Assembly: GCA_001972305.1 (NCBI GenBank)
Contig: BDDD01001462.1
Span: forward strand, 172,102-236,101
Reading direction: 5' to 3'
Length of the DNA: 64,000 nt
DNA from: Cephalotus follicularis
Lineage: Eukaryota; Streptophyta; Magnoliopsida; Oxalidales; Cephalotaceae
Under the pieces are notes generated by a model. That model was given only the letters and a program-made list of their open reading frames with translations, was not told the origin of the DNA and searched no databases. This document shows positions 1 to 64,000 of this stretch, one piece after another; position 1 is the stretch's first letter; each line of letters opens with the position of its first letter. The translations under genes were made by a program, and so were the position numbers.

Positions 1-944
1 ATTGGATATTATATAAATCTTATGCACAATGGATGGCCCAAGAAGGACATAGACCTAGTTTATGGTTTTCTTTTTGTGGATGGATTTATTTATTTATTCA
101 TTATTTTTAATGGTCTATATATGCATGGTTATTCTTATAATAAATAGATTTATATCTTTACACCTAGGAAGACCTAGTAGTGATTTTGGGCTCAAGTCAC
201 TACTACTAATGTCCTTGACAATCCATTGACATATTTCAGAAATATGTCCAAGGTGCATAAGATACACGTCTTGCATGCTAAGCCGTAATTAATTGGAATT
301 GGCTAATACAACCAATGAATTAATTAATGGCATGGTATTTAAAATTTGAGACCCTCACTTTAATAATAAGTCTTAAAGTAGGAACCCATGGAGTGGTTCC
401 CCGCGGCCTGCCACGATTTTCGTTGAGTAGTGTTCCTGGGTTGTTGGTTTGTCATGCCCTAGCTGAGGCTGATGACTTGGGGATATTAGGTCAACGTCGG
501 TGTTGGGCACAGCAAAGGGTGGCTATGTTTTAGCACTTGGACATGCCTACGTGTGGGTGTTAAAACTAGTGCATTCCAATGAAAATTATGGGTACTTAAC
601 ATATTAAGATTCTGATGGTTTGTCATGCCCTAGCTGAGGCCATATTGAATCTAAGGCCGAATTCTATGATTGGATCTTGTATTAGATATAAATTGGCAAG
701 AAAGCCTACCCATTGGATATATTATAGTTTGTCATGCCCTAGCTAAGGCTATATATGATTGCGATGGATTCCAATCCCCACTAGGAAGTTGGACTTCTCG
801 AATTCCATATGGGGGTATGGGACACGATTAGAATAGTGGGAGGAACCATAAGCACTAAAGACCAAGTGTTATGGTTGTCATATATTAAAACTGGAATAGA
901 TGCTGACTCAACTTTATATTTTTCCTTATCTAGGTTGCTATAAA
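1..944 (+). other. Non-coding 5' part of the copia element
   Basis: AT-rich sequence without a convincing coding frame. No initiator-Met primer site (TGGTATCAGAGC) is seen, so it cannot be divided into LTR and leader. Three copies of a 20-bp motif lie at 450-749. A related diverged copy occurs in the 3' LTR near 4701-4722, so part of this stretch may be old 5' LTR sequence. The short open frame at 327-533 looks fortuitous. Confidence 0.5.
448..749 (+). repeat. Three dispersed copies of a 22-bp direct repeat
   Basis: TGTCATGCCCTAGCTGAGGC, preceded by TT, occurs at 448-469 and 619-640, and with one change (CTAAGGC) at 728-749. A diverged form is found in the element's 3' LTR near 4701-4722. 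Spacing is irregular (171 and 109 bases), so this is not a simple tandem array; the copies may be regulatory sites or old duplications. Confidence 0.75.
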
Positions 945-2396
945 ATGGCTTTACAATCTGCTATGTCCCGCATTCTAGAGACAAACAAACTTGAGGGGCC
1001 CAACTTCAATGTTTGGCACCAAAACCTGAAGATCGTCCTTACGGCCAATAAAATGGCCCATGTGATGATTGGGGGGCCTCCTTCACTGGGTGAAGATCCG
1101 ACGCCTGCAGAGAGTGACCAACTAGCCAAATGGCTAGAAGATGATGAGCAGACTAGATATCTCGCCCTTCATGTGATGACACCTGAGCTTCAGCGTCAAA
1201 ATGAGAAGATTGAGACCTTATCTGCTATACTACTCCATCTCCAGGAGATGTATGGAGCTGAGTCTAGGACTCAAAGGTTCAATCTATCATGTAAACTCTT
1301 TAAGGCTCAGATGCTAGAGGGAGCTTCAGTCCATGAGCATGAATTGAAGATGATAGACATGATTGAGCAGCTGGCTCAATTAGAGTTTGTCATGGACCAT
1401 GATCTATATGTCGATCTTATTTTGACGTCCCTTCCTAAGTCGTTCTCACAGGTTTTGGTGAACTTTCACATGAACAAGATAGAGGTGACTCTGTCTGAGC
1501 TGATAGCTATGTTGAGGATGGCTGAGGCCGATTTTGACTCTAGGAAGTCAAAGACCCACTCCCTACTTCTTCCATCTTCTAGGTCTGCCCAAGGAAAGGG
1601 TAGTGCCTTGTCTTCCTGTAAAGGGAAGGGCGTGCTCATGCCTATCAACACTAAAGGCAAGGGTAAGAAGAAGCAAAAGAAGAAGAAAGGGAAGCTTGGA
1701 GCTAGTGGGAGTGTTGCCAAAGGTCGACTGAAGAAGTTAGCTGCTGAAGTTGCTTGTTTCCAGTGCGGTAAGACCGAGCACTGGAAAAAGGATTGTCGAG
1801 TTACTGGTGCTGGAGTCTCTTCTGATGTTTTGCATGGTTCAAGTACATCAGGTATGTTCATGATTGAACTAAATCTAGCTTTGAATAGTATTTCATCATG
1901 GGTATTGGATACTGGATGTGGAACTAACCTTTGCAATTCGTTGCAGGGACTAAGAAAAGTTAGAAAGCTTAGAGCTGGAGACTTGGACTTACGGCTTGGG
2001 GATGGATCTAGGATCATCGCTGAAGCTGTAGGGATTTATGATATTACTTTATGCAATGGTTATGTATTGACACTTGATCCATGTTATTTCATTTCAAACA
2101 TTGTAAGGAATATTATAAGTGTTTCATACTTATGCAATTTGGGCTTGGAGCTCAGATTCCAAGACATTCAATGTTTTGTTTATTCTGACAATGTTTGTGT
2201 CGGTAATGGTTTTATCGACAATGGATTATTTGTCTTAAATGTTTCACAATCCAAAGTCCTATCCATAGACCAAAGTAATAAGAAAAGACAAAGAGAAACC
2301 GAGTTAAATAAAACCTATACCTGGCATTGTAGACTTGGTCATCTTAGTGATGGTAGACTGTCACAGTTGGTTAAGGATGATCTCCTTGATATCTAG
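945..2396 (+). pseudogene. copia gag and protease, start of integrase
   Basis: The open frame runs from 900, but the family start is probably the ATG at 945 (MALQSAMSRILETNKLEGPN), which matches copia gag N-termini better. In order: capsid-like UBN2/gag region; a very basic lysine-rich linker (about 1660-1730); a CCHC zinc knuckle CFQCGKTEHWKKDC (about 1756-1800); the aspartic protease motif WVLDTGC (about 1900-1920); and the GAG-pre-integrase motif HCRLGHL (about 2326-2346). The frame ends at TAG 2394-2396, but similarity continues in the same frame beyond it. The role would be RNA packaging into particles and polyprotein cleavage. Gag and protease look full length; the downstream stops and deletion make the polyprotein defective. 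Confidence 0.85.
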
Positions 2397-3350
2397 GACT
2401 TAGAGTCCTATCCAACTTGTGAATCCTTTTTATTGGGAAAGATGACAAAATCACCTTTCTGTGGTCAAGGAGAAAGGGCTATGGACTTACTGGGTTTAGT
2501 CCATACTAACGTATGTGGTCCTATGTCAGTCAGTGCGCGAGGTGGTTTTATCTACTTCATAACTTTTACCGACAATTTATCTAGGTATGGTTATGTGTAT
2601 CTGATGAAACACATGTCAGAATCCTTTGATAAATTTAAGGAGTTCAGACTTGAAGTAGAAAAACAAACAGGTAAATCCATTTAAATACTTCGGTTGGACC
2701 AAGGTGGAGAATACCTGTCAGCTGAATTCCTAGGTTATTTTAGAGATAACGGAATTCTATCTCAGTGGACTCCTCCTGGAACACCATAGCATAATGGTGT
2801 GTCCAAAAGGAGGAATCGGACTATGTTAGACATGGTTCGATCGATGATGTCTTTTACTGACCATCCTACCTATCTCTAGGGTTATGCCCTAGATATAGTT
2901 GCTTATATCTTGAATCAGATTCCTTCAAAATCTCTGTCTTCTACTCCATACCAGGTATGGTCAGGGAGGAAACCCAGCCTGAACCATTTGAAGGTTTGGG
3001 GCTGTTTTGCTTATGTCAAGAGGCTTGACGCAGATAAGCTGGAAGCGCGGTCAGACCGTTGCAGGTTTGTGGGGTATCCTAAAGAAACAAAAGGATACTA
3101 CTTCCACCACCCTAGCGAACAAAAGATATTTGTTTCGCGAAATGCTGTGTTCCTAGAGAAGGAATACCTTCTTGAAGGAAACGGTGGGAGTAAGGTGGAA
3201 GTCAAGGAGTTGCCACATGTAGAAACCATACAGAAGATGGAGGAGTTGGAGGTTAGACTTTCAACAGACACAGCTGAGATTGGATCTCAGGCTGAGAATG
3301 GTTCTCAGTTAGGCAAATCTCCTTTGAGGAGATCAGGCAGAATCCCATTA
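2397..3350 (+). pseudogene. copia integrase, catalytic residues lost
   Basis: This continues the gag-protease frame. It shows the family landmarks CGPMSVSARGG, FTDNLSRYGYVYLM, LDQGGEYLSAEF, HNGVSKRRNRTMLDM and the GKS-like C-terminal region VWGCFAYVKRL. In-frame stops lie at 2682-2684 (TAA), 2787-2789 (TAG) and 2877-2879 (TAG). Two acidic catalytic positions are altered: HTNVCGP has N where the family has D, and VSKRRNRT has K where the family has E; both fit G-to-A changes. The RRSGRI segment that normally precedes the reverse transcriptase is present (about 3333), and the sequence then jumps to the end of the RT region near 3350. Confidence 0.85.
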
Positions 3351-4047
3351 GCAGGCAGTAGGGTCGATCATGTATGCCATGTTATGTACTAGGCCTGATG
3401 TCGCACTGGCCCTGGGTATGGCAAGTCATTTTCAGTCTGATCCCGGTGAGAAGCACTAGGAAGTGGTCAAGGGAATCCTGAAGTACCTTATGAGGACTCA
3501 TGATATGTTCTTGATATATGGAAAGGATAGTGATCGGAAATTGGTGGGCTTTACAGACTCCAGTTTTGATAGTGATCCGGATGATCACAAATCTATCTTT
3601 GGGTACATTTTTGTACTTAATGGTGGAGCTGTGAGCTGGCGCAGTTCTAAGGAAGGGACTATTGCAGATTCTACCACCGAAGCTGAGTACATAGCAGCCT
3701 CAGATGCCACCAAGGAGGGTGTATGTATGCGCAAGTTCATTACTGAACTAGGAGTTGTTCCATCCATTATTAGTCCAGTTGTAATATACTGTGATAATAA
3801 TGGGCCTGTAGCACAAGCCAAGGAACCGCGGTCTCACCAGCGATCCAAACACATCGAGCGACGCTATCATTTAATCCGAGAGATTATTGGTAGGGGAGAT
3901 ATACAGATTGAGAGGGTCTCCTCAGAGGAGAACACAGTAGATCCACTGACCAAGGCAATGGGCACCAAGGCTCTGGAGCATCATCGGGGGACGATGGGTC
4001 TAGGCTATTGGAGTTCATGGCTTGAGGGTCAAGTGGGAGATTGTTAG
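3351..4047 (+). pseudogene. copia RNase H, fused after RT deletion
   Basis: After the deletion junction (about 3350) the frame shifts by one and reads IMYAMLCTRPDVALALGMAS, the segment that joins RT to RNase H in copia. A TAG at 3457-3459 replaces a Trp codon. The open part from 3463 has the RNase H core: GFTDSSFDSDPDDHKS, SWRSSKEGTIADSTTEAEYIA and IYCDNNG, then HIERRYHLIRE. Its stop codon (4045-4047) lies inside the 3' LTR. No RT palm motif (YxDD) is present anywhere, so about 1 kb or more is missing by comparison with full copia elements. Confidence 0.85.
4029..4041 (+). other. Polypurine tract of the copia element
   Basis: The purine-rich stretch TCAAGTGGGAGAT lies immediately before the LTR start TGTTAG. 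In copia elements this RNA segment survives RNase H and primes plus-strand DNA synthesis. Its position fixes the left edge of the 3' LTR. Confidence 0.8.
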
Positions 4048-6120
4048 ATATAGTGACCCAACAAGCCATTGGATGGACTGTCGTTTTATATCTGTTCTTG
4101 TATGAAACAATCTTATTCCTTATATATGATGCGTGCTAATTTGTTATGGCTATATCACTTGTATTTTATCACTTAATTGAAGTAGTTTATTAATATACTT
4201 GTGATGACCTGACATAAGGTTGGATGCCTGGCATGGAGGCTGTGAGACTGGTTACCTTATTCCTTATGTCAAATTTTTTCCAAGTCATAGGTTCACTTTG
4301 TGGGCATTAGTGAACCGGATAGACTTGGGCGTATGTTTCCTGCTCATGGAATTGGTGGATGGATTCTCTCACTACCATCTGTGTTGGACACTAGGGCAAA
4401 TACGGGGTGCGTGCTGGGAGCGTGTACACTGAACTGGACCCGCGTAGGAGACACTATTTGGATAGTCGCTATTCTCGTGTCAGTAGTGACTCCTACTTGT
4501 TGTGGTTGTGTATAAGTGATCATCACTTAGTGGTTCTCTAACTCCTATGATCCTTAGACCTGAGCGACTACTCTATATTGTATGGAGACGGTTATGCTTT
4601 GATCTCCACCTTACCCAGTCCTTACGCAGGGCTGGCAATCGGGTGGTGTTTGGGTATGATCGAATCTATACGAATATAAGTGAGTGCGCAATATGGGATT
4701 GTCACACCTTAGCGAAGGTGATCGGCCCTATGATGGTCTGATTATACTTTGGACTTATGAAATCCTTGGCCAAGGTTGAGGTAGACTGGAAATTAGATTT
4801 CTGGAGAGTTTACCAAAGGTCCTAGTAGTGATCAGATATTTTAGCCATTGAGGTATTATTTAGGGATGACACAATCAGGGCCAAGCATGACAAGGGATTA
4901 TAGTACACGTGAACTGACAACTTAGAAAATCTAGGGTTTATGAGGTGTATGGGAAAATTAATTAGATTAATTTTTCCATATGGATAATATTAGATATTAT
5001 TCCGATAGCATTTAAATTGGTCAAGGACCATTTAGAATGGCTAAACCGGACCCTAGGGGTATTTCAGTATTTTATGAACACCTCTTGTTTTAACCAAGAT
5101 TTTAAAGGGTCCCTGCCTTATAATGATTAGTTCTTTAATATGTTGGACATATTAAGTCTTGGTGTCATATATTGGTTATGTGGATTTTGCATTTTGTGGA
5201 AACACATATGTTTGATCTTACTTAACCAATATTCGAAGGGTACATGAGATCACTATAAGAGTTAGACTCTTATTGCTTCACTGGCCAGATAAAGCGTCGA
5301 CGTCTTTTACAAAGACGTCGATGCTTAACGCTTTTAAAGACGTCGATGTCTTTTAGAAAGCGTCGATCTTTTTAGTGCCACATTCCATGAGCGTCGATGT
5401 CCTTTGGAAGGCGTCGACGTCTTTGAGCAGAACGTGCAATCTCCCATTTTTGCTTGTTATGGGAACGTGGGGATCATGGCCACAGACTCCCTAGGAGTGA
5501 GGACCATGATCCTAAGTGAATGGGAGAGTGGGAGAGAGAAGGATGAGTCTAGTGGTAAGTATTTTCTGCAGAAAATGTAAGGGTGTGGTAAGGTTTTTGC
5601 TGGGCAAGAGAAAGTCGAATTTCTCTCTGCAGATTGTGTGTGTTCCCTTCATTGTTAAACATCAAGCAAGTGCTTATCTAGGGTGGATTGATTTTGACAT
5701 CTTTGGTCAATATCAATTTACCTTTTCTAAGCCTTGTGAGAGAGAGAGAGTTCATACACTTTGTTCTTGGTTCTTGCTGGTTGGAGTAGCTTCTGTTCCA
5801 GGGATTTTGGAGGCAACGTGTTTTGGTGTCTTCCCAAGCGTGTAGCGGCAAAGAAAGAAGGAGCCTTCACCCGCTGGTATATCTCTTGGTCCTTCTCTTC
5901 TTGCCATGCTTATGTGTCACCATTGTATGCTATGGTGACACCAATTCAATTCTGTTGATGATGTGGTGACCCATGTGGTCTTTGGACATGCCTTATGGAC
6001 TGTTTTTAGATTTTATAGGGTGTTCTTCCGCTGCCATTTTGTATGTTTTTTGTTTTGTTCTACACCCTATATGCCTAAGTCCGTTTTTGGCACCGGATTC
6101 GGTTTATCCATTTTCCAACA
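4042..6120 (+). mobile_element. copia 3' LTR (2,079 bp)
   Basis: Begins TGTTAGATATAGTGACCC and ends TTTTCCAACA, a TG...CA pair. A related LTR of 1,321 bp is at 35168-36488 on the other strand; it confirms both ends. About 820 bp here (4272-5091) are absent from that copy, so either this LTR gained or the other lost this block. A cluster of TCGA-centred palindromes is at 5288-5432. GA-rich sequence and a possible transcribed region follow (5500-5780). The short frames 4220-4741, 5516-5958 and 5973-6188 are inside the LTR and show no recognisable protein. Confidence 0.85.
5288..5432. repeat. Palindrome cluster, class 1 (TCGA core), copia LTR
   Basis: Seven closely spaced motifs of the type GCGTCGACGTCTTT, AAAGACGTCGATGC and AAAGACGTCGATGTCTTT. 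They share a TCGA or TCGAT centre with arms that can pair. The homologous copia LTR has the same cluster at 35910-36050. The purpose is unknown; position within the LTR suggests regulatory sites. Confidence 0.85.
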
Positions 6121-6628
6121 CATATGTCTCTGAGTCTGGAATCTTCCCCAAGTACTGTCAAGCCTCTGAGATTCCTATTTCGCCTTGACCATCTCCCATC
6201 AATGAGTGGCCTCACCCCATAGACGTTATACAGCAAACTTCAGTTTTTGAGTGTCAATACAGTCCATTACTTCAAAGATTTTCTCCAAGTCCTACAGCCA
6301 TCTCGCAGCAACAGTAGCGTCAAGTTCCCCCTGGAAACTGGGTGGATTCTGCCTCATAAACCTTTCAATGTGCCTCCCAAACTGGTTATTATCCCCTCCC
6401 GAGCAGTTGTCGGGGGTTCTATGTTGCGGTCGAGCTTGCGCGTAGTACTGGCGCATCTCCTCCGCATTACCCATATTAAAGGCCATCTGTTGCTGAAAAT
6501 AATCCGCAATTTGGGCCATCGGATCTCTGTCATCTTGGGGGACATTTATTCCTTGCGGAATATTCGCTTCCTCAAGGGCATTAGCTCCAACAGCTCTAGC
6601 CCTAGCACGTGTTCTCCTTCAGTCCATT
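6121..6628 (-). pseudogene. gypsy gag N-terminal fragment, cut by the copia insertion
   Basis: Read leftwards from ATG 6628-6626. It matches the gag start of Gypsy-2 (45573 leftwards) at DNA and protein level: ADYFQQQMAFNMGNAEEMRQ and FMRQNPPSFQGELDA, then the start of the capsid helix region. The third codon is TGA (6620-6622), which fits CGA to TGA decay. The frame also shifts near 6380. Similarity to Gypsy-2 gag runs right up to 6121, the edge of the copia LTR, so the rest of gag-pol should lie left of the copia element, outside the window. It is a Tekay-like chromovirus gag by family resemblance. Confidence 0.8.
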
Positions 6629-6723
6629 AGTTCCTGTAATAAGGATGACGGTTAGTCACGACTTTAGGAAAACAATTTATTAATTGCCAAGGAAAATTCC
6701 CTAGCTAAGCATATTTGGAATAT

Positions 6724-6735
6724 GCTCTGATACCA
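6724..6735 (-). other. Primer-binding site of the 6-12 kb gypsy element
   Basis: On the minus strand TGGTATCAGAGC, the complement of the initiator-methionine tRNA 3' end that plant LTR elements usually use. It is three bases inside the end of the LTR (6739) and about 96 bases before the gag ATG, the same layout as in Gypsy-2. Confidence 0.85.
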
Positions 6736-7489
6736 TGTTGTCACACCCCGTTTTCCAAGAAGACAACATTAAATCAGTAAAGCAAACAACCACCATAATT
6801 CAGCTTTTGCGATTTTACGTATAAACAAAAACTTTTAATAGCGGAAGCAATAACATGAAATAAGCTGAATTTAAAATATGTATCACGCATCCCATACTAC
6901 GTGATACCCAAAAAACTCATATAAAAACCCAACATCATTGTCGATCGCTCATGAACGGAGCGTGATAATACAGTACGAAATGAAATAAACCACGGTATCC
7001 ATCAATACATGACAGATGTAAAATCCACGTTACAATAATCCAATTAACAAAACATTGTTCATTAATCCAGATAACATAAACATAGAGAAACAATTCAGTC
7101 TTCTCTTTAGTCTCCTTGCGTGCTCCATATCAAATCCCACTCCATCAATCTATTATAGTAGGGGATTAGCCTTTGTCCTCACTCGGCCAAGTGAATAAAC
7201 TCATAAATGCAGTTCGAGGTATATGATAATGAGTATCATGAATGAATACATCATGATGCAGTACAGTATATATATATCGCAGTATATATATCACAGTATA
7301 TACATATGTAAAGTATATGCATGTTCACAGTACAGATATAACCTCATAAGGCTACATCAACACAAGCAGTAAGTATGTCCCAAAAGGAACCAGACTGTAA
7401 CGACCCAAATTTCCATTAAAGATATTGATTATGGAAAGATGATTTGCTATTGTGTAATGGGCAAATATTTCAAGGGACCCGTAGTATGA

Positions 7490-7695
7490 CCCTACGCTCG
7501 ACGCTTTGGAGGCAACCGACGACGCTCCAAATGTAAGCGTCGATGCTTTGAGATCAAGTATTGAGGTTGACCTGGAGGAGACTTAAAGTGGTGACGCTTT
7601 GTAGGAAAGTGTCAGCGCTTTAGTCGGGATAGAAGTTGGAGAACTCAGGATAAGCCCGTGACCGGCGATGCTTAAGGATAAAGAGTCGACGTTTT
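7490..7695. repeat. Palindrome cluster, class 1, 7.4-kb solo LTR
   Basis: Several degenerate GCGTCGACGCTT-like units, for example GCTCGACGCTTTGG, AGCGTCGATGCTTTG and GACGCTTTGTAGGAAAG. They lie 230-430 bases upstream of the TATA-like sequence at 7922. The sister LTR has its cluster at 19425-19622, also upstream of its TATA-like box. Confidence 0.75.
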
Positions 7696-8436
7696 GCCTT
7701 GTGTCAAGTGTAGAATTCTAGCTTTTTATCCCGTTTCGGAGGATTTAAATGGATTGTAGGACACGTGTCAAGCAAGGGATGGAAGACTTATGATATTTTG
7801 CTAGAAAAGGGCAGGTGGCATTAGCTGAATTGGTTTAATTTAATCACATGGAGGCAAGCTCACATGGGTGAGGTCATGGATGACACCATGCCAGCTTGGT
7901 CTCCAAGTTTCCCTTTCTTCTTATATATGAGTGCATTCTCAGCTGAACAAAGGGTTGGTTTCTGTTGAGCTTGGAGAGGAGAATTCGTGGGAGAGAAGAA
8001 GAGAAGGAGATCAAGTGAGGTAAGGAGATTCTATACCCATTTTATCAAAGTTATTCCTCTATTTTACTTCCAAATTATGCAGAAGATAATTTTATTGATA
8101 TCTTACTCATTTCTTCATGAAAATTATAATGGTTTAATGTTTTAGAAACTTCAAGATGTCTACTTTAACTGTTATGTTTTATGCATCTCGAAATTCTGTA
8201 TAATTCTTGATGAAAAGCCATGTTTTCTTCTACTGCTCAGGTCCTATTTTCAAAAGGAAACTGAAACTTTAAAAATTCATTTCAGCTTCGTTTCTCAATG
8301 GAATTTTATGATTTTTATCTCAATAGATTCATAGAGAAGTCTAATTTAACTTTTATTTTTTAAGTTTTCCATGAAAGTGATTATTTCTATAAGAAATATC
8401 TATTTTAGAAAAGTTATGCAAAACTATTTTCTAAAG

Positions 8437-8885
8437 GTTTTTGAGTTAATTACTCAAAGTGATGAGAAATGTTTTATGAATTGTGAAAGGAAATGAAATC
8501 ATGGTTTCTATATGGAAAACCAGTTTTAGAAAGGTTTTACAATGATATTTTATGAATGTTTTGAGCTGATCACTCAAGGTATTAAGGAAGATTTTATGAA
8601 ATGATTTTATGAATGCATTTGAGTTAAGTACTCAAATGAAGAGAAATGTTTTATGAATGCATTTGAGTTAAGTACTCAAATGAAGAGAAATGTTTTATGA
8701 ATGCATTTTGCATTTGAGTTAAGTACTCAAATGAAGAGAAATGTTTTATGAATGCATTTGAGTTAAGTACTCAAATGAAGAGAAATGTTTTATGAATGCA
8801 TTTCAGTTAATTACTCAAATGAAAAGAAATGTGTTATGAATGCTTTGAGCTGGTCACTCAAAGTATAAGAAATGTTTTATGAAAT
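8437..8885 (+). repeat. Tandem 44-bp repeat with internal hairpin
   Basis: From 8613 there are near-perfect units of about 44 bp beginning ATGCATTTGAGTTAAGTACT and ending AAATGTTTTATGA, with diverged units before (8437-8612) and after. Each unit holds an inverted repeat, TTTGAGTTAAGTACTCAAA. One unit has a 7-bp duplication (GCATTTT). The related LTR on the opposite strand has the equivalent array at 18345-18670 with a different copy number. Confidence 0.9.
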
Positions 8886-8886
8886 G

Positions 8887-9268
8887 TGTTGACTTTTAGT
8901 CTCAATCCTAAGTTTTAATGATTACAAATTTGCATTTAACTTTGCTACTTTGTGTGCAAGAAACTCTATGTGCAAGAAAAGAAATAAGCAAAACAAAGAA
9001 GTTCAAAAAACAGGGCAAAGCGTCGACTCTTTGATCAAAGCGTCTGCTCTTTAAGGTACAAAGCGTCGAGGATTCTAGTGGAAACTCAAGAGGTCTTGAG
9101 AAAGTGGACGTAGGCACGGATTTGCCGAACCACTATAAATTTGTTTGAACTCCTTCTATCCCTTAACTCTTTATTTAATTGTTCTTGTGTGATTATTTAT
9201 GTTCATTGCTTAATTTGTATTTTCCGCATACAAAGTTATTAGTTAAAGGTTGCCATACATTTCCAACA
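8887..9268 (+). mobile_element. Small copia-type solo LTR (382 bp) with AAATG duplication
   Basis: Starts TGTTGACTTTTAGTCTC, ends CATTTCCAACA, and is flanked by AAATG on both sides (8882-8886 and 9269-9273). The sister gypsy LTR at 17258-19769 lacks this segment exactly, which confirms a separate insertion. TATAAAT at 9134-9140 fits a core promoter on the plus strand. Three class-1 motifs (AAAGCGTCGACTCTTT and variants) lie at 9018-9070, just upstream of that TATA box. No internal region remains. Assignment to copia rests on the TGTTG...CAACA ends and small size. Confidence 0.88.
9134..9140 (+). promoter_or_regulatory. TATA box of the 382-bp LTR
   Basis: TATAAAT in CCACTATAAATTTG, about 250 bases into the LTR and 64 bases after a class-1 palindrome cluster. 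Confidence 0.6.
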
Positions 9269-11049
9269 AAATGAATGAACAACTACTAGATTGCGATCCA
9301 GTGAGGATTAATCTAGTAAAATATTAATGAATGAACCACCCTTGGATTGCGATCCAAGGGAAATGGAGCGAGATGCTCAAAGTTAATGGAGCCGAGCGTG
9401 CTCACGGACATGCATGTGATGTAAGGATAGTAATCGGGGAGTGCACAATGCCCCGATGAAGCGATGTAAGAGGGTTCATTAGAGGTTCACGACCACCAAG
9501 TTTTATGAAATGTTCTGTTTCATGAGATATGAACAGAAAAAGGGTTTTAAAGATGTTTTGCTTATGAGTGTGAAGAAAATGATTTTACTGATGTTTTCAA
9601 GTATGGCTGTGATACAAGCCAAAAGAAGTTATGATTGGAAAATGTTTTTGACTATTTTCAAGTGTGTCGGTGTTATTCACCATAAAATGTATGATTTTAG
9701 AAATGTTCTGGTTTTATAAAACTAGAAGAAGGTTTTTAAAGATGTTTTGAAATGTATGATGTTGAAACGTTTTGATATAAATTATCAAAAATAACGGATT
9801 TCGATGACGTTTTATGACTATGTTCCTTACTTAGCTATTTGAGCTCACTCCTTTCAATATCTTGTTTTCAAACAAATCTTCCAAGAAATGTAGAACGTGA
9901 AGTTGCGAGCTTTAGTGGAAGTTCACGAAAGAAGAGTAAGGAGAGAAAGTATGATATGCTATGAAGTTATGTTTTAATGTCACGTGTCAATGTTTTCCGT
10001 TGTGTAATGTTTTATGATAAACGATGTATAGATGTTAAAGTAAGGAAATGAATGCTATAGGTTATGATGTTTTTATGTAAGATGATGATATCAAGAGTTA
10101 TTGAACATACTTGAAAGTATGAGAAGTTAATGGTAGTGGTGAGTATATGATTGTTTTATGATGTAATAAGTTTATGTTTTCCGCTGTGAAAGGTTACATG
10201 TTAAGTGATGTACCAATGTAAAGGTATTAGAAACGATCATGATAATAAGAATATGACATTTTTAAATTGGTGTTTCAAAGATGTAAGCATATGTCATCCT
10301 GTGAAGTTATTGAGTAATAATGTTAGGTTTTAAATCTAAGCATATTGAATATGATATGAAATGGATCGTTAAATAATTAAACGATTTGACGGTCAAAGGT
10401 TACACCCACGTAACGCACCGATCTTCGAAGCTCGCTTTGAGCATAAAACGGACTCGGGTCGGGGGCGCTACACAGACAAACAAGACGTTACGACCGTCGC
10501 CACCTCCTGGCCCTAACATCATGCACTCTTACCCCATCCCCATTTGCGAACGGTTTGAGGCAAGTCCTCTGTACAGGTTGCTTAGCATGACGGCTAAACA
10601 ATCAACAGGTTACTAGCACAACGGCTAATAATCAACAAGCACAAACACCGTACAGTACACGTCAAGCAATAAAATATAATTACTTGATCAAATATATATG
10701 TTTAAAATATATTACACTATTCTCAGGTTGTGATAAGTTATAAAACTTAAAACAATACAGTTCGATTGTATAACCAATCCTTTAAACATTTCATCGTCTT
10801 TGGAAAATACTTTTCCCAGTCATTTGAAAAAATATATATATATTTGGCAAATATACATTTTCGTACAATTAATGATTATAATAATCATGCAAGCTTTTCA
10901 AAATGGTTAACACTTTTTAGCAATCAACCACAATTCAATTCACAGTTCAGTAACAATGCAAATATATGCTCAGAATGTATCTAGGATCGTTTCTAGAGTT
11001 GTTTCGGGTCTAACGGGTCCCATTCGAGTAAAACCGTTTCACGTAGGGG

Positions 11050-11485
11050 AATAAGCGTCGACGCTTATCCTCTGGGTGTCGACTTCTTTACCTTAAGGCG
11101 CCAGCGTTTCGTGTAGCTATTCCCAGGCATTTTAGGACCAAAGACATCGATGCTTTTCCAGAGATGTCGATGTCTTTATGATACCAGGAGGTATCAGTTC
11201 GCAAAATTTGATTCCAGGGGGAAGAATCCGACCCTTAAACCTTCACACAAACAATCTTATCCTCTCACCGTGTAAGGTGTGGTACTGGTTATCAAAATAC
11301 ATAACCAAATATCAATTCATGAGCAAGTCAGGAAATAAAAAGCATGGATTTCACCGTCCACAACGAATATTAAGGTTATGCAATTTTCCAGAAAAGGCAT
11401 CGATGTTCTAGCAAAACATCGACGTCTGTCATTTTCACACACGAAGGCATCGATGTCTTTTTGTAGGCGTCGATGCCTATTCAGC
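11050..11485. repeat. Palindrome cluster, class 1, downstream set in gypsy LTR
   Basis: Two groups (11050-11180 and 11394-11485) of motifs such as AAGCGTCGACGCTTATC, GATGTCGATGTCTTT and GGCATCGATGTC. Relative to LTR direction (minus) they are downstream of the likely core promoter, matching the 21595-21975 set in the related solo LTR. Confidence 0.8.
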
Positions 11486-12247
11486 CCAGAACGTCATCTC
11501 CAGGGTTTTAACACATCAGGCTATTACCAATCCTTCCTTTACACAAGCCACTTCGAATATTCATGTAAATTACACATGCATGGTTACTCCGTACATCACA
11601 ACAGTCATCACAAAAAATCTAGAGATTACAATTCCTCGATTAACATGCAATTCATCAATGGCATTTCATTATCTTAAAACTCAAAATGCATGTATAAAGT
11701 TCGCCACTTTCCCCTATCTCTGGTTTCAAGTTAGAAACCTTGAAAGTCCACCTCTTTATGTTCCAAGAATTGATCACAGCAGCCCCAAGTTCGTCCCTTG
11801 TAGTAATCCCAGGGCACCGAGTTCCAAGCTCCAAGTGCTCAACAATGGTGGTTCTATACTCTCTCTTTCTTTCTCTGTTCTATCTATTTTCTCACTCCGT
11901 TTCACAATAAATTCTGTTTCTCTTCTTTAGTTCTCTCATTTCCAGGGAGGGAAGGGAGTTTTTTATGTAGAGTGGGGTTTTTGTTTCCATCTGCATTAAG
12001 GCAAGATTCTCTCTTTCTACTCACCTTCTTCACACCAGGTTGCATGGTGCACCAGGTGTCTTCCTTTGGCTGCCAAGTCTTTTCATGTACGCACAAGCAT
12101 TCTCTCTTCAACCTTGCAGGTCAGGAGGTCATTATGAATGCTCAACATGTCCCCCTCTCGTGCCTCAAGTCGCCTGCAAGAGATCTTTGATTCCTTTCCC
12201 TTGCACGTTGTCCTGTCAGTTCATAACGTGACTGATATTCTTTTCAA

Positions 12248-12400
12248 AGTCGTCGACGTCTTCCTTAGACGTCGATGTCTTTTCCTCTTTTATACGAGGG
12301 TGTCGATGTCTTCGTCTACATCGACGTGCATGTACATGCATTCACGTGCGCCCTTTGTTCCCATAGGCGTCGATGCCTTCCAAAGACATCGACGCGTTTA
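12248..12400. repeat. Palindrome cluster, class 1, upstream set in gypsy LTR
   Basis: Motifs include AAGTCGTCGACGTCTT, AGACGTCGATGTCTTTT, CATCGACGTGCATG and GCGTCGATGCC. In LTR direction they lie near the 5' end, upstream of the likely promoter. The related plus-strand LTR has the matching set at 20693-20852. Confidence 0.8.
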
Positions 12401-12600
12401 TCCCAAAACTGCACCGTTTTGCCTCTAATTGCATCATTTAACATTTCTTTAACATTCCAATCATTCCCTCTTCCAAAATCTAACCTTTTAAATTTTGAAA
12501 AGCATCATCTAAGTCAGAAATTGTGCCATTCTCATTAATTCAATAATAAGATTACTGTTCAAATTGGAATATTACAATAACAAAAATCCTGGGCGTTACG

Positions 12601-12790
12601 TTGGCATTGTAAAGGATTTCTATTGTATTGTACTGTATGGATGGATTGTTGTATTGTATCTTCCGCTTCATGATATGTATTGCAAAGTTTTAAGTTTTTC
12701 CGCATTTTTATATTGCTAGTCCCGACTATTGTATTGTTATTGGATTGAGACTAATGCCACGTGTCTGCCCTGCTGGCGCGGGGTGTTACA
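12601..12790 (+). mobile_element. 3' end fragment of a Gypsy-1-type LTR, opposite orientation
   Basis: This 190-bp piece is the reverse complement of the 3' end of the Gypsy-1 LTR (13102 onward): AAAGGATTTNTATTGTATTG, the GCATTTTTATATTGCTAGTCC block and the terminal GGGGTGTTACA. It has no primer site after it, so it is probably the end of a solo or broken LTR whose remainder was split off to the left by the 6.1-12.6-kb gypsy insertion. Confidence 0.75.
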
Positions 12791-13079
12791 GAGAATCCAC
12801 GTGCACGTATCTCAACCTCGTCACAGGGGCCGACATTCCTCTGCACGGACCCTAGCCCTCGTCCGAGAAACTGCATACCTCATATATTGCATGAGGGGCC
12901 GGCGTATCTCAATGCACGGACCCTGGCACTCTCCGAGAAACTCACTGTAGTCATCATACCTCGCATGAGGGGCCGACGTATCACCGCACGGACCCTAGCA
13001 CTTGACGAGAGGCTAATCCATATAATACATGTCTCGCACGAAAGGCCGACATACCAATGCATGGACCCTGGCCCTCACC
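12791..13079 (+). repeat. Four tandem copies of a ~72-bp unit
   Basis: Units start at 12791, 12865, 12935 and 13007 with GAGAA or GAGAG and are 74, 70, 72 and 73 bp long; a fifth stops after about 14 bases at 13080. Each holds GGGGCCGACGTATC-like and GCACGGACCCTAGCACT-like blocks. The copies differ at many sites, so the array is old. It lies between two LTRs and is part of the backbone in which Gypsy-1 inserted. Confidence 0.85.
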
Positions 13080-14339
13080 GAGAAATCATGTGCAATAAGA
13101 TTTTAACACCCCGTGCCCGCAGGGCAGACACGTTGCATTATTCTCAATCCAATACACAATACAATGGATGGGACTAGCAATATAAAAATGAGGAAAAACT
13201 TAAAACTTTGCAATACATATCTTATGCGGAAGTTACAATACAACAATCCATCCATACAGTACAATACAATACAAATCCTTTACAATGACAATGTTTTACA
13301 ATACAATACATTTCAATCTTCCACCACAATATCTTAGAACCAGTTCCGTGATACCCAAGCAACCGTGAGATCAAAACGAGTCTTCAGTCATTCTGTCCGC
13401 TGCTATCTGCTGCCTCACCTATGCTGCACACAAAAGTACAGCACAGCCCCACCCCGAAGGATGGGGTTAGCCACACTGGCTAAGCAGAAACCTCATGCAG
13501 TATGTATGCATGTACACTGTGCAATATCAGTGACAATCTATGCGATATCAATGTGCGGTGTACAATATCAATGCATGACATGGCAAATGCATATGTACAG
13601 TTGGCGATCAAACTAGCCGTATGACAATGGCCCATAACTGAGCATACGAAGAGGATCTATGATAATCAATCAATGGCAGACACTCAATGGTGGTGTATAA
13701 AACACCCAATCAATCAATCAATATCCTATAGAGCATGCGACCCCGGGTCAATACAATGTCAATCAGTTAGCAATGATTAACCCCACGGAAGGTAGTCCTT
13801 TAAAAAAGGTGGGAGCTTTATCTACGATTCTAAGATTGATCAGGTCTGGGACTCATAGATCTTCCAGCCTATGGCTGGGTCAATACAATCTCGATGAGCT
13901 ACAACCGAGGGAGCTACGGCCCCAAGGGAGCATCAATCGACAATTAATCGGTACCGCTCGTCAGCGGGTCAATACAATCCAGTGAATGAAACGAGCGACA
14001 AGATAGGTGGACAGAGTCAACAACTTAACATCCTGACACAAATCATAAGGTCTCTCTATAGGATCCATACAATACAATCAATCATGTAAGTACAATATCA
14101 TTACAATGTCAATAAGCAAAGTCAATGAGTGATGGTATCTAATGGAGGGTTGGGAATGTGCGTCCAACTTACCGACTTAGACTCACATCACTCATGACTC
14201 AAGCAATCAATCGGTCAGTCCAATCATTAAAACCATTTTCAAACACTTGAACACCTCAAGTGAGGCTCCAGTCAAGTGGAAATGTGAAAAGAAGTTGAAA
14301 ACCACCTTTAAAGTAGTTAAAAACACTTTTCAGTCCATT

Positions 14340-14642
14340 AGGCGTCGATGTCCTTGGTGAAAGACGTCGACGCATCTATAAAATGGTGGAAAGATGTCGA
14401 TGTCTTTGAAAGACATCGATGTCTTTCTCTATTTGTGTAGAGATCTGGTCGAAAGGCGTCGATGTCCTTGGAGAAAGACGTCGATGCGTTTCAATAAAAA
14501 TAGCCTGGGAATGCGCATCGTTGTCTTTTCTGGGGAAAGACATCTCGAGGCAAAGACGTCGATGTCTTTACTGTGGAATCACAGATACAACACTCTGAAG
14601 TGAAAGACTTCGACGTCCATAGGCTAGGGGTCGATGTCTTTG
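14340..14642. repeat. Palindrome cluster, class 1, Gypsy-1 3' LTR
   Basis: About nine units such as AAAGATGTCGATGTCTTT, AAAGACATCGATGTCTTT and AAAGACGTCGATGTCTTT. The matching cluster in the 5' LTR is at 25806-26133; several units differ between the two by single changes. They lie downstream of the TATA box, in the part expected to be transcribed. Confidence 0.88.
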
Positions 14643-15154
14643 CTGGGCAGGGTCAAGTTTTGTGCAGAAAAACCAGCCAATCTCATACCAAAATACAATT
14701 TAAAGCCATTCTTTGAAAACCAAGGTTCAAAATCAATCATTTGAGGTTAGTAAAACTTGTTACAACCTTCAAAATTCAGTTTGAATCCTCCTAGATCAGT
14801 TAGATCAAGGAACTCAATAAAAACCCTAGTTTTTCAATTCAATGCAATACAATCACTCAAATAAATCAATAATTCAATCAATTATGCAATTAAGCAATAG
14901 GGAATCAAGTAGGGAAGTCCTACCTTTAACGAAGCTTCAAAAGTTGAGCTAACGATCGATCAAGGCCGGAAACACTCAAGAATCGGCTGCTATGTCACTC
15001 AATCGGCAACCCACACTTACAATCGGCATCCTTGTTGAAGGAGATGCAATCCACTGCTATGGAGATTGAGGGAGGCTGCCAGCAAGAGAGAGAGGGACGA
15101 AGAAGGATAGAGAGAGGGAGAAGAATGAAAGAATGAGAGAATGAGAGTGAGAAA

Positions 15155-15171
15155 TTGACTTATATAGTCAA
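15155..15171 (-). promoter_or_regulatory. Gypsy-1 TATA box inside a perfect inverted repeat (3' LTR)
   Basis: TTGACTTATATAGTCAA: the minus-strand TATATAAG (15159-15166) is enclosed by TTGACT/AGTCAA arms. The same 17 bases are conserved in the 5' LTR at 26643-26659, about 165 bases into the LTR, as expected for a core promoter. Confidence 0.7.
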
Positions 15172-15336
15172 TTCGACCAACTCTCAGATACTCAGCCCAA
15201 AATCCCGACTATACATGCATATAACCAATACAATAACAATAGGTATAAGAATACCTCAATTCAATACAATTCGATATAGTGCAATACGGTATAATGTATG
15301 CATGAACAGTACAAAAAGGGAATTCGGGTTGTCACA

Positions 15337-15352
15337 TTCTCCCCTCCTTAAA
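15337..15352 (-). other. Gypsy-1 polypurine tract
   Basis: On the minus strand TTAAGGAGGGGAGAA directly precedes the LTR start TGTGAC. It fixes the LTR edge and shows that this is the 3' LTR. Confidence 0.85.
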
Positions 15353-15389
15353 AGAATGTGGTCCCCAGATTCACCAGTCAATCGATCAA

Positions 15390-17252
15390 TCAATCAAATA
15401 GGAAAGGATATGTCTCTCTCATATCATCCTCGTGCTCCCAGGTGCACTCCACTGAACCATGATACTGCCATAGAACACTGGCCAAAGTAATGGTCTTGTT
15501 CCTCAATACTCTGATATGTCTGTCAACAATCTGTATAGGAGTCTCAATAAACGATAAGTCAGGTTCAAGCTGAATCTGACTGTACTCAATGATGTGTGAA
15601 GGATCTCGAACATATCTCATCAACAGAGAAACATGGAACACATCATGAACTCCCGACAACGCTGGAGGTAACGCAAGCCTATAAGCTAGTCGGTCAATCC
15701 GATCCAATACCTCAAAAGTTCCAATAAAACGAGGAGAAAGCTTCCCTTTCTTCTCGAATCTCAAGACTCCTTTAGTGGGCGACACTTTGAGGAAAACATG
15801 GTCACCAACACCAAACTCCAAGCCTCTGCGATGAACATCAACATAGCTTTTCTGTCTACTATGTGCAACAATCAATCGGTCTTTAATCAATTTCACTTTC
15901 TCTGTGGTAATCTGTATAATCTCTGGCCCCAAAATGCTCCTCTGACCGACCTGATTCCAACAAACTGGCGATGTGCGTTTCCTATCATATAGGGCCTCAT
16001 AAGGAGCCATCGGTATACTCTCGTGATAACTATTGTTATACGAGAACTCGATCAAATACAAGTAGTCATCCCAACTACCTCCAAAGTCGAGAACGCATGC
16101 ACGAAGCATGTCCTCTAATGTTTGAATGGTCCTTTCAGACAAACCATCTGTTTGGGGATGAAAAGCAGTCCTGAAACTCAATTCGGTACCCATAGCTACC
16201 TGTAGTTTCCTCCAAAAACTGGAATTGAAGCTAGAGTCTCGATCCGAAATGATGCTAACAGGAGCTCCATGTGCTTTAACAATCTCTTTCTAGAACAATC
16301 TGGACAACTTTTCTCTATAGTAAGTCATCCAAATCGGTAGAAAGTAGGCCAACTTCGTGAGCTGGTCGACAATAACCCATATACCATCGTGTCCGTCGTG
16401 ATCAGAGGTAACCCGGACACGAAATCCACGGTAAAGTGCTCCCATTTCCACTCAAGAATGAGAAAAGGCTGAAGCAAGCCTGCCGGTCTCTGGTGCTCTG
16501 CCTTTACTTGTTTACAAGTGAGGCATCTCGATACAAATTCCGTGATTTCTCTCTTCATGCCAATCCACCAATAGCTAAGTTTTAGGTCATGATACATCTT
16601 CGTACTCCCTGGATGGATAGAGAGACGAGATTTATGAGCTTGAGAAAGAAGTTCTCAATAATCCATCTGTAGATAGGGAGAAACCGGGTTTCAATCCTTC
16701 ATCAATAGCAGTAGCCACTTTCTGCAATTCAATATCCACTATATGAGCATCTCTAATCCGGTCAAGCAATGCATGTTGCACATGTATATGGGAAAGAGTC
16801 ATACAAGACAGCTTGCTACTCAATGCATCTGCAACAACATTTGCTTTTCCCGGATGATATTCAATATCACAATCATAATCATTAAGAAGCTCAAACCACC
16901 TTCTCTGTCTCATGTTCAATTCCTTCTATGAAAAGAGATATCTCAAACTCTTATGATCAGTGAAAACTATGAACTTGGTCCCATAAAGGTAGTGGCGCCA
17001 TTTTCCAAGAGCAAAGACAATGGCCGCCAACTCCAAGTCATGCACTGGGTAGTTTTCTTCGTGTGGTTTGATCTTCCTCGATGCATACGCAATCACTTTG
17101 TCGTATTGCACAAGAACGCAACCAAGCCCCTTCCCAGAAGCATCGGTGTACACAACAAAGTCTTCGTTCCCGTCTAGCAAGGCTAGGACAGGAGCGGAGA
17201 TCAATCTATGTTTCAACTCTTGAAACTTCTTTCACAATCACTATCCCATACA
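15390..17252 (-). pseudogene. Gypsy-1 pol: RNase H, integrase and chromodomain
   Basis: From right to left: RNase H with [15 protein letters not shown] and [12 protein letters not shown] (17216-16926); RNase H end [13 protein letters not shown] (16919-16632); zinc-binding integrase N-terminus and core start WEHFTVDFVSGLP (16597-16325); the second catalytic region SDRDS near 16240; then FHPQTDGLSERTIQTLEDML, the GPY/F-type C-terminal region and a chromodomain ending SVECTWEHEDDMRE (16193-15390). RNase H and integrase end share one frame while the middle is in another, so at least two frameshifts exist. TAG at 16926-16928 replaces a CAG codon. The right end is cut by the LTR inserted at 17258. 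Confidence 0.88.
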
Positions 17253-18344
17253 AAGGCTGTAGTGCCCCCGACCCGAATCCACTTTAAGCTCAAAGCGAGC
17301 TCTGAAGATCGGTGCGTTACGTGTGTGTAACCTTAATCATCAAATCGTTTAATCATTTAACGATCCATTTCATATCATAAAATCTTGGCTTAGATTTAAA
17401 ACCTAACATTATTACTTAATAACTTCACAGGATCGCGTATGCTTACATATTTGAAACATCAATTTCAAAATATCATATTCTCATTATCATGATCATTTCT
17501 AATACCTTTACATTGGTACATCACTTAACATATAACCTTTCACAGCGGAAACATAAACTTATTACATCGTAAAATAATCATATACTCGCCTTCTTCCATT
17601 AACATCTCATACACTCAAGTATGTTCAATAACTATTGATATCATCATAACTATAGCATTCGATTCTATACGTTCACATCTATACATCGTCTATCATAAAA
17701 CATTACACAGCGGAAAACTTACACATAAGACATAAAACATAACTTCATAGCATATATATCCTTTCCTTACTCTTCTTCTTTTGCGAACTTCCTCTAAAGC
17801 TCGCAACTTCACGTTCAACATTTCCTGGAAGATTTATTTGAAAAACAACACATTGAAAGGAGTGAGCTTTTAAGAGCCCAGTAAGAATCATAGTCATAAA
17901 ACGTTATCGAAATCCGTTATTTTTGATAATATTTATCAAAACGTTTCAACATCATATCTTTCAAAAACATCTTTGAAAATCATTTTCTAGTTTTATAAAA
18001 CCAGAACATTTCTAAAATCATACCTTTTCTGGTATATATAACCAGCATACTTGAAAACAATCAAAACGTTTTCCGTTTATACATTCTTGTGGCATATATC
18101 TCAGCCAAACTTGAAAACATACTTTCATTGAAAACCATTGTCTGGTCATAACCAGAACCTTTCATAAAACTTGTGGTTTAAAAACCCTTAATGAACCCTT
18201 TTTCACCGCTTCACCGGGGCATTGTGCACTCCCCGACTACTATCCTTACATCACATGCATGTCCGTGAGCACGCTCGGCTCCATTAACTTTGAGCAATCT
18301 CGCTCCATCTCCCCTTGGATCACAAACCAAGGGCGGTTCATTCA

Positions 18345-18670
18345 TCATTTACTTTGAGTGATCAGCTCAAAGTAATCATAACACATTTCTTTTCATAAAA
18401 CATTTCTCTTCATTTGAGTAATTAACTCAAATGCATTCATAAAACATTTCTCTTCATAAAACATTTCTCTTCATTTGAGTAATTAACTCAAATGCATTCA
18501 TAAAACATTTCTCTTCATAAAACATTTTCATAAAACATTTCTCTTCATTTGAGTAGTTAACTCAACTGCATTCATAAAACATTTTCTAAAACTGGTTTCT
18601 CATGTAGAAACCTTCATTTCATTTCATTTCACAATCATAAAACATTTCTCATCACTTTGAGTAATTAACT
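18345..18670 (-). repeat. Tandem ~44-bp hairpin repeat, second copy
   Basis: Reverse complement of the array at 8437-8885: units with TTTGAGTAATTAACTCAAA inverted repeats joined by ATAAAACATTTCTCTTCAT. One unit carries an extra partial duplication. Copy number and arrangement differ from the other LTR, as expected for slippage. Confidence 0.85.
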
Positions 18671-19424
18671 CAAAAACCTTTATAAAACAGTGTTGCATCA
18701 CTTTACAAAAATAGATATTTCGTATAGAAATAATCACTTTCATAGAAAACTTAAAACCTAGAAGTTAAAGTAGACATATCAACGAATCTGTAGAGATAAA
18801 AATCATAAAATTCCATTGAGAAACGAATCTGCAATGAATTTTTAAAGTTGCAGTTTCCTTTTGAAAACAGGACCTGAGCAGTAGAAGAAAACATGGATTT
18901 TCATCAAGAATTCGATAGAATTTCGAGATGCATAAAACATAACAGTTAAAGTAGACATCTTGAGGTTTTCAAAACATTAAACCATTTGAAATTTCATCAA
19001 GAACTCAGCAGATTATGAATTAAAGTATCTGCTGCATACTTTTGAATCAAAACAGAGGAAAACTTTGAGGAAATGGGTATAGAATCTCCTTACCTCACTT
19101 GATCTCCTTCTCTTCTTCTCTCCCATGAATTCTCCTTCTTCAACTTAGCAGAAACAAGCCTTTTGTTCAGCTAACAAGGCACACATATATAAAGAGAAAG
19201 GGAAGCTTGGAGGCTAAGCTTGGGTGGTGTCATCCATGACCTCACCCATGTGAGCTTGTCTCCATGTGCTTGAATTTAATCAATTCAGCTGATGCCACCT
19301 GCCTTAAAGTAGTAAAATATCATAATTCATACATCCCTTGCTTGACACGTGCCCTTCAAACCATTTAAATCCTCCAAAATTGCATAAAAAGCTAGGATTC
19401 TTCACCTGACACAGGGCAAAGCGT

Positions 19425-19622
19425 CGACTCTTTACCTCTAAGCGTCGACCGTCACAGCCTTTTCCTGCGTTTTTCACCTCTATCCCGACTAAAGCGCTGA
19501 CGCTTTACTACAAAGCGTCGACGCTTTAAGTTGTCTTCCAAGTCAACTGACACATTTTATCTTGAAGCGTCGACTTTTACATTTTAAGCGTCGACCGTTA
19601 ATGACAAAGCGTCGGCGCTTTG
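19425..19622. repeat. Palindrome cluster, class 1, 17-kb solo LTR
   Basis: Units include CAAAGCGTCGACTCTTTA, TAAGCGTCGACCGT, CAAAGCGTCGACGCTTTA and AAAGCGTCGGCGCTTTG. They are about 230-430 bases upstream of the minus-strand TATA-like sequence at 19185-19191. Confidence 0.88.
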
Positions 19623-19774
19623 GGACAGTTTTCTTTCCCAACACTTAGCGGAACCCCCGTACTCCCCGAGCGTAGGGTCATACTACGGGTCCCTTAAATT
19701 ATCTGCCAAAATACACAATAGAAATCATTTTCCATAATTAATATTTTACTAGAAATTCGGGTCATCACAAAGGC

Positions 19775-20511
19775 AGCGTTCTTTGGTGTCAATTTGGTCA
19801 ATGGTGTAGCAATACGGGAAAATGCCTCAATGTCTGCAATACAATGTAGAGGTGCTGGGCATGCTCCTCATCGGTCCTAGAATAGACCAAGAGGTCACCA
19901 ATGAACACTACAATGAACTGATCTAGATACTGTCTAAACACTCAGTTCATCAGGTCTATAAAAGCCGCAGGAGTATTAGTCACACCAAAAGGCATAACTA
20001 AGAACCCATGATGGCCATATCTCAATCTGAATGCCGTCTTCGGAACATCCTCCGGTTTGACTTTCAACTGGTGGTAGCCCGATCTCAAATCGAGCTTAGA
20101 AAACACTGTCACTCCTCTGAGCTGGTCGAACAGCTCATCAATGTGCGGGAGAGGGTACTTATTCTTCACTGTAACTTTATTGAGCTGTCAGTAGTCAATA
20201 CACATACAGAGCGATCCATCTTTCTTCTTGACAAAAAGAACAAGTGCTCCCCAGGGTGAAGCACTGGGTCTTATAAAACCTTTGTCCAGAAGATTCCGTA
20301 ACTGTATCTTTAACTCTTTCACTTCTATCGGTGCCATTCAGTACGGTGCCCGAGAAATCGGTGCAGTCCCTGGTATCAAATCAATCACGAACTCTATCTC
20401 TCTATCATGCGGTAAAGAAGTCAAATCAGGAAAAACATCTCCGAACTCGTAAGCCATTGGAATATTTTCCAGTTCTCGCCGCCATCTGTCTGCATCAAAC
20501 ACATGTGCCAG
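19775..20511 (-). pseudogene. Gypsy-1 reverse transcriptase, deleted and mutated
   Basis: From right to left: the RT lead-in (PISRAPY, then TGA at 20338-20340 where relatives have Arg), [16 protein letters not shown] with another TGA (20188-20190), and the open part 20169-19942 with [31 protein letters not shown] and [11 protein letters not shown]. The catalytic loop reads FIGDLLVYS (about 19905), where the second Asp-pair residue is Gly, so the polymerase is dead. About 200 or more bases between LQT and the RNase H lead-in are missing near 19850, since sequence jumps to FPVLL(PLTKL) region with a frameshift. Confidence 0.85.
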
Positions 20512-20516
20512 AAACC

Positions 20517-22963
20517 TGTAACGCCCGGTATTTTCCCTGGATGTAATATTTCGATTTATGATGTAATCTTAAACTCGAATTAATGAGAAGGTTGAAGTTT
20601 CAACTCAAAGATGTCTCTAAACCCTAAATATTGCTTAAGGAAGGAAATGGAATATGGGTGTCAAAGCTTGAAACGGCGCTGCTCTAGGATAAAGACATCG
20701 GCGTCCTTGGAAAGACGTCGACGCCTTTGGGAACCAAGATACACGTGAATGCTTGGGCATGCACGTCGACATTTCGTGAAGGCATCGACACCTTCTTACA
20801 AAAATGGAAAAGACATCGACGTCTAAGGAAAGACGTCGACGCCTTTGTAGGAACGTCTGTCGAGCTTTTTCGCTGGCAGAGTAACATGCAAGGGGAATTG
20901 TTTAGAGGCTTTACCTAATGCCTTTTCAAGTGCGTTTCGACGTGTTGAGCATGCTGGTGTACTGACCAGGAGCACTGAAACCTACCCTCACATGGAACAT
21001 GCAAGGAATTATGCCATCCTAACACGCAACCTGCAAAGGGGAGATTAGAAAACAAAGAGAAATGCAGAAAACCTGGAAGTGGGAGAGAAGACGAGGGGGC
21101 CTGTTACATGGCAGAAGAAGGAGGTTAGGTAGGAGCTATATGCATAAGAACAACCCTCCCCACTTCTCTCTCTCGTTTTATAACACCAGAAGAAAGAGAG
21201 GGAATAAAACAGTGTGTGTGTGTGCCATTGTTGAGCTTGGAATAAGCTGAAAGATTGGAGCTCGTGGGTGGCAGTTGCTGAGAAATCTTGGAGCTGCTGG
21301 AAGCCAGAACTTGGGGACTTAAAGAGGTGGACTTTCTAGTTCCTAACTTGGGACAATAAGGTAGGGAAAAGTGATGGACTTATATATGCATTTGGAGTTC
21401 TAAGTTAATGAATAACATGGTGAATTGCATGTTAATGATTGGATTGTGATTCTGGACTTGATGTAGTGTTACTGTGATACACTGAGTTGATTATGCATGT
21501 ATGATTACATGAATATGTGAGTTGGTTGTGTAAAAGATGGATTTGTTAATGGCTTGGTGTGTTAAATCGTGGAAAACACGTTCTATGTTGTAAAGACATC
21601 GACGTCTTTGTAAAGACATCGATGCCTTTTCGGGGAAATTATAGAACTGTGATGTTCATTTCAGATGGCCATTTAGCTACATGGAATCGCCTGTTTAGTT
21701 TTGACTTGATGTTCTGTTTAAGTTACTGTTAACCAGTAGCACGCCTTACACTTTTAAAGTGGGGTATTCGTTTATATGAGGGATTAAAAGGTTGAATTTT
21801 ACCCTCTAGAATCAAGGCTCGCGAGCTGATGCTCTCTGGTATGAAAAAAGACATCGACGTCTTTGTAAAAGACATCGACGTCTTTGGTTCGAATACGTCT
21901 GGAAATATTTGTACTTAGGATTGACGCTTTAGGCTAAAAGACATCGACGCCTTAAGGAATGACATCGATGTCTTTCCTCCTGGACAGTAGAATTTCACTT
22001 GAATAGGACCCGTTAGACCTGAAACGACTCTAGGAACGAACCTAGATGCATTCTGAGCATATGTTTGCATTGTTATTGTGATTTGCATTATGGTTGCTTT
22101 CCTAAAAGTGTTAACCATTTTGAAAAGCTTGCATGGTCATTATGATCATTTGGGTACAAAAATGTATATTTGTCAACATATGAATTTATATATTTTCAAA
22201 ATGATTGGGAAGTATTTCCAATGACTGAGAACTGTTTTAAAGGTTGATTATGAAACCAAATGTAATTTGCGAAAATGTATAATTTACGAATATATATATT
22301 TTCGAAATGATTGGGGAAGTATTTCCAAAGACAGAGAAATGTATTGTTTTAAGTTTTATAACTTATTACAACTTGTGAACGGAATAATATATTTAAACAA
22401 ATATATTTTGATCAAGTAAATATATGTAATTGCTTGACTTGTACTTGAATTGCTTGTGCTTGTTGATTATTAACCACCGTGCTAATAACTTGTTGATTAT
22501 TAGCCATCGTGCTAATAACTTGTTGATTAGACCTGAACTGTATTTATGGGCTTATTCACTTAGCCGAGTGAGGACAAAGGCTAACCCCTACTGTAACAGA
22601 TTGATGGAGTGGCCTTGTCTTGGAGCATGCACGGAGATTTAAAGAGAAGACTTGTTATTTCTCTTATTTATGTATTTTGGGTTATGGATCATGTTACTCG
22701 GTTTTTGTAACATTGGATATTTGTTATCTTGTATTGTATCATTTTCACGCTCCGTTTTGGGCGATCAACAGTTACTTTTGGATTATCGGGCATCACGTAG
22801 TATGGGATGCGTGATGTGTTTTTATATTCGGCTCACTTATGTTGTTGCTTCCGCTATTGAAGGTTTTTAATTGTTGGTATTTTCGCATGAGCTGGATTAT
22901 TTATATGTTGATTGCCTTACCACTTTATATGTTGTCTATGAGTTGGAAAAACGGGGTGTGACA
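20517..22963 (+). mobile_element. Solo gypsy LTR (2,447 bp) in Gypsy-1, AAACC duplication
   Basis: Starts TGTAACGCCCGGTATTT and ends AAACGGGGTGTGACA, flanked by AAACC at 20512-20516 and 22964-22968. It belongs to the family of the LTR at 6739-12600. Palindrome clusters of class 1 lie at 20693-20852 and 21595-21975, on either side of a TATA-like TTTTATAAC near 21176. A 31-bp unit, TTGTTGATTATTARCCACCG-like, is repeated at 22459-22530. The conserved AGTGAGGACAAAGGCTAACC block is at about 22565-22590. Short frames inside (21062, 22430, 22620) show no known protein. Confidence 0.93.
20693..21975. repeat. Palindrome clusters, class 1, 20.5-kb solo LTR
   Basis: Upstream group 20693-20852 (AAAGACGTCGACGCCTTTG, CACGTCGACATTTCGTG, AAAGACATCGACGTC). 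Downstream groups 21595-21632, 21847-21890 and 21935-21975 (AAAGACATCGACGTCTTT repeated). The downstream ones include near-perfect 18-bp palindromes. Confidence 0.88.
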
Positions 22964-22968
22964 AAACC

Positions 22969-23503
22969 CTTGGCATCCCTGTCGTAACAATCTGTCCGCA
23001 TGCAAAGCCGAAATCATCAGAACAAACAATGACTCTAAGGTACCAATGAACCGAAAAGGTGGTCATCCTAGAGGACTGAAAACCACTACTTTCCGATGAC
23101 AATCCACCTAAGCAAAGCTAGCAGACAACCAATCCATGCCAAGAATCACATCTAGGCCAACCATCGGTAAAACAATAAGATCGGCTAACAAGCAACGATC
23201 ATCAATATTTACAATACAATCTCTACACACTCGATCGGTGGTCGCTGACTCACCGATAGATGTTGATACCTCTATCAAGAAAGGAAGGTACTCAGGTCTC
23301 AAACAAACATGGGAGACAAAATGCAATGCAATGAATGAATGGGGTGAACCTGGATCAATAAGAACCCATGCTGGAAGCTGAAAGAGTCGAATGGTACCTC
23401 CAATCACAACATCGGACCCTGCTGCAGCACTCGATTCGATAGCAAACACTCTAGCCTGAACTGTCGGAGCAGAACTCATAGGTTGTTTCCCTCTGGACTG
23501 CAA
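22969..23503 (-). pseudogene. Gypsy-1 aspartic protease region
   Basis: The frame 23503-23108 has the retropepsin motif WVLIDPGSPHSFI (relatives have D-S-G-A, here Pro replaces Ser) and the C-terminal LIVLPMVGLDVILGMDWLS. The catalytic Asp is present. The frame ends at 23108; homologous sequence continues out of frame to the LTR inserted at 22964. The protease would process Gag-Pol. Confidence 0.8.
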
Positions 23504-24506
23504 AGTCCCACGGGAAGAAGACGGTACACTGGCTGTCGGTCCTGGTGGGGGTGGTGACCGCTATGTCTGATCAAATCCTCTAGGACGAGAACTCCGAGGA
23601 CAATCTCTAGCAATGTGGTCGGAATCACCACAAACCAAGAAATGGCCCAAGAACCATCTACAATTCTCAGAAGTATGGTTGGCCTTCTGACAATGCACAC
23701 AAGGAACCGTACAACTCTGATTACCACTCCCAGAGAGTCTGGAGGGTGTACCCTGACTAGGTGCTGAAGGTTGGTCTCCTCGAATTTGCATTCCTCAATT
23801 TCCCTCTCCTCCGAGAACGGGACGGGTTTCCACAATCCTGATTGCTACCATGAAAACCAGGTGAGGGGATACTATCAGTCTTCTGCGATTTAGCACTGCT
23901 ACTGTCACAACCACTCTGCCAAGAAGAAGGAGTAGGCTTGGTACGGCCAATATCTCTCATCAGTTTAGCCTCAGCTGCAATATCCTGAAGCTGCATAGCT
24001 CGGGAAGAAATATCCGATATGGAGGTCAAACCCAAGGGAGTCAGTTGCCTCCTCAAATCCAGTCTCAGTCCCCGAAGGAACTTCTTTGCTCTATGCTCTA
24101 GGCCTTCCAAAAAGTATGGGGCAGAACGAGCTAACTGCATGAATCTCGCCTCATACTCAGCAACTGTCATGCTTCCTTGTACCAAGTTAGCAAATTCAAT
24201 GTCTCTTTTGTCTGTCTCTACCTGAGGGTCGTACCTTGCATTGAATTCTCTTTTGAAGGCATCCCAAGAGCGGACTATACCATTCCGTATCCAATCTGTG
24301 TTAACCATAGCCCACCAGTGCTCAGCTTCTCCTTGGACCATATACACTGCCAATACCAATTTTTGTTCATCATCACATCCCATGACCTGAAAGATCTTCT
24401 CCAATTGAGTTAGCCAAGACTCAGCAAGGGTAGGATCAGGGAGTCCTACAAATGCTGGAGGCTGCAACTTTAAGAAGCGGCTCAACAACGGGATGATTAG
24501 ATACAA
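23504..24506 (-). pseudogene. Gypsy-1 gag, N-terminus missing
   Basis: Open frame 24506-23757 has the retrotransposon gag (PF03732-type) region: LTQLEKIFQVMGCDDEQKLV, GEAEHWWAMV, WDAFKREFNARY and the basic C-terminal part. A frameshift near 23775 leads to 23791-23561 with zinc knuckles CVHCQKANHTSENC and a second one reading FLVCGDSDHIARDC, whose first Cys is Phe. Only about 90 bases separate the primer site from the open frame and no typical gag N-terminus is seen, so the 5' end has been shortened. Confidence 0.83.
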
Positions 24507-24597
24507 TCTCTTTCAATTTCAATATCAATCTCGATGAAAATCCATTTAGTCAATCTCAATCAACGCATTAATATATTTAACTAGCAGGCCAACCAAT

Positions 24598-24613
24598 GTC
24601 TTTGATACCATTC
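24598..24613 (-). other. Gypsy-1 primer-binding site (mutated)
   Basis: On the minus strand TGGTATCAAAGAC (24598-24610) follows the LTR end by three bases. It resembles the initiator-Met tRNA complement TGGTATCAGAGC with a change, either decay or a variant primer. Confidence 0.7.
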
Positions 24614-26824
24614 TATAACACCCAGCGCCCGCAGGGCAAACATGTGGTCTTATTCTCAATCCAAAACACAATACAATGGTTGGGACTAGCAATATAAAAA
24701 TGCGGAAAAAATACAATACAAATCCTTTACAATGCCAATCTTTTACAATACAATACATTTCAATCTTTCACTACAATATCTCACAACCAGTTTCAGATAC
24801 CCAAGTAGTCGTGCGATCAAAACGAGTCTTCAGTCCTTCTGTCCGCTCCTACCTACTACCCTACCTATGCCACACACAAAAGTACAACACAGTCCCACCC
24901 CGAAGGATGGGGTTAGCCACACTGGCTAAGCAAAAACCTCATGCGGCATGTATGCATGTACAATGTGCAATATCGGTGACAATCTATGCAAAATCAATGT
25001 GCGGTGTACAATATCAGTGCATGACATGGAAAATGCGTATGTACAGTTGGCGATCAGACTACATGTATGACAATGGCCCATAACAGAGCATACGGATAGG
25101 ATCTATAACAATCAATCAATGGCGGACCCTCAATGGTGGTGTATAAAACACTCAATCAATCAATCAATATCCTATAGAGCATGCGACCCAGGGTCAATAC
25201 AATGTCAATCAGTTAGCAGTGATCAATCCCACGGAAGGTAGTTCTTCAAAAAAGGTGGGAGATCTAACTACGGTTCTCAGATTGATCAGGTCTGTGACTC
25301 ATAGATCTTACAGCCTATGGCTGGGTCAATACAATCTCAATGAGCTACAACCCAGGGAGCTATTTATACCGTTAGGGAGCTACGGCCTCAAGGGAGCATC
25401 AATCGACAATCAATCGGTACCGCTCGTCAGCGGGTCAATACAGTACAGTGAATGAAACGATCGATGAGATAGGTGGACAGAGTCAACAACCTAACATGCC
25501 GACATGAATCATAAGGTCTCTCTATAGGATCCATACAATACAATCAATCATGTCAGTACAATATCATTACAATGTTAATAAGCAAAGTCAATGAGTGACT
25601 GTATCTAATGGAGGGTTGGAAATGTGCTTCCAACTTACCGACTTAGACTCACATCACTCATGACTCAAGCAATCAATCGGTCAGTACAATCATTAAAACT
25701 GTTTTCAAACACTTGAACACCTCAAGTGAGGTTCCAGTCAAATGGCAATGTGAAAAGAAGTTGAAAACCAGGTTTAAAGTAGTTAAAAACTCTTTTCAGT
25801 CCATTAGGCATCGATGTCCTTGGTGAAAGACGTCGACGCATCTGTAATCGGTGGAAGGACGTCGATGTCTTTGAAAGACATCGATGTCTTTCTCTATTTG
25901 TGCAGAGATCTGGCCGAAAGACGTCGATGTCCTTGGAGAAAGACGCCGACGCGTTTCAATAAAAATAGCCTGGGAATGCGTATTGATGTTCGGCATCGAT
26001 GTCTTTTCTAGGGAAAGACATCTCAAGGCAAAGTCCTCGATGTCTTTCAAAGACGTCAATGTCTTTGCTGCGGAATCACATATACAACACTCTGAACCAA
26101 AATACATCTACGTCCATGGGCTAGGGGTCGATGTCTTTCTTGGGCAGGGTCGAGTTTTATGCAGAAAAACCAGCCAATTTCATACCAAAATACAATTTAA
26201 AGCCATTCTTTGAAAACCAAGGTTTAAAATCAATCATTTAGGGTTAGTAAAACTTGTTACAACCTTCAAAATTCAGTTTCAATCCTCCTAGATCAGTTAG
26301 ATCAATGGAACTCAATAAAAACCTTAATTTTTCAATTTAATGCAATACAATCACTCAATTAAATCAATCATTCAATCAATTATGCAATTAAGCAGTAGGC
26401 TATCAAGTAGGGAAGTCCTGCCTTTAACGAAGCTTCAAAAGTTAGCTAACGATCGATCAAGGCCGGAAACACTCAAGAATCGGCTGCTATGTCACTCAAT
26501 CGGCAACCCACACTTGCAATCGGCATCCATGTTGAAGGAGATGCAATCCGGCTGCTATGGAGATGGAGGGAGGCTGCCAGCAAGAGATAGAGAGGGAGAA
26601 GGATAGAGAGAGGGAGAAGAATGAAAGAATGAGAGTGAGAAATTGACTTATATAGTCAATTCGACCAACTCTCCGATACTCAGCCCAAAATCCCGACTAT
26701 ATATGCATATAACCAATACAATAACAATAGGTATAAGAATACCTCAATTCAATACAATTCGATACAGTACAATATGGTACAATGTATGCATGAATAGTAC
26801 AAAAAGGGAATTCGGGTCGTCACA
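24614..26824 (-). mobile_element. Gypsy-1 5' LTR
   Basis: Edges are TGTGACGACCCGAATTCCC (26824, minus strand) and GGGTGTTATA (24614), the last bases mutated from TGTTACA. It aligns along its length with the 3' LTR at 13102-15336, including the TATA-containing inverted repeat (26643-26659), the class-1 palindrome cluster (25806-26133) and the CAAT-rich stretch (25139-25160). Confidence 0.9.
25806..26133. repeat. Palindrome cluster, class 1, Gypsy-1 5' LTR
   Basis: Units such as AAGGACGTCGATGTCTTT, AAAGACATCGATGTCTTT and AAGACGCCGACGCGTTT match those at 14340-14642 with scattered changes, mostly transitions at CG and CHG sites. Confidence 0.85.
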
Positions 26825-27376
26825 CAGATAACCAAACACAGTCCAACATGGGAGTAATGGAGCAGCTCTGATGCACTCACACTTAGCATACCATCATAGA
26901 CAATTGTATGCTACAGATCCGGGTATGGAACTCGGGGGCAGATCCCACATAATACCCCATCATAGACCAATGGGCCTAGTAAGGAGAATTGAGCATCGAA
27001 CATACACCTCACCTTGGACCGGTTGGTATCATGTCACAACTCATACAGTACCCAGCACCAGAATAGCAAGTACGATATCACAAGTCATAATGATACATAA
27101 ATAGGAAGGCGACCTAGTCACCCAGAGTCTGTCACATAACAATCAATAACAAGCTCAACATAAGACATGTGGGATTAAAATCCCGATCAAATCATCAATA
27201 ACAAACACAAGGGCACATATAGAAACAAGAGTGTCAAAGACAATAAAGGAAGGGAATGTCCCACTCACAGATTTACTGAACTCGGCTATCACTAATGAAC
27301 CCCGCGATGCTCCGAATCAGAAACAGGATCCACGTCTAAAATGACATCGCATGACAATATCAATAAGCATACTTCC
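26825..27376. other. Backbone segment between Gypsy-1 and Gypsy-2
   Basis: 552 bases without coding similarity. It holds two CATCATAGACMAATG-type direct repeats (about 26891 and 26960) and LTR-like phrases (GGGAATGTCCCACTCACAG, about 27252), so it may be an old gypsy LTR piece in reverse orientation. It should be continuous with 12791-13101 on the left and 51177-51313 on the right once the insertions are removed. Confidence 0.45.
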
Positions 27377-28601
27377 TGTCATGACCCCATTTTGGGAAGA
27401 CAACATTAAAGCGATAAAGGTAATTAACAAATAAATTAAGCTTATGCAAATACCATAAAATTTAACTTTTAGACAAGAGATCAGTTGCGGAAGCATAAGA
27501 TTCGTAAGCTGAAACTCGTAACGTGCATCCCATACTAAACGCTACTTAAAACAAGCCCGTCATTGTTAAAAGCCCACAAAACGGAGCGTGATCACAGTAA
27601 AAATAATAAATCCCATCATTAACAAAACCATAGTACAATACACCGGAAATCCTTTAACAAAACAGTTTATTACAACTTAAAAAGTAGAACCAAGAACAAT
27701 AACAACATAACGACTTGTTCTTCGTCCATGCCAGTCCAACCGGTCCACTGCATCAATCTGTAAAGTAGGAGGTTAGCCTTTTTCCTCACTCGGCTAAGTC
27801 ATAAAAGTAGCTCGGGATCAACACTAAATGCATGTCATGTAATATATGCATAAATGATGCAGTGCAGGAAGTACCAGTTTTTATACAGTACAGTAGTAAT
27901 CCGGCCAGGGTTACATCCACAGTCATAGTAATGTCCGAAAAGGACCAACAGGCAGTACAGTATGTCCATAAGGACCACAACAGTCAAGCAGTATATGTAA
28001 CGCCACCAACTCCTGACCCCACGCTACATTCCCACTTCGGTCCCTACGCCAAGCAACCAAGCGAGGCAACAGTACAGTATAGTGAGTCACCCAGCCAACT
28101 CCTTGCCCCTAGGTCAACCCTACCACTAGCCTGCGCTGGCAGTCTCCGCCATTCAACAAGTGGTTCAACCACAACCACATAGAAATTCACAGAGCAAGCA
28201 GTGAATCAAACAGTAAACATTGCAGTAAACAGTACAGTGGTGATCGTTTAGATCGACAACAAGCAGTTCATTTTCAAATATTTCTGAAAGAAATAAATAT
28301 TTGAAATATGTAGTTTCAGTAGTAGAAATACCTTTGAATAAATCAGTAGTGTAAATCGTTTACCAGTTCGTTCGAAAATACATTATTAACCATTACATAT
28401 TTTCATACTCAAAATACCACATTTCGAGTTCACATATACATTTCTAAACGTCACAACTTTAGAAATCATAAACGATTTACAAACAGTAACAAAACAGGCA
28501 GTAAACAGTGTATATGCGATGCATACAAATGCTCTAATGCATCCTAAGAGAAATCGGGATCGTCGGGTATCAAAACCGCAAATCTGTCCAAACAGGACTC
28601 T

Positions 28602-28795
28602 AAAGCGTCGGCGTTTATTCCTCAGGCGTCAACGCTTATGTCCCTTAAGCGTCAACGTTCAGTCCCATAGCGTCAGCGCTTTCAGTGTCTGGGCGTCGAT
28701 ATCCCCTCCCTTAGACGTCAACATTTTATACGTATTCAACATATAACACAGTTTGCTATATTGAGCGTCGACGCTTACCCAAGGCGTCGACGGTT
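28602..28795. repeat. Palindrome cluster, class 1, Gypsy-2 3' LTR downstream
   Basis: Seven units including AAAGCGTCGGCGTTTAT, AAGCGTCAACGTT, TAGCGTCAGCGCTTT and GAGCGTCGACGCTTAC. The 5' LTR copy is at 46973-47164; several units read GTCAAC here and GTCGAC there, so CG sites have decayed. Confidence 0.85.
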
Positions 28796-29287
28796 TCATG
28801 CAGGGGTCATCTTCTACCTCACGGCATGAGCAATCAGTGACATTCCCGCATCAATAACATGCAAACCAACATGTAAAAATCCCAGAAAACGGGCATGCAA
28901 TATCACATTACGCATCTCGTATAACATAGCAACGTTTCCTTGACTAAATATAGTTCATCAAACCGTACAATCCATGCAAAACATTACTAGACAGAACATC
29001 AATTATTGGACCCAAAGTAAAGTTATGGCTTCCCCTACCTCAGGCCTCAAGTTAGAAGCCGAAAGTCCACCTCTTTTAGTATCCAACCAGTCACTTTGAG
29101 CTCCCAGGTATGGATTGAAAGTTCCCTGGTTCGTCCCAGTAGTTGGTGTGCAAGCTCCAAGCTTCCTTTGCTCAACAATGGTGGTGTCTCTCTCTCTCTT
29201 TCACTCTCTTCTGCTCACTTTGTCACTCATAGTGTCATTAATCCCTCTGGCTTTCAATAACAAATGAGAGGGGTGAGAAGAGTCAAC

Positions 29288-29297
29288 TTTTATATAG
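29288..29297 (-). promoter_or_regulatory. Gypsy-2 TATA box (3' LTR)
   Basis: Minus-strand CTATATAAAA, about 570 bases into the LTR and about 270 bases after the upstream palindrome cluster. Confidence 0.65.
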
Positions 29298-29565
29298 ATT
29301 TCCTTTTGTTTTCTCTGCATGTTCTCCTACTTTCCTCTCCTCACCCATTTGGGCAACCTGGTGCAACAGGTGTCCATTTCTTCCCTTTCACAGGCAATGC
29401 ACTCAGAGATTCTCCCTCTGTCCCATGCCCTTTTGTTGCAGGTAGGTCTGGCAACAAATGCATGTGTTGCCATGTTCCTAAAACGCCTGCTAAGATGCTT
29501 GATAAGTGGCACAATTCACCTCCATGCGACACGTCCATCTGCTGTTGGGTGTATGCAGAACACGT

Positions 29566-29672
29566 CGCAAAGCGTTGACGTTTACATGCAGGCGTCGACG
29601 CTTATGTGTTTAAATTTAAATGCGCGTTTCAATCGCTTAAGCGTCGATGCTCCAAATCCAGGCGTCAACGCT
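29566..29672. repeat. Palindrome cluster, class 1, Gypsy-2 3' LTR upstream
   Basis: AAAGCGTTGACGTTTACAT, AGGCGTCGACGCTTATG, TTAAGCGTCGATGCTCC and GGCGTCAACGCTTTAA. The matching 5' LTR set is at 47940-48045. Confidence 0.85.
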
Positions 29673-29865
29673 TTAACCTCAAAACTGTTTCGTTTAACTA
29701 AATTTTACAGTTTTAACATTTCTCTAACAATTGAACTCCAAAATCAGCATCATCAGAGTTTGGGAAAACATCATCAAATTCGGAAAATCCATCTTTTATT
29801 AATTCCATAACAAGGGTACATTTACATTGTGAAATTACAACACATGAAATTTCGAGCGTTACATC

Positions 29866-29880
29866 CACCCCTCCTTCAAG
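29866..29880 (-). other. Gypsy-2 polypurine tract
   Basis: Minus-strand TTGAAGGAGGGGTGGA abuts the LTR start TGTAAC, marking the 3' LTR. Confidence 0.85.
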
Positions 29881-29882
29881 GA

Positions 29883-32507
29883 ATTTCATCCTCAAAATTT
29901 TAAAACGGGACTAGAACAAGTGCGGGTAGCGTTCTCGGATATCCTCCTCACACTCTCAAGTTGCTTCATCCAGTCGGTGGAACTACCATTGAACCTTGAC
30001 CATGGAGATAGATCGGTTCCTCAAAATCTGCGTCTTCCAATCTACAATCAGTACAGGCAACTCTTCACAAGATAGGTCATCTTGTACCGGAACAACATCA
30101 TAATTCAGGACATGTGACGGGTCTGGGATATATCTCCTCAGCATAGATATATGAAAGATGTCGTGCACGTTCAACAGTGCAGGAGGTAAGGCAAGCTGGT
30201 ATGCTACCTCCCCAACTTTCTCCAAAATCTCGAAAGGACCGATGTAGCGAGGAGCTAATTTTCCCTTTTTCCCAAACCTTTGCACGCCCTTCCATGGTGA
30301 GACCTTTAAGAACACATGATCACCCACACTGAAGGTCAAAGGCCTCCTCTTAACACCGTCCGCATAACTCTTCTGCCGGCTTTGAGCAGCAAGCAGCTTC
30401 TTTTTTATCGTGAAGTTTCCTCCACTAACTCAGTCCCGAGTAAAGGTCGCTCCCCGACCTCATCCCAACATGCAGGAGATCTGCACTTTCTCCCATACAG
30501 TGCTTCAAACGGTGCCATGCCGATACTAGAATGATAGATGTTATTATAAGAGAACTCTATCAAAAGAATGTGATCCTCCCAGGTACCAGTAAAATCAATA
30601 ATACAAGCCCGTAGCATATCCTCCAAGGTCTGGATGGTACGCTCAGACGACCCATCGGTCTGAGGATGGAAAGCAGTACTCAGGTTTAGCTTCATCCCGA
30701 AAGCTGTCTAAAATCTCTTCCAGAAGTTAGAAGTGAAGATGGCATCTCTATCACATACGATGCTGACTGGAACACCGTGTAGCCTCACTATCTCCTTCAC
30801 GTACAAACGAGCTAGCTTGCTCGCAGAATCGGTAACGTGTCTAGGCAGAAAGTGTGCTGATTTGGTGAGTCTATCCACGACAACCCACACGGCATTGTGA
30901 CAGTTCCGAGTCAGAGGAAAACCCAAAACAAAATCCATCGTAACATGTTCCCACTTCCACTCTGGAATTGGTAAAGGCTGTAGCATACCTGCCGATCTCT
31001 GGTGCTCAGCCTTGACTGTCTGGAAAGTTAAACATCTTGCCACATACTCGGCGATCTCTCATTTCATGCCAGGCCACCAGTAAGTCTTCTTCATATCTTG
31101 ATACATTTTAGTGCTACCAGGATGGATACTGTACAGAGATTTATGAGCCCCGCAAAGTAACTCATTCTTCAACCCTGGTTCATTCGGAAGACACACACGT
31201 CCCTGATATCTCAGAATACCATCAGCATGTTGCAACTCCAGATCGTGTGGTTGTGCATCCCTGATGTGATCCAGTAACACAGGTTATACTCGCATGTCGG
31301 CCAAAAAGATCCCCGGTGACTGATTGAACGGAGACCACTCTTGGAAGTCTTCTAACATCAACCATTGCGACACCATCGCACTGGCAACCATAGCCTTGCG
31401 GCTCAAGGCATCAGCGACCACGTTCGCTTTCCCCCGGTGGTACTGAACACTACAATCATAATCATTAAAGAATTCTACCCACATGCGCTGTCTCATGTTC
31501 AGTGTGTCCTGACAAAACAGGTACCTCAAACTCTTATGATCGGTAAAGATCTCAAACTGCGCCCCATAAAGATAGTGCCTCCACTTCTGAAGGGCGAAGA
31601 TAATAGCTGCAAGTTCGAGGTCATGAGTCGGGTAGTTTTCTTCATACAACTTTAGCTTCCTCGAGGCATATGCAATCACTCTGCCTCGCTGCATCAATAC
31701 ACAGCCCAAATCCATACCTGACGCATCACTGTAGACCGCAAAGCCTTCATTACCATCAGGTAATGCCAAGACAGGAGCGAAAACTAACCGATCCTTTAGT
31801 TCATGGAAACTAGCTTCACAGTCTTCGTCCCAGACAAAAGGGGTCTTCTTCTGGGTCAGTCTAGTCAAGGGCTCGGCTATCCTTGAAAAGTTCTAGATGA
31901 ACCTCCTGTAATACCCCGCCAATCCAAGGAAACTGCGCACCTCCATCACGTTCTTCGGTTGTGGCCAGTCTCGTACCACTTCGTCTTTGATGGATCCACT
32001 GTCAAGCCTTCCCCAGATACGATGTGACCGAGAAAGATCACATGATCAAGCCAGAACTCACACTTGCAAAACTTGGCGTACAACTGATGTTCTCTGAGAA
32101 CTTGCAATACTAGCCTCAGATGATGAGTCTGCTCCTCCTCACTCCTCGAATATACCAGTATGTCATCGATAAATACCAAAAAAACTAGCCCAGGTATGGT
32201 CAGAATATGTCATTCATCAATGACATAAAAGCTACCGGTGCATTGGTAACACCGAACGGCATCACCAAGAACTCGTAGTGGCCATACCGTGTCCGGAAGC
32301 CAGTCTTCTCAATGTCTCCTTCCCTTACTCTCAGTTGGTGATAACCTGGCCTCAAGTCGAGCTTGGAAAACACCCTTGATCCTTGCAACTGGTCAAACAA
32401 CTCCTCAATGTGGGGTAAAGGATACTTGTTCTTGATAGTTGCCTTGTTCAACATTCTATAGTCGATGCAGAGCCTCATCGACCCATCCTTTTTCTTGACA
32501 AACAGTA
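29883..32507 (-). pseudogene. Gypsy-2 pol: RT end, RNase H, integrase
   Basis: From right to left: RT fingers and palm [36 protein letters not shown] (32478-32200); palm FIDDILVYS with both Asp intact and the thumb (32179-31946); RNase [17 protein letters not shown] and [12 protein letters not shown] (31868-31284); zinc-finger part (31280-31059); integrase core with [11 protein letters not shown] and [13 protein letters not shown] (31043-30708); FHPQTDGSSERTIQTLEDML with the catalytic Glu (30695-30405); and C-terminal GDHVFLKVSP...RYIGPFEI (30339-29983). The chromodomain is shifted out of frame after VKVQW. Stops or shifts separate every block, so no full protein is made. The right end is cut by the insertion at 32513. 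Confidence 0.9.
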
Positions 32508-33706
32508 CAGGCTGTAATACCCCATTCGTTCACGTGCATATTTCGGATTTTAAATTTGATTTATTGGTTGTGTTGGCATATTTTGTTTTGGCATAATGTG
32601 TTCTTTGGGTTATGTAAATTTAAACTTAGGGCTTCTATGTTTATTAGGATATGATTGTTGGAAAAACAAAAATCTATTGTCTTGTTATTATATGGTTGAT
32701 GAATATTGGTTGGATTATGTATATGAATAGGTAAAATTAATTGAATTATATTTCGTATAAATATTCAATTGGTTTTTATTATTAACGTGGTAAAATTGTT
32801 TTAATTGGAAAACAAATCCTTTTATTTTGGGCTTTATAATACCAGTTATATTGCCTTTGGATAATTGATAAAATATAATTGTAGATAAGTAATAATTGTT
32901 GTTTGGCATTTTAAATTGATTAAAATTAGTTTTAACATAAACAAGGTATTAGGAGACAAATATTGTATAAATGGCAAAAATTGTTTTATTAAGAAACAAA
33001 ATTCTTATTTTTGGAGTAAAAGACTTTTTTTTTCCATATTTCTTCCCTCTCCTGCCGTTTTCTTCCTTCTCCCTCTCACAAAGCTGATTTCTTTCCTTCT
33101 TCCTCTCTCTCAAATCCCTAAATTATGCCCCCTTTCCACATTATATCAGAACATGGATTCCTTTTTGGCTTATCAGGACCTAAATTACCTTATTTCTTGG
33201 TTATATATGATATATGCTCTTTGTTTATGCCTCCATTGTTCATCTCTGTCCTGGTAGCCGAATTGCATAACTTGGAGCCTATTTTATGCTTCTTTGTTCA
33301 TACAGTCAGGTTTGTTATCCTCCATTGATTTGGTTTAGCATTTAGTTTTGTGTTAAGGTTATCAAGTCTATTACATGTTGTTTTTTTTTTATTATTTGCA
33401 ACTCTAAGTTGTGTCATGGCTTCTAAACTGTTAACATGCATTAGGTAGATGTTATGTACTAGTTTTCATAAACAAATAATGATAGTTGACAGGAAATTTA
33501 TCATATAGGCATCCATGCATGAAATTGAAATTTCTTCTCTTTAAAGAAAGATCACCCATTGCATGAACTTTTGATTCTGGATGTTTAAATGCCACGGTTA
33601 AGTCACATAAGACCTATATAAGTGTTTAAAATCATCTGGTAATGTAGTAAAACGGTTTTGACAGAAAATTGGAATTGAACTGCTATGTTTTTGCTGTTCT
33701 GTCGCC

Positions 33707-33856
33707 CAGAACAGTCGACTGTTTTGCCTTGCACAGTCGACTAGACCCCTGTCACAGTCGACTGGATTCAACCTAGTATGAGTAGTCATCTGCCTATGCC
33801 ACACAGTCGACTGCCACCTTTGAGTAGCCGACTGGATCTTGATGCAGTCGACTGGA
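33707..33856. repeat. Palindrome cluster, class 2 (CAGTCGACTG), LTR A
   Basis: Five units with CAGTCGACT, plus decayed forms (AGTCATCTG, AGCCGACTG), spaced 20-30 bases apart. Compared with LTRs B and C one 20-bp unit (CCTCTTGAAACAGTCGACTG) is missing. Confidence 0.9.
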
Positions 33857-35167
33857 ATTGTCCAGAAAAATTTCTGGTTTTAAGTTTTGTAATCCGTTTG
33901 TCTGTCTAATGATTTGGAGTCTGTTTTAAACACTATTAAGTTACTGTTTGATGTTTGGAAGTGATATTTGAATGCTTATATGAATGATATTGTATGTTTT
34001 AGATTTTTGTGCTTCGAGGGCCTTTTAAATTGTTGATCAATTCATCTATCTTTGTTGTGATCGCTTAAGGTACGGATTCTTCGTTCTTGGCTTACTCCTT
34101 CGGTTTTACTGAAAAGAATTCAAATATATTTTGTATGGATCTTCGTTTCTTGATACCCTCCTATCGGTTTTATTGTAGTAAATAAAAGATAGTTTCACCT
34201 TATGAATAATGTACGGATTTCTCGTTCTTGGTTTATTCATTCGGTTTTAATTGAAATGAACTCAATTATATTCTGTGTACGAATAATCTGATCTTTGATA
34301 CTCGTTTTGAACAAATAATCTTTTAAAATAAAACCAGTTTTATGAATATGTCTCTTCGATTTTATGAACTCCGTTATACTCCGTATTTTGATAGGTTTAG
34401 AAATAAAGTCGGTATGATATTTTTGTGATAAGGAATATTTTCTGGCTTTATAATTTGATTTTGAATTGTTTACGAAAGGTTATGCAATCGTCTCTTTATT
34501 TTGAAAATAAACAAAATGATTTTCCGTTTATGAAAGTATAATGATAAAGAACATGACTTTCACATTAGGAAGTATGTTAATTTTTGAATGAGAATACACA
34601 GAGATATTTCCCACCTATGGGGTGTACCATAGGCACGTCGTAGGCCTGGCACGGGGACATGACACTTCCGTAGCAGTGTGATTTGACTACGGCGTCTCTC
34701 TTTGTTTTGAATAAATCCCATGAGGTGGATTTATGGATCCGATTTTGTGATAGAGGCGTATGGGTATACTCTAGTTTCTGATATGTTAAGGATTCGGATT
34801 TTGGGGATTGATTGTGTAGTGTCGTACACGTCTTTCCGTTTGGCATGTGGGCCTCATGAACCCCTTGCACCTTTGCATATGTGTATGCACTTTGGATCTC
34901 GGTAATGAGATTTCAGAATCGGATAAGTCTCTGTGATATGTTTGGATCTCTATGATAAGATTATGGAATCGGATAAGTTTTTATTTTAAAATCTTTAACT
35001 TGGCTGATGTTAAAGTAATTTGAACGTTTTACTTGGATACTGTTTTGAACTTGGATTATGTTTTGAAATTGAATAACGCTTTGAAAATTAGATATTCGTT
35101 TTGAATTGATTTTATGACTACTTACTTTCGCTTTTGAAAATCATATTATATTATTTTATGCATAAGG

Positions 35168-36488
35168 TGATGGAATCGGACAAACCGAGTCCAAAGTCAA
35201 AAATGGACTTAGGTGTGTAGGGTGTAGAATAAAACTTAAACATACAATCATGGCAGCGGAATAACACCCTTTATAACAAAAACAAGTCCATAATGACATG
35301 TCCACAGATCACATGGATCACCATAGCATCTACTGAATTGAATTGGTGTCACCATTGTAAACAATGGTGACACACAAGCATGGCATAAAGAAGACAAAAA
35401 TTTATACTAGTGAGTGAAGGCTCCTTCTTTCTTTGCTGCTACGAGCTTGAGTAGATTCCCTTTGATGTTCTCCAAGCCTCAGGAACAACAAGAAATCCAA
35501 CCAGCAATCACAAAGTGTATGAGCTCACACTCTCTCTCACTTAGCTTAGAAAAGGTGTATTGATTTTGACCAATGAAGTCATCAATCAATCCACCATAGA
35601 TAAGCCTTTGCTTGGTGTATACCAGATGAAGAATCACTCACAATCTATAGAGGAATTCGAGCTCTCAATTGCCCAGCAAAAAACTCAAACTTTTTCACAC
35701 TTTCATTTTTCTGCAGAAATGCTTTTAACTAGCCTTCATTTCTCTCTCCCAATCTCCCATTCACTTAGGATCATGGCCTTCACTCCCTGGGAGTCCAAAG
35801 CCATGATTCCCACGTTTCTAAAACGTGTAAAATCAAGAGAAACCGACTAAGGATGTGAGAGAAGTAGTGCCCACGAAGTGAGACCGTGCACTGGTTGCAC
35901 GTTCTGCTCAAAGACGTCGACGCCTTCCAAAGGATGTCGACGCCTATGCAACGCGGCACTAAAGCACATCGATGCTTTTTAAAAAGACATCGACGTCTTT
36001 ATCAGAGAAAAGCATCAACGTCTTTCTAAAAGACATCGACGCCTTCTGGCCAGTCAAGCATAAAGAGTCTAACTCTTTTAGTGATCTCATATAACTTTCA
36101 AATATTGGTTACGTAAGATTAAGCATATGTGTTTCCACAAAATGCTAAATCCACACAACCGATATTTGACACCAAGACTTAATATGTCCAACATATTAAA
36201 GATCTAATCATTATAAGGCAGGGACCCTTTAAAATCTTAGTTATGACATAAGGAATAAGGTAACCAATCTCACAGCCTCCACGCTAGGCATCCAACCTTA
36301 TGTCAGGGCATCACAAGTGTAAGTAGGTAAATTCTAAACTACTTCAATTAAGTGATAAAACACAAGTGATATAGCCATAACAAAATTAGCACGCATCATA
36401 TATTTATACAAGAATAAGATTGTTCCATACATGGTAAGATATAATATGACAACCCATCCAATGGCTTGTCGGGTCACTATATCTAACA
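35168..36488 (-). mobile_element. Solo copia LTR (1,321 bp) with TAAGG duplication
   Basis: Edges on the plus strand TGATGGAATCGGAC (35168) and GTCACTATATCTAACA (36488) with TAAGG on both sides (35163-35167 and 36489-36493). LTR C shows the uninterrupted target. It is the reverse complement of the copia LTR at 4042-6120 but lacks the 820-bp block 4272-5091 of that copy. Its class-1 palindromes are at 35910-36050. Confidence 0.95.
35910..36050. repeat. Palindrome cluster, class 1, copia solo LTR
   Basis: AAAGACGTCGACGCCTT, GGATGTCGACGCC, AAGCACATCGATGCTTTT, AAAGACATCGACGTCTTT, AAGCATCAACGTCTTT and AAAGACATCGACGCCTT. It is homologous to 5288-5432 in the other copia LTR. Confidence 0.88.
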
Positions 36489-37075
36489 TAAGGTATATGA
36501 TATTTACAGATTCAGGTATTCTCTATCTTTTAAATTATCGTTTTATGTTTTATGATTCTATATCCGTACTGAGGTTTGCTCAGCCGCGTTATTGTTTCCA
36601 TGCGGCAGGTATTCAGGGACAACATCCGGGCAATGTGTGATGAGCGAGATGTCACCTATGATAAGGATCATGTAGGAGATGGAACCATTTATGTTTAGTT
36701 ATTTTATGGTCATGCTAGAACCCTTATTTGAGCAATATTATTCTTTTCAGTTTTGACTTAGAATTATGTTTAAGCTTTTGGTTTATGTTTAACATTCCAG
36801 ACCATGTTTAAGCTTTAGATTATGAATAAAGTTTTCAGACTATTTATTAGATTATATATGTTACGTTTAGACCATCACGCAATTTGAATTGAAGATGAGT
36901 TAATAATTTGATAGTAAGAGTAAAGGCGAACTTTGATTTATAGTTAAATAGGAATATATGCTAAGTTAATAAATTGATAAAAAGGAATAAAATTGAGCCA
37001 TGTCATAAGATTAGGTTATGTTTAGTCTCGGATTATGAACCCGTAACGACTCCCGCCGATTCGGGGGGTGTTACA

Positions 37076-37459
37076 GAGATGGTATCAGAGAATAGGTTTT
37101 GCTTTCCTTAGAAGACCTGTCTAGGTTTGACCTGTGAGATTGGGTAGACCTTGGGTTAGGATATTTTGTTGTGATCTTTCTGACATGTTTGTTGTTTCGA
37201 CTGTGGTTTCTTTGTTGTTGTGTTATGTTTTGGATTTATGTTTCGTAAATTGTACGAGCAAGGAATACCCCACAAGGAAACGACCAGGTATTGTTTCGAT
37301 TTTGTTTTGTTAACTGTAAAATGTTTGATTAGTTGATAAGTCAATTTATGTTATGGTAACTGAATCGTTTGTTATGCATCTTGGTGTGTCTTTTCTGCTA
37401 TTGATTCGGATTGATATATGTTAAGATTTCGGGATGAAATCTTTTTAAGGGGGGGAGGA
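37076..37459 (+). mobile_element. Short internal region of the non-autonomous element (384 bp)
   Basis: It starts with GAGA and the primer site TGGTATCAGAGA (37080-37091, initiator-Met type) and ends with the polypurine tract TTAAGGGGGGGAGGA (37445-37459) directly before LTR B. Between them is AT-rich sequence, with no gag, protease or RT similarity in any frame. Replication would need proteins from another element. The proportion, LTRs of 3.2 kb against 0.4 kb inside, fits neither the usual small TRIM nor the long-interior LARD design. Confidence 0.88.
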
Positions 37460-40400
37460 TGTAATACCCTGTTCGTTCACGTGCATATTTCGGATTTTAA
37501 ATTTGATTTATTGGTTGTGTAGGCATATTTTGTTTTGGCATAATGTGTTCTTTGGGTTATGTGAATTTAAACTTAGGGCTTCTATGTTTATTAGGATATG
37601 ATTGTTGGAAAAACAAAAATCTATTGTCTTGTTATTATATGGTTGATGAATATTGGTTGGATTATGTATATGAATAGGTAAAATTAATTGAATTATATTT
37701 CGTATAAATATTCATTTGGTTTTTATTATTAACGTGGTAAAATTGTTTTAATTGGAAAACAAATCCTTTTATTTTGGGCTTTATAATACCAGTTATATTG
37801 CCTTTGGATAATTGATAAAATATAATTGTAGATAAGTAATAATTGTTGTTTGGCATTTTAAATTGATTAAAATTAGTTTTAACATAAACAAGGTAAAAAG
37901 GGTTTTATTAGGAGACAAATATTGTATAAATGGCAAAAATAGTTTTATTAAGAAACAAAATTCTTATTTTTGGAATAAAAGACTTTTTTTTTCCATATTT
38001 CTTCCCTCTCCTGCCGTTTTCTTCCTTCTCCCTCTCACAAAGCTCATTTCTTTCCTTCTTCCTCTCTCTCAAATCCCAAAATTATGCCCCCTTTCCACAA
38101 TATATCAGAACTTGGATTCCTTTTTGGCTTATCATGAACTAAAGTACCTTATTTCTTGGCTATATATGATATATGCTCTTTGTTTATGCCTCCATTGTTC
38201 ATCTCTGTCCTGGTAGCCGAATTGCATAACTTGGAGCCTGTTTTATGCTTCTTTGTTCATACAATCAGGCTTGTTATCCTCCATTGATTTGGTTTAGCAT
38301 TTAGTTTTGTGTTAAGGTTATCAAGTCTATTACATGTTGTTTTTTTTTATTATTTGCATCTCTAAGTTGTGTCATGGCTTCTAAACTGTTAACATGCATT
38401 AGGTAGATGTTATGTGCTAGTTTTGATAAACAAATAATGATAGTTGACAGGAAATTGATCATATAGGCATCCATGCATGAAATTGAAATTGCTTCTCTTT
38501 GAAGAAAGATCACCCATTGCATGAACTTTTGATTCTGGATGTTTAAATGCCACGGTTAAGTCACATAAGACCTATATAAGTGTTTAAAATCATCTGGTAA
38601 TGTAGTAAAATGGTTTTGACAGAAAACTGGAATTGAACTGCTATGTTTTTGTTGTTCTGTCGCCCAGAACAGTCGACTGCCTCTTGAAACAGTCGACTGT
38701 TTTGCCTTGCACAGTCGACTGGACCCCTGTCACAGTCGACTGGATTTAACCTAGTATGAGTAGTCGACTGCCTATGCCACACAGTCGACTGCCACCTTTG
38801 AGTAGCCGGCTGGATCTTGATACAGTCGACTGGAATTGTCCAGAAAAATTTATGGTTTTAAGTTTTGTAATCCGTTTGTTCGTCTAATGATTTGGAGTCT
38901 GTTTTAAACACTATTAAGTTACTGCTTGATGTTTGGAAATGATATTTGAATGCTTATATGAATGATATTGTATCTTTTAGATTTTTGTGCTTCGAGGGAC
39001 TTTTAAATTGTTGATCAATTCATCTATCTTTGTTGTGATCGCTTAAGGTACGGATTCTTCGTTCTTGGCTTACTCCTTCAGTTTTACTGAAAAGAATTCA
39101 AATATATTTTGTACGAATCTTCGTTTCTTGATACCCTCCTATCGGTTTTATTGTAGTAAATAAAAGATAGTTTCACCATATGAATAATGTACGGATTTCT
39201 CGTTTTTGGTTTATTCTTTCGGTTTTAATTGAAATGAACTCAATTATATTCTGTGTACGAATAATCTGATCTTTGATACTCGTTTTGAACAACATATCTT
39301 TTAAAATAAAACCAGTTTTATGAATATGTCTCTTCGATTTTATGAACTCCGTTATACTCCGTATTTTGATAGGTTTAGAAATAAAGTCGGTATGATATTT
39401 TTGTGATAATGAATATTTTCTGGCTTTATAATTTGATTCTGAATTGTGTACGAAAGGTTATGCAATCGCCTCTTTATTGTCAAAATAAACAAAATGATTT
39501 TCCGTTTATGAAAGTATAATGATAAAGAACATGACTTTCACATTAGGAAGTATGTTAGTTTTTGAATGAGAATACACAGAGATATTTCCCACCTATGGGG
39601 TGTACCATAGGCACGTTGAAGGCCTGGCACGGGGACGTGACACTTCCGTAGCAGTGTGATTCAACTACGGCGTCTCTCTTTGTTTTGAATAAATCCCATG
39701 AGGTGGATTTATGGATCCGATTTTGTGATAGAGGCGTATGGGTATACTCTAGTTTCTGATATGTTAAGGATTCGGATTTTGGGGATTGATTGTGTAGTGC
39801 CGTACACGTCTTTCCGTTTGGCATGTGGGCCTCATGAACCCCTTGCACCTTTGCATATGTGTATGCACTTTGGATCTCGGTAATGAGATTTCGGAATCGG
39901 ATAAGTCTCTGTGATATGTTTGGATCTCTATGATGAGATTATGGAATCGGATAAGTTTTTATTTTAAAATCTTTAACTTGGCTGATGTTAAAGTAATTTG
40001 AACGTTTGACTTGGATACTGTTTTGAACTTGGATTATGTTTTGAAATTGAATAACGCTTTGAAATTAGATATTCGTTTTGAATTGATTTTATGACTACTT
40101 ACTTTCGCTTTTGAAAATCATATTAATTATTTTATGTACAAGGTGTATGATATTTAAAGGTTCAGGTATTTTCTATCTTTTAAATTATCGTTTTATGTTT
40201 TATGATTCTATATCCGTACTGAGGTTTGCTCAGCCGCGTTTTTGTTTCCATGCGGCAGGTATTCTGGGACAACATCCGGGCAATGTGTGATGAGCGAGAT
40301 GTCACCTATGATAAGGATCACGTAGGAGATGGAACCGTTTATGCTTAGTTATTTTATGGTCATGTTAGAACCCTTATTTGAACAATATTATGTCTTTTAG

Positions 40401-40500
40401 TTTATGACTTAGAATTATGTTTAAGCTTTTGGTTTATGTTTAACATTCCAGACCATGTTTAAGTTTTAGATTATGAATAAAGTTTTCAGACTATTTATTA
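37460..40500 (+). mobile_element. LTR B of the array, 3' end lost in gap
   Basis: TGTAATACCCTGTTCG start; collinear with LTR A but without the copia insertion. It stops at the N run at a point equal to base 36849 of LTR A, so about 226 bp of its 3' end are missing. Class-2 palindromes at 38666-38833 (eight units, the most intact of the three LTRs). Confidence 0.9.
38666..38833. repeat. Palindrome cluster, class 2, LTR B
   Basis: Seven clear AGTCGACTG units and one AGCCGGCTG variant. Most are CAGTCGACTG, spaced 20-30 bases apart. Confidence 0.92.
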
Positions 40501-40525
40501 NNNNNNNNNNNNNNNNNNNNNNNNN
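40501..40525. other. Assembly gap (25 N)
   Basis: Unsequenced or unresolved. By alignment to LTR A, the gap replaces the last ~226 bp of LTR B and the first ~131 bp of LTR C, plus any internal region between them. If a second 384-bp interior was present, about 740 bp are missing rather than 25. Confidence 0.95.
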
Positions 40526-43500
40526 TTTTTATTAGGATGACTGTTGGAAAAACAAAAATCTATTGTCTTGTTATTATATGGTTGGTGAATATTGGTTGGA
40601 TTATGTATATGAATAGGTAAAATTAATTGAATTATATTTCGTATAAATATTCAATTGGTTTTTATTATTAACGTGGTAAAATTGTTTTTATCGGAAAACA
40701 AATCCTTTTATTTTGGGCTTTATAATACCAGTTATATTGCTTTTGGATAATTGATAAAATATAATTGTAGATAAGTAATAATTGTTGTTTGGCATTTTAA
40801 ATTGATTAAAATTAGTTTTAACATAAACAAGGTAAAAAGGGTTTTATTAGGAGACAAATATTTTATAAATGGCAAAAATTGTTTTATTAAGAAACAAAAT
40901 TCTTATTTTTGGAATAAAAGACATTTTTTTCCATATTTCTTCCCTCTCCTACCATTTTCTTCCTTCTCCCTCTCACAAAGCTAATTTCTTTCCTTCTTCC
41001 TCTCTCTCAAATCCCGAAATTATGCCCCCTTTCCACATTATTTCAGAACTTGGATTCCTTTTTGGCTTATCATGACCTAAATTACCTTATTTCTTGGTTA
41101 TATATGATATATGCTCTTTGTTTATGCCTCCATTGTTCATCTCTGTCCTGGTAGCCGAATTGCATAACTTGGAGCCTGTTTTATGCTTCTTTGTTCATAC
41201 AATCAGGTTTGTTATCCTCCATTGATTTGGTTTAGCATTTAGTTTTGTGTTAAGGTTATCAAGTCTATTACATGTTGTTTTTTTTTTATTATTTGCAACT
41301 CTAAGTTGTGTCATGGCTTCTAAACTGTTAACATGCATTAGGTAGATGTTATGTGCTAGTTTTGATAAACAAATAATGATAGTTGACAGGAAATTGATCA
41401 TATAGGCATCCATGCATGAAATTGAAATTGCTTCTCTTTAAAGAAAGATCACTCATTGCATGAACTTTTGATTCTGGATGTTTAAATGCCACGGTTAAGT
41501 CACATAAGACCTATATAAGTGTTTAAAATCATCTGGTAATGTAGTAAAATGGTTTTGACAGAAAATTGGAATTGAACTGCTATGTTTTTGCTGTTCTGTC
41601 GTCCAGAACAGTCGACTGCCTCTTGAAATAGTCGACTGTTTTGCCTTGCACAATCGACTTGACCCCTGTCACAGTTGACTGGATTCAACCTAGTATGAGT
41701 AGTCGACTGCCTATGCCACACAGTCGACTGCCACCTTTGAGTAGCCGACTGGATCTTGATACAGTCGAATAGAATTGTCCAGAAAAATTTCTGGTTTTAA
41801 GTTTTGTAATCCGTTTGTCCGTCTAATGATTTGGAGTCTGTTTTAAACACTATTAAGTTACTGTTTGATGTTTGGAAGTGATATTTGAATGCTTATATGA
41901 ATGATATTGTATCTTTTAGATTTTTGTGCTTTGAGGGACTTTTAAATTGTTGATCAATTCATCTATCTTTGTTGTGATCGCTTAAGGTACGGATTCTTCG
42001 TTCTTGGCTTACTCCTTGGGTTTTACTGAAATGAATTCAAATATATTTTGTACGGATCTTCGTTTCTTGATACCCTCCTATCGGTTTTATTGTAGTAAAT
42101 AAAAGATAGTTTCAACTTATGAATAATGTATGGATTTCTCGTTCCAGGTTTATTCATTCGGTTTTAATTGAAATGAACTCAATTATATTCTGTGTACGAA
42201 TAATCTGATCTTTGATACTCGTTTTGAACAACTGATCTTTTAAAATAAAACTAGTTTTATGAATATGTCTCTTCGATTTTATGAACTCCGTTATACTCCG
42301 TATTTTGATAGGTTTAGAAATAAAGTCGGTATGATATTTTTGTGATAATGAATATTTTCTGGCTTTATAATTTGATTCTGAATTGTATACGAAAGGTTAT
42401 GCAATCGACTCTTTATTATAAAAATAAACAAAATGATTTTCCGTTTATGAAAGTATAATGATAAAGAACATGACTTTCACATTAGGAAGTATGTTAATTT
42501 TTGAATGAGAATACACAGAGATATTTCCCACCTATGGGGTGTACCATAGACACGTAGAAGGCCTGGCACGGGGACGTGACACTTCCGTAGCAGTGTGATT
42601 AAACTACGGCGTCTCTCTTAATTTTGAATAAATCCCATGAGGTGGATTTATGGATCCGATTTTGTGATAGAGGCGTATGGGTATACTCTAGTTTCTGATA
42701 TGTTAAGGATTCGGATTTTGGGGATTGATTATGTAGTGCAGTACACGTCTTTCCGTTTGGCATGTGGGCCTCATGAACCCCTTGCACCTTTGCATATGTG
42801 TATGCACTTTGGATCTCGGTAATGAGATTTCGGAAACGGATAAGTCTCTGTGATATGTTTGGATCTCTATGATGAGATTATGGAATCAGATAAGATTTTA
42901 TTTTAAAATCTTTAACTTGGCTGATGTTAAAGTAATTTGAACGTTTAACATGGATACTGTTTTGAACTTGAATTATGTTTTGAAATTGAATAACGCTTTG
43001 AAAATTAGATATTCATTTTGAATTGATTTTATGAATACTTACTTTCGCTTTTGAAAATCATATTAAATTATTTTATGCATAAGGTATATGATATTTAAAG
43101 AATCAGGTATTCTCTATCTTTTAAATTATCGTTTTATATTTTATGATTCTATATCCGTACTGAGGTTTGCTCAGCCGAGTTTTTGTTTCCATGCAACAGG
43201 TATTCAGGGAAAACATCCGGGCAATGTGTGATGAGCGAGATGTCACCTATGATAAGGATCATGTAGGAGATGGAACCATTTATGTTTAGTTATTTTATGG
43301 TCATGCTAGAACCCTTATTTGAGCAATATTATGCTTTTCAGTTTTGACTTAGAATTATGTTTAAGCTTTTGGTTTATGTTTAACATTCCAGACCATGTTT
43401 AAGTTTTAGATTATGAATAAAGTTTTCAGACTATTTGTTAGATTATATATGTTACGTTTAGACCATCACGCAATTTGAATTAAAGATGAGTTAATAATTT

Positions 43501-43666
43501 GATAGTAAGAAGAAAGGCGAACTTTGATTTATAGTTAAATAGGAATATATGCTAAGTTAATAAATTGATAAAAAGGAATAAAATTGAGCCATGTCATAAG
43601 ATTAGGTTATGTTTAGTCTCGGATTATGAACCCGTAACGACTCCCGCCGATTCGGGGGGTGTTACA
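40526..43666 (+). mobile_element. LTR C of the array, 5' end lost in gap
   Basis: Collinear with LTR A from its base 32644 onward. It ends GGGGGGTGTTACA beside the right CAGGC duplication. Class-2 palindromes at 41606-41771 are more decayed (CAATCGACTT, CAGTTGACTG, CAGTCGAATA). Confidence 0.9.
41606..41771. repeat. Palindrome cluster, class 2, LTR C
   Basis: Same eight positions as LTR B; four are intact AGTCGACTG and others carry single changes, mostly C to T or G to A. Confidence 0.9.
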
Positions 43667-43671
43667 CAGGC

Positions 43672-44341
43672 GCACCCCACGGAGAAAAACTAGGTCGAAT
43701 AAAACCCTTATCAATCAGATCTTGCAACTGCAATTTCAGTTCCCTCAATTCTGCAGGGGCCATTCTATATGGTGCTTTAGAAATAGGAGCTGTACCTGGT
43801 ATAAGATCGATAACAAACTCCATATTTCTCTTCGGTGGCAAAGATCCCAAGTCATCAGGAAATACATCTGGAAATTCGCACACAACTGGAATTTCCTCCA
43901 AGCTCAAGCCTTTCTCTTTCCTTCGATCAATCACATAGGCCAGATATCCCTCACATCCCTTCTCTAGGTATCTTGATGCTAGAATAAAGGATATGATCGG
44001 TGTCGAGAACCCTTTGTCTCCCTTGAACTGGAAAGTCGTTCCATCGGGCAGACAAAAATCCACATTTTTATAGTAACAATCCATACGAGCACGGTGTGCT
44101 GATAGCCAATCCATCCCCAATATAACATCGACGTCATGGATAGGCAGCACTATCAATCTGCATACAAAGGAATGCCTGCCATAGACACCTCACAACCTCT
44201 ATATACCGAGTTACTGTACATAGAAGTCCCGGTTGGTGTTCTCACATCAAGTATATACGACATGCAGTCAGGGGTGACATCTAAGCAAGATGCAAAACGT
44301 GCAGATATAAAAGAATGCGATGCTCCAGAATCCATCAACAC
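43672..44341 (-). pseudogene. Gypsy-2 protease and RT lead-in
   Basis: Frame 44341-44153 has the protease active site LMDSGASHSFISARF. Frame 44156-43662 holds DVDVILGMDWLSAHRARMDC, then the linker EIPVVCEFPDVFPDDLGSLP and RT start [16 protein letters not shown]; the next residues of RT resume at 32507 on the other side of the nested array. A frameshift joins the two frames near 44155. DSGA is intact. Confidence 0.88.
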
Positions 44342-44587
44342 TCTAGCAGAAAAACCATATATATACAGAGTACCTCCAACAACAGAAGTCGACTCTAGAA
44401 CCTCTGTCTGAGCAAGTACAAAAACTCTACCTTTTGCGATGCCCTTGCCGGTGTCCTTCCTCTGTGACGGTCCCGTCGCCGCACCGATACTACTTCCCGG
44501 CCCAGTAGGCGCTGTAGCATAACTCTTTGGTCAATCCTTCACCGAATGACCAGGTGCCTCACACCTCAGGCACCAACCATTGAACCT

Positions 44588-45573
44588 CTAGCAATCTTTC
44601 TGTTGGTGGCCGGTACGACAACAATAATAACAACCTCCGGATCTAGCATTACTCCCTTGACTGGGAGTACCCTGTGAAGCTGTCTGTTGAGACTTGTTCT
44701 TAGATGACTTCGTCGGAGAACCACCTTCTTGCCATTTCGATGATGTCGGTCGGGACTGTGTAGGACTCTGTTTGTTCTGCTGTGCGCGAGCTCTCTCAGC
44801 CCGGTCTTCACTGGACATTGTCTCCAACAGTCTTGCTTTCTGAGCAACCTCCACAAAAGTCCTCAGTTCCATAGCTCTAATTCTTGATCGAAGATCCGGT
44901 CGCAGACCTCTCAGGAATCTCCGAATCTTGTTCTCTTCATCAGCTACCAGATAAGGTGAATGTCTGGCTAGCTCTATGAAACTTGCTTGATACTCAGCCA
45001 CAATCATCTCTCCTTGTCGTAACTCCAAGAGCTCCGTCTCTCATTGCTCTTGCTCATTACGCGGAACATAAGTCTCCAAGAACTCTGCCTAGAATCTGTC
45101 CCAAGTGCTGTCCAGTCTCTGTGCTTCCCATTTTGCCTTGACCATCTCCCACCAATGAGTGGCCTCACCCCATAGGCGGTATACAGCAAACTTCAGCTTC
45201 TGAGTGTCAGTACAGTCCATTACTTCAAAGATTTTCTCCAAGTCTTGCAGCCATCTCTCAGCAATAGTAGCATCAAGTTCCCCACAGAAACTGGGTGGAT
45301 TCAGCCTCATGAACTTTTCAATGTCTCTCCCAAACTGGTTACCATCGGGCAGTGGTCGGGAGCCCTATGTTGCGGTCGAGCTTGCACGTAGTACTGGCGC
45401 ATCTCCTCCGCATTAGCCCTATTAAAGGCCATCTGTTCCTGAAAATAGTCCGCAATTCGGGCCATTAGATCTCTGTCATATTGGGGATCATTCATCCCTA
45501 GCGGAACGTTCGCTTCCTCAAGGGCATTGGCTCCAATAGCTCTAGCCCTAGAGCATGTTCTCCTTCGGTCCAT
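44588..45573 (-). pseudogene. Gypsy-2 gag
   Basis: ATG at 45573. Frame 45573-45307 carries DYFQEQMAFNRANAEEMRQY; a frameshift near 45345 leads to 45310-45089 with FCGELDATIAERWLQDLEKI and GEATHWWEMV; after TAG (45089-45091, Trp in relatives) and TGA (45041-45043, Arg in relatives) the same frame continues 45028-44588 with EYQASFIELARHSPYLV and FLRGLRPDLRSRI. A zinc knuckle, CYYCCRTGHQQKDC, ends it. This is a full-length Tekay-type capsid and nucleocapsid apart from the breaks. Confidence 0.87.
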
Positions 45574-45669
45574 TGGTTCCTATAAGAAGGATGAAAGTTA
45601 GTCATGACTTTAGGAAAACAATTCATTAATTTCCAAGGAAAGTATCCTAGCTAAACATATATGGAATAT

Positions 45670-45681
45670 GCTCTGATACCA
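45670..45681 (-). other. Gypsy-2 primer-binding site
   Basis: Minus-strand TGGTATCAGAGC, three bases after the LTR end, 97 bases before the gag ATG; initiator-Met type. Confidence 0.88.
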
Positions 45682-46972
45682 TGTTGTCACGCCCCCGTTT
45701 TGAGAAGACAACATTAAAGCGATAAAGGCAATTAACAAATAAATTCAGCTCATGCAAATACCATAAAAATTAACTTTTAAACAAGAGATCAGTTGCGAAG
45801 CATAAGATTCATAAGCTGAAACTCGTAACGTGCATCACATACTACACGCTACTTAAAACAAGCCCGTCATTGTTAAAAGCCCACAAAACGGAGCGTGATC
45901 ACAGTACAAATATTAAATCCCATCATTAACAAAACCATAGTACAGTAGATCAGAAATCCTTTAACAAAACAGTTTATTACAACTTAGAAAGTAGAACCAC
46001 GAACAATAACAACATAACGACTTGTTCTTCGTCCATGCCAGTCTAACCGGTCCACTGCATCAATCTGTAAAGTATGGGGGTTAGCCTTTGTCCTCACTCG
46101 GCTAAGTCATAAAAGTAGCTCAGGATCAACACTAAATGCATGTCATGTAATATATGCATAAATGATGCAGTGCAGGAAGTACCAGTTTATATATATATGG
46201 AAAATATATATATTTTGCAGTACATTAAAATAACAGTGAGTACATATATAAGAAAATATATGTAAACAATGACAGTACAGTAGTAACCCGGCCAGGGTTA
46301 CATCCACAGTCACAGTAATGTCTGAAAAGGACCAACAGGCAATACGGTATGTCCATAAGGACCACAACAGTCAGGCAGTACATGTAACGCCGCTAACTCC
46401 TAGCCCCACGCTACACTCCCACTTCGGTCCCTACTCCAAGCAACCAAGCGAGGCAACAGTACAGTACAGTGAGTCACCCAACAAATCCTGGGCCCTAGGT
46501 CAACCCTACCACTAGCCGGTGCTGGCAGCCTCCGCCATGCAACCAGTGGTTCAAGCACAACCACATAGAAACTCACAGAGTAAGCAGTGAATCAAACAGT
46601 AAACAGTGCAGCAAATAGTACAGTGGTGATCATTTAGATCGACAACAAGTAGCTCATTTTCAAATAAATATTTGAAATATGTAGTTTTAGTAGTAGAAAT
46701 ACCTTTGACCAATTCAGTAGTGTAAATCGTTTACCAGTTCGTTCGAAAATACATTATTAACCATTACATATTTTCATACTCAAAATAGCACATTCCAAGT
46801 TCACATATGCATTTCTGAACATCACAACTTTAGAAATCATAAAAGATTTACAAACAGTAACAAAACAAGCAGTAAACAGTGTATATGCGATGCATACAAA
46901 TGCTCTAATGCATCCTAAGCGAAATCGGGATCGTCGGGTATCAAAACCGCAAATCTGTCCAAACAGGACTCT

Positions 46973-47164
46973 AAAGCGTCGGCGTTTATTCCTCAGGCGT
47001 TGACGCTTATGTCCCTTAAGCGTCGACGTTTAGTCCCATAACGTCAGCGCTTTCAGTGTCTGGGCATCGATATCCCCTCCCTTAGACGTCGACGTTTTAT
47101 ACGCATTCAACATAAAACACAATTCACTGTATTGAGCGTCGACGCTTACCCAAGGCGTCGACGG
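46973..47164. repeat. Palindrome cluster, class 1, Gypsy-2 5' LTR downstream
   Basis: AAAGCGTCGGCGTTTATT, TTAAGCGTCGACGTTTA, GACGTCGACGTTTTAT and GAGCGTCGACGCTTACC among about seven units. Confidence 0.87.
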
Positions 47165-47939
47165 TATCATGCAGGGGTCATCTTCTACCTCACGACATGA
47201 GCAATCAGTGACATTCCCACATCAATAACATGCAAACCAACATGTAAAAAGCCCAGAAAACGGGCATGCAATATCACATTACACATCCAGTATAACATAT
47301 CAACATTTCCTTGACTAAATATAGTCCATCAAACCATACAATCCATGCAAAACATTACCGGACAAAACATCAATTATTGGACCCAAAGTATAGTTATGGC
47401 TTCCCCTACCTCAGGCCTCAAGTTAGAAGCTGAAAGTCCACCTCTTTTAGTATCCAACCAGTCACTTTGAGCTCCCAGGTACGGCTTGAAAGTTCCATGG
47501 TTCATCCCAGCAGTTGGTGTGCAAGCTCCAAGCTTCCTTTGCTCAATAATGGCGGTGTCTCTCTTTCGCTTTCACTCTTTTCTGCTCTCTTTGTCACTCA
47601 CAGTGTCATTAATCCCTCTGGCTTTCAATAACATATGAGAGGGGTGAGAGGAGTCGACTTTTATGTAGATTTCCTTTTGTTTTCTCTGCATGTTCTCCTA
47701 CTTTCCTCTCCTCTCCCATTTGGGCAACCTGGTGCAACAGGTGTCCATCTCTTCCCTTTCACAGGCCATGCACTCAGAGATTGTCCCTCTGTCCCATGTC
47801 CTTTTGTTGCAGGTAGGTCTGGTAACAAATGCATGTGTTGCCATGTTCCTAAAACGCCTGCTAAGATGCTTGATAAGTGGCACAATTCACCTCCATGCGA
47901 AACGTCCATCTGTTGTTGTGTGTATGCAGAACACGCAGC

Positions 47940-48045
47940 AAAGCGTCGACGTTTACATGCAGGCGTCGGCGCTTATGTGTTTAAATTTAAACGCGCGTTT
48001 CAATCGCTTAAGCGACGACGCTCCAAATCTAGGCGTCAGCGCTTT
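47940..48045. repeat. Palindrome cluster, class 1, Gypsy-2 5' LTR upstream
   Basis: AAAGCGTCGACGTTTACAT, GGCGTCGGCGCTTATG, AAGCGACGACGCTCC and GGCGTCAGCGCTTTAA, homologous to 29566-29672. Confidence 0.85.
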
Positions 48046-48314
48046 AACCTCAAAACTGTGTCATTTAACTAAATTTTACACTTTTAACATTTCTCAAACA
48101 ATTGAACTCCAAAATCAACATCATCAGAGTTTGGGATAATGTAATAACCGCAACTTCAATTAATGTATATTGATCCAATTTTAAATTTAATATACATTTT
48201 AATTGAGTTAATTGTCCAATTATATTGATTTCTATGATTGGTAATTGCTTGGGATGATTTGATGTACAATTGGAGATGTATCAAAGATTAGAAAACCCTA
48301 AACCAGCTCAACCA

Positions 48315-48395
48315 GCCGACTGTCACAGGGCAACAATCGACTGTTTGCTACGTATTGAAGGTAGTCGACTGCCCAATATATCCAGTCGACTGGAT
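48315..48395. repeat. Palindrome cluster, class 2, 48-kb solo LTR upstream
   Basis: CCGACTGTCACAG, CAATCGACTG, TAGTCGACTG and CAGTCGACTGGAT, lying 250-330 bases upstream of the TATA-like sequence. Confidence 0.85.
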
Positions 48396-48630
48396 TTACC
48401 CAGGACAGATTCCTGGCATGTGCAGGGACAAGAATGACAGGTGGGATAAGGGCACTTGTGTCTCACCACCTGCCAGAACATGCAAAAGTGAATGTTTGCA
48501 TGTTCTCTGCAGACCTACAACCTGCAAATTGATAATTTATGAGGGAAAAGTGAAAAGAGGAATGCATGTGAAGGAAAGAAAATGAGAGAAGTGTGAGTGC
48601 ATGTGAGTAGGGAAGGAATCTGACGAATTC

Positions 48631-48652
48631 ATAAGTCTTTGAGACTTATATC
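48631..48652 (+). promoter_or_regulatory. TATA-like box next to an inverted repeat
   Basis: ATAAGTCTTTGAGACTTAT followed by ATC: the TATA-like CTTATATC overlaps one arm of a perfect hairpin. The Gypsy-3 3' LTR has AAAGGTTCCAAACCTTTATA at the same place. Confidence 0.5.
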
Positions 48653-49438
48653 AGATGTTGAATGGTGAAATAAGTGTTAGAAAACGCTGAATATAGAGGA
48701 AAGTTGCTGGGATTATTGAGAGCTTGTTTGGAAGGATTAGAAAACTCAAAGAAGGAGGATTGAAGCTTGGACTCTTGGTAAGTTTCTAAGCTCGAACTTA
48801 CTGTTATTGTAATGATAATATAACTAGGAGAATGATGAATACCTTCTGTTCACATAATTAAAGATAACAAATTCTAGAATTTATTAGAAATGGTAATGGG
48901 AGGAAGAAAGAATGTGAATATGGAGCTTTGAGAAATTATGTAACTCTAACTTGAATTTGTAGTGGTTGATTAGTGTTATAAACTCAATGATTCCCTTAAG
49001 TATACCTACTGTTGAACATGCAAATCAGTAGATGGATTGAGTAAATTATTCGGAATAAGGAAATGTTTTAAATGGGATTAGAGACTTAGAAATTCTAATA
49101 ATCCTTGATTCATTCAGATGATGATGATGATTATAGAAATTGATTAGTAGATATACATACTAATTTCATGTATATATATATATCTCCTGTCGCAAATGTA
49201 AATATAGATTGATTTCTGCTGGGAATTGAAAGTGTTGGTGAAAAGGCTTTGGAAACTCAAAGTGAAAGATCACTGCAATTGATCTTGGGATAAGATTTTG
49301 AGGTAGGGGCTATGATATGACTGTGAAATATATATTATGCATGTCATGTTTGATGGTTATACTGATTGTATGTGTTTGGTTGAATGATTGGTTTGAGAGC
49401 CTGCATATTTTATTCTGCGGAATGAACTTCCGGGAAAA

Positions 49439-49553
49439 AGCAGTCGACTGTTCATAGGGAACAGTCGACTACTCAACCTAATTAGTCGACTGCCAAAGAA
49501 AGCAGTCGACTGCTGGGAAAATATAGCCGACTGCCATAGGTAGGCAGCCGACT
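49439..49553. repeat. Palindrome cluster, class 2, 48-kb solo LTR downstream
   Basis: Six units: GCAGTCGACTGTTC, ACAGTCGACTACTC, TTAGTCGACTGCC, GCAGTCGACTGCTG, TAGCCGACTGCC and CAGCCGACTGTAC, spaced about 20 bases apart. Confidence 0.9.
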
Positions 49554-50239
49554 GTACTGGGCTGTTAAAGGAAATTGTCCGGTTTTCACGGACAATCAGT
49601 ACTAGAATTTGATCCTACTGGTTAAGCTTGACAATTATAGATTCGTATGGATTATTGGACTCATACTTCTAAGGATCAATCCCTCTCGTATAATTGACAA
49701 TAGTGTACTATTATTGCTAATGCCAAATCGAACTTCGAGGTGTACCATTTGATTCCTAGAGTAATTCGATTGTACAATTTCCCTGTAATTACACTAGCTT
49801 CCATAGAGGATGATTTCCAAAATCAGTCCCTGCTAAATGTAATCAAAATACAGGAGATTGAATGTCTTATAAACCCTATGTGGTGGAACCCGGATTCGAG
49901 ACCGAATAATTATGAAATCGGTTTAGCTGTTCATACTGCTACTGATGTGTTATACTGTGTGTTTGTTAAGCGTTATTGATCTGATTTCTCCCAAAGTGAG
50001 ACCTCTTACGTTATTTTGTTTCTTCATAGAAACTCAATGTTATTGAATTGTTTGCTTCTTTGAGGAAAAATATCCTTGATGAAGTCATTATACGAAAATG
50101 CATATTTTTCGTTAGATTGAATGTTGTTACTGAACATCTTGAAAATGTATAAACCAAGTATTTTACTTCTATAAATTACTTGAGATGACTCATTGAACTG
50201 ATTGATAGTTATAAACATAGAGTGTAATTTAACTTGGTT

Positions 50240-50536
50240 ACAATCATGGAGTGTGATGTAACGAGGTTACTAATCACGGAGTGTTATGTAACCGGATGCT
50301 AAACACATGAGTGTACGCGTCCCTAGATTATCATTATTATTAGTTACAATCATGGAGTGTTATGTAACGAGGTTACTAATCACGGAGTGTTATGTAACCG
50401 GATGCTAAACACATGAGTGTACGCGTCCCTACATTGTCAAATTGTTAGTTGCAATCATGGAGTGTGTTGTAACGAGGTTACTAATCACGGAGTGTTATGT
50501 AACCAGGATGTCAATCATATGAGTGTACGCATCCCT
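50240..50536 (+). repeat. Three tandem copies of a ~105-bp unit
   Basis: Units start at 50240, 50346 and 50451 with ACAATCATGGAGTGT or GCAATCATGGAGTGT and end near GAGTGTACGCGTCCCT. Inside each, GGAGTGTKATGTAACNRGG occurs twice, so a ~30-bp sub-repeat was duplicated first. Located between the palindrome cluster and the conserved 3' block of the LTR. Confidence 0.9.
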
Positions 50537-51176
50537 GAAGATAGAATTGATTGGTCCTTTGCGAAGTGTTGAGTGAATGATTCAATTTTAGCCAGATGGC
50601 ATAATTGCTCGCATATATATATATAATTTTGGCTTGTATATGTTTACTGTTCAGATTTAACTATCTTGCATGGATACATTTATATATTCGTTTTCATACA
50701 TGTTCCCTATTTAGCCAAGTGAGGACAAAGGCTAACCCCCGTACAGTTTCAGATTAAGCGAAGACTTGAAGATTGTCGTTAAAGCTGGGAGAGCTTCTAG
50801 TTGTCAGTTTAAGGTTGTTTTATTTTTAAGGTATTGTAATTGTAATGAATGGTTCATACCCCGTGTTGTTGTATTTCCTTTTGTTTAAGGATATTGTTGA
50901 ATTATGCCTGCACGTAGTATGGGATGCGTGCGGATGACTTGTATTATTGTATTCCGGCTTATCGAATGCTTCCGCAAAAAAAAAAATTATTTATGAATTG
51001 TTGCTGGAATATTATCATGCTTATTTCTGATATCACCATATGCTTGTCTAACGTGATTGGAAAACGGGGTGTGACAGATAACATCATCAAATTCGAAAAA
51101 TCCATCTTTTATTAATTCCACAATAAGGGTACATTTACATTGTGAAATTACAACACATGAAATTCTGAGCGTTACA

Positions 51177-51313
51177 CTTCCTATGCATATACAACTTACT
51201 TGGATGCATACATATCAAATGCATGAATGCACATATGAGATACTTTATGCATTAACACGTCGTATCGAAGTGAACCTTTCTAGACCATATTTAAAAGATC
51301 CCAGTAGTGTGTC
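51177..51313. other. Backbone segment between Gypsy-2 and Gypsy-3
   Basis: Includes the CTTCC duplication of Gypsy-2 and ends with GTGTC, the left duplication of Gypsy-3. Its last ~60 bases (GAACCTTTCTAGACCATATT) continue in the degenerate repeat found at 56959-57534 once Gypsy-3 is removed. Confidence 0.6.
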
Positions 51314-52812
51314 TGTAATAACCGCAAATTCAATTCGTGTACATTGTAATAATGATTAATAAAATGCGCACTCATTGAATTTAATGTCCAATTATTATAA
51401 GTTGTGTTTGGTAATTGCTTGGAATGAATGGAGATGCAATTTGGTGAAAATCAAACTTAAGAAAACCCTAAAACAGCCTTGACAGCCGACTACCATAGGG
51501 GGGAAGTCGACTGCCTGGTTTATGAAGGGGCACCCGACTGTCACAGGGGAGAAGTCGACTGCCTGGTGTGTGTTGTGGACAGTCGACTGGCTAATGCCTC
51601 CAGTCGACTGGATCGGTACAGAACAGGTGTCTGTGCATTCCTATTGGACTGAATCAATGGGGCATTGCATGAAGGGGCAGGTGTCATGCATGTCAGGGAC
51701 TGCCAGAGCATGCAAGATAGAATGCTTGCATGTTCTCTGCAACCTGCAAAACAAAATGGAAAGAAGAGAAAGGTAAGAAAGAGATAGAAATTTCAAAGAT
51801 CGAACCAACTATGGGCTATGTACCCAAAATTATGATATCACTTATCATTCACAAATGAAAACCTATTGATTTTCTCCTACAGAGAGATACCATCTGTTTG
51901 TTCTTCAATCGAGAACCATTATTGTATTTATATCGTTTTCCTCCTATGAGATGTACGATAATTGACTTGTTATATGTTTCTAAAGAAAACATCTTCATAT
52001 TGCATACTATTGATATATGTAATATTATTATTGAAAGGCTTCAATTGGTTGTCTATGCTTATTGCCGGTAGTCGAGTGATGGATGTGGCCACCGACTACG
52101 GTAGGGATCCTGGGTGCCAGGAGTTGGCCAGCGATCTCCCAAACTTATCTGCATCGCAGATCTTATTTGTTAAACTACCCGCCAACGCCGGTAGTATATG
52201 TACCTGTTCTATCATCCTCGGAGCACAGGAGATAGTTAGGTAGTGCACAGTCGGAGCTAGGAGTTAGCGGCATGTGACACCCATGGATGTATTGCTTGTA
52301 CCCTTGTGTGGTATTCTTGCATATGGACTGTTTATGGCCACTTGGCATGATTGCTTATATATTGGCTCGTTTAAATGTTATTTTAATTATAAACGGTCAT
52401 ACATGTTGCATTCATATATTCCTTAGCATGCATTATCTTCCTACTTAGGCAAGTGAGGACAACGGCTAACCCCCCTACAGTTTCAGATTAAGTGAAGACT
52501 TGGAGTTACGGCTGAAGCTTGGAGAGCTTCTACTTTTGGTTGAAGGTTGTTATTTCATTTTACGTTATGTAATGTATTGAACGGTTCATACCCCGTTGTT
52601 ATCGTACTTCCTTATATAAGGATATTTATTTGATTACCTGCACGTAGTATGGGCTGCGTGCGGACGACTTGTGTTTTATATTACGGCTTATTGACTGCTT
52701 CCGCAGATTATTTAATGAACTATTGAATGAAATGCTGGAATATTATGTTTAATTCTGATATCACCATATATGCTTGTCTTAATTGTATGGAACCAAAAAT
52801 CGGGGTGTGACA
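51314..52812 (+). mobile_element. Gypsy-3 5' LTR, core promoter region replaced or deleted
   Basis: TGTAATAACCGCAAATTC to CGGGGTGTGACA. Identical in layout to the 3' LTR except the middle: 51786-52136 here has no counterpart at 56107-56277, and vice versa. The TATA-like hairpin of the 3' LTR is missing here. Class-2 palindromes are at 51481-51612. The conserved block GTGAGGACAACGGCTAACC is at about 52454. Confidence 0.88.
51481..51612. repeat. Palindrome cluster, class 2, Gypsy-3 5' LTR
   Basis: CAGCCGACTACC, GAAGTCGACTGCC, CACCCGACTGTC, GAAGTCGACTGCC, ACAGTCGACTGGC and CCAGTCGACTGGATC, six positions. Confidence 0.9.
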
Positions 52813-52815
52813 GCA

Positions 52816-52827
52816 TGGTATCAGAGC
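52816..52827 (+). other. Gypsy-3 primer-binding site
   Basis: TGGTATCAGAGC, three bases after the LTR; initiator-Met type. Confidence 0.9.
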
Positions 52828-52915
52828 ATATTCCATATATGCTAGCTGGGATAAGTTTCTCAGAATTTAAGTAAGTTGTTTCCTAATGGTTTTGTCATTC
52901 CATATAGGAAACAGA

Positions 52916-53530
52916 ATGAACTTGCGAAGTGGTAGACGGGTAAGACGTGGAGTCGACGAGGGGAGTAATGCTCCGCCAATACTAGAAAATATTCTGCAAA
53001 TGAATGAAGGAGTGAACATTCCTCCAGCGCATGATGAAAGGAGTAACTTTGACCGCATGGTTGACCTCTTTCAACAGCAGATTCAAGCCAATGCGGCGAA
53101 TATGGAGCAGATAACCGATATGATCCGACAACAGATGACTGCTAGTGCCGCTCGCATGGAGCAAAGGCAGCGATTGTATGTTCAAGCACAACAGGTTAGA
53201 CAACGTTATGGACGGTCTAGGCAAGCTTCCAAACAGCCTCGGCAGACTGCTACTAGAGATACTTCTCACTCAAGGGCTCCCATCCGAAGTGGTCACCCGA
53301 ATTTTGGAGGATGTAACTTTTGTGGTCTTCCAAATCATGAGGAAACTGAGTGCTGGAAGAAGGCAGGGAAGTGCCTGAGATGTGGCTCATCTGATCATCG
53401 TGTGAAAGGGCGTCCCCTTATGAAAACTCAACCGAGTAATGACGGAGCTAGTGGAAGTGACGCGGCTGCACAACCGCGAGGTGATATGGGCAAAAGAATC
53501 ATGCAACGTAAAGTTATACTTACCCAATAA
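52916..53530 (+). pseudogene. Gypsy-3 gag with capsid core deleted
   Basis: The open frame begins at 52886 but the family start is probably ATG 52916 (MNLRSGRRVRRGVDEGS). The N-terminal region with MVDLFQQQIQANAANMEQIT is followed at once by a basic linker and zinc knuckles CNFCGLPNHEETEC and CLRCGSSDHRVKG (second one lacking its last Cys). The PF03732-type capsid domain (WWEMV, FLRGLRPDL in relatives) is absent, so about 500-600 bases are deleted. It is open to 53530 but would not form a normal capsid. Confidence 0.83.
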
Positions 53531-54900
53531 GATATAACTGATATGAGGTATATAATGCTAGTGTATTGGTTGACCTTGGGGTCACATACTCATTCGTTAC
53601 ATCATGATTTCTGTATGACTTGCATTGCATTACTGTTGTGTACACGTGTAATTGGAGTCGAATGCTCCAACTAGTGATTGCATGCTGACCAATGCGATAA
53701 TAGATAATAGTGCGATCCCGATAGTGAGAGTTCCGTATCAAAAGATGATCTGGGACTGCTCCAATATCCAGAGCACCGTACCGAATGGCTTCTGTTGAAC
53801 GGGAAGAGTTGAAGGTTCAATTTCAGGATTACCTTGATAAAGACTTTATCAGACCAAGTGCATCACCGTGGGGAGCACCGGTTCTATTCGTGAAAGGGAA
53901 GGATGGATTGATGCGGCTATGCATTGACTACAGGCTGCTGAATTAGGTGACGGTGAAGAACAAGTATCCTCTGCCACATATTGAGGAATTGTTCGATTAG
54001 TTGCAAGGCTCAACTGTATTCTCCAAACTTGACCTGAGAACAGGTTATCATCAGTTGAGGATCAGAGAAGGTAATATGGAGAAAACCGCATTCCGAACCA
54101 GATATGGGCACTACGAGTTTTTGATACTGCCATTTGGTTTGACTAATGCTCCTGTAGCCTTTATGTGTCTAATGAACAGAGTGTTCCAACCTTATCTTGA
54201 TCAGTTTGTTGTGATATTCTTAGATGACATCCTGATCTACTCAGAGAGCGTTGAGGAACACATGCAGCACTTGAAGATTGTGTTGCAGACACTACAGAAG
54301 GAACAACTGTACGCGAAATTCAGCAAGTGCGAGTTTTGTCTAGATCATGTGACTTTTCTAGGTCATATTGTGTCGAGCGAAGGATTGTCAGTGGATCCTT
54401 AGAGGATTGAAAGCATTGTTGATTGGCCCCAACCGAGGAACGTTACGGAGGTTCGTAGTTTCTTGGAATTGGCTGGCTACTATCGGAGATTCGTCAAGGA
54501 ACTTTCGAAGCTTGCTACACCACTGACACAGTTGACTCAGAAGAAGTCCAGTTTGGTGTGGGATGATTCTTGTGAGGCAAGTTTCTAAGAGTTGAAGAGT
54601 CGGTTGATTTCGGCTCCAGTGTTGGCATTACCGGAGGGAAATGAAAGAGTTACTGTCTACACTGATGCTTCTGGGAAAGGATTGGGATGCGTTCTTATGC
54701 AGCACGGTAGGGCGATCGCATACGCATCGAAGAAGTTAAGCCGTACGAGGAAAGTTATCCCATACATGATCTTGAGTTGGCAACCATAGTGTTTGCCTTA
54801 CAGAAATGGAGGCACTACCTCTATGGGGCTCAGTTTGAGATCTTTGCTGACCATAAGAGTTAAAATATCTGTGTTTCCAGAAGGAGCCCAACAGGGGACA
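53531..54900 (+). pseudogene. Gypsy-3 protease remnant, reverse transcriptase and RNase H start
   Basis: 53531-53780 is a decayed protease region without a clear DSG motif. From 53800: [27 protein letters not shown] then TAG (53944-53946), [10 protein letters not shown] then TAG (53998-54000), both CAG in relatives. The open part 54001-54402 holds [24 protein letters not shown] and the intact catalytic FLDDILIYS, then the thumb [13 protein letters not shown]. After TAG at ~54402 and TAA at 54586-54588 the RNase H start [17 protein letters not shown] follows; a one-base shift near 54745 leads to [20 protein letters not shown] in another frame. Confidence 0.87.
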
Positions 54901-55614
54901 GAGACGATGGGTGGTATTCTTTAGTGACTACTACTGCCACATTCAATACCACCCGGAAAAGGCGAATGTAGGTGACCGTTGCGCTGAGTCGCAAGGCAAT
55001 GATTGCTAGAGCAATGGTTTCCCGAGGAGTTATTGTGACAAGTATGAGAACACAACCGGAACTTCTGGAGCGAATTCTGACTGCTCAGTATAGCGACTCT
55101 GAATTGTGGAGTATCCGTGAGAACCTGGACTCTAAGCCTGAGTTCTCCATTCACACTGATGGCATATTGAGATTCCGAGGAAGGATATGAGTTTCGGATG
55201 ACGAGAGCATCAAGGATGAGCTGCTGCAACAAGCTCACAAGTCGAACTACAGTGTCCACCCAGGAAGTACTTGAAAAGAAACTACTGGTAGAGTGGTATG
55301 AAACGGGAAATTACTGAAAATGTTGCAAGATGTTGACCTGTCAGCAAGTGAAAGCTGAACACCAGAAATCTACTGGAATGCTACAATCTCTACCAGTGGT
55401 TGAATGGAAATGAGAACATGTGACCTTGGGCTTGTATCGGGATTGCCGAGGTCACAGGATCGGATGGAAAAGGTACTGAGGAACAAGACCATTCCTATGG
55501 AAAAAGGGCGGTGGCGTCTCACGGGGCTGAGGAAGCTACGTGGGAGCGTGGGGATGATGATGGAGACACTTCCCCCTTGTTCGGAATGTAAGGGCTAAAT
55601 TGGAGGACGAATTT
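54901..55614 (+). pseudogene. Gypsy-3 RNase H end, integrase remnant and chromodomain
   Basis: RNase H tail with YHPEKANV, a linker (LRFRGRI, about 55170), the zinc-binding part (YWWSGMKREI-like, 55260-55360) and the beginning of the integrase core up to SGLPRSQ (about 55450). It then jumps to VLRNKTIPM and a chromodomain-like segment (about 55475-55590). The integrase DDE core and C-terminal domain, roughly 1 kb in relatives, are missing. Non-autonomous. Confidence 0.8.
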
Positions 55615-55632
55615 TCTTTAAGGAGGGAGGAA
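55615..55632 (+). other. Gypsy-3 polypurine tract
   Basis: TTTAAGGAGGGAGGAA directly before TGTAATAACC. Confidence 0.88.
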
Positions 55633-55800
55633 TGTAATAACCGCAAATTCAATTCATGTACATTGTAATAATGATTAATAAAATGTGCACTCATTGAATT
55701 TAATGTCCAATTATTATAAGTTGTGTTTGGTAATTGCTTGGGATGAATGCAGATGCAATTTGGTGAAAATCAAACTTAAGAACACCCTAAAACAGCCTTG

Positions 55801-55932
55801 ACAGCCGACTACCACAGGGGGGAAGTCGACTGCCTGGTTTATGAAGGGGCACCCGACTGTCACAGGGGAGAAGTCGACTGCCTGGTGCGTGTTATGGACA
55901 GTCGACTGGCTAATGCCTCCAGTCGACTGGAT
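55801..55932. repeat. Palindrome cluster, class 2, Gypsy-3 3' LTR
   Basis: Same six positions as 51481-51612; nearly identical. It lies about 270-400 bases upstream of the TATA-like sequence. Confidence 0.9.
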
Positions 55933-56181
55933 CGGTACAGAACAGGTGTCTGTGCATGCCTGTTGGACTGAATCAATGGGGCATTGCATGAAGGGGCAGG
56001 TGTCATGCATGTGAGGGACTGCCAGAGCATGCAAGATAGAATGCTTGCATGTTCTCTGCAACCTGCAAAACAAAATGGAAAGAAGAGAAAGGTAAGAAAG
56101 AGATAGAAAGAAGGGAGAAAGAAGAATGCATGTGAGAGAGAGAAGGAATGAGAGGAGATGAGTAAATGCTCTGGCGAATTC

Positions 56182-56203
56182 AAAGGTTCCAAACCTTTAT
56201 ATC
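56182..56203 (+). promoter_or_regulatory. Gypsy-3 TATA-like box in a hairpin
   Basis: AAAGGTTCCAAACCTTTATA followed by TC: inverted repeat AAAGGTT/AACCTTT merges with the TATA-like TTTATAT. It is absent from the 5' LTR of the same element. Confidence 0.5.
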
Positions 56204-56958
56204 AGCTGTCCATAAGCTGTTTGTGTGTTGGAAAAACACTGAGTGAAGTGAGAGTGTGCTAAAGATCAATGGAATCTCCCAAACTTATCTGCATCGCAGA
56301 TCTTATTTGTTAAAATACCCACCAACGCCGGTAGTATATGTACCTGTTCTATCATCCTCGGAGCGCAGGAGATAGTTAGGTAGTGCACAGTCAGAGCTAG
56401 GAGTTAGCGGCATGTGACACCCATGGATGTATTGCTTGTACCCTTGTGCGGTATTCTTGCATATGGATTGTTTATGGCCACTTGGCATGGTTGCTTATAT
56501 ATTGGCTCGTTTAAATGTTATTTTAATTATAAACTGTCATACATGTTGCATTCATATATTCCTTAGCATGCATTATCTTCATACTTAGCCAAGTGAGGGA
56601 CAACGGCTAACCCCCCTACAGTTTTAGATTAAGTGAAGACTTGGAGTTGCGGTTGAAGCTTGGAGAGCTTCTACTTTTGGTTGAAGGTTGTTATTTCCTT
56701 TTACGTTATGTAATGTATTGAACGGTTCATACCCCGTTGTTATCGTACTTCCTTATGTAAGGATATTTATTTGATTACCTGCACGTAGTATGGGCTGCGT
56801 GCGGACGACTTGTGTTTTATATGCTGGCTTATTGACTGCTTCCGCATATTATTTAATGAACTGTTGAATGAAATGCTGGAATATTATGTTTAGTTCTGAT
56901 ATCACCATATATGCTTGTCTTAATTGTATGGAACCAAAAATCAGGGTGTGACACTGTC

Positions 56959-57534
56959 ATTCAAAAATTGAGTGAAACCGATAAGCTAAGCTTTAGTCTC
57001 CTTTATAAAATCATTGCTAAACGAGTTTTTCGTAAAAGCAAAAGTCAACATCATTTTACCATTTTTAAAGATATAATAGATTTGAAACTTTGGGAAAGGT
57101 GTTTATTCCTATCCAAGAGTCTACCACTGAAAAATAAAGTCAAACTGATGACCGGAGCTATGAGCTAGTTTGAAAAACTAAGGTTTGAACTATTTTTCCG
57201 TAAAAACTATAAAAATGAGAATTTTTAGCCAAAATCATATCTGTTTGACACAAAACTTTCAATAATATGTTCAAAAATATCTAGGAACGTGTTTCTCAAA
57301 AATCAATTCAAACGGATAAGCAGAACTATAAGCTCCTTTGTAAAATCACTATTTCAAAACGATTTTAACGTAACTTCGCACTTTTCGGTCCAACCCAAGT
57401 CTGTTTGGCACGAAACTTTATAGGTAATATTTAATCCTATCCTAAGATCTAGCATTAAAATTTCAAGTCAATCGGACCACTTTAGGTATAAAAAGTGACT
57501 AAAACGCCATGTCGGCAACGGGACGGCTATAAAT
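56959..57534. repeat. Degenerate tandem repeat of unknown class (~190-bp period)
   Basis: Recurrent blocks: AAACGGATAAGCAGAACTAT or AAACCGATAAGCTAAGCTTT, CTCCTTTRTAAAATCA, AAACGATTTT with CGTAA, CAAAATCATATCTGTTTG or CAACCCAAGTCTGTTTG, and CACRAAACTTTNNATAATAT. About two and a half diverged copies (first at about 56968, second at about 57305). The repeat continues left of Gypsy-3 at 51250-51313, so Gypsy-3 inserted in it. No protein or RNA family recognised. Confidence 0.6.
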
Positions 57535-57800
57535 GCTGATATCAACCTGTTGATACAGAAATCCTTCTCTCAACAGTATCCTACATGGAGGACTTTGATT
57601 TGTTAAGAGAAACGCTTGTCACTGATGCCTGTGAGGAAGAAACTGATCTCGGACACCTGCACAAGTAATAACAATGGTGGAAGTCCAGGAGGTTGTTCTC
57701 CCGGGGACACTCCGACGCTCAAGTTAGTCAAGTGCAGATGAAATATTATACTCTCTTGAATGTAAAAATTGCTGACCTTTGTTCAGTCTGTTGAACTTGT

Positions 57801-57807
57801 ATTTATA
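57801..57807 (-). promoter_or_regulatory. TATA box of the Tat LTR
   Basis: Minus-strand CTATAAATACAAG, a classic plant TATA box, about 670 bases into the LTR. Confidence 0.65.
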
Positions 57808-58099
57808 GTGGAGTTTTATAACTGATTGAGCGTGCAAATCGGATGTGATCATTATCCCCTAGGAAATGCCAAGGATCTCGGACATTCCCTTATCTCCTCC
57901 AGTAATGTCGTCGTTTTCCTTTATCTCTCCCCTAATTATCTCCTCTTTCCTTTTGTTGTAGTTGATTGGGATTCAATCTCTTTATTTGGATAAGTGTGGA
58001 TCCCGTGAATCCAGGTGCAGATAACTACCTTATCCCGTAGATAAGGCTGAAGTCCACCGTGATAGAATTGTAGAAGAAATCAACTATGATACTGTTGCC

Positions 58100-58400
58100 G
58101 AGGTCATGGTCCTCTTAATCCGAGGACCAGTGTAGTTTGAATATGTCCGAGATGGAGCTTCCCAGTCTCTGTGTAGAGGAGACCGTATCTCCTGTTCTCC
58201 ACCTGATAGACACTTCGGGCCGAGGGAGTCCTCGGCCATTACACCGTGAATATAGTCTTCTGCCTTTGAGTCCGAGGAGTGTCCTCGGACTTGTGGCCTC
58301 GGTGTGTTGCCCTCAAAGAGTAATGGTCCTCGGCTCTTGGTCCGAGAAGGACATTCTTTGTTATGTGTGTGCTCCTCGGCGCGGCCTGTCTGTCAAGTTT
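58100..58400. repeat. CCGAGG/CCTCGG-rich stretch in the Tat LTR
   Basis: At least nine CCGAG or CTCGG sites, several arranged head to head, for example GTCCGAGGAGTGTCCTCGGAC at about 58270-58290. They lie upstream of the LTR TATA box in minus-strand direction. Similar sites recur in the spacer 61562-62801. Confidence 0.7.
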
Positions 58401-58478
58401 GCAATCCCCGATGGACAACTGGTAAACGCTGCAGTGGACACGTGTCCTTGCTATTATAAGCATATTTTTCCTCCATCA

Positions 58479-58489
58479 TATGCCCCCCT
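58479..58489 (-). other. Tat-element polypurine tract
   Basis: Minus-strand CAGGGGGGCATA abuts the LTR start TGATGGAGG; the G-rich form is usual for this lineage. Confidence 0.65.
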
Positions 58490-58885
58490 GGTCCTTGTTC
58501 TCTGAGCTTGGTCAGAGGAGGAGGACCAGAGTTGAGAGCCGTGGCCCAGGCAAGACTCCTCTGCAATATTTCTTGGTAGCTCTTCCTTATAAAAATGGGC
58601 TGAGGATGAGAGTGTTGCCTCTATTGTTCCTCTGACACAAAACCTGGTCTGCTTGGTCCGAGGACTAGTGCTTGACCTTTGATCTGCCCTCAATCCTATC
58701 CACAAGCCTCGAGTATTGAACCGTTATGCCTATCATTGAAGTTGCGTATTGAGTACGCTTGACACGTGGCATACACAGAGCAATTCCCGCCTCTGGCTTT
58801 TCGTTTCCCGCGCTTGATTTGATGGTCAGTCTTCCCACCGTTGGATCTGATGTGAGGTGGATGGCCAGGATCCGAGGAAAGGGCC

Positions 58886-58892
58886 TATAAAA
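58886..58892 (+). promoter_or_regulatory. TATA box of the antisense gene
   Basis: TATAAAA in GGGCCTATAAAACC, 200 bases before the ATG at 59092 and outside the LTR. The following CT-rich sequence (58905-58990) is typical of a plant 5' untranslated leader. Confidence 0.65.
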
Positions 58893-59091
58893 CCTTTTGT
58901 TCTTCACACAACACAACTTTCGCTTCTTCAAACTTCTAAATTCACAGTGCTTTTTGAGAGCTTTTTGAGTCTGCAGTGTCTTCAATCTTCTTCTTCTTCA
59001 ACCCTTCGAATCAAAAACTTTTGGTAAGTTTCTACCTACTTTCTTGTTTTCCTAGATTGTTTTCTTCTTTCTGTGATTTCCTCTTCTTTTA

Positions 59092-61561
59092 ATGGCTAGT
59101 CAAGAACTATCTTCTGGGTCTTCTTCTTCTTCTCCTTCCCCCCTGTCCATTGCACCTTTGGCTATGGTGATTCCCCTCGCTGAGAGGCCAAGTGATGTGG
59201 AAGGTAGCCTAGGGGCTGTGGTGGGTGACCCTGTTGCACCCACTGCAGAGGCCAATCCTCTGCCTGAGGATTGTGCCTTTGGTTTAAGCAAACTTAGTCA
59301 AGCCGAGGTCAAAAGGCTTACCAGAAAGTATAATCTCCCTCGTGGGTTGACCTTCAGTATTCCTAAGGATCCTCGAGTAGTTACTGAGAGCCGAGAAGGC
59401 CTTTTTGTGGTCTTCGAAGCTGCTCTTTCCCATGGTCTGAGGGTCCCTGTTCCCTCATTCGCCATCTCGGTCCTCCTTAGCTTTAGTCTTCATCCTTCTC
59501 TTCTTCAACCTCAATCTTGGGGCTTCATGATAGGTTTCTTAGTTAGATGCATAGAGTCCGAGGTGGCAGCCACTGTGAATCTCTTCAAGGAGTTTCATGT
59601 CATCTAGGCCACCCCCAAAACAAACGGATATTTTTTCAAGTCCCGTTCTGGGGTGAAAAAACTTCTTCTCAACCCTACCCAATCAATAAAAAACTGGAGA
59701 AGGAAATATTTTCTGATAAAGGACTTTGAGGGATTCATTCCCTCTCCTTGGTGCACGTCCTTGGACGTTACATCTTTGAACCGAAAGTCTCGCCTGTCCA
59801 CGGCTGAGAAAATAGGACTTAGTAAGCTCCTGGCTCTTGAGCCAGAGGATGTAAACTCCACCATAACCGAGGATCGTCTGGTCCAAGCAGGACTTAGTGT
59901 GGTCCTTGAACATGGGTCCTCCTCGGACGGATCCGAGGAGGAGGAATCAGAGGGCGAGGAAAAGCTGGATAGTCCTCCGCCCCTAGTGTCTGAGCAAACT
60001 TGTATAACATCTTTGTCTTCTCTGTCTCTTCCATTAATTCTGCTTTTATTAACACTGGCATTTCTTGATCTCTGACCCTGATTCTCTTGTCTTTTTTCAG
60101 CAATGGGTCCTCACCGAGATCTATCTTCAATCATCAGGTCCACTGATAAGAGGAAGGCCTCATCTTCTACACCCGTCGGACCAAAGTCTAAGGGGAAGGC
60201 TCCTGCGGCCGTGGGGTCAAGGCCGCCTACCAAGACCCCTCCTCCTCCTCCTGTCAGGGTTCCGGTTGCTGTGACCGAGAAGAGGAAGGAGACCCACAAG
60301 AGGCCGGCCGACAAGACCCCCTCGACTGAGCATGCTCCTCTGTCCAAGAGGAGTAGGAAGGGGAAAGCTATGGAGGGCGCCGAGATGGTGCGCGAGGTTG
60401 AGGATGTGGCTGCCCTCGGATCCAGCTCCCAGGACCCCATAATCCTGCCCCCATCTCTGACGATGGACCAGTTGCTTGATGGGTTTGATGGGATGGAGGT
60501 CGACCACCTGAACTTGAACGGTGCTGGAATCCCCCAAAGACTCAGCCGGCTGGTCTTCCTGCCCCAGGAGTTGGAGGCGAGGCAGAGATGGACCAATGAG
60601 GACTTGGCAACCATCTGTCTGAAGAGGCATCTGAGGGTAAATGATCTCGTCCTCAGTCACCTTGCCTTTTCTTGCACTTTAGTTCTTTATAATATCTAAC
60701 ACCTCTCCCTTTTTTTTTATCTGACAGTCTCTGAACGACACCCAGCTGCTTGTGGACAACTTCTGTGCAGTTGTGGCCAGGGACCGAGAGTTGAGATCGA
60801 GCATGGCCACCTTGGAAGAAACGGCTTGCTCGGCCCAAGCCCAACTGAATGAGGTTCTCAAGGCTCAGGAGTCCTTGCCCGAGGAGAAGAAGCAAGCAGT
60901 TGAGGCCCTGGAGGGGGAGAGGTCCCAGTATAGGAGGCTCGAGGCCAGACTGAAACTGTCCGAGGAGAAAAACTATGGCCTGGTGGCCGACCTTCAACGG
61001 CAGCGAAGGAGGGACGAGGAGCAACTGAGGAGGGACCAACATCAGGCCGTGGCCGACTTCAAGAATTCTGAAGAGTTCAAGGAGTTGCTGAGGTCCTCGG
61101 TGGAGGAGTTCAAGGGGTCTGAGGAGTTCGATGAGGCAGTCTTTGAAGAATCGGCCGAGTACTTTCGCCGAGGCTTCTATGCCTGTCAGAACTGGGTCGC
61201 TTCTCTGACTCCTGATCTTCCCTTGGATGAAGTGGTGTACTGCCCCTCTGCAGATGCATTTGACTTCTATCTTGAAGGAATCGATGAGGTAGAGGACAGG
61301 GTCCGGCAGAGGTTGGCTCAAGAGACCTCGGCTGCTCCTGCGGGCGAGATGGCAACTCCTACTTCTCCAGAAGTAGTCATTCTTGCCGAGGATCCAACTG
61401 CTGCTCCCTCTGACCCTGCTGCTGACTCCTCAGCTCTTCATTCGTCTCCTCCCGAAGACATTTTTGCTGGGGTTGGAAGTCCTCCTCTGCCTTCTACTGC
61501 GGCCTTCTTTCCTCCTGCACCTTCCGACGATCCTCCTTCAGAGCAAGAGGATGCTTCTTAG
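59092..61561 (+). CDS. Antisense gene of the Tat element: Transposase_28-type N-terminus and coiled coil, three exons
   Basis: Exons 59092-60001, 60101-60636 and 60728-61561. Intron 1 (99 nt, GTATAA...TTTTTTCAG, phase 1) and intron 2 (91 nt, GTAAAT...ATCTGACAG, phase 0) both keep the frame and have CTGAC or CTAAC branch-like sites about 25-30 bases before the acceptor. ATGGC context fits a plant start. One TAG (59605-59607) interrupts exon 1; similarity continues in frame after it. Residues about 60-180 (LSQAEVKRLTRKYNLPRG, FVVFEAALSHGLRVPVPSF) resemble PF04195, the "putative gypsy type transposon" domain. The middle is basic and Pro/Lys-rich with an NLS-like SKRSRKGKA; the last exon is a long charged coiled coil ending in an acidic, Pro/Ser-rich tail. 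About 759 residues if the stop is read through. Function unknown; possibly a DNA- or chromatin-binding protein. Confidence 0.72.
60002..60100 (+). other. Predicted intron 1 of the antisense gene
   Basis: Donor T/GTATAAC is weak, acceptor CTTTTTTCAG/C is strong; U-rich with CTGAC at 60072-60076. Removing it joins codon TCA (Ser) across the junction and restores the frame of exon 2. Confidence 0.65.
60637..60727 (+). other. Predicted intron 2 of the antisense gene
   Basis: Donor GAGG/GTAAAT, acceptor TTTTTTATCTGACAG/T, CTAAC at 60696-60700. The join is between codons; exon 3 continues SLNDTQLLVDNF without a stop. Confidence 0.75.
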
Positions 61562-61629
61562 ACTTAGTTTCTTGCCTTAGCTTGTAATAGTTTTTGGTTT
61601 CTTTCTACTTGTAATCTCTTACCCTTATT

Positions 61630-61635
61630 AATAAA
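61630..61635 (+). terminator. Poly(A) signal of the antisense gene
   Basis: AATAAA 69 bases after the stop codon (61559-61561), in U-rich sequence with TTGTAAT elements upstream (about 61585 and 61611), as in plant 3' ends. Confidence 0.6.
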
Positions 61636-61689
61636 AGGAACTTTTTCCTCATTCTTTTGCATTTTTCTGCTAAGTATTGCGGTTGTTGA

Positions 61690-62110
61690 TCTCTGCATGC
61701 TTGAACTTGTTAATAATCCCCTTAGGAATTTTTGTCTTCATAGTAATCTCGGTCTTCTCATATAAGTAAACACTTAACTTCAAAAGAACTTAAGTAACTT
61801 AAAAAATGTAAGTGAAAGGAGCTCTGCCTTCTCGGACTTACTGTATACTTTGAAAATATAAACTGGTAATTCCCTTGGGAATTGTATCCTCGTTGTGACC
61901 TTGGACCCCTCACATAAGTGGGAAACTAGCTCCAAAGAGGTTTAAGTAACCAATAATAAAAAGAACAAGCCCTTGCATTCTCAGACTTAATTGATACCAC
62001 ATGTGTAATGATAGTTCCTTGGAACTTTTAACTTAGCACAAATCACTAACCTTTGGTGGGCGAGGTCACTAAAGCTTGATAGTCCCCGTAGGACCCTTAA
62101 CCTTTGAGAG
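61690..62110. repeat. Degenerate direct repeats in the Tat spacer
   Basis: About 150-bp period: CCCCTTAGGAATTTT, TCCCTTGGGAATTGT and TTCCTTGGAACTTTT, each followed by an ATAAGT phrase; two copies also contain TTAAGTAAC. No coding frame. Confidence 0.6.
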
Positions 62111-62159
62111 TACTTTAATTTGACAGCATCTCAGTCTTCATAGTATCTTTATACTCATA

Positions 62160-62420
62160 GTTTGAGTTCTTGGTCTGCTCGGACAAGTTCCCATGGGTTT
62201 GCCGAGGAGAGTATCGCCTGACCTAGGATGTTCTAGGACAGGTCGGCTGAGCTTTCAGTCCACTTAGAGACACTTGTATTAAAGTGCTCAGTCCGACGAG
62301 CTTGATCGTTGCGAGTTCCCATGGATTCGCCTTTCAAGTCACGATATTTGGCCTGGTTGGACAAGTTCCCATGGTATTGCCAACCAGTTCTTGCTCCCTT
62401 GGGAGTCTTGGTGCTTCCTT
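62160..62420. repeat. Dispersed GTTCCCATGG repeats in the Tat spacer
   Basis: ACAAGTTCCCATGGGTTTGCC (in two parts: GACAAGTTCCCATGG then G-T-TTGCC) at about 62183, GAGTTCCCATGGATTCGCC at about 62311 and GACAAGTTCCCATGGTATTGCC-type at about 62362. Each copy is followed by GCC. Meaning unknown. Confidence 0.6.
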
Positions 62421-62440
62421 GGAAGTCTTTGTTGATAAGT

Positions 62441-62575
62441 GTGGGTACTCCTCGGAAGGAGTCTTTTGCACGCTCCTCGCAGGGAGGCTTTTAGTGTGCT
62501 CCTCAGAAGGAGGCTTTTGGTGTGCTCCTCGGAAGGAGGCTTTTAGTGTGCTCCTCAGAAGGAGGCTTTTGTTTG
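62441..62575. repeat. Five tandem ~31-bp units with hairpin
   Basis: Units GTGCTCCTCAGAAGGAGGCT and TTTAGT or TTTGGT, each holding the near-palindrome CTCCTCRGAAGGAG. The frame 62284-62634 through it is a repeat artefact. Located between pol end and the antisense gene's 3' end. Confidence 0.85.
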
Positions 62576-62801
62576 TGCATCCTTGGATGCTCTTGAACGC
62601 CTGTTTGGCTGGTCTTCGTGAGACCTCGGCTTGAATTGATTTTCTTTTTGAGAATTAGCCTGCGTAAGGCTTAAGAAGCTTTGGATCTTGGTGCCCCCTT
62701 GAGGGCATGGTCGGAGATGCTCAGCTTAACTGGGGGAGTTGATCGGCGGCTATTCAGAGGTTTGAGGACATGAACATTGGACCTCCGGTCCCTTGCAAAA
62801 T

Positions 62802-63998
62802 TCATTGATAGTACTTCCTCAGATGCTCGGCATTCCAAGCTCTGGCAATCTCCCTACCCCCCAAAGTTTCAAGTTTGAAAGTTCCTGGGCGGAGGACCCT
62901 TTTGATCTTGTATGGTCCTTCCCAGGCAGGGGCTAGCTTTCCTCTGGTACCAGTGGGATCTGCAACTGCTGAGTTGCGTAGGACTAGATCTCCTTGCCTT
63001 AGTGGTCTTGGGCTTACTTTCTTGTTGTAGTAACGACTCACCCTCTGCTGGTAGGCTGCAACTCTAATTGTAGCTTTATCTCTGAGTTCTTCTACAAGGT
63101 CAAGGAGGCATCTCAGCCCTTCTTCATTGTTGTTCTCAGTAAAGTGTACCACTCTTGGTGATTGTACTCCAACCTCTACTGGTATCATAGCTTCTGTCCC
63201 AAAACATAGGCTGTATGGGGATTCTCCGGTGGTGGTCCGAGGAGTGGTCCTATATGCCCATAACACACTTGGTAGCTCCTCTGTCCACCTCCCCTTGCTG
63301 TCTTCTAAGCGCTTTTTCAAGCCCGAGATGATTTCCCTGTTGATCACCTCGGCTTGACCATTACTTTGAGGGTAGGCTACTGAGGCTAGCCTATGCTCTA
63401 TCCTCCATTCTCTGCAAAAGTCCCTGAAAGCTTGGCAATCAAATTGCTTACCATTATCTGTGATGATGGTCCTCGGAACTCCAAATCTGCAGATGACTGA
63501 CTTCCACACAAAGCTTTCTGTGTTCTTCTCTGTTATCGTGGCCAAAGGCTCTGCTTCCACCCACTTGGTGAAGTAATCAACTGCTACAATGAGAAACTTT
63601 CTCTGACCTGTTGCCATTGGTAATGGTCCGACGAAGTCCATTCCCCATTGTGCGAAGGGCCATGGGGCCGTTATTGAAGTCAGAGGTTGAGAAGGCCTTC
63701 TGCTTATATTGGTATTCCTCTGACACTTGTCACACTTCCTCACCAAATTTATTGCATCTTGATGCATCGTCGGCCAGTAGTAGCCTTGCCTTAGCAACTT
63801 ATGAGACAAAGTTCTGCCCCCCGTGTGGTTTCCACAAATTCCTTCATGAACTTCCCTTAGAGCATAATCGGCCTCTGAAGGGTTTAAACATCTTAGCCAA
63901 GGGAATGAGAAAGACCTTTTGTAGAGGATCCCATCTCGGAATTGGAACCTATTAGCTCTGTAAACAAGCTTCCTTGCCTCCACAGGGTCCTCGGGCAG
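62802..63998 (-). CDS. Tat-lineage integrase, C-terminal part of pol, intact in window
   Basis: The frame is open to the window edge (63998) and ends at 62802; the track start (GTG 63983) is not a real start. Counting from 63983: zinc-binding HEGICGNH...CDKC (residues 46-87), catalytic Asp116 (WGMDFVGPLP), Asp176 (TIITDNGKQF) and Glu212 (GQAEVINREI) with 35 residues between the last two, then the C-terminal GPYKIKRVLRPGTFKLE region. All DDE residues are present and no stop occurs in 393 codons. It inserts the element's DNA copy into the genome. There is no chromodomain, as expected for Tat. Confidence 0.9.
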   Translation of the reverse strand: MPEDPVEARKLVYRANRFQFRDGILYKRSFSFPWLRCLNPSEADYALREVHEGICGNHTGGRTLSHKLLRQGYYWPTMHQDAINLVRKCDKCQRNTNISRRPSQPLTSITAPWPFAQWGMDFVGPLPMATGQRKFLIVAVDYFTKWVEAEPLATITEKNTESFVWKSVICRFGVPRTIITDNGKQFDCQAFRDFCREWRIEHRLASVAYPQSNGQAEVINREIISGLKKRLEDSKGRWTEELPSVLWAYRTTPRTTTGESPYSLCFGTEAMIPVEVGVQSPRVVHFTENNNEEGLRCLLDLVEELRDKATIRVAAYQQRVSRYYNKKVSPRPLRQGDLVLRNSAVADPTGTRGKLAPAWEGPYKIKRVLRPGTFKLETLGGREIARAWNAEHLRKYYQ

Positions 63999-64000
63999 GA

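Follow-up and report, generated by a model that had tools for sequence, protein, structure and literature searches.

Phased arrays of palindromic boxes common to copia and gypsy long terminal repeats of Cephalotus follicularis: candidate docking sites for dimeric DNA-binding proteins

The long terminal repeats (LTRs) of copia and gypsy elements in a 64-kb stretch of the Cephalotus follicularis genome (the whole of which is called the window) carry arrays of short palindromic boxes at a spacing of about two helical turns, which we consider, on the strength of their sequence, to be probably cooperative arrays near the promoter for dimeric DNA-binding proteins. There are two sequence classes of boxes centred on TCGA, namely alpha (AAGRCRTCGAYGYCTT, with the variant GCGTCGACGC) and beta (CAGTCGACTG), and a third class, gamma (TCAGCTGA), in which TCGA is absent. 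Because gamma has a different core and the same spacing, the first-pass annotation of this DNA, which described a TCGA-centred system, was too narrow.

Perfect palindromes of at least 10 bp with a TCGA centre occur 28 times in the window, compared to 2.67 expected from 30 dinucleotide shuffles; the runner-up centres are TATA (16 observed, 5.9 expected) and ATAT (12 observed, 6.6 expected). Among near-palindromes (at least five of six pairs complementary), 71 of 458 in the window are centred on TCGA. The window is above the average of the genome in this respect, as 20 arbitrary 10-kb pieces (including 4.6 kb of N) contain 55 TCGA near-perfect sites; perfect TCGA palindromes in the same sample number 19 versus 10.6 expected, a weaker excess than those of ATAT (88 versus 22.6) and TATA (74 versus 19.6). 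Within the window, 68 of the 71 near-perfect TCGA sites fall in the 36.0 kb of LTR and three in the remaining 28.0 kb (1.89 versus 0.11 per kb), with LTR boundaries that are approximate and were assigned in this analysis, and with counts that are not independent because the LTR set includes homologous copies. All 19 sites of CAGTCGACTG and all 51 sites of the alpha word (up to two mismatches) in the window are inside LTRs. Plain CG is not enriched there (25.9 per kb of LTR, 28.1 outside), and other near-palindromes are enriched much more weakly than TCGA (TGCA, 0.78 versus 0.32 per kb; AATT, 0.58 versus 0.25; TTAA, 0.75 versus 0.14). The clusters originally noted are therefore real and even more extensive than claimed: their density in LTRs exceeds that of shuffled and of non-LTR sequence alike, and the predicted rarity of boxes outside LTRs is borne out in the window.

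The words were counted over 1.58 Gb of the genome, with the reversed word as a control. The counts are 197,377 for CAGTCGACTG (939 for its control), 114,924 for AAGRCRTCGAYGYCTT (521) and 73,186 for GCGTCGACGC (121), a total of approximately 0.38 million perfect boxes in which the two alpha words may slightly overlap. The reversed beta word is the gamma motif itself, and thus the control is not neutral and the beta excess is understated. Two other TCGA palindromes are close to or under their controls (CTATCGATAG, 712 versus 471; TCGACGTCGA, 746 versus 1242). The arrays are nearly pure, with 109,168 close pairs of beta boxes and 41,163 of alpha boxes genome-wide, compared to only 261 + 274 mixed pairs.

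Neighbouring boxes are 19-22 bp apart, or two helical turns, although the spacer sequences differ. The 109,168 beta pairs are those 18-24 bp apart; among the first 100 listed, 65 are at 21 bp, 25 at 20 bp, nine at 22 bp, one at 19 bp and none at 18, 23 or 24 bp. There are 2,737 beta pairs at 8-17 bp and 19,656 at 25-32 bp, and of the latter 47 of the 50 forward matches listed are at 27-29 bp, a class that corresponds to a non-integer number of helical turns. The first 50 forward alpha pairs listed from a search range of 16-30 bp are all at 19-22 bp, and 49 of the 50 forward gamma pairs listed are at 20-22 bp. Reduction to clearly distinct spacers (edit distance above 4; 20 of 69 typed for beta, 19 of 50 for gamma) leaves 19 of 20 beta and 18 of 19 gamma pairs at 20-22 bp. 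The spacing, which had been put at about 20-40 bp, actually peaks at 20-21 bp with a second class at 27-29 bp. A generic scan for chains of similar 8-mers found 189 with the 19-22-bp spacing, versus 153 and 137 at control spacings, and was non-discriminating because AT-rich words swamp it. Tandem Repeats Finder (TRF) reported head-to-tail units, mostly of 19-21 bp, at several arrays; the copia LTR of L027 contains repeated 21-bp units, such that repetition of whole units is partly present there, and some spacer words recur. Duplication alone thus produces part of the periodicity. The arrays of the window are listed in Table 1.

Table 1. Arrays of alpha and beta boxes in the window (gaps in bp)
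Positions	Strand	Array	Details
5288..5432	+	alpha, copia LTR	8-mer sites 5295, 5316, 5341, 5392, 5412; gaps 21, 25, 51, 20
35911..36050	-	alpha, second copia LTR copy	
7500..7700	+	alpha, close to beginning of LTR X1 (7396-10472), with several boxes degenerate	upstream of TATA-like site at LTR +527
9018..9070	.	alpha boxes within X1, in stretch not aligning to X2	surroundings match L025
11050..11480	-	alpha array 2, LTR Y1	boxes at 11051, 11398-11464
12245..12419	-	alpha array 1, LTR Y1	gaps 19, 49, 49, 19
14340..14640	-	alpha, gypsy E13 3' LTR	downstream of TATA-like site at LTR +171
19418..19625	-	alpha, LTR X2	
20690..20847	+	alpha array 1, LTR Y2	gaps 48, 50, 20
21588..21975	+	alpha array 2, LTR Y2	
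25800..26070	-	alpha, gypsy E13 5' LTR	
28602..28780	-	alpha (GCGTCGACGC type) array 2, E46-family 3' LTR	
29580..29660	-	alpha array 1, E46-family 3' LTR	
46973..47160	-	alpha array 2, E46-family 5' LTR	LTR +977 to +1156; downstream of TATA-like site at +475
47930..48045	-	alpha array 1, E46-family 5' LTR	LTR +100 to +190, partly degenerate; upstream of TATA-like site at +475
33710..33860	+	beta	gaps 22, 21, 28, 21, 21, 20
38667..38835	+	beta, 8 boxes	gaps 20, 22, 21, 28, 21, 21, 20
41606..41775	+	beta, some boxes degenerate	gaps as in array at 38667
48313..48400	+	beta array 1, LTR E48 (48138-51077)	gaps 21, 28, 21
49438..49550	+	beta array 2, LTR E48	gaps 21, 21, 20, 21, 21, then inverted repeat
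51481..51615	+	beta, LTR 51314-52812	gaps 21, 27, 21, 28, 21
55800..55932	+	beta, LTR 55633-56953	

The array-bearing copia element was identified by a gag ORF (900-2393, Pfam) and an RNase H-like ORF (3460-4044, by eye, with no Pfam match). The element E13 is a gypsy element with gag (23757-24512) and integrase SH3 (15390-16289) matches in Pfam, and E46 was taken as gypsy from the position of its RNase H domain. The boxes at 9018-9070 had also been ascribed to a copia LTR, which could not be confirmed; the sequence around them (8887-9174) has its match in an LTR-like repeat of the alpha class at L025. LTRs in the window are nested and rearranged. Of its 11 ORFs of at least 180 aa, nine were scanned against Pfam, of which four have gag/pol matches and five have none; on visual inspection two of these five resemble RNase H and gag, and the other three, unassigned, are located at 60082-61561. 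Scans of the window for tRNA and Rfam families gave no matches.

Where a TATA-like site (a consensus or by-eye match) could be placed, an array is found approximately 240-420 bp upstream of it in E46, X1 and L027, and approximately 500-900 bp downstream in E46 and E13. The upstream placement proposed initially agrees with E46, X1 and both L027 LTRs but not with E13, which has a single array, downstream only. Two arrays per LTR are also present in E48, L028, L029 and Y.

In five of six LTR comparisons, three of which share L029 and are therefore not independent, the boxes are more strongly conserved than the remainder of the alignment (for example, 77/80 versus 826/1410 identical). Identity in these five pairs is 86-96% for boxes, 51-68% for array spacers and 54-77% for the rest; no conservation of boxes was seen between X1 and X2 (16/21 versus 444/532, p 0.37). 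Dyad symmetry extends past the core: in 94 non-redundant sites of 213 clustered sites, arm position 4 is complementary at a frequency of 0.65 and arm position 7 at 0.51, compared to 0.35 in shuffled sequence for each. With boxes masked, one copia LTR was compared with four gypsy or gypsy-like LTRs and in every case scored within the range of 20 shuffles, which supports the view that alpha boxes are common to copia and gypsy LTRs that have no other detectable similarity.

A gamma array at L025 consists of six TCAGCTGA boxes (four exact, two with one change) separated by gaps of 21, 28, 21, 22 and 20 bp, an order that corresponds to the final five gaps in the two beta arrays at 38667 and 41606, in which AGTCGACT stands where the gamma boxes read TCAGCTGA. 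The flanks of these arrays fail to align, and outside the arrays seven of eight comparisons between gamma and beta LTRs scored under the shuffle maximum, the eighth being one point over (43 versus 42). The spacing order is thus the sole indication of a common origin.

These observations support the view, already put forward in the first-pass annotation, that the boxes have the character of protein-binding sites. The palindromes would be docking sites at which sequence-specific proteins bind in the form of symmetric dimers, with about 4-8 boxes to an array, in which the 20-21-bp phase would set neighbouring dimers on one face of the helix and so make cooperative binding possible. Selection on LTRs for factor recruitment, whether for activation or for protection from silencing, would preserve the boxes while spacers drift, and local tandem duplication would be a partial source of new boxes. 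Alpha, beta and gamma would each be read by factors or paralogues of their own, and the same class may be found in copia and gypsy because both use one trans-acting factor in this host, which is more probably encoded by the host than by an element. A broader idea, that copia and gypsy have converged on a host-wide docking code of phased arrays for a few cooperative factors, with whole arrays switching class while the spacing order is kept, is doubtful.

Alternatively, one transposable element family could encode a trans-acting protein, similar to the anti-silencing VANC proteins, and LTR families unrelated to it could have gained its boxes and so exploit the protein. Such a factor would suit the layout of short, class-specific motifs in tandem arrays of non-coding DNA as in VANC targets, and near-pure arrays of several classes fit factor-specific codes; VANC6 is described as acting on AT9TSD1, which is unrelated to VANDAL. 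We regard this as rather unlikely, since no candidate stands out among the nine window ORFs scanned, a small survey, and the boxes are unlike the VANC motifs described in the text of PMC5735166. A search for the VANC-type domain DUF1985 gave no matches in the genome, but as control genomes gave none either, this result does not bear on the question. Passive growth of minisatellites is unlikely: functionless units of approximately 21 bp would have multiplied through slippage or unequal exchange, with recombination carrying them from one LTR to another, in keeping with the TRF units, the 21-bp units of L027, the recurring spacer words and the tandem duplication by which VANC targets are also described as growing. 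However, most spacers are dissimilar by the counts given above while boxes and phase persist, boxes are far more alike than array spacers in the five positive pairs, and drift would leave the complementarity of the two arms unmaintained.

Recombination or template switching may instead have passed sequence from one LTR family to another, where it was then kept for the reasons of the docking-site explanation, with which this is compatible. The occurrence of identical alpha words in LTRs of both copia and gypsy and the nesting and rearrangement of LTRs would be in keeping with this, but the shared arrays have no accompanying flanking homology, which makes this quite improbable. A function in RNA, with the palindromes as kissing or dimer-initiation sites in genomic RNA or as hairpins, appears very improbable. 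Downstream arrays would fall inside the transcript, and retroviral dimer sites are similar to GUCGAC-like loops in their self-complementarity; however, the fixed two-turn spacing has no obvious meaning in RNA, and on the inferred sense strand of gypsy and gypsy-like LTRs (that of LTR Y being judged by eye) alpha boxes most often deviate by A-C (15) rather than G-U (4), which counts against RNA function because A-C is unpaired in RNA. The copia alpha imperfections are reversed (five G-U, no A-C).

Regulation of LTR retrotransposons is known mostly one family at a time, whereas alpha boxes span both superfamilies. If they are docking sites, they offer a direct route to what activates LTR elements or frees them from silencing: the box sequences are ready baits for isolating the factor, and a natural experiment is offered by copies that are intact, decayed or of different class on whether arrays act in activation, insulation or anti-silencing. 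A host-wide code, if true, would be an arms-race code in cis that is common to superfamilies.

In the LTR enhancers of Tnt1, Tto1 and ONSEN, repeated cis boxes in U3 recruit host transcription factors; to our knowledge these boxes belong to single families, none being common to superfamilies. Palindromes in the LTRs of maize Sireviruses are reportedly treated in a 2016 paper. Among the titles listed by a literature search, none concerns LTR palindromes of the Cephalotus genome; the word CAGTCGACTG occurs in 29 papers, of which the 20 listed deal by title with other matters, and palindromic LTR arrays do not appear to be the subject of PMC4963935 or PMC3601003, to judge from the portions available. 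The VANDAL elements of Arabidopsis, DNA transposons with a known element-encoded factor (VANC), are described as having short motif arrays, partly tandem-duplicated, in non-coding DNA, with a motif that varies between related families and is found in one unrelated element (PMC5735166, PMC10398659). The parallel with VANDAL that was drawn at the outset holds for this architecture but not for sequence, as the enriched Cephalotus words differ from YAGTATTAY and AGTTGTCC/AGTTGTAC, the motifs given there, and the term "palindrom" is absent from the main text of PMC5735166. A comparable feature is described for gypsy LTRs of the Del lineage, whose 5' half has a variable region containing CpG, sometimes with a second such region in the 3' half, a CpG island being absent in the eudicot Del group, and "palindrom" is absent from the main text of that report also (PMC4029996).

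Clusters of palindromic boxes upstream of the TATA box are already known from the copia Sireviruses (Bousios et al. 2010, PMC2829016). As described in that source, the repeated-motif (RM) boxes of Sireviruses have dyad symmetry, number at least eight per RM-bearing element, vary in motif between elements and cluster before the TATA box in the LTR's upper half, where the cluster delimits a CpG island, with extra boxes before env; they are called Sirevirus-specific, and 12 of 13 RMs have a CGG-CCG signature. Two of them, CGGTCGACCG of Vitis and ACAATCGATTGT of Tnd-1, also have TCGA at the centre. The Cephalotus boxes are likewise palindromic, dyad-symmetric and repeated in LTRs, and in E46, X1 and L027 they too cluster upstream of a TATA-like site, but their cores are (G/A)TCGA(C/T) or CAGCTG rather than CGG-CCG, and they have a fixed 20-21-bp phase, the spacing of RM boxes not being stated in the portion of PMC2829016 available. 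They differ further in being located in gypsy LTRs (E13, E46) as well as a copia LTR, in forming a second array in several LTRs, and in belonging to near-pure classes that are shared between families of a single genome.

TCGA-centred palindromes, described in the first-pass annotation as clustered in nearly every LTR family, are in clear excess over shuffled sequence in the window (28 perfect palindromes of at least 10 bp, versus 2.67 in shuffles) and are concentrated in LTRs, which hold 68 of the 71 near-perfect TCGA sites. By our reading of the self-alignment, LTRs, including nested and inverted copies, make up about 36 of the 64 kb. The best match of the copia gag ORF, 84% identical over 58% of the query, is from Cephalotus follicularis, and the plant is therefore probably the Australian pitcher plant. 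The window is a rich example relative to the genome sample, because a set of 20 arbitrarily chosen 10-kb segments of this genome shows a milder excess (19 perfect palindromes versus 10.6 expected; 55 near-perfect sites in 200 kb versus 71 in the 64-kb window). Genome-wide word counts in the 1.577-Gb assembly, with the reversed word as control, are decisive that the excess is real: CAGTCGACTG occurs 197,377 times, AAGRCRTCGAYGYCTT 114,924 times and GCGTCGACGC 73,186 times, exceeding their reversed words about 200- to 600-fold. Genome-wide counts of two other TCGA palindromes were near or below control; the excess is a property of particular words, not of TCGA or CpG as such.

Three classes of box were distinguished: the TCGA-centred alpha (AAGRCRTCGAYGYCTT and variant AAGCGTCGACGCTT) and beta (CAGTCGACTG, often AGYCGRCT), and gamma (TCAGCTGA), with another core lacking TCGA. 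Gamma forms a third array in L025, a locus outside the window chosen for its alpha clusters; 4/6 of its boxes are exact and 2/6 have one change, and the exact word forms 345 close pairs genome-wide. Arrays are nearly pure by class, mixed beta-alpha pairs numbering 261 on one strand and 274 on the other genome-wide, a purity ratio that is approximate because the words compared differ in length. An alpha-like flank adjoins the beta word in many mixed pairs among the matches listed, and in the array of another locus (L026) a lone alpha box has beta neighbours at distances of 42 and 51 bp. The paired copies of LTRs X and Y are inverted and permuted (X-Y versus Y-X on the opposite strand), which points to insertions that were nested or rearranged. 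The LTR E48 also contains a tandem repeat.

Locations of boxes, arrays and neighbouring features (window coordinates unless a locus is named; + positions are within the LTR)
Feature	Class or basis	Location	Arrays	TATA-like site
Copia gag ORF		900-2393
Arrays of copia LTRs	alpha	5288-5432, 35911-36050
E13 LTR	alpha; gypsy by gag and integrase SH3 domains		one, +773 to +987 (strict box definition)	+171
E46 5' LTR	alpha; gypsy by RNase H domain position		+100 to +190; +977 to +1156	+475
LTR pairs X and Y	alpha; gypsy-like, by inference only	7396-12419, 17258-22515
E48 LTR	beta	48138-51077	+177 to +250; +1305 to +1410	near +507 (by eye only)
Other beta LTRs	beta	32509-43440, 51314-52812, 55633-56953
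L025 array	gamma		six boxes, gaps 21, 28, 21, 22, 20
Tandem repeat in E48 LTR	106 bp, ~2.8 copies	50237-50536
Inverted repeats after arrays	by eye	33857-33885, 49570-49596, 48400-48420; L025:1790-1805
GAGGACAAAGGCTAACCCCC-type word, example	by eye	E48 LTR ~+2575 to +2605
Long linker between box pairs, example		48337-48358
AGTCGACTCGCTGAGTCGACT, examples		G000:C1:172866; L009:6680-6710
Two adjoining plus-strand ORFs	205 and 278 aa	60082-61561

Beta pairs, measured start to start like all box distances, number 2,737 genome-wide at 8-17 bp, 109,168 at 18-24 bp and 19,656 at 25-32 bp. Among the first 100 matches listed at 18-24 bp, distances of 20-21 account for 90, while 18, 23 and 24 do not occur; 47 of the 50 forward matches listed at 25-32 bp lie at 27-29, the other three being at 26 (two) and 30 (one), and all 50 forward alpha matches listed, with 16-30 bp permitted, lie at 19-22, these listed pairs being mostly from one contig. 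A recount of spacings from the coordinates gave identical numbers. Copies of one family inflate such numbers, and spacers were therefore reduced to clearly different ones: 20 distinct beta spacers (one of 19 bp, two of 20, fifteen of 21, two of 22) and 19 distinct gamma spacers (one of 18, four of 20, thirteen of 21, one of 22). The DNA helix has about 10.5 bp per turn, so that a box spacing of about 21 bp corresponds to two turns. Nor are the 27-29-bp linkers random: a CGTG word lies near the middle of 21 of the 40 typed, though related families have these linkers in common. Linker words suggest that a second kind of site, or a second factor, may lie between box pairs; by eye, a TGCA..TGAGT word is also frequent there. 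A separate repeat of GAGTCGACTC at 13-bp spacing, AGTCGACTCGCTGAGTCGACT, lies outside the LTR arrays described here, and its exact form accounts for 23 of 50 forward beta-like pairs at 8-17 bp among the matches listed.

Boxes were better kept than their surroundings in five of six LTR comparisons, the exception being X1/X2; L029 serves in three of the five, and a box was counted wherever at least one of the two sequences matched the motif, which misses sites decayed in both and somewhat favours boxes. Another aligner gave 58/64 versus 398/568 for E38/L014. The arms are complementary beyond the core too, and the dyad as such is thus preserved.

Identical positions in pairwise comparisons of LTRs from the window (E38, E48, E51, X, Y) and from outside loci (L014, L028, L029), in three parts
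Pair	Boxes	Array spacers	Rest
E38/L014	58/64	114/174	242/445
L028/L029	76/80	194/286	838/1426
E51/L029	30/32	86/128	174/226
E48/L029	77/80	144/282	682/1128
Y1/Y2	75/87	309/468	649/1032
X1/X2	16/21	94/121	350/411

Clusters had been placed upstream of the TATA box and often also downstream. With TATA-like sites called by consensus or by eye, this holds for E46, with arrays on both sides, and for the outside locus L027, where the copia array and the beta array precede different TATA-like sites by ~260-350 bp and ~260-330 bp respectively, but not for E13, whose array is downstream only. L028 and L029 have two beta arrays ~1.04 kb apart. By eye, several arrays are closely followed by a short inverted repeat whose sequence varies (ATTGTCCG..CGGACAAT; CCAGAAA..TTTCTGG), and GTTCTG..CAGAAC precedes the beta array at 38667 and that of L014. 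Also by eye, the 3' parts of the E46, E48, 51314 and E13 LTRs have GAGGACAAAGGCTAACCCCC, or a less strict form of it, close to their ends, in some LTRs with a TTAGCC..GGCTAA hairpin.

Copia and gypsy or gypsy-like LTRs showed, as first proposed, no general similarity: with boxes masked, alignments of one copia LTR to E46, X1, Y1 and E13 fell within the range of 20 shuffles. The common boxes therefore do not accompany common LTRs, which leaves convergence, or the transfer of short stretches, as their candidate source. From the anatomy of the arrays, palindromy would suit binding by a symmetric dimer, the two-turn phase would place neighbouring dimers on one helix face, near-purity would point to one factor per array, and proximity to the promoter may reflect a part played in transcription or in protecting it. 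Action of the boxes by RNA pairing is disfavoured because A-C is the commonest sense-strand imperfection in gypsy and gypsy-like LTRs (15, versus 4 G-U); copia LTR boxes have 0 A-C versus 5 G-U on that strand. As for the candidate factor, a host-coded protein is favoured over an element-coded one, since copia and gypsy have one class in common and a small survey of 9 of 11 window ORFs brought out no element-coded candidate. The second of the two adjoining plus-strand ORFs appears coiled-coil-like by eye, minus-strand ORFs overlie the same stretch, and three ORFs scanned there had no Pfam match.

Several features look new: boxes in copia and gypsy elements alike within a single genome, their constant phase, the near-purity of arrays by class, the presence of a second array, and the scale. 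No earlier report was found in the open-licence literature. A 2016 paper reportedly deals with maize Sirevirus palindromes. The arrays are the same kind of thing as the RM boxes, which are described as Sirevirus-specific, palindromic and clustered upstream of TATA, with a CGG-CCG signature in all but one and a TCGA centre in those of Vitis and Tnd-1 (PMC2829016). The targets of VANC are a functional parallel, for which the factor is known (PMC5735166, PMC10398659).
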